Source: Enchytraeus crypticus
Lineage: Eukaryota > Annelida > Clitellata > Enchytraeida > Enchytraeidae
DNA length: 64,000 bases
Direction of reading: 5' to 3'
NCBI GenBank assembly: GCA_905160935.1
Contig: CAJHZI010000794.1
Coordinates: 1,353,501 to 1,417,500, forward strand
Part shown: one piece after another, positions 1-64,000 of the stretch
Numbering within the stretch: position 1 is the first letter of the stretch
Layout of the letters: every line of letters begins with the position of its first letter
Translations under genes and position numbers: made by a program
Notes under the pieces: model-generated
What the model was told of the DNA's origin: nothing
What the model saw: the letters and a program-made list of their open reading frames with translations, nothing else
Databases searched by the model: none

Positions 1-780
1 GCTCATAGGAAAGCAAAGGCTGATGTGATTCAAATGAAGATTTCCGAAGATTGGATGGAAGAGAATTCCAGATCTGAGGTGCAGCATGCTGGAAAGAACG
101 ATTAGATAGCTTAGAGCGTGAAGGTAAGCTTGGTCTCACAAGAGTAATTAACTTAGAAGATCGAGTAACAGCAGGCTGCATCACTTTAATCAAGTGAGAC
201 ATACAAGTTTGTCCAAGAATGGTGATGGACTTATAGGTTAACGAAAGCTGTTTTGTAAATGATACGCTCTTTAATCTTTAGCCAGTGCAAAGACTTCAAA
301 ATAGGCGTAACATGTGAGTACTTGGAACTACAAAAAATTGCTCGTGCAAGAGAATTCTGAACAAACTGCAACCGATCCATCTCACAGCCAGGGAGATTTA
401 AAAACAGGGAATTGCAGTAGTCCAACTTCGATTGCACAAGAGCAGCACCAATTGTAGCAGCTGTCTCACGTGACAAATATGGGCGTATTCGACGAAGATT
501 ACGGATATGGAAGAAACATGCTTGTGAAGTTTTAGTTATGTGTTCGTGGAATCTTAGGCGTTTTTCAAGGATCACACCGAGATTTCTCACAGAAGAAACA
601 GGTGATATTTTAATACCCGAAGATAACGAAAGAGTTTTCCCATTCAGCTTCAGAAGCTGTTGAGGTGTCCCGACCAACGAGAGTTCAGTCTTAGATGGAT
701 TAAGTGCCAAGAAATTAGCAGACATCCAAGAGGATATAGACTGAAAACTTTGTTGCAGGAGGGAAATAAATTTTCGATCG
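1..780 (-). mobile_element. Non-LTR retrotransposon (LINE) remnant, 3' part
   Basis: The minus strand at 231-725 encodes the C-terminal part of a LINE reverse transcriptase: LGVILEKRLRFHEHI, then SKLDYCNSL, then LHWLKIKERI, the order seen after the catalytic palm in CR1/Jockey-like elements. The catalytic YxDD region is absent, so this is a 5'-truncated copy. The 230 bases downstream are probably its 3' UTR. No tail or target-site duplication is visible because the window starts here. Confidence 0.8.
231..725 (-). pseudogene. LINE reverse transcriptase C-terminal fragment
   Basis: An open stretch of 164 codons covering the thumb/C-terminal part of a non-LTR reverse transcriptase. It starts mid-domain at a chance ATG and lacks the endonuclease and the polymerase active site. 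It is a dead insertion fragment, not a host gene. A related but different family copy lies at 56211-56877. Confidence 0.8.
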
Positions 781-853
781 AAGCCATATGCCTTTTAAGC
801 AGCATTCAAAGTTTTAAAATGTATAATTAAAATAACTGAAGCAAATAGCATAG

Positions 854-855
<2 letters not shown>

Positions 856-913
<58 letters not shown>
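856..913. repeat. (TA)n microsatellite
   Basis: About 29 uninterrupted TA dinucleotides between the LINE remnant and the 3' end of CFAP53. Confidence 0.95.
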
Positions 914-919
<6 letters not shown>

Positions 920-1054
920 CACATATTTGCTAATAGAATATATAACCGAAACTGTTCAGTTTGTATAGCTGTTTATCATGAAATTGCTTCCTATTTTTTA
1001 GATAATAAGATACCCCTTTTATAACGAGTCCGTCTTTATCATTATCAATGTGAC

Positions 1055-4000
1055 CTAAATACAGCAAATATTTTCTGCTTCTGCTGCACATGCCTCTGCA
1101 GCAGCTGCAGCAGTACCTTCCATAGCTGGCACACGAGAAGCAGCTGCTCTGCCAGCATCGTCGCATTCGCTATCCGCTGCATCACGGAGTGGATCACTAT
1201 CTCTAGAACCAGTACACTTGTCATAGCTGGGCGGAATGATAGCCACGACTTTCTTGCAGAATGACGTCACAGCGTCGTCATTCGGCTTGCCCAGGTAAGC
1301 ACACGGAGCAATTAAGCGGTCCCTGCGCAGTGTCGGCGCCAGTTTGGTTATCTTTACCTCAGGCAGCGCGCCTTTGAGATCTATCTCACGCCGCAGCCGT
1401 GGATGTAGCTTCCCGATGGCAAATTTTTCTGTTATCTCGCGAGTTTTTCTTTCCAATTCCGCCTCGGCTTCCAAACCTTTGCAGAACATGCGTTTCAGTT
1501 CTCTGCTTTCTTCGTCTCTCAGGCGATCGCTGTAGTGGACTTGACTGATAAGATCTGAACCGTAGCGGAATCGATTCTGCTTTTCCCTCTTCGTCTCTTC
1601 CGCTCCGATGAGTGCCTCCTTCTTTTCCCTCTCCAGTCGAGCTTCCACCTGCCGACACCCCGCTTCCACTGCTCGAGCCTTTCTTTCTTCCTGAAATAAT
1701 ATGTGACCATAAATAACTGTATAACATATGACCGTAAATAACAGTTGAACATGTGACCATAAGTAGCAGTATAACATATGACCATAAATAACAGTTTAAT
1801 ATGTGACCATAAATAACAAAAGAACAATTGACTGAACAACAGTATAAAAACGACCATAAATAACAGTATAACATGTGACTAAATAACAGTATAACGTATG
1901 ATCATAAATAACAGTAGGCTATAACATTTGACCATAAGTAACAATATATGCATTTATGCATTTATTGTATTTTAACGTTGTATCAGAGTACTCTACGTAT
2001 TGTATTATATTGACGTATTTATTGTATTTAGTTCACCGGGTTGTGTCCAGGTTGTTTGAAGATTTGACCAACCGGTGACTGCACGTGTCGTAGACGGCGA
2101 CTAAAGCACTAAGATCCATACCAACGTAAGAAAGGGCATTCGGTTGGTGAGCGTCTAGGCTCAAGACATTGCTACAATAATTTAAACGAATGGAAAAGTC
2201 TCAAATAGAGGATTAACTGATGATATGATGTAGGACATAGAGGATTTGAGACAATCTATTTGTATCAAGGCCCTAGTTAAACTGGGATTCAAGGGAAGAT
2301 AATGATGATTGTATTTTACATAGGTTGTATCTGTACGTAGAATCTCGAACGTAAAAGGAGCTTAAATAGGTAAGGGATTATAGACTGCCTAAGGTGGAGA
2401 ATCTGTGACATTATGAGCTACAAATATCATAATGATTATATCACTGAATGTCTAACCCCTTACACAACTACTTTATATCACACAATTCAGTCTAACCCCT
2501 TACACAACATTCTTACTATCATATACCACACAATTTAGTCTAACCCCTTACACAAGGTTCTAACTACTTTATATCACAAAATTCAGTACCTTATCGTTCA
2601 TTTGCTTCAGATGATTTCTCACACAATCCCTCAACAGCTGATCGCTGATCTCTTCTCTTTTTCTCATCTCCTCATCTTTCTCTCTGTTAGCCCTTTCCAC
2701 TTCCGCAGCACAGAGTCGATCCTTCTCCATCTCTAATCTCTCTTGATCTCTTCTCTTTCTCATCACGTACTCCCTGTAGAGATGCTGCTCTCTCAGCAGC
2801 TCTATCTGTAGCAAACAGGTTTAAAGTTGTACATTGTACGGGAGTTGGTATCAGAATTGAAAGAATGTGTCAATCAATCAACAATCAATCAATCAGTCAG
2901 TCAATAAATCAGTTACTAAATCCATCAATCAACACAAATTTAGCAGCCGATTCTTCGCCAAACGATTGCCAAATGTCAGGGACATTTCAAGCCGATGTTT
3001 GTTTAAAGTTATAAATTCTACGAGTGTTGATTTCAGAATTGAAAGAATGCGTCAATCAATCAATAAATAAATCTATAAATCAATCAATCAATTAATTAAT
3101 CAATCAGTCGAATAATCAATCTATCGATCAGTTAATAAATCAATCAATAGGAATTTAGCATCCGATTCTGTGCCATAAGAATGCCAAATATCAGGAACGT
3201 TTCAAGCAGACTCTGTGTTATCAGAAGCCAAAGCACCACTCGATGACGACTGAGTATAAAAATGTTAAAAGATGACGATGACGTCTGAGTATAAAAAGAT
3301 CGAAAGAGACCACCTGGGTGCGTGTGATTTAAAGACAAACAGACGTGGCATAAGTTATCGACTTGAAATTTGTTAATATACATGTACGTATGCAACTTTA
3401 TACAACTAACCCTGCTGAACGAGCACTACACGATACTGATGATCAATTAATTTGAAATCTAATAATAAAACATGACTTGCTCAGTAATTAATGGTTGAAC
3501 GAGCGCCAAACAAGTTCCAACGTCCTAACATTGATAATTACACATATTTCTCTCTCTTAGTGCACTTCCTACCGGCAAGTCCACGGTATATAACGTCTCT
3601 ACTCTTCTCTGTCTGCCGCTTTCCTTTTCATTTTCACATATGAGTGGGTCTTTAAATCATCTAACATAACTAATCTCGGCCTGCTCCTGCAATTTCACCT
3701 ATATAAAATGCAATTACGCATATATAAAATAACAAAACGTTAAATTAATTAATCGCAGAGTTAATCAATCAATCAGGTGCAACGACAACCTTGCGCTGTT
3801 GTTGTTGCTTTGCCTGTTCTGATTGACCGGTGAACAGTCTCTCCAGATGACCGAGATCAAACGTATCCTCCTCCAACAGCTCTCGACCAAGGACGGCCTG
3901 CCTCTCTCGAATACCTCTCTCGTAGACCTGCTTGAGTGCCTCCTTCTCTCTTTGCCTCTCCCTCAACTCCTCCTCATGTTGCAGCTGCATCAGAGCTACC

Positions 4001-7000
4001 TACAGTGCGACACAGTCTTCTTTATAGGCTGAAGATAAACACTGAGTTACCGTGGCAGGGTAGACAGGATTGTTTTCTCAGGGAATGACGCCCCTGACCA
4101 GTGAATGTTAGTCGAAACTGAGGAAGGCATAGGAGGTCCATCTCTTCATAAGCAGAATCCCCCAATAATAATGGTATATCACCAGGAATGTATAAACAAT
4201 TTAAAGATCCCCTTGTGGACATGAAGCGAATGACGGTAGATAGAAATGAAAAGAGGCGCTATATACCATGGACCTGCCAGTAGGCAGTGCTCTAAGAGAG
4301 AGACCCTGGCAGGTGCTTGTTCTACTCACTGGTTTGCTTTAAATAAAAACTACGGCTTTATGATGTTACCATAACATGTTTCCGTATTTGATTCTATATC
4401 TTAGATGACAAATGGTAGCCATTCCAAGCCGCAGACACACTGTTACAGATAAGAAATCTACTGTCAGACTTACATGTATAACTTACATGTATACCTTCAA
4501 AATGTTCAGTATAGTCCTACATTATAGCTTCCAGAAACCAGAAGCTAAACTCTATAAAATGCTTAATATTGACAAAAATGACAAGTGACAAGCAAACAAG
4601 AGGAAAGCAAATCTACGTTTTAACGTCTAGTTGCAGGGCCAAGTCGATAGCGCGCTAGCCTACTGCATTTCATTCCAGCCTTACTGACTCTGATATGTAA
4701 CATATGAAAAAACAGATGCCATTCTTTGATTTACAAATGGTATCGGTGCACTAACTATACATCACAAACGCACAAACTTACCGATCATTTAAATTTGATT
4801 CATTTTGGTTAAATATAAGCTTAACTACATTAACTGCTTAATAAATTCTCTATTTCTCTCTCTCGTCGTACACTGCCTACTGGCAGGTCCATGGTATATA
4901 ACGCCTCTCCTCTTAATTAATTAAATAATATAAAATATTCAGTATGAATGAATGATGGTGTACAGTGAGTATACCAGATCAAGTCTATCCTGTTGTTCTT
5001 TTTTCTTCTTTTCCTCGTCCTTCATTCTCTTGCTCTCCTTCTCTTCTATCTGCTGCCTCAGCGTGCTGGCCACAGACTTTGCCTTCTCTCGCCTCGTCCA
5101 CTCCACCACCTCTTCCTTGCAGGTTCTGGCTTGTGTGTCTGCGCATTTAAGCTCCGCCCAAATTCTCTCCTCTTCCTTGGCTGCCTCTCTTCTCAACTCT
5201 TTCTCCTTCATCTGCACCAGCCTGTCCTGTGCCACCTACGACATTAATCAAGTGATACAATCAGCAACGAGGAAGAATGAGGAAGGCAACGGGAAACCAC
5301 CTCAGATGCCATATTTTTCCCAAGCTATAGGCTACATAAGTTATGGATAAGGCATAGACTTTGAAAGGATTAACTTGTTGGCATAAGGAGTGCTCTTATG
5401 GAGTGAGAAAATAGACATTGAGTGTGAATATGTACTTTGAACCTGACACTTGTCAGTGCACTAAAGAAGAAGAAGAAGACAATCAGCATTCAACGTCCCA
5501 TTCTTCACCCAAAGGCGCCAATAGTGACGTCCCAGGCAGTGTAAGCATGTATCTAGCTAAGGCGCAGTGAATATTATTCATCGGCTATGACAGTATAATT
5601 ATTTGCGACAATGAGGCAGATATTGAACTAATATTTATTTAAATTTCCATCTCTTTTGCGCAGTGAATACTAACAGAAGAGAGAGTGGATTTATAGAATG
5701 CAAGTCCATTAGTCAAAGCTTGCATTCCATTGCTGCCGTTTACAATCGATCTTAGCATTATTAAATTCCTCAATCGTATATCAATTTAAAACAAATAGTA
5801 TATTATCTACATTTATGCTACAATTAAATTAACATCTCACGACAAAATCTCGAACATTCACTGGACTGGTTATACGGAAAGTGAACTAAATTGCCTAATG
5901 GTTTAAACATGTGATATCAAAAGTGAACGATATCAATATAGTTGATCACATCACTATAATGCGAGTTTAAACGAAGCTTTGTAAGGTGAGTGTACATGTT
6001 TAATAGCACACTATGCAAGAGTTTGTATTCCTATCTTCACTGATGTAAACATGTAGTTTAAAACTTTTAAACGAAGCTTTGTAAGTTCGAACCCTCTGAG
6101 TGAGAAGGTCTGACTGTTTGGCTCTCAGAGAGTCATTCTGACTCAACAGTTGCTGCATCAACTTAGCCTGCACCAGCCTCACTCTCTCTTCCTCCTTCCT
6201 GTTCCTCAGTTCCTTCAGTCTGTCCCTCATCTGCGCTGCCCTGTCCTCGGCCTTAACTTCCATCTCAGAGATCTGCCTCAGATTGGAAGCGTCTTCCTCA
6301 GCCAGAAGGCACCTGAGCTGATGACGACGTCTCTCCAGTACGCACTCGTCCACCTTGAGGGCTGTAGCCACCTTCTCCCTGGTCAAATCAGGTGAATAAG
6401 TGAATCAATCAATCAGTTAATCTGCAGATACCTTCTCTCTGGGCAAATCAGGTGAATAAGTGAATGAATCAACCAGTTAATCTGAAGACACCTTCTTTCT
6501 GCTCAAATAAGGTGAATAAGTGAATGAATCAATCAGTTAATCTGCAGATACCTTCTCTCTGGGCAAATCAGGTGAATAAGTGAATGAATCAATCAGTTAA
6601 TCTGCAGATACCTCCTCTCTGGTCAAATCAGGTGAATAAGTGAATGAATCTATCAGTTAATCTCCAGACACCTTCTTTCTGGTCAAATCAGGTGAATTAG
6701 TGAATGAATAAATCAGTTAATCTGCAGATACCTTCTCTCTGGTCAAATCAGGTGAGTAAGTGAGGGAATCAATCAGTTTATTTAGCCATAAATGAATTTA
6801 GTCCATAAGTAAACAATCACCAAGTTGCAGTTGTTTCGTACTTATGTTACAATGACCAAAAACTTATATTAGCCAATCAGATAATTATTTACTTGTGCAT
6901 GATTCAGCCAATCAGTTATTATCTCAAGAGATAAGTAAAGATACCAGTGAATCATACCATACCACAAAGATGCCATAGGTCATCTTTGGAACTGTCAGCG

Positions 7001-7666
7001 GCTTGAATGATAAAGCGATAAATTAATTGTGATTTCTGTTGATAGATTTAGGTAACGTTAATTGATAATTAAGCGGTTACTGAAAACTAGCATGCTATTA
7101 AATGTTGTATAATGAGTGCAAACGGGAAAATATCTATTTCTAGTGGTGTTTTCTCCATAAAAATGCTTTGTTAGGCCTATATGAGATTGACTGCCTTTGA
7201 CATACACATTTCTCTCTGTCTCCTCTCTCTCCTCTCTCTTTCTCTCTCTTCCTCTTTCCTTCTCTCTCTCTCTCTCTCTCTTTCTGTATTCTCTCTCTCT
7301 CTCTATTTCTCTCTCTCTTTATCTCTTTTCTCTCTTTTCCCTATCTCTCTCTTTCTCTCTCTCTCTCCTCTCTCTTTCTCTCTATCTCTTTCTCCCTCTC
7401 TCTTTCTCTCTCTTTCTGACCTTAACGTTAGCTTTACCAGCTTTCTCACTCTCTCTTCTCTCTCTATCTCTCTCTATATATATCTCTCTCTCTCTCTCTC
7501 TCTTCCTCTCAGTAGCACACGCACACACACATACTCACACTTACCTGAGAATACGTTTATATTGTCTAGTGTTGGTGTGACACATAAAGTCCTCCCTGTG
7601 TCTCTCTTCCTCTATCTCTCTCTTAGTCACTACTCTGGAATTCACATCTTCCACTTCAACCTTCAC
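1055..7666 (-). CDS. CFAP53: Cilia- and flagella-associated protein 53, exons 2(?) to last; N-terminus incomplete
   Basis: Six minus-strand exons join in frame with GT/AG introns: 7666-7545, 6378-6093, 5235-4975, 3999-3790, 2805-2590 and 1690-1055 (stop at 1055-1057), 1731 nt in all. The product is an almost continuous highly charged E/K/R coiled coil. It follows vertebrate CFAP53 (CCDC11) exon by exon: VDECVLERRRHQLRCLL aligns with the conserved ERRxxLRxLL segment, followed by the DRL/EEK-rich helices. KFAIGKLHPRLRREI resembles the usual family C-terminus, but here about 75 further residues follow, ending in an Ala-rich stretch. CFAP53 is a microtubule inner protein of motile cilia needed for axoneme stability and left-right patterning (family knowledge). 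The first 60 or so residues are missing; candidate 5' exons lie near 12.9-13.7 kb. A 60-bp minisatellite duplicates the acceptor of the 6378-6093 exon. Confidence 0.85.
1697..1945. repeat. Minisatellite in last CFAP53 intron
   Basis: About ten imperfect copies of a 24-27 bp unit (consensus ATGACCATAAATAACAGTAT) start a few bases from the acceptor of the last CFAP53 exon at 1690. They create spurious minus-strand ORFs through the repeat. Confidence 0.85.
2031..2312 (+). mobile_element. SINE family D with (GAT)n tail
   Basis: About 280 bp: a head (GGTTGTTTGAAGATTTGACC ...), a middle (GAATGGAAAAGTCTCAAATA) and a tail CTAGTTAAACTGGGATTCAA followed by GAT repeats. The same order recurs at 16770-17045, 37340-37520 and 60645-60915; truncated copies occur elsewhere. 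The last ~100 bp match the 3' end of the LINE fragment at 33108-33320, so the SINE shares its partner LINE's tail. Confidence 0.8.
2444..2586. repeat. Three-copy tandem repeat abutting a CFAP53 splice donor
   Basis: Three copies of a unit of about 57 bp containing TCTAACCCCTTACACAA and TATATCACACAATTCAG. The last copy runs up to the donor of the 2805-2590 exon. Confidence 0.75.
2868..3160. repeat. Degenerate (AATC)n tracts, intronic
   Basis: Two blocks of imperfect AATC/CAAT tetranucleotides flank a short non-repetitive segment that is itself imperfectly duplicated (ATTGAAAGAATG at about 2855 and 3040). Lies inside a CFAP53 intron. Confidence 0.8.
3550..3685 (-). mobile_element. LINE family A 3'-end fragment
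   Basis: Contains TCTCTCTTAGTGCACTTCCT and a degenerate form of the family's TCCATGGTATATAACGCCTC block (TCCACGGTATATAACGTCTC), followed by GAGTGGGTCTTTAAATCATC. This is the reverse complement of the family-A LINE 3' end seen best at 35745-36055. Confidence 0.7.
4025..4320 (+). mobile_element. LINE family A 3'-end copy
   Basis: Plus-oriented copy ending GCGCTATATACCATGGACCT then GCCAGTAGGCAGTGCTCTAA. About 300 bp, no intact ORF. It lies in the intron upstream of the 3999-3790 CFAP53 exon. Confidence 0.75.
4850..4912 (-). mobile_element. LINE family A 3'-end fragment
   Basis: Short terminal piece, TCTCTCTCTCGTCGTACACT then GGCAGGTCCATGGTATATAA. It sits just outside the donor of the 5235-4975 CFAP53 exon. 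Confidence 0.7.
5820..5965 (+). mobile_element. SINE family B, 3' part
   Basis: Carries the B-family body CATTCACTGGACTGGTTATA, CGGAAAGTGAACTAAATTGC and ATAGTTGATCACATCACTAT. The tRNA-like head is missing. Confidence 0.7.
6361..6780. repeat. 60-bp minisatellite that duplicates a CFAP53 splice acceptor
   Basis: Seven copies in exact 60-bp register. The first copy contains the real acceptor (CAG at 6381-6379, minus strand) and about 17 nt of the 6378-6093 exon. The six upstream copies keep a CAG and a degenerate exon start (AGAGAAGGTATCTGCAGA instead of GGAGAAGGTGGCTACAG). Splicing to a decoy copy would meet TAA after seven codons. Confidence 0.9.
6781..7544. other. CFAP53 intron remainder with CT-rich tract
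   Basis: 6781-7180 is unremarkable AT-rich intron. 7201-7520 is a long imperfect (CT)n/(CTTT)n tract ending in a short (CA)n. On the minus strand it follows the donor at 7544-7543. The long plus-strand ORFs over it are low-complexity artefacts. Confidence 0.8.
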
Positions 7667-8084
7667 CTAAAGTAATCAGTTAGATGGAAGTGATAATATT
7701 AGCTGAATGGAGTCATGTAAAATTAAACAAATCAAGTGCCATTTTAATAAGAAATACTGTTACTAATTTAAGCATACAATTTGAACTTTTAATTTTAGTA
7801 TATTGATATTCTAAAAAATTAATAAATAATTTAGTGTAAAACTCATCTGCTTAAATAGCTTATTTAAAGTAAAATACGTCATTAATTTGAACTCTAACCT
7901 GTTAACCTACAGATTAACATAGAATTTAAAATCTAACCGCTTATATGCGATAAGGATTTCCTTATGCGATTTTGAAATTTGCCTTATTATTTGTCTAGTA
8001 GCTCTCTAGTGTAATATTGTTTAGTTATCGCACTTGTGATTTGCACTGGGTCTAAATAGGAAAAAACATTATTCATAGCATGTT

Positions 8085-8420
8085 GATCATCATCATCATC
8101 ATCATCGTCATCATCATCATCACCACCACCACCACCACCACCACCACCACTACCACCACCACCACTACCATCACCACCACCACCATCATCATCATCATCT
8201 TCGTGTGTTAGTCTTTTAACCGAGACAATCGAGAAGCCACTGGAAGCAGCTCCCTACCTCGGAGCAGCGGTTTTTCCACAGGAGGGTGGGGCGGTCCTGA
8301 GCGGTGAGGGGGACTATGCCCAGTGACCGGGGGTGCTGAGAGGACACCTCACGTACCGGGTGCCGGCACCCCCAAGCTCCCCGACAAGTCTTCCTCGTCG
8401 ACATCATGACGAAATCTATG
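8085..8420 (-). mobile_element. Probable retroelement 3' end, GC-rich, with (GAT)n/(GGT)n tail
   Basis: Read on the minus strand, 8405-8215 is a GC-rich segment unlike its surroundings, followed by GATGATGAT and GGTGGTGGT triplets, the arrangement of a LINE/SINE 3' end with a microsatellite tail. A 63-codon open frame overlaps it, but I do not recognise the protein and doubt it is a gene. Confidence 0.45.
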
Positions 8421-8449
8421 ACTAGTTAGACCTTTTGTAGCTAGCCAAT

Positions 8450-8775
8450 CAACAATAAAGAAATATATTGTGTACTTATCTACGATAGATCAATCTACAA
8501 TAAAGAAATATATTGTTTACTTATCTATGGTAGAACAATCTAGAATAGAGCAATCTATTGTTTACTTATCTATGGTAGAACAATATACAATAGAGCAACC
8601 TATTGTTTACTTATCTATGGTAGAACAATCTAGAATAGAGAAAACTATTGTTTACTTATCTATGGTAGAACAATCTAGGATAGATCAACCTATTGTCTAC
8701 TTATTTGTGGTAGATAAATCTACAGTAGAGCAACTTATTGAATACTTATCTATAGTATATCTATGGTAGATCAAT
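8450..8775. repeat. 45-48 bp minisatellite
   Basis: About seven copies of a unit built on ATTGTTTACTTATCTATGGT plus AGAACAATCTAGAATAGAGC. A 99-codon ORF through it is an artefact of the repeat period. Confidence 0.9.
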
Positions 8776-9384
8776 GGTAAGGTAGTAACAATAGTAATAA
8801 TGCATGAAACGATGATAATAATGATGGTCGGAATGAATGGTCTATAATAAGGCAATCTACAGTAATGCAATATATAGTAGTGCGTGCTATATTAATGCCC
8901 AGTCTGTAGTATAGTGCGATCTATAATACTGAAATCTATAATACTGCTATCTGTAGTGGCGCAATATACAGTATAGTAGCGCGATCTATAGCGCAATATA
9001 TATTATTATAGTAGCAAAACTGTAAGTAGTAGAGGGGTTAGTAACATTATTAGCTAATTGATCTTTAAAATTGTTTTATTAATTGTAAACAAAATAAATA
9101 AAATGAGTAGCCATATGACGTCAGTCGTTTTCTATAATTAATCTCTTCTTCACTACTTTGCTATATAAATATTCTATCAGATCAATAGATTAGAAATATA
9201 TTCCAGATTTTATAAAGTCAATGAGAACTTTATCTCTGTCAGTCAGCTAGTCAGTCGGTAAAGCAACTATACTGTCAATCATTCAGTCACTCGTTTGTCA
9301 TTCAACAACCAAAGTCCATCTATGAGTTGATCATTTATAAGGTGTGACCAGCACGCAAACCTTCTTTTGTTTAATTTCCTTCAT

Positions 9385-9647
9385 ATTAGGACTGATATTT
9401 TGGATTTATGAATTTGCACCGTTTTGGACCTTCCTTTGCTCGACGACTTGGATTTGAATAATATTGTTCGATGTTGCCATGGACGATAGTAGCACTCCAA
9501 TTGCTGTTATGTTATGTTATTCATCAATCAGTCACTCACTCAGCCCGCATCAATCGGTCAATCCATATATCAGTGATAATTTACAATTTGATTTCACACT
9601 CAAGGATGATGAAGATGGAATACTAGTAATATTATTATTATTATTAT

Positions 9648-9697
<50 letters not shown>

Positions 9698-9700
9698 TGA
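9385..9700 (+). mobile_element. SINE family F with (ATT/CTA)n tail nearby
   Basis: 9385-9515 has the F-family order: GGATTT...TTTGCACCGTTTTGGACCTT, TTGCTCGACGACTTGGATTT, GTTCGATGTTGCCATGGACG and GTAGCACTCCAATTG. After about 120 bp it is followed by an (ATT)n then (CTA)n tract at 9628-9696. Confidence 0.65.
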
Positions 9701-9764
9701 GCGCTCAGATGTGCTGTAGAAGTGAGCGAGGAACTGCTAGGCATGAATTATAGCTCGAGAAAAG

Positions 9765-10195
9765 ATCGAGGGATGAAGTAGGGCTCGAGAAAAGACCCGG
9801 AGATGAAGAAGAGCACGAGAAAAGACCCTGAGATGAAGTAGGGCTCGAGAAAAGACCCTGGGATGAAGAAGAGCACGAGAAAAGACCCTGAGATGAAGTT
9901 GGGCTTGAGAAAAGACCCGGGGATGAAGAAGAGCACGAGAAAAGACCCTGAGATGAAGTTGGGCTCGAGAAAAGACCCGGAGATGAAGTAGGCTCGAGAA
10001 AAGACTCTGACAAGAAGCTGGGATACAGAAAAGACTGTATCCCTGTCTTTTCTGTATCCCTGCTTCTTCTCAGGGATACAGAAAAGACCCTGAGATTAAG
10101 TAGGGCTCGAGAAAAGACCGGGATAAGGACGAGATATGAAGTGAGGATCGAGAACGAACCTGGAAATGAAGTGAGGATCGAGAAAGGACCGAGAG
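9765..10195. repeat. Alternating 30-bp minisatellite with inverted segment
   Basis: Two 30-bp variants alternate (GATGAAGTAGGGCTCGAGAA and GATGAAGAAGAGCACGAGAA, each followed by AAGACCC...), forming a 60-bp higher-order unit. At 10020-10085 a unit is inverted: GGATACAGAAAAGAC faces GTCTTTTCTGTATCC. Both long minus-strand ORFs here (S/P/G/L-rich) are repeat translations. Confidence 0.9.
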
Positions 10196-10236
10196 TTGAA
10201 GGGATCATACATTATGCACGCCGTTACGATAATGCA

Positions 10237-10467
10237 TCAAACTCTAACGACATTATCTGCCTCTAATAGCGCCGTAATTCTACCCCTCTGCACATCCGGC
10301 CAGCGAACGAACCAGGAACAGAATTTGACTGAGACTTCTTGATCTCCGTTTTCCATCCGATGTCCATGAGCTTCGGACAACCCGTAAAACATTTTCTCTT
10401 GGCTTAATCTGAGGATTTTAATTTCACGTCTTTTAATGAACCTTCGATTGTAGGCACTAGGTCGGTT
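10237..10467 (-). other. Unrecognised open stretch, possible exon
   Basis: Seventy-six stop-free codons then TGA, in a locally GC-richer patch. It reads protein-like in places (KFCSWFVRWPDVQRGRITAL) but I recognise no family. There is no convincing acceptor at the right end; CAG at about 10413 is one option. It could be the last exon of the minus-strand gene that starts near 13.7 kb, or chance. Confidence 0.25.
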
Positions 10468-12554
10468 TTAACCCTTCAGAGATCTATTTTGGCACGAATA
10501 ACAGAAGCAGTATATATCTATATAAATGTTGTTAATCTACTGCTGTTTGGTATATAGGCCTATGGAAAGTACGCCCATCCAAATAACAAAAAATATCTAG
10601 TCCTAAATTGTTAATGAAAATAATTTGACTTTGATTCTGCAGCCTGTGCCATATGCAACAGTTTTCTAAAATAAACTAAATGCCGCTGGTCTATAATGTT
10701 AGCTGAATTGGTCTCTCAAATTTCAGATTTCCAAATAACAGGTTAGACTACCTTTACATACTAACTCACTTTACTTCTACTTGTCCACCCATTGCTCAGA
10801 ATTTGCTCCTGATAGTAAGTAGTCTAATAAACAAACCAAATATAAAGGTATGGCACTACCAGGAAAAACAGTATGATATGTAAAAGATATTATAGTATGT
10901 AGACTTAATGCAGTCAAGCGAATCGTTTTGCTTGCATTACCTTGCAGTGTAATACATTTAGTTTAATTTAAGATCATATTCCTTTTAATTTTATTTCCTG
11001 TTGGTCTTATGAATTAAGATATTAATTAATTATGATTTATTCTAATTAATATATTTCTTATATTGAATAAATTTATACGGTTTAATACATTTATTTTTTA
11101 TTAAGTTTATTCTATTTAATAAGATTATTTTATTGTGCTGTAATTTATATCCGACATGTCGCAATATTACTTCAGTGCTATTACTTTTGACTCAATATAC
11201 ATATACCAAAAGAAATCAACAGAAGAATACTTACAAATGCATATGCTTGGAATACATGTATAGTCTTAGAATACAAGAGTCTAAATTTATATAATTATAA
11301 TAACAGTAATAATAGTCATAATAATATTATTTATATTAATATTAATAATAATAAATAATAATAATAATAATAAATAATAATAAGAATAATAAATAATAAT
11401 AATAATAATAATAAATAATAATAATAATAAATAATAATAATAATAATAAATAATAATAATAATAATAATAAATAATAATAATAATAATAAATAATAATAA
11501 TAATAATAAGTGTGGAGGGGGACATGGATAGTTATGGTCTAGAGCTCTCTGCCAGGAAATCAAGGGGAAATTCTTTCAAATTGTTAATTAATAATCCTAA
11601 AATAATAATAATAATATTTTTTAATAATAATAATAATAATATTAACAGTAACAATAGTAATATTAATAATAGATGCATAATAAATATTAAATAATAATTA
11701 TTATAAAAATATCAATTATAATTTATAACTTAACTAATCATATTTCAAGCAGCTGTAGATGGCTAGTAATGAGGGGTTCTATTTACGGTCAGCAGTAATT
11801 ATGACTTTCAGGAGCAGAATATCCGGCGCAGAAGGTGATTCGTCACGTGACAGATATGAGCCAATCATAGGGCTTCCCATTCATCACAGCTGATCGGATT
11901 AGACTAATTAACGGAAGTCTTGGAAAACTGAAACACTGGCACTTTAGTTCATCCAGAATTCGTCCTCAATGCATAAAAAATAATTTTAATAAAACTATTC
12001 TTTAAATGCAAAAATGATGTAGTGCAGCAGAATGAGCATCCATGACAGCATTTAGCACTTCAATATCACCTATTTAAATCTTTAGACAGTGTTGTTAGCT
12101 ATTCATGATAGCATACATCACAACGAGATCACCTACATGTATTTCAATCTTTGCGCAATGTTGTTAGGTATCCATTTACCGATCTCTTCTATATGTGAGA
12201 TTTTGTTCTATGATCTGATCTAGAATAGAACTCACGTGAATTAGTTCATCTCAGGACCTGCCATTAAACTGTCAATATGTAACCTGAAGCTCTACACGCT
12301 AAGTTATTTAAAATTGACGAACCTAATTAGGTCAGTCTGGTCATGTCCTAGAATACATCAATTCAATGTTCGCACTGTCATTAACGGTGGGACGTTTCGG
12401 TTTAAATCGCACATTGAAAGCCCACATTGAAAGCCCACATTGAAAGCCTACATTGAAAGCCCACCTAATTACGAAGTTTAGTTAAAATGTCTAACGTGTA
12501 TGACTATGCCTAACTGACAGAACTTTCAATCGTTCGCAACAATTCTGAATTACT

Positions 12555-12586
<32 letters not shown>

Positions 12587-12850
12587 AAGAAGAATATATG
12601 TTTAATTTCAATCACAACATCAATGAGTAGATAACAAACGCATATCGTAATCAGATGAAAGATAATAAAGCAGCATATGCAGACAAACATCATCAAACAC
12701 GCCATCAAAGTTAAAAATGAAAATGAATTAATGAAAAATTAATTAATTAGAATTATATTTATAAGTGCTACGTGATACAAAAACGTAATAAATATTGAGA
12801 ATGGTTTTCCTATAAAAAGAGATTAGAGGTAAACATTTCGACAGACTCAC
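10468..12850. other. AT-rich intergenic/intronic DNA with (AAT)n tract
   Basis: No gene seen. 11295-11510 and 11600-11700 are long imperfect (AAT)n/(ATT)n tracts; 12410-12465 holds four copies of CCCACATTGAAAG; 12556-12594 is (GAA)n. Open frames over these are low complexity. Confidence 0.75.
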
Positions 12851-12983
12851 AGTGACTACTTCGGTGAAGATAATTTCTAAATGAACTAAGCTCTAAAGGC
12901 GGCGACACTTCATAGGTATCAGGCATTTCCGCAAAGAACTGCGCAATGAAGGAGAAAGGATTTCCGGGCAGTGCCTGAAGAGT
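12851..12983 (-). CDS. Candidate internal exon, weakly TPGS1-like
   Basis: Bounded by a strong acceptor (TTGCTCTTTTTAG) and a consensus donor (GTGAGT) on the minus strand. It is open for 44 codons, entering in phase 0 and leaving in phase 1. The peptide includes GNPFSFIAQFFAEMP, which resembles the PIAFLAHYFENM segment of tubulin polyglutamylase complex subunit 1 (TPGS1). That would be a dimerisation-type helix pair in a ciliary protein, but the match is short. Its phase is compatible with the candidate first exon at 13671-13730. Its exit phase does not fit the 7666 CFAP53 exon, so this may be a separate gene or need an intervening exon. Confidence 0.4.
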
Positions 12984-13154
12984 CTAAAAAGAGCAACAAT
13001 GAGAAGCTTATCCTGCATAGAATCTTATAACACGCTATATTTTGTGCATTAAAGCTATACATCGCTCAAGCTGAAGGCCAATATGACATCCTAGCTATAG
13101 TTGATTATATAACTTTATATTTATTGCATTTAATTAATAAACCGTTAGACTATA

Positions 13155-13430
13155 GTCTCTGTCTTAGTGCACTGACTACCGGTGGGTCCATGGTATATAA
13201 CGCTTTCACTATTCTCTGTTTTCTGTTTTCCTCTTCATGTCCACATACGAGTGGGTCTTTAAATCATCTAACATACCTAATCTCGGCCTACCCCTGCCTC
13301 TTTTCTCTTCCATTCTACCTTCTATGACCTCTATTAAAATAGACCTTCCCTCCTTAGAATGTGTCCTATCCAACTTTTCTTCCTATTTCTTAATGCATTC
13401 CTAGCCTTAATATCTTAATATAAAATATTT
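13155..13430 (-). mobile_element. LINE family A 3' end with ORF2 C-terminus remnant
   Basis: On the minus strand it decodes KKSWIGHILRREG, KRGRGRPRL and DDLKTHSYVDMKRKT, the typical end of a LINE ORF2, then CCATGGACCCACCGG. A stop interrupts it, so it is dead. Confidence 0.75.
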
Positions 13431-13670
13431 ATTTAAATCTAAAGAATCCACACTGAAGCAAATGCGTCAATCAAAATCCAACACCAGATCTCCAGTATTC
13501 CATCCGGAGACATTTGGCTAGTCTTTGATCTCGTTCACACTGGCTAAGGGTAGATTTATCTTTCTACATGAGCGGGGAATTGTCGTTAAAGCCGTGTAGG
13601 ACTTGTAGAACTGCAGTCGAGACGCTCTCATCTCCTATGCGTTAAACGGTCACACATCTGTTACACCCAC

Positions 13671-13730
13671 CGGACTAATCAAATTAGCAAATCCGCATTC
13701 GACGCCTCGGGGTACGGGATACCGCGACAT
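13671..13730 (-). CDS. Candidate first coding exon of a ciliary gene (CFAP53 or a TPGS1-like gene)
   Basis: ATG at 13730-13728 opens 20 codons (MSRYPVPRGVECGFANLISP) and ends at a good donor, CCG/GTGGGT, in phase 0. Both 12983 and 7666 are phase-0 acceptors, so either join is possible. An X-box-like site lies 45 bp upstream. The peptide is too short to assign by similarity. Confidence 0.4.
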
Positions 13731-13774
13731 GGTTTTTCTTGTCTCACGAAGCTACCAGAATATAGCTAAACATT

Positions 13775-13788
13775 GTTGCTAGGGAACC
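13775..13788 (-). promoter_or_regulatory. X-box-like RFX site
   Basis: The minus strand reads GGTTCCCTAGCAAC, 12 of 14 against the usual GTNNCCATRGNAAC pattern of RFX targets. RFX factors drive ciliary genes, so a site just upstream of a candidate start codon on the same strand as CFAP53 fits a ciliary promoter. Function is inferred from the motif only. Confidence 0.5.
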
Positions 13789-14064
13789 CGATCCCGTGTA
13801 ACCTAGCTGTTCTAAACCCTGAAATTAGCTGAAATAGTCTTAAAATAACCCATTTATTAAAGGAGAAATGAATCCTGTTAAAACCCTTAATGGCCACCTG
13901 TTAACGAAGCTCAATAGCAACTAAATTTTATTTGACACCCTTAGCATACATTCTCTAATTCAGCTTATCTGTAGTATACTAGCTATGCCAATTAATATTA
14001 GCTTTATGAAAAATAAAAACAACAATGATAATGCTACAGTCGCCAGTGACAAAATCAAGCAATA

Positions 14065-14188
14065 TACTTTGGACTGAATTTCTGAATTTTGGAATTTGCA
14101 CCGTTTTTGGACCTTCATTTTTTTGCTCGCCGGCTTAATTTTGTCCCAATAGTGTTCGATGTTGTCATTGATGACTGTAGCACTCTAA

Positions 14189-14243
<55 letters not shown>
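14065..14243 (+). mobile_element. SINE family F with (ATT)n tail
   Basis: TTTGGACTGAATTTCTG, AATTTGCACCGTTTTTGGAC, GTTCGATGTTGTCATTGATG and GTAGCACTCTAATTG, followed directly by about 18 ATT repeats. Confidence 0.8.
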
Positions 14244-14244
<1 letters not shown>

Positions 14245-14478
14245 GAACGAAAGTCAATCCAACGAACAAATCGTACAAAACGTACAAACGGTACGAACCC
14301 AATATTCGAAAACGAGCCTAAGATCTGAGATAAGAAATTATATGGTAGCGTAGCTTTGGAACTATGCAGCTTTCGGCATTTTGAAAACCCCGAATGGACC
14401 CAATGCTACATATAAGGAACAAACAAGTTGTATTAAATAGAATGTTTTAATAGAAAATCTAACAATTTTACATCTCTG

Positions 14479-17324
14479 TCACAATTTTTCCAGACATCGA
14501 GGATTTGTCAATAATTCTCGAAGCAGTCGCCATGCTTGTTTTGCCGCATTATCCAAAGAAGTCGTTGATTTACCGCGAAACAGATCCATACCGGGCAGGA
14601 AATAGTGAGGACACCTTCGATTCTGCAGACAGGAAATCAACTGGAGCAGTATCCCGTTAATCCTATCACCCATGCAACACTCTTCCCACTCTAGTTCCCT
14701 CGGATGTTTCTCGCACTCGTACAGCACTAAAGCTTTTATGTGTATGATCTCGACAGGTTGTCCGGGTAGGTCGAGGTGCTTGTCCCTCAGAGTCTTCAGG
14801 ACGCTGTAGACCTTCTTCCTGCTTCCTCCGTAGAGAAGGGTTGACTCTGCCTGGTGGAATGAGATCAGCCAGGCGTCTCCCTCAGTGGTCGTCTGCTTGT
14901 CCAGCCTTTAATATAGTAATGTTATACACTGGATGACTGTAGACTAAAGTATCTTAAATTTCATTATTTGTAAATTTGATACAATTTATATCAACATCAT
15001 CATCTTCCCTTAAATCCCAGTTTAACTAGGGTCGGGATACGAATAGATCTTCTCCAATCCTAAAGACTTTTGAAGTTTTTCCATTCGTTTAAATTTTTGT
15101 AGCATTTCTGGAGCCAAGGTGCTCACCAACCGAATGCCCTTTCTGACGTTGGTGATGCTATTTATATAATTTTTAAAAATTTTGATCCAGAAGGTAGATC
15201 CCTATATGTCGGCAAGTTTATTCTATGCATGGTGTACGGTGTCACTGTGAAAATAAAACGCCTATCTACAGTATAATAGACCCCTGAACACATTAACAAT
15301 CAACACATCGTCGTTGGCTGGAGCCAGTGGCGATGTCGGAAGATAATCGACCGCGGATCAGTAAGTTAAGGGCTTCAAATCTTGAGCTCTCCCGTCGCTG
15401 ACATCGCTTTCGAGTGAGAAAATTGACGTTAACACTGGCTTTAGAATGAGCTTTTCAACCATTCTTGTGAATCTCGGAGATTTCACTCTCAGATCAGCAG
15501 TACCACAAATCGAACCTGCGAGAGTTCAGTATACCTAAGGATCTCTCATTTAAAACTTCATGACGTTATCAACACCTCTAACCGCAATGCTATTGCGACA
15601 GTTGTTAGGTGGTTCAAAATGGACATAACTTGTGTAAATGTACATAGGAACGATTTATTTATGTTTTACTATTCATAAACATCACAGTAACCGACCTGCA
15701 ATATGAACTTTCCTTGGACAGCAGATCAAATCCCTCAGCCTTTATTTCTGCCACGAGACTGGGCGAGGGCCACTGAAGATGCAACGAGGGCCAATCGCAT
15801 GCACTCCGGGGCCAAATCCCGGAGCATCGGAATGCGGGAGTGATCTGGACTGTGTAACGATCCTTGACCTTCAGTTTGACCTCCGAAGTCTCGGATATTA
15901 GCTTTAAGCTCGCAGAATTAGACTCTGTTTTACCTGTAGCAAAATAGGCGCATAGGTAGTAGTAAAAATAGTAATATTTGTAGCCTACTACGTCCCTTAT
16001 TTTGAATACAAGTGAAAAGAAAGTTTTATGATGCGTTTAACTTTGTAAAGAACGTAAAATGTCAATCACTATAAATTGTATATTTGGAATAAGCCAGCCA
16101 ACTTCCAAGATACAATCATTGTCAAGCGAATAATTTAATAGTAGTAAAATTGTAAATATTAAATACTATGTAGGTCAATAATTATACTGATATATGATTA
16201 AGATATATAGGACTATTTCAGTTGCGGTATGCATAACGACAGATGTTTCTGACGAATTTGACGAGGAAATGGATATGGAAATAGTTCTCGATACTATTGG
16301 TATACAATGTTTTCATCCAACCTAAATAGAGCAAGCATTATCACAGCAACCTGTGTACTTGTCTACGGCCTGAGCCACGAGAGTTTGAAATCTGGAGCGA
16401 ATCTTTCTGGCTGAGAGGTACCCGGATGCGGTGATGAACTCGACCCAGAGGGACATGGATCTCTTCCGCCCATCGCTCAGCTTCAGCACGGCGCATCCCG
16501 GCACTGCCCCATCATCCACGAAGTTAAACACCCCCATCTGATTGAGGTACAAGATTACCTCAAACTGTAGCATAAACCAGTGTACATGCATTATACTCAT
16601 CATCATCATCATCGTCGTAGTCGTCATCATCATCATCATCATCATCATCATAATCATCGTCGTCGTCGTCGTCATAATCATCATCGTCATCATCATCATT
16701 ATCATCGTCGTCGTCGTCTCGTCATCATCATCATCATCATTATCATCGTCATCATCATCATCATCATCATCATCTTCCCTTGAATCCCAGTTTAACTAGG
16801 GTCAGGATAAGAATAGACTGTCTCAAATCCTCTCTGTCCTACATCAAATCATCAGTCAATCCCCTATTTGAGACTTTCCATTCGTTTAAATTTTTGCATC
16901 AATTTCTGGAGCCTTGGCGCTCACCAACCGAATGCCCTTTCTGACGGTGGTATGGATCTTAGTGCTTTAGTCGCCTTCTCTACGATACGTGCAGTCACCG
17001 GTTGGTCAATTCTTCAAACAACCCGGACACAATACGAGGAAAATATCCATTACTTAATTTTCTATAATTAATTACCTAATATTTTCATACCATTTATATC
17101 AATACCTCTGTCGGTGAAATCACTCTTAGCCCTTCGTAATGACCTCCACTTTCTGTGAGAGAGCTGACAAAGCGGGGCTCGTGCAGTTCAACCTCTTTGA
17201 GAACCTCCTGGACAACCTTGCAGATCTCTCTCAGGGACCGAGCTATGGCAGACCTTCGACCTTCCACCCTCTCTGCCTGAAACTGGTTCAGCTGATACAT
17301 CATCCGAGTTTGAAGAGCCAACAT
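14479..17324 (-). CDS. MAB21L: MAB21-like protein (mab-21 family), complete
   Basis: Four exons: 17324-17106, 16564-16351, 15933-15696 and 14905-14479. All introns are GT/AG and phases agree, giving 365 residues against 359 in vertebrate MAB21L1/2. Conserved blocks run the full length: LREICKVVQEVLKEVE, YEGLRVISPTE/FEVILYLNQMGVF, GCAVLKLSDGRKRSMSLWVE, SARKIRSRFQTLVAQAVDK, GIWPRSACDWP, AEIKAEGFDLLSKE, YECEKHPRE, NGILLQLISCL and RCPHYFLPGMDLF, ending NPRCLEKL. The family has a cGAS-like nucleotidyltransferase fold and acts in eye, neural and body-axis development; catalytic activity is not established for MAB21L1/2 (family knowledge). The acidic pair E73/E75 of the fold is kept, and intron 1 falls between E73 and F74. 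Vertebrate MAB21L1/2 are intronless, so these introns are notable. Exon 3 starts with about four extra residues. MAB21L1 and MAB21L2 orthology cannot be separated. Confidence 0.93.
15000..15160 (-). mobile_element. SINE family D, truncated
   Basis: Starts with the reversed tail CATCATCATCTTCCCTTAAA then CCCAGTTTAACTAGGGTCGG and reaches CTCACCAACCGAATGCCCTT. Lies in MAB21L intron 3. Confidence 0.75.
15310..15450 (+). mobile_element. SINE family C (tRNA-like)
   Basis: GGCTGGAGCCAGTGGCGATG (A-box position), GGGCTTCAAATCTTGAGCTC (B-box position), CTGACATCGCTTTCGAGTGA and GACGTTAAC. Family copies recur at 30290, 54365 and, reversed, 29588, 31435 and 59755. Confidence 0.75.
15455..15602 (-). mobile_element. 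SINE family B (tRNA-like), reversed
   Basis: Reverse copy with AATCGAACCTGCGAGAGTTC and TTAAAACTTCATGACGTTAT, joined directly to the SINE C copy on its left. Confidence 0.7.
16590..16775. repeat. (CAT)n/(CGT)n trinucleotide tract
   Basis: About 180 bp of CAT and CGT triplets just upstream of the acceptor of MAB21L exon 2. It merges with the GAT tail of the reversed SINE D at 16770-17045. The long His/Ile/Val/Met-rich ORFs through it are artefacts. Confidence 0.9.
16770..17045 (-). mobile_element. SINE family D, near full length
   Basis: Reversed copy with all blocks: TTCCCTTGAATCCCAGTTTA, AGACTGTCTCAAATCCTCTC, CTCACCAACCGAATGCCCTT and GCAGTCACCGGTTGGTCAAT. Lies in MAB21L intron 1. Confidence 0.8.
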
Positions 17325-18565
17325 CCTAAGATCGGGGTAGTTTAGATGCTGTTGAACAAAGACAATCGGTCTGTAATAGATACGTATTGGTCTCGTAAAG
17401 GGGTTGCAGTTGAATCATATAAAGTCATTGGCAGATCATTTTAGCAAAATCTAAAATTGAGCCTATGAGCTGGTAGCATGTTGGCCAAGTTGTCTGACTG
17501 CGGATCAGTAGGTGCAGGGTTCAGATCTAGTGCACATATAGTCACTGATACGCTCTTGAGATAGGAAACTGACGTTAAACTAATCCTTTTAGCCTTTAAA
17601 TTGAGTGGGACTGAGCACAGTGGGATTAGCACATTAGGATTGAACTAAAAACCTGTGTTTAGATTAAAGTTTGATCAAGAAACTGCCATGCAGCTTCGAT
17701 TAAAGATTTGTAAAGATTTGAATAATTTTATTTATAGTTTTTAATCATGGGGAATGAAATCCTAAATATTACAATTTATTGTAGTGTATTATAAGTGTCA
17801 TTGCATTGTATTTTTGTACTGTATACTGTAATGCAATTAACTAGTACTATTATGTTTACTGTAGCCTAAGTACTTTACTGCATTGCACTATTATTAATTG
17901 TTACTGTATTGTATTGCATTTTATTGTATTATATTGTAGTTTAATGCACATGTATTGTAATGCATTATTTACTTTTCATTGCATTGCATTTTATATGGCA
18001 TTGCACTCTATTTTATCGTACCGTATTTATTCGAATTATATGTTAGTGCAATGTGTTGCATATGCACATGTATTGTACTGTTTTGTACTATTTAGCATTC
18101 TTGTGCATGACTTTATAATTCTTTTAACCTTTAATGAGCGATAGCGTAACATTACTTTATTCATATAAAAATGCGTGACAACTTATAATGTTATATCTAT
18201 TTTGTTCAATTATTTTGGTGACTTTTCTTAAAACATTGCGCATTTTGTTAATTTAAAAGGATTATGTATTTGTTAAATTATACCGAACCTTTTTTCTATA
18301 AAAATAAGTAAATATCTTGATTAAACGATGCAATCCTTATCACTTTTATCAGGTCTACGCTAGATCTAAGTTGATAAGCGATAGTCTGATATTTGCAGGT
18401 TACTGAGTCCTATAGGCAGTCCCGTGCAAAATGATGGACAACGAAAGAAATGCTCTGATTGGTTGATAGAGGCGACCGGAAGTCCTAGCTATCCAATCGT
18501 CTTGGATTGACCGCAACATCGGGATGTGAACCGAAGTACACGACTGTCAGGGTTATGGGATTTTA
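17325..18565. other. Intergenic DNA upstream of MAB21L
   Basis: 17475-17600 is a degenerate SINE C copy (CTGCGGATCAGTAGGTGCAG). 17760-18110 is AT-rich DNA with irregular ATTGTATTGCA-like words. No gene or clear promoter motif seen. Confidence 0.6.
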
Positions 18566-19757
18566 GGGGAGAAAAGGCAATGAGGGACAATGAGGGCATA
18601 GAGGGCATAGAGGGCAATGAGAGACAATGAGGGCATAGAGGGCATAGAGGGCATAAAGGGCAAAGTGGGCATAGAGGACATAAAGGGCATAGAGAGCATA
18701 GAGGGCATAGAGGGCATAGAGGGCAAAGAGGGTAAAGTGGGCATAGAGGGCATAGAGGGCACAGAGGGCATAGAGGGCGTAGAGGGCATAGAGGTCATAG
18801 AGGGCATAACAGTAAGAACGGGGCAAGTTGATACGAGGGTAGGTTGATACTAGTGGCATAAAATTGCCAGTTTTAATTTCTTTCCAACGTGAGGCCGTCT
18901 ACATGTAGTCCCAGTAGTTCTACTTCTTCAGACATTTCCGTCAGAAAATGAAATAGGAGGTTTAGTCAAAAATTAGAAAAATTGTTTTTATTCGCTCATC
19001 TAAAATAATCAGGGATGTCTTCATAAGCTTGTATAATCAATACGTTAAGCAACATTATTAATATTTTTATATTAAAGTAAGCCTAGTTATACAGTGCATG
19101 GACTGTGCTGTTACAATTAATCTACTAATAAATGCCAATTTGCTATTACATTTTTTTGGATACGCGAGTGTGGATGGGGCTAGTTGATACATCGTGCGTG
19201 GGGCAAGTTGATACATGCATCAACATGACACTTTTAAATAGAAAAACAAGAAATGTGTAGATAACGTTATTGAGTGCTAAATGTGGGCACATTATGCTTG
19301 TACAAATAAAAATCAGCACTTCATTTGTCCAAATTGCAACTCTTATGATGCTATATAGCCACAGAATTTAAAAATAAATTTCAATATGATAAATTCGTAT
19401 TTGGTAACTCGTAGATGTACGGTATGAGAATAAAGCCATAGATTTAAGCAGTTTTCCCTAACTACTGACTTTTCTGAATAAGATATAGCTTTAGGTATCA
19501 CTATCTTGCGACAATTCAATCAGCTAATGGTATGTGTATCAACTTGCCCCGCTATGGGGTAGGATGATACAATTTTGGTTAGGGTATTTGAAGTCAATTT
19601 ACTGTTAGTTGCTTATTTGTATCAGAACGGTTATGCATTGAATATGTCATTGAAATATGTTGCTAAAATAATATATAGATTGGATTGTTCATGTCCTAAT
19701 ATATTATTGTAAAATTGGCAAAACGTTAAAATAGTATCAACTTGCCTCGCTCTCCCC
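18566..19757. mobile_element. MITE-like non-coding element with TA flanks and repeated 15-bp motif
   Basis: Begins GGGGAGAAAAGGCAA and ends with the reverse complement of GGGGAGAGCGAGGCAAGTTG, each end flanked by TA (18564-18565, 19758-19759), the target of Tc1/mariner-type elements. Variants of GGGGCAAGTTGATAC recur at about 18829, 18840, 19177 and 19199, and inverted at about 19537 and 19738. There is no transposase ORF; it spans 1192 bp. A 12-bp minisatellite has expanded inside the left end. Confidence 0.6.
18578..18808. repeat. 12-bp GGGCATAGAGGG minisatellite
   Basis: About 19 imperfect copies of GGGCATAGA/GGGCAAAGT units. ORFs on both strands (Glu-Gly-Ile repeats; Met-Pro-Ser repeats) are translations of the period. 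Confidence 0.92.
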
Positions 19758-19794
19758 TAGTATGGATAGTCGATCGTTAATCCAGTAAAATTTG

Positions 19795-20030
19795 AATGTC
19801 TCAATAGCGCAATGGTTAAGGGTGTAAATAACGTCATGAAGTTTTAAATGACAGACCCAGAGGTGAATCGAACTCTCGTGGGTTCGATTCCCAGCCGCGC
19901 TGATCTGTGTGTAAAATCTCGGACATTCACTGGACTGGCTACACGGAAAATGGACTAAATTGCCTAACGGATATAACATGTGGTATTAAAAGTGACAGAT
20001 ATCAACATAGTTGATCATTTCACTATAATG

Positions 20031-20067
<37 letters not shown>
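19795..20067 (+). mobile_element. SINE family B, full length with (ATT)n tail
   Basis: A-box-like TAGCGCAATGGTTAAGGG, B-box-like GGTTCGATTCCCAGCCGCG, body CATTCACTGGACTGGCTACA and CATAGTTGATCATTTCACTA, then about nine ATT repeats. This is the reference copy of the family in this window. Confidence 0.82.
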
Positions 20068-20069
<2 letters not shown>

Positions 20070-20070
<1 letters not shown>

Positions 20071-22061
20071 CCATCAAGCAGTAAATTAATCAGTAAATCA
20101 TATGATAAATCAATCAGTTAAACAATCATCAATTAATTAATCTATTAACTAATTTAAGTAAATTTCAAACACAAAATTTAAAAAAAGGTATTTTGAAAGG
20201 CATATTGAAAATAATTTTGAAAATACTTCAACATACTTTTTAAAAGTATTTTGAAAATTCTTTTGAAAATACTTTTTAAACGTATTTAAGAAGAACAAAT
20301 GCTATCGTATCAAGTGAGTCTTCGCTACATATGCAATTACGCGTAACGAAATTAATCAAGTAAATTTTAATTATATATAATTTTACTAACTATTATAATT
20401 TTAGTAATTTAATTTTAATAAATACTACATTGAACCTAATAATAATTTATTTATTAATTTTAATATTTACAATAACTATAATTAATTTTACAAATTCTTA
20501 TAATTTAGTAATTTTAGCAATAAATTTTTTTCTACTTTAATAAAGTTTTCAATGACAGTTCTTGAGGTAAATCTTGCGGGTTTGATTCACGGCAGCGCTA
20601 ATCTGAGAGTAAAATCTCTCACATTTGCCGGAATGGTTGCACAAAAATGGACTAAATTAACTAACGTTTTAAACATTTTGTATTAAAGTGATAGACATCA
20701 ACATGGTTGATCATTTTATCTTTGGAATGGTTTTCTGGATTTCGAAATATGCAATGTTTTAGAAATTGTATTTGCTTACCGGCCTGAACTTGTCAGAATA
20801 GTGTTCGATATTATCATGAATGGCAGTAGCACACTAAATGTTGTTACATTAACTTATGCTTCAATGCTTCGCTTTAAAGCCTGTTATTAATTTATGTATT
20901 CTCTTGTTGTTAAAACAAAATTTTCACTTACAAAAATAGTGTTAACGCTAATCGAGCGTAGCTAGGCAAGCTCAGTGCCTAGCATTAAAAAATTACATAT
21001 GGACACTTTCATAAACTATTTTAAATCTTAAAATATTAGTGATAAATTCTAATTAAACCTTTTAAAACCTGAGTGAAAGTACAAAACTATCATATTTATG
21101 TAATTTGTTGGATCAATTGGCTCCAAATATATAACAATATAGTTGACAAAGTAGCGAGACTTAATATATTCGGGCCTTCTTCTTGTTACGGATTGGTCCA
21201 GTTCTTAAAATTCTCTGTAAAAGTACATTTGTTTACATCTTTTTTTTAAATCCTTAATTTATTTCTATTTACTGAATTTCTAGAAACTTCTTTTATTGAG
21301 CTTCGGTACTCGGTAGTGTGACTGTGTTTGTTTGATGGGATTGAGATTGTAGTTTTTTGTAAAAACCTATAAATATCGAATTTTGTTAGTGAGAAAAGGC
21401 AGAAGAGTTGATAATAGTGTAATGTATGTTGAAGATATAAAATCTTTCTCTATTAATAAATTGTTTAGTGCCAATTTGACGTCCTTTTCTCGTCGTAGTT
21501 CGAAGTCAGGTACTTACCAAGCGGAATGTAAAATTGAGAGTTATTTCTCATGAATGGAACTGATGTAATAATTGCGTTTAGACTTCTGGTGTAGTAATAT
21601 CTGACATACTGCATATTTGTTGTGCACTCAGGCTTAGCCTTTTTGAGCATACCTTTGGCTGAAAAGTGGATTTTCTGTTGTCTTATCTCTCTCTCTCTCT
21701 CTTCTAGTTCCCTGCATAACGGCAGGTTCATGGCATATAACTCTTTCAACCAACTCCATCCTTAGCCTTCTTTTCATCTGTGTTAACGAATTTGTTATAA
21801 GATCATCCAGCATCCCATGTTGTCTTATACTGAAAGCTATTTTATATAATTAAGGTTATTTTAAATTGTGAATGCTGAGTAATATGCCAGTTCTGGAAGA
21901 ATGAAACGTTTGCAGTGCTTGGTAGTTATGCATAATCTCGGAAAAAATTTGTATATATTATTTTAGACGGACTTTGTAGGAATCGTCTGATGATAATAAC
22001 TTTAACTAAACATTGACGCGCTTATTGAATCGTGGACGTGGAATCCTTGGATGAATTTAAG
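20070..22061. other. Intergenic DNA upstream of SKP2, with SINE copies
   Basis: 20550-20710 is a SINE B copy (plus), followed directly by a SINE F copy at 20710-20855 (plus). 21685-21820 is a LINE A fragment (minus). The rest is AT-rich. The SKP2 transcription start should lie in the last few hundred bases, but I see no TATA or other clear motif. Confidence 0.65.
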
Positions 22062-22537
22062 ATGGAACAACTTATGCGAGCTCCTAATAAGTAAGTGATC
22101 GGATGTTTCTAGTCTGCTATTTACCATCTAAGATGCATAGTGAAATTTTTACAGATATTCAGTAAAGAATATTTTGTTCATATAGATGGCGATTTCTCAT
22201 TCTGTATTATTTTATTATCTCTTATATTTTGAATTTTGAAACACCTATAGTTATTTTAATTATTTTGATATATTTTATGTATAAATATAAAGTATATATA
22301 ATACTATAAAATATATAACGTAATACAAAAATAATATCAGTATGTATGTGTATATATATATAAAAATAACAAAGGTTTAATGCCCGTTTCCTCATACAGG
22401 GATGAAGGCAGGGCTGTCCCCACCGTCACACATCACTACTAATTGATTCACTCAAACAATTTGAAAAAACATATGCTGAAGAGTGAGGAGAAAATATATA
22501 TACATGTATATACATTTGTGAATAAATTTACATGTAC

Positions 22538-22610
<73 letters not shown>

Positions 22611-25600
22611 GTATAAGATAATGTTAATAAATAATTTTGAAAAATTTTTTGTTAAATAATAATTTTGTTAATCTTCATATTTTCATAAATCGAGAGTTGA
22701 GAGGCCTCAGTCAGATTAATCACATTGCCGTTTCAGGAAACGTAAAACTAACGATATTGAAGAAGAAAGACGTAAGGCTCCATCTCGTGTGATCACCCGT
22801 ATGGTTTGGGACGTCGATGCAGAGAAAACGAGAGAGATGATGGAAGATGTAGGAGTAACTGAACTTGAGGATTCTGATAACGAACCAATGGATTTAGATA
22901 TCAAACCTACACCACCTATGTCTTCTGATTTCCCAACTTATTCCTTTCTTGGACCTTCGGTAGTTTAATGATATTTATAATGCATTACAGCTTGTGTTCT
23001 ATTAAAATTAAATATTAATTTGTTGATACTTGTTTTTTTTAATTTCTATTAAATGAGCATACTCTCTATGTTTTGCTTCTTTTAGTATCTTTCTTTAATT
23101 TTTATAGTATTTTTAGTGTATGCATCATCATCATTTCCCTTGAAGATGATGATGATGATCATGCAGAAATTAAAAAATGGTAGTATTTACTTTTAATGAA
23201 TTCATGTGATAATATTAATATGATATTGAAAAATAGAGGGATACAATACGGTTACTGGAATAGTAAGTAAAATAATGTTGCTATTGAACTATTTTTTTAG
23301 TGTTTTTTACTATCGGATGCACTTTATTTTTTATATAGTTAACTTCTGATGTTATTTAGATTAATTTAATTGGTGCATTTTGCAAAGTAATTCAAGTTTG
23401 AAGATTTTATTTTCTGTGCTTTTTTAAATGATTTACTTAGTGAATATTATCTGTAAATGCACATATATTATGTGATGTGTTTTGCTTAATACACATTCTT
23501 ATGTATAATGCCATGTGAATGTTATGTTATGTATATGTTATACTTGTTTATGTTAGTTATTATCTCACTCATCTCTTCTGCACGCATCTAATCGAAGGGG
23601 ACTCACTCGCACTGACGCTGCAGTGCTCAATTCATTAAACGATCTTTCAACTTGTGGTGTGTCACGCATCAACGACCAGCATACAGCTCTCTCTAATCAT
23701 CGTCCTGGTGTGAATGGTATATTTACTGCTATATAAAATCTCTGTACTTACTATTTCCAAGTCCTTGCCTTATGAATACTCTAAAACTACTCATTTTTTA
23801 TTACTATACTGTATATTTGATGTATGTTTTTTATATTAGTCTAATTTTCTTACATGTATCTTATTCTGTAGCACCTTAGCTGTTATACAGTATAATTCCT
23901 CTTCCCATTTTGGTTTATCTCTGGCGTCATTTGTGAATAATGAATAGTATGATTGCCTGAAATCATATATTTTGTGTATTTTTTGAAATTTTAATGCTCT
24001 ATAATGTGTACCTGCAGCTTAAAATATTTTCATCTTGATCTTTTTTTGAGGAGGAAATACAATCTTTACTCTTTTGTTGTTTAGGGATTTAAGAATCATG
24101 CTGTATTTTATCGTTCCATATTTTATTTCAATACAGTTTGAATTCTAATTAATATTTTTAGATCCTTGGTGTATTTTATCTGATGAGATAATGCTGTCTG
24201 TGTTCACTTGGTTGCCTAAATCAACGCTGGTGCGATGTGCCCGTGTGTGCAGACGTTGGAATAGAGTCAGGTTTGAAGCAATCATCAACATTTTATTCAA
24301 TATATAAATAAATAAATAAATAACAACAATTACAGTGCTACAGTCATCAATGTCAAGCTGGCGAGCAAAACGAAGGTCAAAAAACGGTGCAAATTCCAGG
24401 TTCCAGAAAATCAGTCCAAAGTAAAGGGAAATGCTCTGGCAGATACCAGGTTCTCATCAATAAATTCTTGCGCTCATATAATTGAAGCTTTTCTTAGAAA
24501 ACTTTTTTAAAAATATAGTCCACTAATCAAATGTTACATGTCTTGTCCTTATTTTATTCTCCAAATGATAGTTCAGGATATAATTCAGGGATATGAAATG
24601 GTTTACTTTTTTAATAGTTTTCTTTGCCCTGCTCAAGAGCTGCATTAGTACAGTTGGAAACTGTTACTCAGCATCTTCATTAAGTCGAATATTTGTAAAT
24701 TTATGCAAATTAGAAATGCTAAGATTTGTTGATATTATTAAATCTGAGGAGATTGTACTTCTCAGTGTTGTATTATGATTACTGAAATCCAGTGCATGAA
24801 AGCATAAATTGTATTTAATGACTTCATAATAAATAATAAGTAAATATGTATCTATAAATAAATTCTATTGATGACAGAGAAGGACTAGATAATTTATTCA
24901 GTGTGAAATATCTTGGTTAGTTGAGTTTTGTAATACTAAATATCTTACTTCATTTGTCCATTTATGCTTTTGATAATTCTGAAATACTGTTGAACTGTGA
25001 TCTGGCTTGTTTTGTAGTTTTGACGAGTCTTTATGGCGTAGGCTAGATGCCTCAGATAAATGTCTAAAACAGGGAACATTAGGAATAATTCTCGATCGTG
25101 TGTCCGTTGCGCTACGGCTCACTAATGCTGAGGTACTCCATTTTGAATAAAAATATCTAACACAAATGGTGTCTCATTTCAAATACAAATAGATAACAGA
25201 AATGGTCTTTATTACCGTAACTAAATTTTTGTATAGTAGCTGAGGTTAAATACAATATTTAATTGATTGGCTGTTTCACATAGTATTTCTTGCTACAAAA
25301 ATATAAACAAGTATTTAGATCTTCACTGATTTCTAAACAATCAGACAACCACTGATAGCTAATGTACGAGCATAGGAATGGAATATACAAACATGATAGC
25401 AATTTTAAGTTGTTTCTACTTGATTTACTTGAATTCTTCGAACTGTCACACAGCTAATGTGGTGTTCTAAACACACTTTAAATGGCATCTGTTGCTGGGG
25501 TGTTTTTTTTAAAGTTGCAAATTATAAGATGCAAAAGTAGGAAGATGGAAAACTCCTGAAGTGATGCATATTTAGAAGCAAAGGCCCCTATTGTTAACAT

Positions 25601-28600
25601 TTATATATATAAAATCTTATATATGATTTCTATTATGTAGCTCTCTTATTTTCAGAAATATGAATGTTGCCTTTATGGTGCTCTTGTATATATGGAATTC
25701 TATTAGTTTAAATTTCTTATAATTTATGATTTACATATATTTCCTTATGCTTCTAAAAAGTAGGTATTTTCGATGCAAATATTTATATGGCTTCTAGAAA
25801 ACGCTTTTTATTCTGGATTAATTATTTTGTATTTTCTTACATTATCTTGAGAATTATTTAACGTTGTTTTTACACTAATGAGACTTATTTATTTATATTT
25901 TCCTTTGTTATTTTCTTATTTATTCTGGTGTAACTTAAGTCATTGGTAAACTATGTTCTTGCCTAATTTATAATATTAAGCGTGCCTTAAGGACAATTAT
26001 GTATTTGATGCATATATCGGCATTGTTAATTTTTATCATGACTTGTTTGTACATTGTAGATTCATGCACCAATATACAATCTGAATCCTATGATCACAAG
26101 GCAAAGGTATGCCTTAGTTACTACATGACAGAACAAAATTTTTGAAATGATTTAGGAAGATTAATGAATAGATACTGTAATATTCATGGATAATTTTTAA
26201 AAGTGTTGTGGGGATTCATGTTAAATTTAATTTTTTAAATAGTTAAAAAATAAAATATAATTAGCTTCATTTTAAATATACTTGTTGTTATTAAATGAAC
26301 AATATTATGTAAAGGCTAAAAATGTAATTAAAGTATTCGTAGAATTCTTAAAGCCGTCTTATTGGCTGATACTTCATCTTAAATCAAAGCAAAACTTGAG
26401 CCTCGTGTATATCTAGAATTATAAATAGAGAATTGCATATTAAAATATATGGTAGTGCATTATCCTCTATTTTCTGCCTCAAGTCTGGTGCTTTAAATAG
26501 GAAAAATGTTTGAATTTTGAGCCTTGCACAAATATTTTTAACTTTTTATTAGGAAAAGATATTATGTTATTGTAATTTAATTATAATTTTAGTTGATATT
26601 TAATTCAGGAATAAAATAGTTTAGTTTAGGTACTCTGAAAGGAAATATATGATATATTCAGTATAAACATGGACAGACTTTTGAGACAATAAACAAACAT
26701 ACATCTTACTTTTCTTTAGAAGTCTACTGTTAATCGATGTTTGTTAAAAAGCTGGTAAAGCTAATGTTAACGTCAATTTCCTCACTGGAAAGCGATGTCA
26801 GTGACGGGCGAACCCAGAATAGAGGGACTGTTATAGACACACTGTTCGTTGCTGTTATATATTTTGCAGCCTGTTCATTGTCTATTGCAAATATTGTAAA
26901 CAGTTTATTGTTTGTTGTAGATATTGCAGACTATTTGTTGTTTGTTGTAGATATTGCAGACTATTTGTTGTTTGTTGTAGATATTGCAGACTATTTGTTG
27001 TTTGTTGTAGATATTGCAGACTATTTGTTGTTTGTTGTAGATATTGCAGACTATTCGTTGTTTGTTGTAGATACTGCAGACTATTTGTTGTTTGTTGTAG
27101 ATATTGCAGACTATTTGTTGTTTGTTGTAGATATTGCAGACCATTTGGTGTTTGTTGTAGATATTGCAGACTATTTGTTGTTTGTTGTAGATATTGCAGA
27201 CTGCTCTACCTAGATCTCTCTATGGCCTCTGTGACAGTGGAAGGCTTAGAAGAGATTCTCTCACAATGCTGTTCTCTATATAAACTCAGTCTGGAAAACT
27301 GTCAAGTCAATGACGCCATCTGCAGGTATATGCTGACAACTGACGTCCCTGGCGTCATCCTTGTATGAGAAAACGGACGTTAAACCTCTATTACTATTAT
27401 TATTATTATAACGATTTCATCAGTTAGTTTACATTGCCTTTTACTATTTTAATAGATCTGAAAGTTTTAGCATATTATGCTCTATTTGATATACCATCGT
27501 TCTGCATTTCTATTATTTTTTAAAATAGTTAAGTTGTAATATGCTCACTATTCGAAATACAGAGTTTTGCATTTTTTATCTTTAAAATTGTTTAAGCTGT
27601 AATTTACACGTTATTTGGTGAATCGTATTTTTATCAGAATTTAACTTTTTCATCATATAAAAACATATGGCAGGAGTAGTTATAAAAGCTAAAGATATAT
27701 TTTGATCTCCGATTAAGTTTTACTATAAATTATATTTATATAACTTAAGTATTATAAATTTATATGTATTTAATATTTAAGGCGTGAATAATGAGTAATT
27801 TGTTTATCATTACGGAAAATCTAATTTAGTTGTGGTGTTTTGCATAAATCATATGCTGGATATTCTCCCTAATATTATATATCAAAATACAACTGAAGAA
27901 AAGCTGCAGATATATGTCAAGCTTAATAAATATTAATAATAAAGGTTTCACGTCTGTTTCCTCATACAAGGATGCTGTCAGGGATGGCTTATGGTATATA
28001 GAGTAGATGGAACTAATAATAATAAAATAAGACTATCTTTAGAGGTGAAAATGAATCAAAATCACCAGACATATGAAAAATGTTGGCTATTAAATTTTTA
28101 AAGCAATGACAAATAATTAATTAATGAATTTTATATAATTTACTTCTGTTCTGCTCGTGTATAGGTACATTGGGCAGAACCAGTATTTGCAAACTCTCAA
28201 TATGGCGCTGTGTCAGGGTCTGACAGAAAATGCTCTCGTGCCTATCTGCAACAATCTGCAGCGGTAACTCTGACCAGAATTATTCTCTATCTCTCTATTT
28301 CTCGTTCTCTCTTTCTTTCTCTCTCTTTCTTTCTCTCTCTCTTTTGAGTTGATAAAATTTACTTGTCTAAATGACAGATTAATTTTTTTAACTGACGTTA
28401 TTATCAGTTATTATTCTAGTCATTTTCAAATTGGTTTATTGTCTGTCGGATCGGGTGAGTCACTGATTGATTCTTTAACTGATATATTTACTAATTTATT
28501 GATGTATTGGCTGTTACATGGTTTAATCGATTGATAGCTTGCTTGGTGATTGATTAATTGAGTGACAGATTGCTTGACTATCGATAGATTGACTGTCTTA

Positions 28601-31299
28601 TAGAAAGGTGTATTGATTTAGTTATAGATTGATTGTTTTATTTCGATTGATTTGTTGACTGCTTGATTTATTTTTTGATAGGTAGATTTATGGAAGGAAT
28701 GACTGATTGACTGAATTTTCTGAATTCATGATTTCTTGATAGTCTGAACTTAATGATTGATTTATGAACTGAATTTACTGATTTATTGAAAGGTTGTTAG
28801 AGTTAAGCTTGGTATACAAGGTGTATTAATTTAATAATTATAGATTGATTGTTTTCCTTCTAGATTCGTAGACTGATTGCTCCTTGATTTATTGATTGAT
28901 TGAAGGATTGATTGATTGATAAACTGAATTTATTGATTGATTAATGGATTGATTGACTGAATTGATTGATTAATTGATTGATTGATTAATTGATTGATTG
29001 ATTAATGGATTGATTGACTGATAAGCTGAATTGATTGATTGATTGATTGAAAGGTTGTTAGAGTTAAACGTGGCGTGGACTAACATGAGCCGAGGAGCCG
29101 TGGTTTATCTGGTCACGTGTCTACCAGCCAGCCTCGTCAGACTTAATCTCAGCGGCAACAGAGAGAGTCTTACTGACGAGGGTTTGACATATATCAATAT
29201 GAATCAATCAGTTCATCCAGTGCTGTGCAAATCAATGAATCGTTCGATGCCAATATGCAGAACGTTTTATGAATTTGAAATTAAAGTTCAGTTTATGAAT
29301 GACATTGTAATCCTACTATATTCTATCATAAAATCAAATTTTGAGTATTATCAGATGTGGTAAATGTGTAGGAATCAGGGCGATTCTTTTATTACTTATT
29401 AGATTAATATAATAATGCAGTAAATAAGTTCTGCCACTGCAGTGTGTGCAAATAGTCATCTCAAATTCCAGTTGTCGTATTCTGATTCATTCTAAAATAA
29501 ATTAAGATAACCATAAGTGTGCGTCGTCTTTTCACGGGATGATTGATTAAATGATTGATTAGTTCTTTTCACTGGATGATTGATGAAATAAAGCTGTTAA
29601 AGCTAAGGTTAACGTCAGTTTCCTCGCTCGAAAGCGATGTCAGTGACGGGCGAGCCCAGGATTTGAACCCGCACCTAACTGATCCTCGGTCGAGTATCTA
29701 ACCGACTTCGCCACTGGCTCCAGCCAAATGATTAGTTCTTTTCACGGGATGATTGATTAAGTGATTGATTAGTTCTTTTCACGGAATGATTGATTAATTG
29801 ATTGATTAGTTCTTTTCATTCGATGATTGACTAAATGATTGATTAGCTCTGTTCATGTGATGATTGAATAAGTGATTATTTAGTTCTTTTCACGGGATGA
29901 TTGATTAATTGATTGTTTAGTTTTTTCTGCTCTACTGACAACAGATGTACAACAGCTGTGCAACAGTTGTCCTGACCTGAAAGAACTTGATTTGAGCGAC
30001 GCGAGACCTCTAACAGCGTTGACTGTGGGTTATATTGTGGATGGGCTGAAACGTCTAGAATATCTGGCGCTCAGTCGCTGCTATAACATCCTACCTAGCT
30101 CTCTCTTGTACGTCTAACGTTACTGCATCTACTTAGGAATCTAGTTCTATATATTTAATTAATTGATTGCTAGGTTAGTTAACATAGTTCTATGTAGTTA
30201 ATTAATTGTTGCTAGGTTAATTAAGATAGTTCTATGTAGTTAATTAATTGATTGCTAGGTTAGTTAAGATATAGAACTATAATTTTGCCTAGGCTGGAGC
30301 CAGTGGCGAAGTCGGTAAGATACTCGACTGCGGATCAGTATGTGCGGGGTTAAATCCTGGGCTCGCCCGTCACTGACATCGCTTTCGAGTGAAGAAACTG
30401 ACGTTAACCTTATCTTAACCAGCTTTATCATCTTCATCCACATAGAACATTTCGCTTAGGTAATACTCAACTAAATGTCAAATCTGGCGTAAAATAATTT
30501 AAATTTTCTTTTATCTGAGTGAGCTAAACTGGTTTTCAGATTGACAGCTCTCATCATGAATTCATGCTTATTTAAGTTAGTAGGTCTTAATTCTAAAGTT
30601 GACGTCAATGATCTTTTATTGCTGTTGCTGAGAAATAGTTGGATGGTTTTATGCTCAATGCAATATGTTGACGGCTCTCTAGCCCTATAAGTAGGTACCA
30701 GAGATTCGATTCTCATCTGTCCCTGCCTATCTATATATTATTATTGTAGTTTGATACGAAAGCTAATACTAGCATTTTCAAATTATTTTATAGTGAAAAC
30801 ATTGTTATTTTGCTCATTATATGCACTGTACATAGAGCAGTGTTACCTGCTTGCATCATTTGTTTTTTTTATGTTTTAATTTGATAGATAGATTGATTTT
30901 AAGGGTATATTTTACATAATAGCTGTATCATTTTAACAGGATGATTCCAGTTGATCGATTCTATAGGTTTTTGTGGCTATATAGTTTCAATAGATAGCAA
31001 TGGATTGATTGTTTGATTTTATTAGTATATTTTATGTCGCCGCGTCATTTCTCTACAATGATTAACAGCGGTTGATCGATTTTTGTTGTTGTCTCTGCAG
31101 CGCACTGGCTGATCTGCCAAGCCTGGTGGCCTTCGACATGTTTGGAATGTTGAAGGAAGCCGCGGTGAACTGGTTAAGAGAAGCCCTGACCAGAGTCCGA
31201 CACGTCAACGACTTTCCACTCTCCAGTATTGCCAGACCTTCCACTATAGGACCTCAGAGTCGATCTATCTGGGGCGTCCATGTTGCCGATCCTTGCTGA
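22062..31299 (+). CDS. SKP2: S-phase kinase-associated protein 2 (F-box/LRR subunit of SCF ubiquitin ligase), complete
   Basis: Eleven exons: 22062-22090, 22737-22959, 23557-23716, 24162-24270, 25018-25132, 26060-26106, 27200-27325, 28165-28263, 29054-29181, 29945-30107 and 31101-31299 (TGA). They join without a frame break into 465 residues (human 424). The start ATG is the first in frame after an upstream TGA. An N-terminal VWDVDAEKTREMMEDVGV matches the SKP2 N-terminal motif. The F-box is at about 138-175 (PWCILSDEIMLSVFTWLPK, RVCRRWNRV), followed by LWRRLD, then leucine-rich repeats (LLYLDLS, LSLENC, LNLSGN, LKELDLSD, LALSRCYNI). The tail ARPSTIGPQSRSIWGVHV matches the SKP2 C-terminal strand that caps the LRR. 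SKP2 recruits substrates such as p27 to SCF with the cofactor CKS1 (family knowledge). Exon 2 uses a weak donor (GTAGTT). Tandem repeats duplicate the acceptors of exons 7 and 9. Confidence 0.93.
22365..22500 (-). mobile_element. LINE family E 3' tail
   Basis: AACAAAGGTTTAATGCCCGT, TTCCTCATACAGGGATGAAG and CACACATCACTACT, as at the 3' end of the LINE at 55985-56877. In SKP2 intron 1. Confidence 0.65.
22540..22606. repeat. (TA)n microsatellite
   Basis: About 33 TA dinucleotides in SKP2 intron 1. Confidence 0.95.
24330..24440 (-). mobile_element. SINE family F, reversed
   Basis: TACAGTCATCAATGTC, GGTGCAAATTCCAGGTTCCA and TCAGTCCAAAGTAAAG. A short (AATA)n tract at 24300-24325 stands where the tail should be. 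In SKP2 intron 4. Confidence 0.65.
26740..26830 (-). mobile_element. SINE family C fragment
   Basis: AAGCTGGTAAAGCTAATGTT, CTCACTGGAAAGCGATGTCA and GTGACGGGCGAACCCAG, a reversed 3' half, next to the SKP2 30-bp repeat. Confidence 0.7.
26900..27199. repeat. 30-bp minisatellite carrying the SKP2 exon 7 acceptor
   Basis: Ten near-identical copies of TTTGTTGTAGATATTGCAGA plus CTATTTGTTG end exactly at the acceptor ATATTGCAG/ACTGCT of exon 7. Every copy contains the same GCAG/AC acceptor core. Because the period is 30 and the frame is open, a decoy acceptor would insert LFVVCCRYCR per copy in frame. The ORFs on both strands here (158 and 79 codons) follow from this. Confidence 0.93.
27330..28164. 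other. SKP2 intron 7 with LINE E tails
   Basis: 27340-27415 is a plus-oriented family-E tail (CATCCTTGTATGAGAAAACG, GACGTTAAACC, then ATT repeats). 27935-28080 is a minus-oriented one (CGTCTGTTTCCTCATACAAG). Between them is AT-rich intron. Confidence 0.65.
28280..29053. repeat. (GATT)n-rich SKP2 intron 8 with tandem duplication of exon 9 start
   Basis: A CT tract at 28287-28343 is followed by about 500 bp of imperfect GATT/TTGA tetranucleotides. Two large diverged units begin AAGGTGTATTGATTTA (28605) and AAGGTGTATTAATTTA (28818). Each ends in GAAAGGTTGTTAGAGTTAA, the real acceptor plus exon 9 start at 29054 and a decoy at 28793. Confidence 0.8.
29520..29935. repeat. About 40-bp tandem repeat in SKP2 intron 9, split by a SINE
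   Basis: Six or so copies of CTTTTCACGGGATGATTGAT plus TAAATGATTGATTAGTT run up to the exon 10 acceptor region. A reversed SINE C (29588-29728: AACGTCAGTTTCCTCGCTCG, AGGATTTGAACCCGCACC) sits inside the array, flanked by repeat copies, so the array predates the insertion. Confidence 0.8.
30130..30285. repeat. Three-copy 48-bp repeat
   Basis: Three copies of TTAATTAATTGATTGCTAGG plus TTAGTTAACATAGTTCTATGTAG in SKP2 intron 10, followed by a plus SINE C at 30290-30425 (GGCTGGAGCCAGTGGCGAAG, GCGGGGTTAAATCCTGGGCT). Confidence 0.8.
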
Positions 31300-33080
31300 G
31301 AAATAGTTGATCCTTATACGGCTACTCCTGTCTCTGTTGTGCTTCTGCTCGCCTGTATATTCTCATATAAGATGACTGTAGTAAACTTGAGATATTATTT
31401 ATATAAAGCTTAAAGTATCTATTAGTAGTAAAAAAAAGCTAATGTTAACGTCAGTTTCCTCACTCGAAAGCTATGTCAGTGATGGGCAAGCCCAGGATTT
31501 GAATCCTTCACATATTGACCAGCGGTCGAATATCTTGCCGATATCACCATGGGCTGGAGCCAAAGGAGATGTCGGTAGTATTTGGTAATAGGATTTTTAC
31601 ATACTGTATTCGTTTGGAATAACAGTATATTTCTCATTGTGAGTTACGTTGAACGTCATAAACTATTCTATCTGCACAGCTTGCTTTCATTGACGTGTGT
31701 GCTGATTGAAGCATCATTTACACTGTTTATTTTTTACTGCCTGCAAGTATTTATCAACAAAAACAATTGTGCGTGTTTTAGGAAACTTATTTAACCTATT
31801 GTGCCTATTTAACAATGCAGTCGTTAAGCTTAAGCATAAGGTGTATATAGTTAAATTATCACTGCAGCTTTTCAAGTATATTTTTTTTTAAAATAATGAT
31901 AGATGATTTTCATCATCTTTTCCTCATCAGCAGATATGAAAGGAGCCATTCTTTAAATTTGTTGGCTACTTGCAAAACGTATCTTTAGTTGGTCATTGTA
32001 TCAGTATTAATGTGTAAAATCCGGTGTAAAATAATATTGAATATATTATGATTAGGTAATGTTTGGTGGTGGTACTGATAAGGTGATTTCTTTCAATTAG
32101 ATCAGAATTATGTATATTTAAAACTTATCACCCGCAAATAGGATAAATTGCTTCATGTCATAAATTGTTTTCTACTACTTATAAACTTTGGTGAAATTAT
32201 GGTCTAATTTAGATGTGAATGTCGAATTCACCAGTAAATCATGATGAAAATGTTTAAATGGATTCTTTTTTTTTGAATGCTTTAAATAGAGACGGTGGCA
32301 TGTCGACATTACTTAGACTCACTTAGATTATTGTAGTTTTTCTTGTTTCTGTTGTAACGCCTTAGTTTTGTTTCATTTGCTAGGAAATCGCTTATATATT
32401 TATTCGTAGCTTTATGTTATGATCTGTGATTCTAGTTTGTGTATGTTGCGACTAATTGTATGTAATCTAGTTGATTTATAATAAAGGTAACTTCTGTTTC
32501 TGTATTACAATGGGTACCGTCAGAGACTGCCTGGCTGGGATTCAAACCAATCACCTCCTGCTTCTCGTGCAAGCTTGCTATCCAATTAGCCATCCAAACA
32601 ATTACAATTCTAGTGGTTTACGTGGATGATGGCTGAAACCTCTAAAATCCTCTCTAAACTAAATCATATATCTTTACCTTTGCGTATAAGACCTATACAT
32701 GAATAAATGTTTATTATACAAACTAATATAACAGTAATGATTATAATGTGTATTTATACATATTTGATCAATAGAGGTAAATTGTATTTAATATAAAAAT
32801 TGCAATGAAAATAGTTATAATTTGCATTGAATATACAAATTATTATAAAAATGGCAGTATATATTTGTTACACAAATTTATTGTCGTACTCCGAGATTTA
32901 GTTAAGTTCCTGTGTTTTAAGGATGTTTTAAGGGTGTTTCCTGTTTAATCTTTTGTTTAATAGTTGGTTTCTGTTAAACTTTCTGAAAATTGCTAATTCT
33001 GCTCACATAAAATGTCCACTAACTCTATTTTCAATTTCTTCACTGCTTGTAAACTAGGATATTTTTGGTATCTATTGTCT
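31300..33080. other. Downstream of SKP2: AT-rich intergenic DNA
   Basis: 31435-31570 is a reversed SINE C. 32485-32610 has a tRNA-like segment (GGCTGGGATTCAAACCAATC) of an unlisted SINE. The rest is AT-rich without a gene I can support. Confidence 0.6.
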
Positions 33081-33107
33081 CAACTGTATTGTTCTCTTTT
33101 TTAAACG

Positions 33108-33320
33108 TTACGACACGAGATTTAAGAGAGTTTGGAGGGAAGAACTGGATGTTAAGCTAGAGAGAGGTAGACCACAATTGACTTGGGATGCGGTAATTAA
33201 GAAGGACATGAAAAATAGGAGATTGACTGATGATATGGTGTGGGACAGGGAGGACTGGAGAAGATCTATTCGTATCCCGACCCTGGTTAAACTGGGATTT
33301 AAGGGGAGATGATGATGAGT
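33108..33320 (+). mobile_element. RTE-like LINE ORF end with (GAT)n tail
   Basis: Decodes RGRPQLTWDAVIKKDMKNR, LTDDMVWDREDWRRSI and [13 protein letters not shown] followed by TGA (33310-33312) and GATGATGAT. This is the C-terminus of a LINE ORF2, and it provides the tail sequence shared with SINE D. Confidence 0.75.
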
Positions 33321-33544
33321 AGTATTGTAGAATTGGAACATGCTTTGTACTGCTAGTCAGAAATTGAATGTGAATGTGCATTCTAAATTTGGTACAATGA
33401 ACTGCATTAACTGCCTTCTTTGTTTCTTTACCTGTCTATCAATTCTATTTATTTTAGTCTATTATGGTAATATTCGAGTATTTAACAGTCCTGACGCGTA
33501 GCCTTACATTGGGACAACTGTGGAGCAGATGTCATTTGAAGGGG

Positions 33545-33850
33545 TAGGGCCGGTCATGTCATGTGATCATCCAAGGGCTGGTTCCAGCCAGAGATTTCTC
33601 AATGATGTTCCTCCACAAAACTCTATTCTTTGCCATTTCCTCGATGTTCATTCCTTTTCTTCCTTCTATTCTCCCATAAATGCTAACTCCAACAGCCTGC
33701 TATGCTCATAACATGTCCAGCCCATTTCATTCTTCTCTTCTTGATTATATCACTGACCATTAGTTGATTTGTTCTTATCCTAATGTTCTCATTTGTTACG
33801 TGTTCTTTGTAACTGGTTCTTAGTATTCTTCTTAACCATTTGTTTTTGGT
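33545..33850 (-). mobile_element. LINE reverse-transcriptase-region fragment
   Basis: On the minus strand it reads KWLRRILRTSYKEHVTNENI, RTNQLMVSDIIKKRR and MKWAGHVMS, the well-known motif order after the reverse transcriptase domain of LINE ORF2. It then degenerates. Confidence 0.75.
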
Positions 33851-35744
33851 GGAATTCCGTGGGGTCGGTAGGCGGTATCAAAGTTATAATTTTTGTGTGT
33901 AGTGGAATTGTTGTCATTTCGGTAGCACATCTATCATTTGATGGGCGGCTGTCCCAATACTCTCCTCTTAGATTTGCTTTGTGTCATCGTCAATGTTTTA
34001 ATAAACCTACTTGTCAATATCTCGCTATTTGCTTATTGCAGCCATGCTAAGGGTTACATTTACTGTGTGTAATTCTTAAAGTTCGAGTATAGAATTAATG
34101 GATTATTGTCTGCATTTTCAGTATATCTTATGGGGTTAACGTTGACAATAGTTATGTTTATTGTTTTATGACTAATATTCTAGTGCTGGCAGGTTCAAGG
34201 GATGCTTGCAGCCGTTGGGGTGAGTCGGGAGTTTGAACTTTACAGTTTATCCGTACTTACGAGACATGATTAAGATTCTTAAATCAACGAGACGATTTTA
34301 GATGTGTACGTGTGGCTGGCTAATCAAAAGGTATTATGCATTGGAGTTACGCCTACTGTATGTGTATGCCTATGTGTGGAAGTGATTTAATTTGTTATTC
34401 TATATTATTGGTTTTTTTGTACATTTATTGATGATTAGTGTTAAGAGATTATTAGTTGAGCGTACATATAACTACAAGCGCCTGTCGCAGTAGTTGAGCG
34501 TACATATAATTACAAGCGCCTGTCGCAGTAGTTGAGCGTACATATTATTACAAGCTCCTGCTTCAGTAGGACGATTTAAAGTTACGTTGTATTCAAAGTT
34601 AGTTATAGCCTCTTTCGTATTGTTGCCTCGTATTAAATTAATGCTTGTATTATTCCCACCATTCTGTGACCTTTTACATAGCTGTTGATTGAGCGTAGAT
34701 TTGTTAGCATTTAATGGATTTGATAATAATAATAATAGATTAGTAGGTGAATGAATGTCTGCGTATAGAGGATATGAACAGTAAAATTGATAAATTGTAA
34801 ATATGTGTGTAGTTTAATAACTGCTAAATAAAAAGTAATAATAATTTACTTTTGTATGTTTGCTTAAAGTGTAGGCCTAATTTCATGTTTTGTTAAGTAA
34901 TATTTGCTATTATCTTAATTTGATAAATGTAGTAGCATTTGTCATAGCTAAAAATCAGCTTCTAGGGCTAAAGTTGAGCGCTGATTAACGATTTATTAAT
35001 TAATGATTAACGCTGATGCCGATGAAAACATCAGAGGTGGACTGATCCTGAGTTTAATTTAAAACATGTGCTTTGCAAATCATGCCGTTGACTGAATTAG
35101 AGGCTGAGAACATCAGGCTAGGATCCGCTAATGAAACTTATTCTGGTTGGACCAAGTTCTTTTTTTAAAATTCAACTTCATTAACTTTAAAATAAATGCA
35201 TTCTATTTTATTCATTATTCACGTCAAATTCTCTTAATTAATTCCTATTAAGTTATATTTACATGTATATTCCAAGTAATATTTCTGCTTAATAGCAGAC
35301 ACTTTCTTCTGATATTTAAAAATGAAGTATATTGTTTACACTTCTAATAACTTATTCAAATACTTAAAGCTCTTAACAATATACTGTAGGAGTATACAGT
35401 ATATAATTGGACCCTCCATTTGGAGTACTAATTACACTAGTTCAAATTAAATTTCAATGCTTAAATACAAATACTAAAGATATCCCTAAACGACAACACT
35501 ACACAAAATTAAATTTTTACTTGCATTCAAAAATGGAAGGCCCAACTTAAGGTTTGAAGTGAGGCAGCAATCATAATATAGTCGATTTAAACTTTTGATT
35601 TATTACCTTGCTAGTATAAGGATAATGCTATTACCACTCTGCTATCACCACCACTGCCACTCTTTCCACATATTTTTTAGCAACATTATCTATCATCATG
35701 TTAAATATCATTCATAATTAAAAATACAATTCAAATGGTTACAA
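33851..35744. other. Intergenic AT-rich DNA
   Basis: 34455-34570 has three tandem copies of a 38-bp unit containing GTTGAGCGTACATATAATTA. No gene seen; scattered AT-rich words otherwise. Confidence 0.65.
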
Positions 35745-36055
35745 ATGATTCAAAAGGTTACAAATGAGGAAGTTCTGGAGAGAGTTGGTACAGATAGCTG
35801 ATAAATGTATTAAGAAATACGAAGAAGAGTTGGGTAGGACACATCCTAAGGGGGGAAGGTCTATTAAAAGTGGTCATAGAAGGTAGAATGGAAGAAAATA
35901 GAGGCAGAGGCAAGGCGAGATTAGATATGTTAGAAGATGATTTAAAGACCCACTCGTATGTGGAAATCAAGAGGAAAGCGGAAGGCAGAGAAGAGTGGAG
36001 GCACTATATACCATGGACCTGCCAGTAAGCAGTGCACTAAGAGAGAGAGAATTAA
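35745..36055 (+). mobile_element. LINE family A 3' end, best preserved copy
   Basis: The plus strand reads MEENRGRGKARLDMLEDDLK, THSYVEIKRKAEGREEWRHY and IPWTCQ, then a stop and GAGAGAGAGA. This defines family A as the ORF2 C-terminus plus short 3' end of a LINE. It ends about 30 bp from the TRIM-like stop codon. Confidence 0.8.
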
Positions 36056-36086
36056 AATGATTTACTGACGTATGTAAATTAGTCCA

Positions 36087-39000
36087 TCAGTCAGGAGGAC
36101 TGAAGACTATTAGGCGACCAGTAGTCTCTCCTACCAACAGGCGACGACCATCATAGTGGAGTCGAGAGGACATAACGAAGTCGCGTGGTGTATGAACCTG
36201 ACCTACTAACTTCAGATCTATATCCAACTGGAAAACTTCATTACAGTTAGCTACAAATATGCGTTTACCTTTATCGTCTACAGAGCACATAGTGATGGAT
36301 TTACCACGCTTTGTAATCTGACCCTCACCATTGATCAAACAGATTATGCTTGAACCTAGTGATTTTTGGCAGACAATGAACTGGTTGCTGGACAGCTGTG
36401 CTGTCTGCGACACATGACGGATGCTGTAATCATACTGTACCTCACGCAACAGTTGACCATCGCTTGAATATTCCACTAAACCACTCGCACCAGAGCTACC
36501 GATCTTAGTGCTTACGAGCAGCGTGTGCTCTCTCGACATCGACACACCACACGGCGAGTAATTCTCTCTCAGCTTCATGGGAGTGACTAGGTTGTCAGCG
36601 CTCAGATCAACTCTAAGAATATACGAGTAACAGGAGTCAATGATGAACAGAACTTTGTTGTGGGAGCAGCCCGTGAGATCTTCAGGCCATTGCATGCCAG
36701 GAACGTCGATATCACGTGACGTTGCGAGGCTTTGCGAGTTGTACACGTTGATACTCTTCTGGTAGTGACGCGTAACAAAGATCTCAGTATCCACGACGGC
36801 CAATCCTGTGATTTTCTCCAGGTGTGGTATGATCTTAATATCGCAAGCCGTACTGAGAAGAGATTCCGCGTCATCTGCAAAATTACGATTACAAAGCTAC
36901 ATATTTAAATTATTGACGTCAATAACATTGTAACATTAAAGTAGCATACGGTATTTCTTCGTTTTATATATCCTTCAAAATCTGCAAATTGATGTAGTCA
37001 AATGTCCTAGTACTGGTTTTCTCAATTCCACACTATTTGAAGCCACCCACATTCTTGCTTTATGATTATTAAACACCAATAATACTAATTTTGTTAAAGA
37101 GAATATTGCAAAATTCACTGATTTTTTATACGTATTAGTGAAAAATAAAGTTATAGCTAGCTAAACCCCTCTCTTAAATTTTTTTCAATTATAAATGTCT
37201 TTGCGCCCTAGTTTTAACGGCACTTAAGCTGTGTATGATATGATTGCAGCACAGCAAGTACTAATAGTATGGTTTACTGAAGTATCAATATCAATGCCTT
37301 TATCAATCATAGTAACTAGTCTTACTATTTACCAATGTTGCGTTGTGTCCGGGTTGTTTGAAGAATAGACCATCGTAAAAGGCGACAATGCACAATAACA
37401 CAAACCAACGAAGAAAGGGCATTCCGTTGGTGAGTCTAGCTTCCAGAAATTGCTACAAGGAGTGGAGAAGACATATTACCATCTCAAACTTAGTTAAACT
37501 GGAATTAAAGGTGCAATGATGAAGAATTACTATTGCTAAACTGAAAAGGGATTTTTAACAATAGAAACCCTAACGTGGGTCAATTGACCCAAAAGCTACT
37601 TTCGAACAGCACTACGACTACACCGTAGTTCCAACAACCATCAAACTTGGTGACTTTAATTTATTTAAGGCATACTACATGAACAATATGTAATTATCAT
37701 TGAATCATCACCCATTCCATCACACGAAGCGCGTATACCTAGAAAGCTTAAAGTGGGTCAATTGACCCAATGTTGCTAATCAATTTACTTTTCTTCAAAC
37801 TACTTAACTAATACGGAGTATTTGATTGACGTGACCGGAGTTGCCATGGATCTCAATCCAAAATAATGTTTTTTTACTTATTGTAAACATTTCTCACAAA
37901 AATATAAAAAAATTCAGTACTTTGACAGTCAATCATTATTGAATCCTAGCAATACACCCCTATAGTTCTCCACGAACCACGATGTTCACTTGGAGCCTTC
38001 ACTGTCACAAATTTCGCAGATGTTCACAGAGACTATAGACCATAGACCAAGCATTGCCTAAGGAATGACTCGAGTTCAGTTTCTGTTACATCCCAGGTAA
38101 CATCTGTCAAACAAGCGTATTCAACGGTACATCGTTTGATATGGTGTATCATACCCTCGTCCATAATTCTACAAAAGGCTTCCAGAGGAGTTGATATGAC
38201 TCGTGAGTATGCCGTTACTCCAGGCTCTATTTAAAATCTTGAGATTGAGTTAAGAAGATATTCCAATTACGGTTCCAAAGTTCTAACCATAACCCCAATG
38301 TTGTCCAAAATTCTAAAATATATGTTTGGAGTTAGGCTTAACATTAAGATTCAGTTTTAAAAATATAACAAAGTTAGGTTTATTGAATAAGTTTAGCGCT
38401 AGGGTAAATTGAAGGAGGACGAGAAGAATTCCTCTTTCCACTGGTACATCATGAAATTTTTCCAAATGGAATATACTTCCCCCACTAGTTTTGTGTTCTA
38501 TTTGCATCTTATTTAAGCTAGTATTTTGGTTAGGGTTCGACTTTTGGTAGTCTAATAGGAAGTTTTAGTAATTTTGTGTATTATTCAAATTTAAAGCCTT
38601 TGTTTCTTTACTAAGAAAAGTTTTGAATATTTATTTTAGAATTTTACAGTAGCTATGAACAGTGACAAGAGTAAATACCACTATGCATATGCTACTTTAA
38701 GAATTTCTATTAATGCTTATAAAAATGGCTGAGTAAAATAACCGATAACTCGAACGAACTCCATGCTGGGTCAATTGACCCGCTTTAGGGTTTCTAGGTA
38801 TAACGAAATCTCCAGGTTTCTAGTGTTAACATGATGTGATGGCTTCTCCTCTAGGAATCGAAGCATTTGGTAAATGTTTTAAAAGATTATCAAAATCTCG
38901 AATAGTATATAATTAAAGAGCAAACTTCACATCTGCATAATTGATGGAAAGTCTGAAAAATTAACAAAAAATATATTATACTTAACATAAAGTTTTACAA

Positions 39001-40163
39001 GAACAAATAATATTTGGTTGGTACTTCTGACATAGGATAAGAGAAGAGTATCATTTAATAATTATCATAATTAATAGTAATAGCATAGTTATACCAGTGT
39101 GAGATCTATAGATAATGGACCCCACAAGTTCCCGTACATCATCTGTACACCAACATGATGATTCACTAAGTCTCAGTCGCTTTTCATATCCGACTCGTAC
39201 ATCTTTCTTATCGCTCTTCATCAATTCCTCGGCTCTTTTGAGTAACTTGTCGCTAACTCTTAACACATCACAGTCAGTTCCATGATTAAGCAACATTTCA
39301 CTGTATCTAACAAAGCTGTCTAAAACAGTTGACTGAAACTCTTCAGTGTCCTTTTGATCTTCCAAATCTTTCAGTACACTACTCTTGATGGAATTCAATT
39401 TTTGGAACATTTCAGATTCATATCGCTTCAACAGTTCTATAACACGAGCAACAGCCTTTCTTGCAGCCGTTTCTGTAGCTGATACCTGAAGTAGAAAACT
39501 TTTCTTTGCACTCTCGAGTTTCTTCAAGTTATCACTTGTGATCGAACGCTGTTGCTCAATGAATATCTGATTTTTCATAACAACTTCTTTCTTCTGTTGT
39601 GCAACATCATACGTAGCCTTACAGACATGCTTACTGTGTTCTGTAGCATGACATACAACACATATCAGCGTCTCACAGTCGCAGCAATATAGCTCAATCT
39701 CCTTATTACCATGCCTGCTGCAATAGACTGGCATTAATCGACGCAGTTCATCTTCACTCGGCTTCTCTTGAATACTTATAATGTTATGTTGCCTAGTGAG
39801 GTTGATTCTCTTGTGAGCAATCTTGCATCGCTCGCAGATATTCTGTCTACAGTCCAGACAAAAAGAATCTGCTATTTTTTCTACTTCAATATCCACACAT
39901 ATCTCACACAGGCTAAAAGAACTGTCAGTCAACTTTCCCTCCTGTACAGACTTCTGCACTATCAATCTCGTCATGAGTTCATCATCTGGGAGGCTTTCCA
40001 CTCCATCTGAAGACAAAGAAACAGTACTTCTGCACAGAGGGCAAGGAATCTCATTGTTACCTTGCTGATCACAATACTTCATCAGACATTCACAACAGAA
40101 GGCATGTAAACATGGAAGCTGCTTAGGTCTCTTGAATTCTGTTAAACATATGGAACATTCCAT
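36087..40163 (-). CDS. TRIM-like protein: RING, two B-boxes, coiled coil, C-terminal propeller-like region
   Basis: Two exons, 40163-39095 and 36874-36087, join in phase 1 with a GT/AG intron to give 618 residues. RING finger C3HC4 at residues 3-44 (CSIC, CLHAFCCEC, CPLC). B-box 1 at about 86-126 (CEIC, CLDC, CERC). B-box 2 at about 148-180 (CSRH, CCDC, CVVC, H). A coiled coil follows at about 190-330. The C-terminal 270 residues contain recurring beta-strand-like blocks (GLAVVDTEIFVT, LLVSTK, IFVANC, LLVGET) consistent with a degenerate NHL-type propeller. The architecture predicts a RING E3 ubiquitin ligase of the large invertebrate TRIM expansions; substrate and pathway are unknown. The ATG is the first codon before the RING, as usual in this family. 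The 2.2-kb intron holds a MITE-like element. Confidence 0.85.
37340..37520 (+). mobile_element. SINE family D, internally shortened
   Basis: GTTGTGTCCGGGTTGTTTGA, GAAAGGGCATTCCGTTGGTG and TTAGTTAAACTGGAATTAAA, with a short GATGA tail. In the TRIM-like intron. Confidence 0.65.
37564..38794. mobile_element. MITE-like element with inverted ends and GGGTCAATTGACCC palindromes
   Basis: The left end is GAAACCCTAACGTGGGTCAA and the right end is the reverse complement of GAAACCCTAAAGCGGGTCAA, each flanked by TA (37562-37563, 38795-38796). Both ends contain the perfect 14-bp palindrome GGGTCAATTGACCC (37577-37590, 38768-38781). A third copy lies at 37755-37768 next to a degenerate end (AGAAAGCTTAAAGTGGGTCA). 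It spans 1231 bp with no transposase ORF. Confidence 0.7.
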
Positions 40164-40559
40164 CGCAAATTGAAGTTTATATAGGTGATGTAGAGTTTTT
40201 CAAATTTTGCTTCTTAAACATAAATTGTTAATCTGAAACACTAACTCCTACAACAATAATTAATCGAAGACTAAATAAAATAGTGTAAAACTGTACTCAT
40301 TTTTGAGCATTAGAATACAAAGAATGTACAATATTCAAAAATTTTACTTTATTCTACAAAAAATTAACAAAAATAAACTATAAACACATTTTTAAAATGA
40401 TAAATCATTTTAAATGGATATTTTTGAATGTAATATAAAATTTACTGTATTGTAAAATTATAGCCTCTCTCTTCAGTGATAATTAAAATAAGCAATAAAT
40501 TAATTTAGTAAAACATCTGCAGATACATTTTTTCTTTAAATATTAAAAGTCAACATACA

Positions 40560-40780
40560 TTATAGTGAAATGACCAACTATGTTGATATCTATCACTTTT
40601 AATACCACATGTTTAAACGATTAGGCAAGTTAGACAATATTCCGTATAACCAGTCCAGTGAATGTCCGAAATTTTACTCTCAGATCAGCGTGGCTGGAAT
40701 TTGAACCCACGAGAGTTCAATTCACCTCAGGATCTGTCAATTAAAATTGTATAACATTACCCTACTCTATTAAGACATTC
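40560..40780 (-). mobile_element. SINE family B, reversed, nearly complete
   Basis: TGACCAACTATGTTGATATC, CAGTCCAGTGAATGTCCGAA, GTGGCTGGAATTTGAACCCA (B-box side) and CATTACCCTACTCTATTAAG (A-box side). Confidence 0.8.
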
Positions 40781-40844
40781 TGTAAGTATAGAAATATAAC
40801 AAAAATGATTACGGCCTATGCTAAATATTACTGTTTATTTAAAT

Positions 40845-41110
40845 CATCCAACATCTCAAGTCTCGATATTCCTCTACATTTTTTCTTCTTTCTATTCTTT
40901 CCGCAATTCCTCTTTCAGCAAACCATTCCCTCTCACTACATGACCCATCCAGTTCTTCTTTCTATTCCTTATAGTATCATCAATTGACCATTTATGCCAA
41001 CCATATTTAGCACTTCTTCGTTCGTAATTTGTTCAATGAAAAACAGTCCATTTGATCTCCATTCTTTTCCATCGAGGATTTTCACAGCTGTTAGCCGCGC
41101 CCACTTTTAT
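40845..41110 (-). mobile_element. LINE ORF2 C-terminal fragment
   Basis: The minus strand reads RKKNWMGHVVRGNGLLKEEL and then degenerates. It is related to the family A end at 13155-13430. Confidence 0.7.
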
Positions 41111-42544
41111 ACACCTACCGGCATTGGCATCCATATTGGATTACGTCTGTTGATTTTTAGCATTACGTATATATAGATATATATGCATTTAAAAAATAAA
41201 ATTTCTATATATGTACGTATACTGCAATTTGTAAAAATGCACACGATTTATTAGTTATATACACAGACAGTGTAGACCTACCTATGTGCTTCATAAAGTT
41301 ATATGAACTTATGTATGGAATATATGAGCTCCGATCTTACCAGTAAGCCGTACGCTGTAGATTCGATATGTAGATGGATTCTATAGTTGAAGACTTAACT
41401 TAAGTTAATTATACTAGTTCAGTAGGTTTGATTGAGGACTTATAACACTAGTCTAGTCGCAATTTAATGCTTCAATACACAAAGACCGTAAAGGATTCAA
41501 ATACAAACCATAAGTCTTAAACTATAGGCTAGTGCAAAAGGTCAAAATTTTCAATAATATTTTGGTTACAGATCTATGTATATTCCAATAACTTTTCCCT
41601 GTTTTGAGAAATTTGACCTTAATTTGCCTTACATAAATGGCAGACATGGCAGAAGTGTTGCAATGACTAATTTCGTCAAACCATTAAAGCTTGCCAGTTG
41701 CCACCAATAGGCCTATCTTATATTTCGACAACTAATTAAATACATAGACAAAGTACACAACAGAACAGAAACACATCGTGCAGACAAATTTTTGTCCCAT
41801 TTTCCTGAATTCCACTCATGGAGTCCAAATTTCTGCCATTTCTGCCAATTAGCCTGTCCCTCATTAGGGTACTTATGAAGCACTATTTGGCAGAAATGAC
41901 AGAAATGCTGAAATTACGTGTAACAAAGCTTTCAAGAATCATCATATCCATTACCAGTTCATTAACCTGTAAGAAAGAGCCCATGTCCATATGCCAGACA
42001 CAATTTTATACTAAATGAAGATGAAAAACTACTTAAAGTTACATATATAGCCGTGTATCATATAGAGTGTCGTATATAATGTAAACAAAAAGTGACGTGT
42101 TCATGAAACCCATCTATAGCCACATTTGCAATGCTTCTAGTTTTCCAATATCCTCCTTTCTTACGTCCAGACATCATTATTGATTGTAATTTCGTTGTAA
42201 TGCATGTCTAATACTGATAGAGAATTGCTCAAAATTTATAATTTAAAGCAAAAGTTTAAATTTACGAAATAAAACTTTATAAATAAAAATAAAAAGTTAC
42301 CTCTCTTTAAATTTAAAAACTAAATTACCACCCTCAAGGAAAAATCCCCAACTACAAGTTATTTCCATAAATATAACCAGACTTTGTGCCACAAATGCAA
42401 ATATCTTTTCATAGATGTAGAAATATTGAAGTTAGATATTTCAAAACTGCATTAATATAAGATACTGATATTAACTAATGTCTTACTGAATTAAAATATT
42501 AATGATTAACATTTCTAGTCATCGCACAGTAAACCACCTGAATG

Positions 42545-42790
42545 TCTCGATCAAAGATCTTTTGGTCTCAATAAATGACAGATCCCGAGGTGAATTGAAC
42601 CATCGTGGGTTCAAATCCCAGCCGCGCTGATCTGAGAGTAAAATCTCGGGCATTCACTGGACCGGTTATACGGAAAATGGACTAAATTGCTTAACGGTTT
42701 AAACATATATGGTATAAAAAGTGATCGATAGATAACAACATAGTTGATGTCTATCGATCATATAGTAGATCATTTCACTATAACGCCTGT
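42545..42790 (+). mobile_element. SINE family B
   Basis: TGTCTCGATCAAAGATCTT, GTGGGTTCAAATCCCAGCCG and CATTCACTGGACCGGTTATA. The end is complicated by a short inverted duplication (TCGATAGATA / ATCTATCGATC). Confidence 0.75.
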
Positions 42791-42909
42791 TTACTTCACT
42801 TTTACTTTATTACCAATAGTGTTGGCTGCTATGGTTTCGTTGGTCTTGCATGATGGCCGTGGTGCATCGAAATTATTGCGCAATACTATCTCTTGCTTGT
42901 TATTACATT

Positions 42910-43125
42910 ATAGTAAGAATGTCTTAATAGCGTAGGTTGACAGATCCTGAGGTGAATTGAACTCTCGCTGGTTCTAAACCCAGCCGCGCTGATTTGAGAG
43001 TCAAATCTCAGACATTCACTGGACTGGCTAAACGAAAAATGGAATAAACTGCTTAACGATTTAAACATGTGGTTTTAAAAAGTGATAGATGTCAATATAG
43101 TTGATCATTTCACCATAGTGCGTGT
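42910..43125 (+). mobile_element. SINE family B
   Basis: GAATGTCTTAATAGCGTAGG, CTCGCTGGTTCTAAACCCAG, CATTCACTGGACTGGCTAAA and AATATAGTTGATCATTTCAC. It lies 120 bp from the previous copy in the same orientation. Confidence 0.75.
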
Positions 43126-43840
43126 TAAAGTTAAAATATTAAGGAAATATATAAGGACATATGGTGAATATATAGATCAGTGGAAGACACTAGATGATCC
43201 TTAGAGTAAGAGCTGATCCCAACTGTGAAATTGCGGAAAATGTTGTAAATATTCAATTGGCTCACTTGATTGGCTCTTTGTATCTCTTGTTCAACGATGT
43301 TGTCATGGACAACAGTAGCACTCCCATCGTATTGTTGTTGTTGTTTGTATACCTTGTTGAGTGAGTGCTGACTGTCTTCATAGTGCCTGGTTGGATCGCA
43401 ATCAGCCAATCATGTGAGCCAATAGAGTGTTTACAATTTTATTCCGCCATGTCATTGGTTGAATTGGAGCCTGTTTCTTCATTAATTGACGACTGCTGGA
43501 AAATGCCATCGGCCATCGCCATTGTTGATTATTGCTTTTTTAGTTACATTAAAAACTTTACTAACTTGCTAGTTAATGTAATATTAAAGTTTGTTATTTC
43601 TTGTATAAAATTTGGGAAAGTATATATAGGATTATGGCCCTAAATATTTTTGTTAAATGACAAAACTGCGGTGTTTTTGTAACAAATTGTGAAAAATGGA
43701 AACTTGCACTGTGCAGTTTAGGCAGTAATTTAATTTGTTTTTATTTCAGGCTGTTGTTTCTACATATCTATAATAAAGGATTCTGATAAAATAGTTTCTG
43801 CAAGTTGTCCGCATCTGAAGGTTCTTGGAGAATACCAAAA

Positions 43841-46800
43841 ATGGAGTTTGAAGATTCTACTGCAGGTTTGATATTAAATGTCTTATTGTACTACTATAAT
43901 AATTAGTGTAATTATAAGAAGAGCTGCTCCTAATTTGTTGCATATTTGATCGACTGTAACCTTCATAACGTCACGTTGTGAATTTTTTATATAAAATTCA
44001 TGATTTTGAAGGTGATTCACAATCTCGCTATCATTACCCATTATAGGGTTCTTAGTTATTCTCGGACAAGAAGTGTGATAGTGTAACGTAACTGATGCAA
44101 ACTGTGTTTGTTTGATTGGTAATGTTTCTGTAAAGAAGGGCGATTTCTAAAAGTAGAAAAGCATGGCTATCATCAAGCCTATGGAGCCATCACCTAGGAC
44201 CAACCATGATGAATAAAGGTAGTATTTAACTGATTAGTTTGACAATTAATCCATTTTACAATTTTTGAAAGAAATCAGGGCATGGATCTCTGGCTACATT
44301 AAAGACTACCAAGCATGGACGATAAATGTACAAATATATCTACCCGAGGTTTATGTCGTAATCGGAAATAATATCAAATTTCTAATAATTAATATGTAAC
44401 TATTGTTATATAAACTGTGTTGTGGTGCCTATGTTCTTAAAATTGAATTAAAGTAATTTTACTTTTTCATATGTCTAAAGATTGATCAGTTGTATATTGG
44501 TTGATTGTGGGCTTTTCAGGCCTTTGTCTTGTATTTATAAATGATCGGATGTGAATTTTTACCTGCCAGACCTATAAAGTTTATATATTAATTCAATACA
44601 AATTTGGAGCCATGTTGATCAGTGGATCACATTGTCCGATAAAAAATATTATATTCTTATTTATAAGTAAATTTGACTTTTGCTTAAACTCACCTATATA
44701 GCAGTTTTTGTTTTCCTGTAAAATCTTGACAAATTTTATTTAAGAAATTATTTTAAGTAATTTTTTTGACAGCCAAATTTGTGATTGCTTATAAATCAGT
44801 CATAAAAGCCAGGGATTATTCCTTGACCTCTTCAATTATGACAGTATAATATATAATACTTTGCTGCTAGATTTGTTCTCGTGAATACATATATATAAAT
44901 ATCTTGAATTATATGCCACTGTTTGTTTGATTGGATAATTATTGCTTAGAAAGAGAAGCTGCACGCAGTTCTGATGAATACTGATGTATGATATAAACGA
45001 TTATACAGTCAGTACTGTATGGTATTGAGTAGTATTTTGTGTACTATTATTGAGTAGTAGTATTTGCTATTATTGGTATTTAGTACTATTTTAGGCTATA
45101 GACATGTTTTTAGTTCATTTTGGTTCAGATCAGTTTATATTGATTGGCTGATATTGATTGAGATGGCTGATTAAGAATAGCGGGATGATTAGATAGGAAT
45201 GGCGGATGGCTGGATAAGAATAGTAGGATAGCTGGATAAGAATAGCAGGATAGTCGAATAAGAATAACTGGATTGCTCAATAAGAATAGCAGGATGGCTG
45301 GATGAGAATTGCAGGATAGTTGTACGGAAAACATTTACGCTTTGTGCTGCCTTTCATGTGTCAACAAAGATGTGATTGTTTATTGACGTCAATACAACGT
45401 CTCCTAGAAGTCCAGGGCTCTAATTTTTAGTACAAATTTCTTAACTGTAATATTATCATTATTATTACTATTTTTATTATTCCTTTTAATATTTTAATAT
45501 CCACAGTGAAGCGATTTATGGTTCAAAATTTTTATTTTCTATTTCAATAATGAGAACTGACCCAACCCTGGTTAAACTGGGATTTAAGGGAAGATGATGA
45601 TGATGATTTGGTTTACTATTATTAAATTATTGGGTTCACTTCTTTAATGAAAGGCATCTAATCTAACGAGTATAATTGTAGGTTCGCTGATGTCTCAGCC
45701 AATGCGGCCTGCTTCGCCCCAGGCGGCCCAGGTTGGACAGCTGCTGCAGGGGCCAGGGGGCAAGAGAGAGTGCAAGCTCTACACGCCGGTCAAGCTGACC
45801 CCGATGCAGATGGACGCAGTGGCGAGGGCCAAGAAGTATGCGATGGAGCAGAGTGTGAGGGGTGTCCTGCTCAAACAGTCTCTACAGATGAGTCAGATAC
45901 ACACGATACCGCCGGGACCGTTCAATCCCATGGGATGGTGAGTGTCGTCATTTGTATTTGTTCTCTCTCTCTTAGTGCACTGCCTACTGGCAGGTCCATG
46001 GTTTATAACGCCTCTTTTCATCTCTATCTACCGTCATTCTCTTCATGTCCACAAGGGCATCTTTAAATTGTGTATACATTCCTGGTGATATACCATTATT
46101 CTTGGGGATTCTGCTTATGACGAGGTGGGTCCGCTATGCCTTCTTAATTTTTATTAATAATAATATTTCTATTAATAATATCTTTGGACTGATTTTCTTG
46201 GATTTTGCACTGTTTTGGACCTTCTTTTTGCTCACTGGCTTGGATTTGTCTCACTAGTGCTTGGTGTTGTCATCGACGACAGTAGGACTCTAATTGTTGT
46301 TATTATTAATAATACAGTTTAATATTGCTTTTGTGTCGTCATAGCAGGGTTTTCAGGGATGTAATTGTTAATATTTGCTTTGATGCACGACATTATTTCA
46401 TGGTCAGCTAGTTCGCATATTGCAATTCAGTCATAGTAGAGCTTGAATGGTCAAGTTGAAGGCGAACTTTCATGATATGCAGGGGGCTACTGATTCAGTT
46501 CTAGCTAAACCATACTGGGGTTTGTTTTTAAAAAAGTGTCTTAAGAGTTTTTTTAAAATCATTTGCAATCAAACTTGTAAAATAACTGACTTTTTAAACA
46601 ATACCATGGCATTTACTGATAGAGGCAATTAAAAGCTTATTAAAAGCCTTGATTTATTTCATATCCAGATCATAGCAAGTTTTGTAGTTTATTGCACTTG
46701 TTTATTGTCGGTAAGACATAGCTGTCATGAAGAGTCATATCAAAATGTATAAAGATTTTATTAAATAAATTAGATATTAAAAAGCAGGTTAACTCCTTTT

Positions 46801-49800
46801 GTTTGCTTTTATCTTGGACTAATTTTTTAATTTAATTTCTTTTGTATTGCACAATAATTTTCCTTTAATCTGTACTAGACTCTACTACTAATTCTCATAT
46901 TACTAGACTACTAATTCTCATATGCATATTTAGATGGATGTGTTACTCGCAATTAAGTGTTTGGCTGTTGCGATGAATTGTTGTTCTATTTTATTTTCAG
47001 TGCACAGATAACAGACCAAGTTTGGACAAAGCTTGGAACGTAAGTAAAATTCAACTCTAAACTGAAATATATTTCTATTGTTATTTGTGTAGATCTACTA
47101 ATCAAATTACATAATATGTTATTCATCTGTTAACATATGTTAATTCATATTACTGTTATTTTGCTGCTTTTATTTACTCGACGATTAATTATAAATTGAT
47201 AGGTTAGGTAGCATCTTTTATGCAAGTCAATAGAAATATCCTTTTACATAAATTTGTAAAATGTCTGACTTTAGTGTAGATTATTTGACGTATGCTATTA
47301 TAATCTATATATAATTAGAAATACCAGCTTTGTAGCGCTGCTTTAACTTTATATTCATTTTTTATGGTCAGTAGCTCTACAATTTCAATTATTTTCATAA
47401 TACTATCTGTTAGTACCTAAAATATGGAGAAAAACTATGCAAACATCAGTTATTAAGATGCTCAATCAGTGTGATGCTTGCGATTTATGACGTGGAAACA
47501 CCGTTGGCAATCAATATGCAAATGTTTCAGGATTTATGTGGGTAATATAAACTTTGACGTAACGGAGGAGATCTTGAGGCAGGCGTTCTCGCCGTTTGGT
47601 CCGGTGAAGAAGGTCAGCCTGTCGTGGGACGCCATAGCTAACAAACACCGTGGCTACTCGTTCGTCGAATACGACGTCCCCGAGGCTGCTTTCCTGGCTC
47701 TAGATCAGATGAATGGTGTGGTGCTGAACGGTAGAAATATCAAGGTTTGTTCTAATGTTTTAGAGGATAATTTCAGTTAGTTGCTGGATAGCACCTTTTC
47801 ATTTTACTGGTTTGCTGGATTTTTGACTTTGCGTCAATTTTTGAATCATTGATTTAGATTTGGTTCAATGTTTTCATTGATGGCAGTAGCACTCTAAGGT
47901 TGTTGTTGTCAGTCTGTCTCAGCTGTGTATAATACTGTGGCTTACAATGTTTTATGAACAATTGATTAAATGGTAACATGGTTGTCTAAAGGCCTAGAGC
48001 TGGTTCATATTACAATGGCTTCAGATCTGACTTCTCTTGTACATTCTGTTCAACTCTATAGTATTTAATGTAAAGATGTTTGACCTTCCTGATTGATACA
48101 CTATTATGTTTGACATTTTATTGGATGGGCTCAGTAACTTGTAGTTATAATTTCTGTGTCGTTAAAAGTTTATTGTGTGTAGTTAATGTTTATTATGTGT
48201 AGTTAAATGCTTATTATGTGTAGTTAAATGTTTTTTATGTGTAGTCCAGTGTTTATTATGTGTAGTCCAGTGTTTATTATGTGTAGTCCAGTGTTATTAT
48301 GTGTATTTAAATGTTTTTTATGCATAGTCCAGTGTTTATGTGTAGTCCAGTGTTTATTATGTGTAGTTAAGTATTTATTATGTGTAGTCCAGTGTTTATT
48401 ATGTGTAGTTAAGTATTTATTATGTGTAGTCCAGTGTTTATTATGTGTAGTTAAGTATTTATTATGTGTAGTCCAGTGTTTATTATGTGTAGTCCAGTGT
48501 TTATTATGTGTATTCTTGTGTTTATTATGTTTAGTTAAGCGTTTATTATGTGCAGTCCAGTGTTTATTATGTGTAGTGCAATGTTTATTATGTGTAGTCC
48601 AGTGTTTATTATGTTTAGTTAAGTGTTTACTCTCGTAGTATATTATGTGCTTTGTTTGTTATTTGCTGTATGTAGGTTGGTAGACCCAGCAACATGCCTC
48701 AGGCTCAACCAATCATAGAGAAGTTAATGGAAGAAGCAAAACCATACAATAGAATCTACATCGCATCTATACACACAGATCTTAGTGAGAATGACATACA
48801 GAGGTATATCTATAACTTAAAATTTTAATAAAAATTATACTAAGAAATTTGTTTTGTATTTAGTGTCCATTAAGCAAAATTGAATTAATTATAAGGTACA
48901 GTTAATTTTAAATTTTGCATGAATACTTCTGAAGGCTACATTATAAAATTTTAACTTGCACCCTAAGAACAGTGCCGTGGTTTTAATGTAAAGCAACGTA
49001 ACTTTATTCAAATTAAAGTAAATTTTATGACGCAGCAATTTTATAACCGAAATAGAACACAACTCTGGTCTCTCTCTGAAGCTTTCTAGCTACAGCATGT
49101 GCATGAAGGAATGATACACTTATTCTGACTGCTACTAATTGTTGCTCCTAATTCTAAAAGTGAAATGATCCGCTACTTGAATTTAAATATTTCTCTGCAA
49201 CCCTGTACTAAAGTGTTTCGACTGATTCGTGTTTTGCAGTGTGTTTGAAGCGTTTGGCACAATAAAGTCGTGCAAGCTGTCACAGGATATGGTACGTCCC
49301 GGTAAACACCGTGGCTTCGGGTACATCCAGTTTGAGACGGCTCAGTCAGCCATGGACGCAGTGGTGTCTATGAACCTGTTCAATCTGGGTGGACAGTTCT
49401 TAAGAGTCGGCAAGGTTAGCATAATTAACTCTTCTGATTTATTGAAATTATGAGAAATTTTAAAGTTTTTGTATCTACTGAACATATATGCTCAGGTAAT
49501 GGAGTTATATAAATATTGTATTCACAGATTCATCGATGGATGATATGATGTAGGACAGAGAGGATTTGTGACAGTCTATTCGTATCCCAACCCTAGTTAA
49601 ACTGGGATTCAAGGGAAGATGATGATGATGATGATGATTCGCAGACAATAACACGCAAATTGTTTTATATTGCATTAATTTACTTTTATAACATTTGTGT
49701 AACACTCTTGCTAGCTTATTATATAGGCAGAGGGGATCGTGGGAATAAATCCTATCTTAGTATCTCTGAAAAAGACTTCGGGATACAGTTACAAACGTAG

Positions 49801-52413
49801 ACTTTACGTTATTTCTATAGTTTAGTGAAACTAAAATAAATAGAATGCACAAGTTTTAATCAGACCGCCTGCTTGTGTAGATTTTGAATCAATTAGTCAG
49901 TTGTTTGCATTACGATTGCAATATGAATGAATAAAATTAATATGAGGGGCTTATATGATCCAGCATCCAAATTTTTTATCTCAATACTATATGAAAAAAA
50001 TCTAAATTTCGTTAAAAATTCTGATATGTATTAATTTACATCCCTGACATCATCCCTGGATGAGGAAACAAATGTTAAGCCTTTCTTATTATTATTATTA
50101 TTATTCATTATTATTTATTTAATGTCTATAGATTTGATTAGGTATCTTAGTTATATACGTAGGTAACTCTCTATTGCATATTAATCTCTGTATGAATTGA
50201 TGTAGTTCATGATGAAATGAACGCAAAGTTATAATTGGTTGATATATTTTTGTTAACGAACGCAGAGTTATGATTGGTTAATAATATTTTTGTTTCACAC
50301 AGGCTGTAACTCCGCCCAACACGCAGCAAGTTGCGTCGTTTCCCACGCCGATGCCGACAGCTGCAGCAGTGGCAGCTGCAGCTGTCACAGCTAAGATCAC
50401 TGCTATGGACGCTGTATCAGGGGTTTGTCTGCTAGTCTTCTTCTTTCTCTTACTCTTAGAATGGTTTTATTGTAGTAAGAGGATCCTAGTTAATAATGCA
50501 TGGTTATATTTGCTGTATTCTACTGGAAAGGACAACAGAATTAATGAATTGAAATAAATAATTATTTAGTAATTGGAGAACGTCTATTTGTATCCCGACC
50601 CTGTTTAAACTGGGATTTAAGGGAAGGTGATGATGAGTAATAATATTATTGTTATTATTAATTATTATTATTAACATCTTGTAATTTAAATTAAAAAATG
50701 TATTGAACGAGTCACGTAATTTCTACCTATGGAAGCATTTGGGTCGTATACTGATGAGTCATATGCTGAGTCTTATACTGATGAGTCATATGCTGAGTCT
50801 TATACTGATGAGTCATATGCTGAGTCTTATACTGATGAGTCATATGCTGAGTCTTATACTGATGAGTCATATGCTGAGTCTTATACTGATGAGTCATATG
50901 CTGAGTCTTGTACTGATGAGTCATATGCTGAGCATTGTCTTATATTAGTGAATTTTCATTAGCGAAAATGAATTTTCAGCTGAATTTTCATTTTTGTATT
51001 GCTATTTGTAGACTGGGCTTGGACTGGGGCCACCTGGAGTGGCTACACTGCCACAACTCTCAGTGCCAGGGCTTAACTCACTAGGTACGCTGTGCCTATC
51101 GTCGTAAATATTACATTATTGTATTTATAATTATTTATTTTATAATTCTTAAAAATTACATTATTGTATCAAATTATCAATGTACTGTTTAACTGTTTAT
51201 TTCTTTAGTATTAATAAATAAAAAATTATTATTATTTTTCGTAATTATTTTACTGTGTTGTTATTATATTAGAGTAAAATTACTACAGTGATAATAAGGA
51301 TGTAATGATAATTTTAAAAAATGTATGACGATAATTATTACTATATGATTTTTATCGTTATTTTATTATCTAATCTACTTTTATAATATTAATACATTAT
51401 TTAGTAGCTACTATTTATTGTTATTATTTATTTTCATTATTTGAAGTAGCTCGGCCCATTAATCATCATCTATTAATTTCTATGATTTTATTTTGTTGCT
51501 ATAATTATTTGATATAATTGTGAATTTAACCCTAAGGTGATATTGGTGCCAATGGCAATGGAATAGACTATGCAGCTTGCAGGTAATATGTGGCATAATT
51601 CGTTTTACAGTTTTGTTAATTAGTCTATTCTATCGTACTATATTACAAGAATGCTTTCAAGATGTTAAAAGTTAAGCAGCAGATCTTATCATATCTCCAT
51701 CGGTCACCTCTTACAAACTCATGCGGCTATTGATAGATTCAGTTTTACTTTGTTCGAAACTACTGAGGTATTATTTCACTGTACTAATGTTTCAGGCGGA
51801 GGCAGTAGGCTAGGCAGCATGCCCCTGGCTGCGGGCCTGCCTCCCCCCGCTGTCGTGGTGCCCACGGTCGTCGCTACGCAGGGGGTGGGGCAGGTGGTCG
51901 GGGCCGATAAGAGAGAGGCGGACGATGACGTGAGCATTGCGAGTCAGGAGAACATGGCGATCAGTGGCACCCAGGCCAGGCACATGGTCATGCAGAAACT
52001 CATGAGGCAGTCTGAGGTTGTTTATTTATTTATTTATTTATAATTAGAAATCAGGCAGCAAGGCCTACACAAAGCACACAAGACACACAGCACATCCATA
52101 AAATCAGGTAAACACTCATAAAATCAGATATTATAGTACTAAAATGTTGTTGCTGCACTAGAGGTTGTCTGTGATGCTAATATCTTGTGTTATTGGCATC
52201 TGTTTTGTCATTTTTGGTATTTTTTTTATTAGTCTAGACAAACACTATAGCATCATTTCAGCAATCAATTAATAAGCATGGCAACCATAAGCGTAGCAAC
52301 CAACCATTTATTGATTTATTGTAGTCACGGGTGATGGTACTGAAGAACATGGTAGGAGCCGCTGATGTAGATGATGACCTGGAGAGCGAGTTGATATACG
52401 ATTGATTGGTTGG

Positions 52414-52445
<32 letters not shown>

Positions 52446-54263
52446 AGTCACGGGTGATGGTACTGAAGAACATGGTGGGGGCCGCTGATGTAGATGATGA
52501 CCTGGAGAGCGAGGTGATTGACGAGTGCTCGACGTATGGTGACGTCAACAGAGTTGTCATCTATCAGGAGAAACAGAGCGACGATGACGACGCAGAGATC
52601 ATCGTCAAGATATTCGTCGAGTTTAAAGAACCGTCAGGTCTGTCGATCATTTTGTCTGTAAGCGCAGCGAAAAGGCGCTACTGGCTGCCATACCTCATAT
52701 TTGATTAATTACTATACTTTGCAATAAAATATCACAGTAACACTGACAAGTCAATAGGTAGAAACTGCCAGTAAACATTTTTATGGTATAGAACAGATAA
52801 TAGACTAATTAGACAATAGTCGAATCTAGCAGCTGAAGTGTAATATTGTTGTGGCGTAAGTGTCCGTGCTGTTCTGATATTGAATTAACAAATCTCGTCA
52901 GAATGGTCGACGAGATCTGTTCTTAGTTTTTCCTTAATCTTTTTATCCCGTCGATACCGGTTGTTGTTTCAAGCTACAGAGAGTGGGTCATTCTTGTTTG
53001 ATGTTTTTCTGAGTTTTCTTCCAGTTTTCTTATGCTTTTTATTGTGCTGTTAGAAGACTTGCTATCACACTGCATGTTTTATTTTTAAAATTTATGTATA
53101 AAGCCGTTGCGTTTTAATTACGAACTCTAGATTCCTTCTCTTAAAAAATTCTTTTCTTTAAAAGTTAACCAAATCTTTTGGCCCGTTGAATCATTCAGAT
53201 GCATATCTCTCAACTGTCGTATACCTATAAATGTATATCTCTGGTAGTAATTTTTCTTTTTGATATTAACTTCTGTTAACAAAAAATATGTATGATTAAA
53301 TCTTTGCTTTAAATAAGGCATCGGTTTGGGTTTGGAAACAATGCCTTGACCCTCTTGTATGGCTCATCAATGGTGTGCTCGGCTCTGAGCGACAAGAGGG
53401 TCAGACAAGAAGACAGAGGACAAGACAGACAGACAGACAGACAGAAGAGGACAGACAGAGCGACAAGAGGAAAACAAAACTGCTGTATGCGACTTGTGCT
53501 TTAGATCTGCCATGTGGCTGAACAGTTGATCGAGTGAAATATTATTGTCCAAAATCATTTCGTAATCATGCCGAGTCTAGTTCACTCTTCTCATCGATAT
53601 TATGTGAAATTAGCATTATACCATTAGTATTGTATTATCATTGATCGTTAGCATTGACCCATTAGCGTTGTACTATTAGCACTGTACTATTAGCATTATA
53701 CCATTAGCATTGTACCATTAGCATTATACCATTAGTATTGTATTATCATTGATCGTTAGCATTGACCCATTAGCGTTGTACTATTAGCACTGTACTATTA
53801 GCATTATACCATTAGCATTGTACCATTAGCATTATACCATTAGTATTGTATTATCATTGATCGTTAGCATTGACCCATTAGCGTTGTACTATTAGCACTG
53901 TACTATTAGCATTATACCATTAGCATTGTACCATTAGCAGTGTACCTTTGACATTGTACCATTAACATTGTACCATTAGCATTATACCACTAGCAGTGTA
54001 CCTTTGATTTTGTACCATTAGTATTTTACGCTTAACATTGTACCATTAGCATTATATCATTAGCATTATACCTGTACAGATTGTGCTGGTTATATCTAAA
54101 CCTTTCTGCTGTTGTAATTAACTAAATAAGTGGAAATGTGTGTTTTATGGCAGGCGTGGAGAAGGCAGTGAAAGCTCTCAACGGTCGATATTTCGCCGGC
54201 AGACAAGTTCGGGCGGATCCCTATGATCAGGCTTTGTTTGATTCAAATGAACTGACTGCCTGA
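43841..54263 (+). CDS. PUF60: Poly(U)-binding splicing factor PUF60, complete
   Basis: Eleven coding exons: 43841-43865, 45682-45937, 47001-47039, 47531-47744, 48676-48803, 49240-49414, 50303-50422, 51012-51084, 51796-52016, 52448-52637 and 54154-54263 (TGA). They join in consistent phase to 516 residues (human 559). The first exon starts at an acceptor at 43749, so a 5' UTR exon lies upstream. Features: [21 protein letters not shown]1 at about 107-178 ([35 protein letters not shown]); RRM2 at about 203-278 ([27 protein letters not shown]); an Ala-rich linker; [17 protein letters not shown]; and a C-terminal U2AF-homology motif domain at about 418-516 with the R-x-F motif R492-Y-F494. PUF60 binds polypyrimidine tracts with U2AF and aids 3' splice-site choice (family knowledge). 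Exon 10 is preceded by a partial tandem copy of itself. Confidence 0.95.
44100..45681. other. PUF60 intron 1
   Basis: AT-rich DNA. 45170-45330 is a minisatellite of about 21-22 bp (GGATAAGAATAGCAGGATGG). 45548-45606 is a SINE D / LINE tail fragment (GGTTAAACTGGGATTTAAGG then GATGATGAT). Confidence 0.7.
45960..46312. mobile_element. LINE A fragment (-) followed by SINE F (+)
   Basis: 45960-46145 is a reversed family A end (GTGCACTGCCTACTGGCAGG). 46180-46312 is SINE F (TTTTGCACTGTTTTGGACCT, GTTGTCATCGACGACAG, then GTTATTATTAATAAT). Both in PUF60 intron 2. Confidence 0.7.
47810..47915 (+). mobile_element. SINE family F, degenerate
   Basis: TTTGCTGGATTTTTGACTTT, GGTTCAATGTTTTCATTGAT and GGCAGTAGCACTCTAAGG then GTTGTTGTT. 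In PUF60 intron 4. Confidence 0.65.
48170..48635. repeat. About 21-bp minisatellite upstream of PUF60 exon 5 acceptor
   Basis: Some 20 copies of GTTTATTATGTGTAGTCCAG alternating with GTTAAGTATTTATTATGTGT. Each has a pyrimidine/AT run followed by TAG, much like the true acceptor CTGTATGTAG/GTTGG at 48675, but the exon itself is not copied. The 136-codon Cys/Leu-rich ORF is an artefact. Confidence 0.88.
49525..49640 (+). mobile_element. SINE D / LINE tail fragment with (GAT)n
   Basis: GATGATATGATGTAGGACAG, CAACCCTAGTTAAACTGGGA then GATGATGATGATGATGAT. PUF60 intron 6. A second tail fragment is at 50578-50640 and a family E tail at 50035-50105. Confidence 0.75.
50740..50935. repeat. 24-bp minisatellite in PUF60 intron 7
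   Basis: Eight copies of ACTGATGAGTCATATGCTGA plus GTCTT/GTAT. The unit is open in all frames, which yields three repeat ORFs on both strands; none is coding. Confidence 0.93.
51537..51582 (+). other. Possible alternative (poison) exon of PUF60
   Basis: A 46-nt segment between an AG (CCCTAAG) and a good donor (GCAG/GTAATA), in the intron between exons 8 and 9. Including it would keep [15 protein letters not shown] in frame but shift the next exon to CGG AGG CAG TAG, an immediate stop. The acceptor tract is weak. Splicing factors often autoregulate with such exons, but this is only a hypothesis. Confidence 0.25.
52325..52396 (+). pseudogene. Partial tandem copy of PUF60 exon 10
   Basis: ATTGTAG plus the first ~68 nt of exon 10 with two or three differences (GGTAGGAGCC for GGTGGGGGCC), 123 bp upstream of the true exon. 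It has no donor and reads into TGA (TAC GAT TGA), so inclusion would truncate the protein. GATT repeats separate the two copies. Confidence 0.9.
53610..54075. repeat. Nested tandem repeat in last PUF60 intron
   Basis: Short units (CATTAGCATTGTAC and variants) make up a higher-order unit of about 123 bp that occurs three times (GTATTGTATTATCATTGATC at about 53628, 53735 and 53847), then degenerates toward the acceptor at 54153. Confidence 0.85.
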
Positions 54264-55984
54264 GTTATCGACTGTTATCTATTCCATCGACTTGTGACTG
54301 TTTAGATTAGTACAACACGCAGAACTGAAGAGGCTGAGCTGTTAATATATCGTCTGTGATTGTTACTGGCTGGAGACAGTGGTGATGTCGGAAAGATATT
54401 CAACCGCGAATCATTATATGCGGGGTTCAAATCATGGGCTCGCCCGTCACTGACATCGTATTCGAGTGAGGAAACTGATGCTAACATTTAGCTTTACCAG
54501 CTTTTTTATGCTGCATAAAATCAATATAATGGCTAGAGATGCTGATGGACAAGTTGATAGCATGCTTGGCTGATAAGATGGAGGCCATAGGTTCGAAACT
54601 CTGCAAGACAGTTTCTGACCGAGTCCTTGTGGTGCGAAAACTGGCATTAAGCTCCCTATGTGAACTGACAGTATAGATATAATTATAATTTTAGTCCATT
54701 GTAATAGTAACTTGTGCATCAAGAAATATTGATGCACTGAAGTGTTGAATGCATGATTAAATTGTGTATTGATGTAAAATTCACTTGACCTCGCTGTTGT
54801 GTTGACATCTAAAGAATTTGCCATGGAGCTATTCAATTTGCTGTTTGTTTAACGAGTGTTTTAAATATTCAGTTAGGTTTATATTATGTTTTTGCCTCTT
54901 GGTATATTAGTATTTTAGTAATTAATTTGTAGCAAATATTTTAGCCGCTCGTCCGAGCTACTGAGGTGCTGTGGATTTAAAACGTAGTAAAAGTAATCAT
55001 GCTCACTGGTAGTGTCGCTTCTAAAGGCGCCGCAGGATGTACGAAAAATAGAGTTATGTTTATCAGCGCGGCTGGGATTAGAACCCACGAGAGTTCAAGT
55101 CGCCAAAGGATCTGTCATTTTAAACTTCATGACGTTACCTCTACGCTATTAAGACATTCAATAATAATTAGCTAATAATTAACTATCATAAGCGATACTG
55201 TCAGAGACGGGTCTGGTTGAGGTTTGAACCCATGTCCTGCTGATTCTCATTATGATATATTTGCAGATTAAGCAATAGGCTTACATGTAAGTAGATCTAG
55301 AATAAACTAATATATAAAATAAACTAATGAATCTAGATTGTCTCATTAGCTTAGTAAGTGCATAAGGAAACGTCATACAATTTTAATTGGCTGTTTCTAA
55401 TATCCTGGGATCAGTTCCCGGTAGAGCCGATCAGAACCTAAGTAAATCTCGGACATTCACAGGATTCATCAATAATTATTTGACCAACTGCATGAATAAG
55501 GGTTAAACATACGTAGGCCTACGTGGTATTGAGAGTGATACATATTTGTGTGTTAGTTTTTATCATAGCTCTAAATATGATAGTTTTAGTCATATATCTA
55601 AGAATTTCCTTTCACTGTATATAATGTGCGTTTAGCTTTTTACAGTGAAATTTTATAAATTTCAAGCAGAAATGGAAGGTTCCATCACACGACAGTCCGG
55701 CAATTATATACCCAAAGTTACCTCACTATATATAACACCGTAATAATCTAAATTATGCCTTGATGGAGGAAAGGGAAATTCACGCTCATATGTGGAAAAC
55801 TGAATTTTTGGATCAGTTTTGAGTGAATTATATTTAATTAATTAAGGACATTATTGGCAAAGAGTAAAAAGAAATTAATATAATAATATACAATTAATGT
55901 TAAACTTCGAGAAACATAATAAGCATCGACATCAGATTTACAAAAAATACAAAGCGCTATAACCACATATATTTAGTCAATGAG
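54264..55984. other. Downstream of PUF60: three SINEs in AT-rich DNA
   Basis: 54365-54515 is SINE C (GGCTGGAGACAGTGGTGATG, GGGGTTCAAATCATGGGCTC). 54530-54680 is another tRNA-like element (ATAGGTTCGAAACTCTGCAA). 55060-55165 is a reversed SINE B (GGATTAGAACCCACGAGAGT). No gene seen. Confidence 0.65.
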
Positions 55985-56877
55985 ACTATTAATAATAATA
56001 AAGGTTTAACGTCCGTTTCCTCATCCAAGGATGATGTCAGGGATGTCCCCAACAGCACACATCACTACAGATAAGTTCACCCTGAACAATCTGCAAATAA
56101 AAAGTGCCGAGGAGAAGTAAGGTCCTAAACGAAAGCCAGTCCGATGATCGAAAGCATGGTCAGGGTAGAGTGTTTATGTCTATGGTGGAAAAAGGTAAGT
56201 CTTAAGCTTGCTAGAGAATGTTGAAAAAGAAAAGAGCGAAGATTAGCAGGTAAAGAGTTCCAGATTGTAGGTGCTGCGTAAGAAAATGAACGTCTACCCA
56301 ATGATGTGCGAACATTTGGAACAGAGAGAAGATTGGCATCGGTGGAACGAAGTGCACGTGAGGGACGATAGGGAAGAAGAATTTCAGATAAGTAAGAAGG
56401 CTTGCCAAGTCGCAGAATTTTTTGAAAGTTAATAGAGCTATTTTATATTTTATGCGTTGATTAGCAGGGAGCCAGTGAAGACTGCGAAGTAGAGAAAGAG
56501 AACGAAATTGAAGTCGAGAGGATTTGCTAGCAACACGTGCAAGAGAATTTTGGACGTGCTGCAAACGATTGGGAGAAAAAGTAGGCAACCCATGTAATAA
56601 TGAATTACAGTAGTTGAGCTTTGAATGAACTATAGAATTAGCTATTAATGATAGTGGCTGAATTTTTAGTGAGGGATGGACGCATTTGCCTAATCTGACG
56701 AATGTGAAAGAAAGAAGCGCGACAAACAGAAGAGATATGGGATTTAGGCTTAAAGTCAAGGTTTTCATCAAATACGACTCCAATTAAGGTCTTTGGCGAA
56801 TCGAGAAGGTGAAAGAGCAAGATTCTGAAAATTAATAGAGTTATTAGTAATTTTATTTCTTTGCAAAAGAGTGCCAA
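55985..56877 (-). mobile_element. LINE (family E): reverse transcriptase C-terminus, 3' UTR and (ATT)n end
   Basis: The minus strand has FFHIRQIRQMRPSL, SKLNYCNSLLHGLP, NRLQHVQNSLARV and LLRSLHWLPANQRIKYKIAL, split by a frameshift between overlapping frames at 56877-56638 and 56783-56211. The 3' UTR runs to about 55985, where AATAATAATAAAGG marks the tail. Its last ~150 bp recur as solo pieces at 22365, 27340, 27935 and 50035. Confidence 0.8.
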
Positions 56878-57600
56878 TTAAAAGGTATTCAGTTTTGGTA
56901 TTAAAAGGTATTGAGCACTATGAAAACGAAGCTAAGCCAACGAGTAGGCCTACAAAATAGCTGGCGCCGACCCATAGGCCTACAGTTTTATATAATTTTA
57001 AATTGCTCGCTTTCAGTAGGCTAGTACTTTGAATGACATGATATGCAACAGGGAACTATCCTATTCAGTATTTTACAGTTAAAAATCTTTTGTAAAGTTT
57101 ATCGCACTGTATTGTGAAATAGCCTATCAGTTTCTGCAAGGTGACATCTGATACTTGCACTCCAGTGTCTCTGGTAATATAATATCATTCGACCTTGTAT
57201 TTTAAATATTTAATTACCTATGCTAAATTAAAGCGTTAATTTTCCTGAAATGAATCCTTAAGAATATCTCAATATAGAAAATCAGAAAAATAAAGTATAC
57301 AATTTCAACACAGAATTATTAGCTCAATAGCAAGAAAAATGTGCAAAAAATAGTTTCAATGTGAAGTATTGTTATTTGGTGGCGCTAGTGTGTAGTATCG
57401 GGCTTCCGTTAAATAAATATGTCACACAGACAGGAATAGAAAATGCTCCTGGTAAAATACCACATATTCCTATCCAATCCTACTATTTTACAGAAGATGG
57501 ATCACATACTTGAGCATTCGTTTGTAATCTGTATTATTTGAATTCAGTTTGAACTCATAATTTTCTTATCGTTTATTTTTATTTTCCAAAAGTTAGGCAA
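56878..57600. other. Intergenic AT-rich DNA upstream of adducin
   Basis: No gene, repeat or motif that I can support. Confidence 0.6.
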
Positions 57601-57629
57601 AAAGGAAACCCTGGTGTTGATAGATGAAC

Positions 57630-57805
57630 AACATGGCGGCTCTGGATTAATAGTTGTTGCTGCAGCCGAACTGTTGATTCCTAATATTTCTCTCTGCCTA
57701 ATTACTATAATTGCTCATCGTGTCGTTAGTTATTAGCTAAAATATATTAAGTAACGCATTTTAATTTTTAAAATTCGTTTAGACTAATTGTCTGAAATCA
57801 GCAAG
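57630..57805 (+). promoter_or_regulatory. Probable adducin promoter/5' UTR exon with YY1-like element
   Basis: AACATGGCGGC at 57630-57640 matches the YY1-type element common just downstream of animal transcription starts. A consensus donor, AGCAAG/GTAAGACAG, follows at 57805. Since the first coding exon at 58966 begins directly after an acceptor, an upstream non-coding exon is required, and this is the best candidate. Confidence 0.5.
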
Positions 57806-58419
57806 GTAAGACAGTAATACTGCAATCGTAAAATTATAATTTAGGCACTCTGCAAGAGCTAATTTATATAAATTACAGTGTTTAACATCCAGCATTAAGA
57901 AATTAAACTAATTGAAATAGTAATTTAAAAAATAATGAGACAGTAAACGCAGTGAATCCAGAAAACTTGATCTATTTAGTGGTACTAAAGGAATGGAAGC
58001 TTAGGCTTTTCCATAGTTGTATTTAAATGAGTCATTCGCATTGATCATTAACTTTAAAAGCTTGCATACTTATAAAAACTTTATATTTTGTAAGACGTTC
58101 TTATTTACGAGAAGGTATATTGCTGTCCTAGATAGAAAGGAGATAAAATAAATTATATATAGCTCAGGAAATTTATAGTTAAATGACATAGAGTAACTTA
58201 AAATACAAAATTGTTTAGACAAAAATTAAAAATATTGGCTTCATTTAGAAATTTACATGTAGTAATTGGGTTATGTCCTCAATACTTCACTTGGAAGATA
58301 ACAGCTTTACAATTCGTACATTGTTTCCTTACTTTTAGTTTTACTGACCAGTTCTAAACTTTAGCAGTGTCTTGGAGGGTGATGATCATCTAGATTTCTT
58401 TACAGGTTCTTGTCACTGG

Positions 58420-58680
58420 TATCTCTCTCTTAGTGCACTGCCTACTGGCAGGTCCATGGTATATAACGCCTCCACTCTTCTCTGGCTTCGATTTTCCTCA
58501 TCATGTCCACATACAAGTGGATCTTTAAATCATCTATAACATTCATTTTGATATACCATTATTCTTGAAGGATTCTGCTTATGACGAGATGGGCCCCCTA
58601 TGCTTTCCTCAGCTTCGACTAGCATTTACTGGGCAGGGGCGGCATTCATTCCCTGAGAAAACAATCCTGTTTACCCGTCA
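58420..58680 (-). mobile_element. LINE family A 3' end
   Basis: CTCTTAGTGCACTGCCTACT, GGCAGGTCCATGGTATATAA, GAGATGGGCCCCCTATGCTT and CATTCATTCCCTGAGAAAAC, the same extended form as 4025-4320. Confidence 0.75.
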
Positions 58681-58966
58681 CTGGTATATTATAATTAATC
58701 ATATCTTTGTTGTTGTCCCAATTGACAGCAAGCTTTGAAACACATTAACCTTCCGGGGTTCTTGTGGGATTTGCATTTGTTGTTGACTGACCTGGGCTTT
58801 GAACCCTGGCCACTTCCTACTAAGGTGGCTCGAACCGTTATGACATAATCTCTCCTCTCAATTTGACTATATTTATTGATGTCATCTAACCATATCTTAA
58901 CGCAAGTGATAGATTTTTAATGTATATAATTGTATGTACGATTTTTCATGTTTATTTTACTGCAGT

Positions 58967-61900
58967 ATGGCAGTAGATAGTTATCAGAATGGACCCAGCG
59001 GAAAGGGAAAGTATATTGATGATATGGGTGAGTGTGACTAATTTTAAAGTATAATGTGGCAGGATTAACGATTTTTGTTTAACGATAGGTAGTATCTGAT
59101 TGGGCATTCTAGTTCATGTACTCTTTTTTAATTAATCTGTATTAAATAGGAAGCTCTAATATTCCTGGTTGGTCTGTACTTGATATTTCATTAGCTAACA
59201 ATATTCTCACTTGTGCATTTTTATATCTAGATTTGGCAATTATCGGCATTACAATTTGTCAACAGATAATGCTTTCTTAGTCAACCTCATAACCTAGTAT
59301 CTACCTGTGTTTAATTAGATACGGTTAAGTATGATAGGTTGTTTGTTACAGTATTCCTTGTAATGATATGTGTTCAACTCAAGGAGTATACTATAAGGAA
59401 AAATAAGCAGAAGTCGAGAAGGCCATGAGAAATCACTTCTGTAGCCTTTAATGTGACCTTAAATATCAGGAATAGATGATGAGATAATAATCTATATATT
59501 TACGACTGATGTTGGTAGATTCACTGACGTTACTTAAGGATGCAATTTATCATGATTTACTGATTGATCATTGATAGCAAATGTAAAATATTTGTTCTAT
59601 TTAACTGCACAGATATTTAAACGCTTTTTTTACATCTTTTAAACCCTTTTGTAATGTATCTAATTATTTTGACTATATTTCCATTGAAATATTATCATTT
59701 TACACATTTTGGAAGCACACTTTATGCTTCTTGATTCACCCTGTTGATAGATAGAAAGGTAAAGCTAAAAGCTAATGTTAGCGTCAGTTTCCTCACTCGA
59801 AGCGATGTCAGTGATGGGCGAGCCCAGGATTTGAACCATACAAATACTAATCCGCAGTTGAATATCCTACCGATATCACCACTGGCTCCAGCCAATTGTA
59901 ATTATATGTCAACTGTGCAGGGTTGTCAAACCCTTATCGGTGTTTCAAATCAATACAATTCAAAGATTGATGGAACTTCTGTTAGATGCCGATGATCCGG
60001 AGTATCAGCGGCAGATGATGAGACCGGTGGAGGTCAAGGAGGACGTGCGGCAGATGGAAGAGAGGAAGAGAGTCAAGCAGATCTTACACAGTCAGGCTTT
60101 CTGCGAGGAACTGCAGGAGCTGGTGCTGGAGCAGTTCCATCCGTCCATCGTTGGACTGCGTGGAGGTCTGAATGGAAGCTGCATAACATCAGGCTCAGCT
60201 CAACAACTTTCTGATCTAATCATGCCTCATGCTCGCGCTACGCTCATGAAGAAAGGTTTCGTTGACTGCTATTTATGACTAAATTGCTCAGTTATTGGTA
60301 TTTGTTATTGAGGCTACTTATTATTTATTTAATGTCATGAGAATGTTTAATATTTTGAGAATTTTTTGATCACAAAAATTGTAGCTATTAATTAATAACA
60401 TATAATTTAAATTTAGACCATCTTACTATTATCCTAGTTCTCTGTTACTTCAATTGACATACTCTTTCACTTTTTCTCTAAAAATTTAATTTTATCTTGT
60501 TTCCTTTGACATTTATTTCTGTCTCACTTCAGTTAATTTTATCAATTCTATTTCGCTTCCATTATCATGTATCTGCTACATGTATCTATCTATCATCTCT
60601 TTCTTCCTTGATTATTTAAACATTTCATTTTATACTTTCCCCGTGTTGTGTCTAGGTTGTTTGAAGAATTGATCAACTGGTGACTGCACGTGTCGTAGAA
60701 GGCGACTAAAGCATTAAGATCCTTACCAATGTCAGAAAGGGCATTCGGTTGGTGAGAGCCTAGGCTCCAGAAATTTTTACAAAAATTTCAACAAATGGAA
60801 AAGTCTCAAATAGTGGATTGACTGATGGATGATATGATGTAGGATTTGAGACAGTCTATTCGTATCTCGACCAGCCCTAGTTAAACTGGGATTCAAAGGA
60901 AGATGATGATGATTAAACCTTATTATTTAGGGAAGATGATGATGATGATTATACTTTATATTAAGGGAAGATGAAGATGATGATAATACTTAAAATTTAT
61001 ACTTGAGTTGCATTAATTTCATTCAGGTGTAGGCCCATGTATTCCAGTCGCTGACGTAAGAGAGCTGGAGTTGATGGACTATGATAAGGGAGAGAGGCAG
61101 TTCCGCTGTAGACTCTCTTCTCTTTATCGTCTCGTAGATCTGTTCGGCTGGTCGCATGGCATTCAAAGCTATATCACTGTACGTCTAATTAACTGCTTAC
61201 AGGCTTCCTAAACCTATCTTCTCATAAAATACAGTATTATTTATTTAAGTATAAATAGAGCATTATTTAGTTATGTGTGCCACAAGATTCCAGTGAATGT
61301 CATAATTGCTTCTCCTGAACATTGTTATATGCCAAGATAGCATATAGTTTGTAATAATGTATTCTTTATAGAAAATGTGCAAATTTATGAATATTGTGTA
61401 AAGACTCGTTGTTCCATAAATTCAGAAGATTTTAATAATAAATTCATGTCATTAAGATAGTACTATGGTTTCTGATTTGTCTTGTTAGGAAAAATCAATC
61501 AACATTTTGAGCACTTTCTGATTGATTGATTGGGGAAGAATCAATCAAGATTTTTAGCACTTTCTGATTGATCTTGTAGGGAAGAATCAATCAAGATTTT
61601 GAGCACTTTCTGATAGCGCCGTACGGAATGCTCCACCACGAGGTCACAGCTTCAAGCCTCGTTAAGGTTGACATGAGGGGGGAGGTGCTAGATCCTGGCA
61701 GCTCCAGTCTAGGGGTCAACAAGACCGGGTTCTCTCTCCACTCAGCCATCTATGCCTCACGTCCGGACATCAAGTGTGTGATTCATGTACGCTGCACCCC
61801 GGCTGTGTCTGTGAGTATTAGCTTGAGTGTGCTGTGCGATTGTAGCGTGCTGTTGCTAAAATATGATTAAAATTTTGGATCTACGTTGACAAAATGCTAC

Positions 61901-63469
61901 ATATTGAATATTTTAATGAATAATTGAGTTGATTTGATTCTGTTTGTCACTTGTAAACTACTAGATTTACATTGCTTAACTATACTTGTATGCTAAGTGT
62001 TATTTCTTTTCGTTTACTTTTTTTTCTAAATCTTTGTTCGAAACTACCATGTATTGGTGAAATAAAGTCTATATAATGTGTACTAACCGCTAGGTGTTGC
62101 TTACTACCTCGCAGCTTGTACGGAGAAGAATACATGAATTTATATCATCATCATCTTCATCTTCCCTTGAATCCCAGTTTAACCAGTGTAGGGATACAAA
62201 TAGACTGTCTCTAATCCTCTCTGTCCTACACCACACCACCAGCAAATCCCCTATTTGAGAATATATAGGCTCACATATATTCATGAATTTATATTAGCTA
62301 TAAATTTTAATCATTTCATATCAGCTTGTACCTTAGTCATTATTGGTAGTACTTGTATTAATATTAGCAAGTTCATGTATAATGAATACTATAGTTTATT
62401 TGCTAAAGCTAGGTTTTGTATATTGTCATTTTTCGGTCTTGACAGCTCGTAAGTGATGTGTAGACACTTGATTTGAACCCAGCACCTAATGATCTGCAGT
62501 TGGACACCTAACTAGTCTTATTAGTGGCTCAGCCTCTATGTATAGTGTAGAACACAGTTATACTCTTGCAGGTATTCAGCCTATATTACAATTAAACAAA
62601 AATCTCGATCAAAGATAACTTTTAAATTCTATAAATTTATTTAATCAATGATAGTTTATTGCTGCCACTCCATCCTGAGTTAGTAATAATTGATAGTTTA
62701 TTTTGTTTATTGGTTGTTTATTTTGTGTTATCAGATACTTGAAGTCATCGTGGATTGGTCTTTGTGTTGTTTTTACTAGATCTCGGCTATAAATGTGGGA
62801 CTGCTACCGCTGTGTGCTGAGGCAGTGGTCGTTGGTAACATCAGTTTTGTAGACTACACCGGGGGTTTTCTAGACATGGAGCAGCGTGATAAGCTGAGGC
62901 GAGCTGTTGGACCCATTAACAAGGTACCAATCTCTCCTACTGATGTATGTGGATGATATAGTAGCATTTGGGGTAGTCTATTTCTATACTCTGTGAATTC
63001 TGCAATAATAATAATAATAACATGCTTTATTGTGAAGTGATCAACCTTGTTGATATCTATCTCCTTTTAATACAACATTTTTAAACATTAAGAAATTTAG
63101 TCCAATTTCCTTGTAACCAGTCCTGTGAATGTCCAAGATTTGACTCAGAGATTAGTGCGGCCGGGAATAGAATCCACAAGGGTTCAATTCACCCCAGGAT
63201 CTGTCATTTTAAACTTTATGACATTGCCCTAAATACCGTACTATTGAGACATTCTTATGCATAGTACTAAAACAGTTACTGTAATACCAATGATTCAAAT
63301 ACTACTGCAACATATTCTATGTGTGTAGAGTTTCATGTTGATTAATTTGCTATCAATGTATTTTTGTCAGGTTTTCATTCTGCGTAACTTTGGTATAATA
63401 GTGGGGGGAGAGACGATAGAGGAGGCATTCCACCTCGTGCGCAATGTCATGATAGCCGTCGATAAGCAG
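58967..63469 (+). CDS. ADD1: Adducin, N-terminal head region (gene continues past the right edge)
   Basis: Six exons in consistent phase: 58967-59027, 59986-60255, 61027-61178, 61580-61810, 62780-62923 and 63371-63469 (319 codons so far). The start ATG is the first after the acceptor at 58965. Conserved adducin head blocks: YIDDMDADDPEYQRQM, ERKRVKQILHSQAFCEEL, LSSLYRLVDLFGWSHGI, FEHFLIAPYGMLHHEVTASS, GVNKTGFSLHSAIYASRPDI and VFILRNFGIIVGGETIEEAF. The head is related to class II aldolases but is structural. Adducin caps actin filaments and joins spectrin to actin at the membrane, via a C-terminal MARCKS-like tail not in this window (family knowledge). Most invertebrates have one adducin, so the symbol marks the family, not a specific vertebrate paralogue. 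The exon at 61580 is preceded by two tandem copies of its start. Confidence 0.92.
59755..59900 (-). mobile_element. SINE family C, reversed
   Basis: GTTAGCGTCAGTTTCCTCAC, GATGGGCGAGCCCAGGATTT and CACCACTGGCTCCAGCC. It ends 85 bp before the acceptor of adducin exon 2. Confidence 0.78.
60645..60915 (+). mobile_element. SINE family D, full length with (GAT)n tail
   Basis: GTGTCTAGGTTGTTTGAAGA, GGGCATTCGGTTGGTGAGAG, TGGAAAAGTCTCAAATAGTG and GTTAAACTGGGATTCAAAGG then GATGATGATGAT. A further GAT-tail piece follows to about 60985. In adducin intron 2. Confidence 0.82.
61471..61610. repeat. About 46-bp triplication spanning the adducin exon 4 acceptor
   Basis: Three copies of TCTGATTGATCTTGTAG plus GGAAGAATCAATCAAGATTT plus TGAGCACTT, with exon-like starts at 61489, 61534 and 61580 (the real one). 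The first keeps a TTAG acceptor. The second has lost the AG (GATTGG/GGAAG). Confidence 0.92.
62145..62262 (-). mobile_element. SINE family D 3' part
   Basis: CATCATCTTCATCTTCCCTT, ATCCCAGTTTAACCAGTGTA and CAGCAAATCCCCTATTTGAG. A SINE C fragment (TTGAACCCAGCACCTAATGA) follows at 62455-62540. Adducin intron 4. Confidence 0.75.
63010..63262 (-). mobile_element. SINE family B, reversed, with (AAT)n tail
   Basis: AATAATAATAATAACATGCT, AGTGATCAACCTTGTTGATA, CCAGTCCTGTGAATGTCCAA and CACCCCAGGATCTGTCATTT. Nearly complete, tail at the left as expected for the minus strand. Adducin intron 5. Confidence 0.8.
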
Positions 63470-64000
63470 GTGAGAATTTCTCCGCCACTCTTCATTTTTT
63501 TCTTGCTTGATGAGTTCTTTTTTACACTAGTGTTTTGCGTTTGCAATTTTAAAGAGAATCTAGTTGTGCGTAAATACCTATGAAAAGTATAGCTAACTTA
63601 TTCCTATAACTGCTGCACTTTGTAAATGCAGAATTTTGTTCTTTTGTGTGTATACTTATAAACAATTTTAAAATATTTTATTTGATCTCATTCATTTTCT
63701 TTAGATTATCTTTAGAGATCATTTTACAGTCATATATGTCCTATAACAATTGAAGTAGATAGATGACTGAGTTTGTTGCATTTTTGCATTAAAAGCTAGA
63801 GGATATGAACCTTATCCTAATAGTCCCTGACATTCTGAAACTAAACTTAGCTTTCAGTGTTAATTTACTAGTAATATCAGTAAGTGGACTGTTAATTTTC
63901 AGATGGTTTCAATTTTCAGATGGTTTTGATTGATTGACTGACTGATGGATTGACGTGGTGTAACTGTAGGACATGAATGGTATTTTAGATAAATTTGCTC
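63470..64000. other. Adducin intron, open at window end
   Basis: AT-rich intron after the donor GTGAGA. The next exon should begin beyond or at the extreme end of the window; AG dinucleotides at about 63969 and 63988 are possible acceptors but the remaining bases are too few to test. Confidence 0.6.

Follow-up and report, generated by a model that had tools for sequence, protein, structure and literature searches.

Mirage-like tandem arrays across intron-exon boundaries in an annelid genome, with a modest acceptor bias

Tandem arrays whose repeat unit joins the 3' end of an intron to the first bases of the following exon are frequent in the annelid sequences sampled here, where about one acceptor in seven is crossed by such a duplication. 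From our point of view, these arrays are likely to be mirage-type minisatellites, namely ordinary intron arrays that end in a real splice site and the first exon bases. Structurally they are mirages as known from amphioxus and, as far as we have searched, they are new for the phylum and in their frequency.

In the window, by which we mean the whole analysed stretch of 64,000 nucleotides, the sequence-only reading had reported tandem duplications at the 3' splice sites of CFAP53, SKP2 (twice), PUF60 and adducin. All five were found by TRF, sequence and diagonal comparison, each running from the intron 3' end into the exon (Table 1); the TRF output contains the arrays of CFAP53 and adducin and the first of SKP2, and the PUF60 and second SKP2 duplications come from sequence and diagonal comparison. 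The decoy acceptors described ahead of the true exons are present, in the first SKP2-like array with only three exonic nucleotides shared with the exon starting at 27200. Copy numbers of 2-10 and unit lengths of 30-261 bp agree with the earlier estimate (2-10 copies, 30 to >200 bp), and the view that the duplications in the window are separate is upheld.

Table 1. Boundary-spanning duplications in the window and the exons that they adjoin (a slash marks the splice boundary).
Feature	Position	Strand	Description and basis
CFAP53 array	6370..6778	(-)	60 bp x 6.8, TRF; acceptor-bearing copies such as ..TTTGACCAG/AGAGAAGGT
CFAP53 exon, 5' end = terminal array copy	6093..6378	(-)	exon model and CFAP53 PDB match
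SKP2-like first array	26904..27202	(+)	30 bp x 10, TRF; copies ..GATATTGCAG/ACT
SKP2-like exon after first array	27200..27325	(+)	by hand; missed by the exon model
Second SKP2-like decoy (copy of acceptor and exon start)	28793..28820	(+)	261 nt upstream of the true start at 29054
Second SKP2-like exon, with (TTGA)n ahead of its true acceptor	29054..29224	(+)	exon model, low score 1.5; LRR frame by hand
PUF60 123-bp unit	52325..52447	(+)	about 80 exonic nt copied, with (GATT)n and acceptor; sequence
PUF60 exon (UHM domain)	52448..52632	(+)	exon model and PUF60 UHM match, E 7e-79
Adducin array	61469..61614	(+)	46 bp x 3.2, TRF
Adducin exon	61580..61810	(+)	exon model; Aldolase_II (adducin N-terminal domain), E 2.6e-31

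In CFAP53 (identity by a match with E 5e-12), typical copies are identical to the exon at 8 of its first 9 nucleotides, the match extends 17 nt into the exon, and AG is kept in all six aligned copies. The PUF60 duplication repeats 80 exonic nucleotides at 92% identity (decoy start 52325, true start 52448), and that of adducin 35 exonic nucleotides at 89%, neither upstream copy keeping an AG at the aligned site. For the SKP2-like gene, the domain search gives leucine-rich repeats (LRR) only, and the name SKP2 is our own reading. The exon model overlooked its exons or gave them low scores, and they therefore lie outside the counts of well-scored exons below; the first array of this gene has no scored decoys since the alignment anchor required 12 exonic nucleotides. 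A further array in the window (29729-29927) ends short of its acceptor. Four of the five window units are multiples of three in length (30, 60, 123 and 261, the fifth being 46), yet as a rule this was rejected, because many other offsets (41, 71, 73, 121, 130 and 350) do not fit.

The genome (524 Mb in 802 contigs) was sampled through 331 kb comprising the window and 29 loci, 20 with RRM and nine with kinesin matches, so that the sample consists of two gene families plus the window and is non-random. The RRM loci were strong matches, one per contig, with one match containing stops and the window's own match skipped; the kinesin loci were the nine with dense kinesin exon matches. Training on 60 Pfam-seeded exons gave an exon finder that predicted 226 exons, of which 217 are internal; it recovered in frame all seeds but one (59 of 60), the seeds having belonged to the training set. 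A boundary was counted as crossed if an ungapped repeat at a distance of 10-400 nt extended over no fewer than 8 nt to either side of it and reached a score of at least 16. Eight of the 217 internal exons were themselves repeats and were removed, which left 209, of which 133 with an exon score of at least 15 are referred to as well-scored; the larger set with a score of at least 10 (n = 156) contains decoys called as exons in loci L014 and L013. The cases are not fully independent, as L030 and L031 have one array in common and L013 has three crossed acceptors. TRF arrays with a period of at least 10 cover 9.7% of the 330,999 bases. The mitochondrial contig, over 6,000 of its 15,205 bases, reads cox1-trnN (GTT anticodon)-cox2-atp8-cox3-nad6-cob-atp6, an order that we take to be annelid, assuming that the contig comes from the same animal; atp8 without atp6 directly after it excludes the amphioxus order, and amphioxus was rejected as the source on this gene order. 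ARAGORN, run with the bacterial code, gave no tRNA in L038, and the mitochondrial tRNA comes from an Rfam match.

Among the well-scored exons, 19 of 133 acceptors versus 6 of 133 donors were crossed (sign p 0.015), no exon at both ends, and a repeat-score threshold of 30 left 15 versus 4; weak cases (score below 25) account for 4 of the 19 acceptors and 2 of the 6 donors. With the window excluded, the counts were 16 versus 6 of 111 (p 0.052), 15 versus 5 at threshold 20 (p 0.041) and 12 versus 4 at threshold 30 (p 0.077). Over the subsets and thresholds tried, with and without the window, the p value ranged from 0.011 to 0.077. The set with exon scores of at least 10 gave 22 acceptors versus 9 donors, or 17 versus 7 of 156 in a TRF-based count (p 0.054), and sign-flipping over loci at threshold 20, window included, gave a one-sided p of 0.021. 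Without an exon-score cut, 27 acceptors versus 16 donors of 209 were crossed (sign p 0.071), and 21 versus 14 at threshold 30 (p 0.21). Random intron points (n = 3000) had an upstream copy in 11.4% and a downstream copy in 12.7% of cases. The acceptor rate is close to these background values and not clearly raised above them, and the donor rate is roughly half as high or lower; the acceptor excess of about two- to threefold in well-scored exons is a modest difference.

The comparison of acceptors with donors and intron points that had been proposed as a check thus gives a divided answer in the 331-kb sample: acceptors exceed donors but resemble random intron points, and the earlier impression that the cases are more than chance holds only against the donors. 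Likewise, duplicated donors had been described as absent, which is correct for the window, where none was crossed among 26 exons with a score of at least 10, but not elsewhere. Arrays cross donors at L033:5378, L011:6381, L034:5465 and L036:3032, with weak cases in L020 and L016, and an acceptor-only pattern was consequently rejected; what is left of it is a bias.

Arrays are indeed denser at intron 3' ends, in line with the mutational and compositional bias suspected there. At 30-100 nt into the intron, array coverage is 25-27% on the acceptor side versus 12-19% on the donor side (at depths of 40-100 nt, 38-40 of 147-149 versus 20-27 of 146-147), and at the boundary itself it is 21/146 versus 9/146. 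Between 50 nt depth and the boundary, coverage declines comparably for acceptors (39/149 to 21/146) and for donors (23/147 to 9/146), so that much of the acceptor excess already exists inside the intron. Part of the density is made up of TTGA repeats, which occur in predicted introns as 107 sense versus 7 antisense runs of at least three units (16 versus 3 loci); of 120 introns, 18 have a sense run within 60 nt of the acceptor, four near the donor and two in mid-intron. The motif TTGAT is compatible with yUnAy, a loose form of the consensus for branch sites. TTGA-type arrays at a depth of 50 nt number 13 on the acceptor side versus 5 on the donor side, but arrays without TTGA are also mildly commoner there (26/149 versus 18/147), so that TTGA is not the whole explanation.

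Seventeen acceptor arrays were submitted to decoy alignment and 16 of them gave 94 aligned upstream copies, of which 81 keep the AG versus 82.3 expected from copy identity, the alignment threshold itself favouring similar copies. Because the loss of AG is uneven, with 4 of 11 kept at L014:5236 (10.1 expected), 0 of 2 in adducin and values slightly above expectation in the others, neutrality of the AG describes the sum over arrays. That decoys are purged or conserved was accordingly rejected for all arrays taken together, with L014:5236 losing more AG, and the earlier suggestion that extra acceptors are tolerated finds support in this sense. By a weight matrix learned here, the true acceptor is equalled or outscored by 33 of the 81 decoys with an AG, 12 of the 33 being in L021. 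The 15 arrays with exon models contain 79 AG decoys, 35 of them in frame and one of these free of stops; if used, 78 of the 79 would lead to a stop or frameshift and one to an open in-frame extension. If the genes are functional, the decoys must for the most part be passed over or their products removed. NAGNAG tandem acceptors, 3 nt apart, were not found in the arrays examined, where the nearest decoys lie at least 24 nt away. In eight arrays there was no clear sign that the terminal copy is a hub or an outsider, the decoy-anchor and decoy-decoy means differing by at most 0.08 in a comparison that used a looser threshold and more copies than the AG count and that includes microsatellite matches in L036.

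Paralogs give an indication of age. A 41-bp unit is common to the kinesin genes C405 and C617, at the same acceptor and with an identical 8-nt deletion relative to the exon. Four-fold sites of the two genes agree at 18/24 in the exon adjoining the array but at 6/18, 14/28 and 12/24 in three further exons, which suggests local gene conversion. By reading, the corresponding intron of the kinesin L036 holds another array, the ELAV-like genes L010 and L013 have different arrays at one common intron, and PUF60 and its paralog in L014 have an arrayed acceptor in common with differing unit lengths (labels such as ELAV-like are our own; the domain searches show kinesin and RRM domains). Since the paralogs keep the intron position but differ in their arrays, the kinesin and ELAV-like introns are, on this reading, older than the arrays.

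If the arrays are mirage-type minisatellites, they would have originated by local tandem duplication, either by slippage or by unequal exchange. The terminal unit would then be held by selection on the exon and the upstream copies would drift and turn over, and the copies do differ, with AG retained close to the neutral expectation. That acceptors are crossed more than donors may be due mainly to array density, which is higher over the final ~100 nt of introns; sense (TTGA)n runs, which resemble tandem branch sites, concentrate in that region. The acceptor adjoining the exon body would be chosen by exon definition, and the decoys are probably ignored in this way; RT-PCR in amphioxus points in the same direction. 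One could speculate further that sense UUGA repeats act as tandem branch sites at many intron 3' ends, that acceptors are thereby an array hotspot, and that exon definition suffices for the spliceosome to pass over as many as 16 near-identical decoys and reliably use the final acceptor, which we consider rather unlikely. Pure chance, with arrays anywhere in minisatellite-rich introns and an acceptor-donor gap that is sampling noise, is somewhat unlikely in our view: the acceptor rate near the random intron rate and the p values without the window (0.041-0.077) or without the score cut (0.071 and 0.21) would suit it, but the acceptor-side density is raised across 30-100 nt and thus beyond the edge alone, the TTGA runs are unevenly placed (18, 4 and 2), and the locus-level sign-flip, window included, argues in the same sense.

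The decoys could also be functional, in regulated splicing or in routing transcripts to decay. Many of them equal or surpass the true acceptor in score and nearly all would lead to a stop or frameshift, as a decay switch would need, but AG retention over all arrays lies at the neutral expectation and the two paralogs of the ELAV-like pair, like those of the PUF60 pair, carry different units at a common intron, which makes such a role improbable. It is very improbable that we observe intron gain in progress through AGGT-containing tandem duplication (Rogers model), even though the CFAP53 units read AGAAG/GTATCT and the amphioxus authors, in the accessible part of PMC3087553, put forward such a route: one kinesin and one ELAV-like intron were, by reading, not new introns absent from homologues but common to paralogs with different arrays. 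Short repeats may be misassembled, and a false expansion in the assembly would be another source of arrays; however, the copies differ within the eight arrays compared (decoy-anchor means 63-92%) and the two kinesin paralogs with the same unit and deletion lie on two contigs, so that we regard an artefact as extremely improbable.

For the comparison with the amphioxus mirages, we take PMC3087553 to be Ebner et al. 2010. According to the accessible text of PMC3087553 and PMC3902484, mirages are minisatellite-like duplications of the intron-exon boundary in unrelated genes (Adh3 and the globins BflGb6 and BflGb9; PGBD5 and TnC too, PMC3902484), with units of 10-160 bp and many copies in which AG or GT persists, and they can affect both boundaries (PMC3087553) with regular splicing undisturbed (PMC3087553, PMC3902484). 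Copy-number polymorphism between haplotypes or cells is a further character of mirages. The sequence-only reading had regarded its pattern as not known before, a claim that does not stand beside mirages, which already duplicate both kinds of boundary (PMC3087553, accessible part). Here, too, the tandem unit spans the boundary (5/5 window cases; 19 acceptors and 6 donors of 133), both 5' and 3' boundaries are affected, and many copies retain the AG, the count being for acceptors. Mirages have so far been described from cephalochordates, whereas the present arrays are from an annelid, and we go beyond them in measuring a frequency of about one acceptor in seven, an acceptor bias and a link to sense TTGA.

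In the Rogers model (cited in PMC3087553; for potato RdRp, PMC4974935), intron gain from AGGT segments, as far as the accessible text goes, likewise copies splice signals by tandem duplication, but here existing introns have one edge duplicated, with no sign of a new intron. In human segmental duplications, internal tandem repeats (PMC2812944, accessible part) are also minisatellites, some at exon-intron boundaries and altering gene structure, but they concern recent human paralogs and half of the cases lie in coding sequence. Earthworm metallothionein (PMC12783039) offers an annelid with intron minisatellites and a duplicated exon 4 outside the final transcript, but the accessible part of that paper describes no boundary-spanning arrays. 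Among the matches listed, as judged by title and start of abstract and with subscription journals mostly outside the scope, there was no case of duplicated splice sites in annelids or polychaetes.

Overall, the present analysis extends a curiosity from a handful of lancelet genes to a second, distant phylum, in which it is frequent. It also carries a warning, as gene predictors may call decoys as exons, which happened here in L014 and L013. The arrays represent natural experiments in which acceptors whose consensus matches or surpasses that of the true site compete with it, and as such they bear on acceptor choice by position and exon context rather than by site strength.

In the last 100 nt of introns, across the 156 exons predicted with a score of at least 10 in the window and 29 further loci of the genome, acceptor-adjacent sequence was poorer in TTTTT and TCTCT than mid-intron sequence, a scarcity that is unusual for a polypyrimidine tract. 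Within introns of the same loci, (TTGA)n runs strongly favoured the sense strand (107 vs. 7) and clustered close to acceptors (18 of 120 introns, vs. 4 close to donors and 2 mid-intron).

The PUF60 paralog in locus L014 (8200-8900) has, for one of its exons, 13 aligned decoy acceptors bearing AG, i.e., upstream tandem-repeat copies of the splice site, and three decoys were predicted as exons by the exon finder used here. Decoy donors likewise occur in arrays (table); in L033, a kinesin exon donor is followed by a 44-bp unit in at least seven copies.

Dispersed and donor-side repeats
Feature	Position	Orientations among copies	Basis
tRNA-like short repeat, dispersed	window 29594-29726	both orientations	by eye
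tRNA-like short repeat, dispersed	window 30290-30430	both orientations	by eye
tRNA-like short repeat, dispersed	window 54369-54500	both orientations	by eye
decoy-donor array	L033:5378		
decoy-donor array	L011:6381		
decoy-donor array	L034:5465		
decoy-donor array	L036:3032		

The dispersed repeat of the window, which contains ..CTGGAGCCAGTGGCGAAGTCGG.., appears SINE-like as judged by eye. One array is common to the kinesin paralogs L030 (5352-5698) and L031 (414-1371), and the exon adjoining it is more alike between them than their sequence elsewhere; array and exon together may possibly represent a gene conversion tract.
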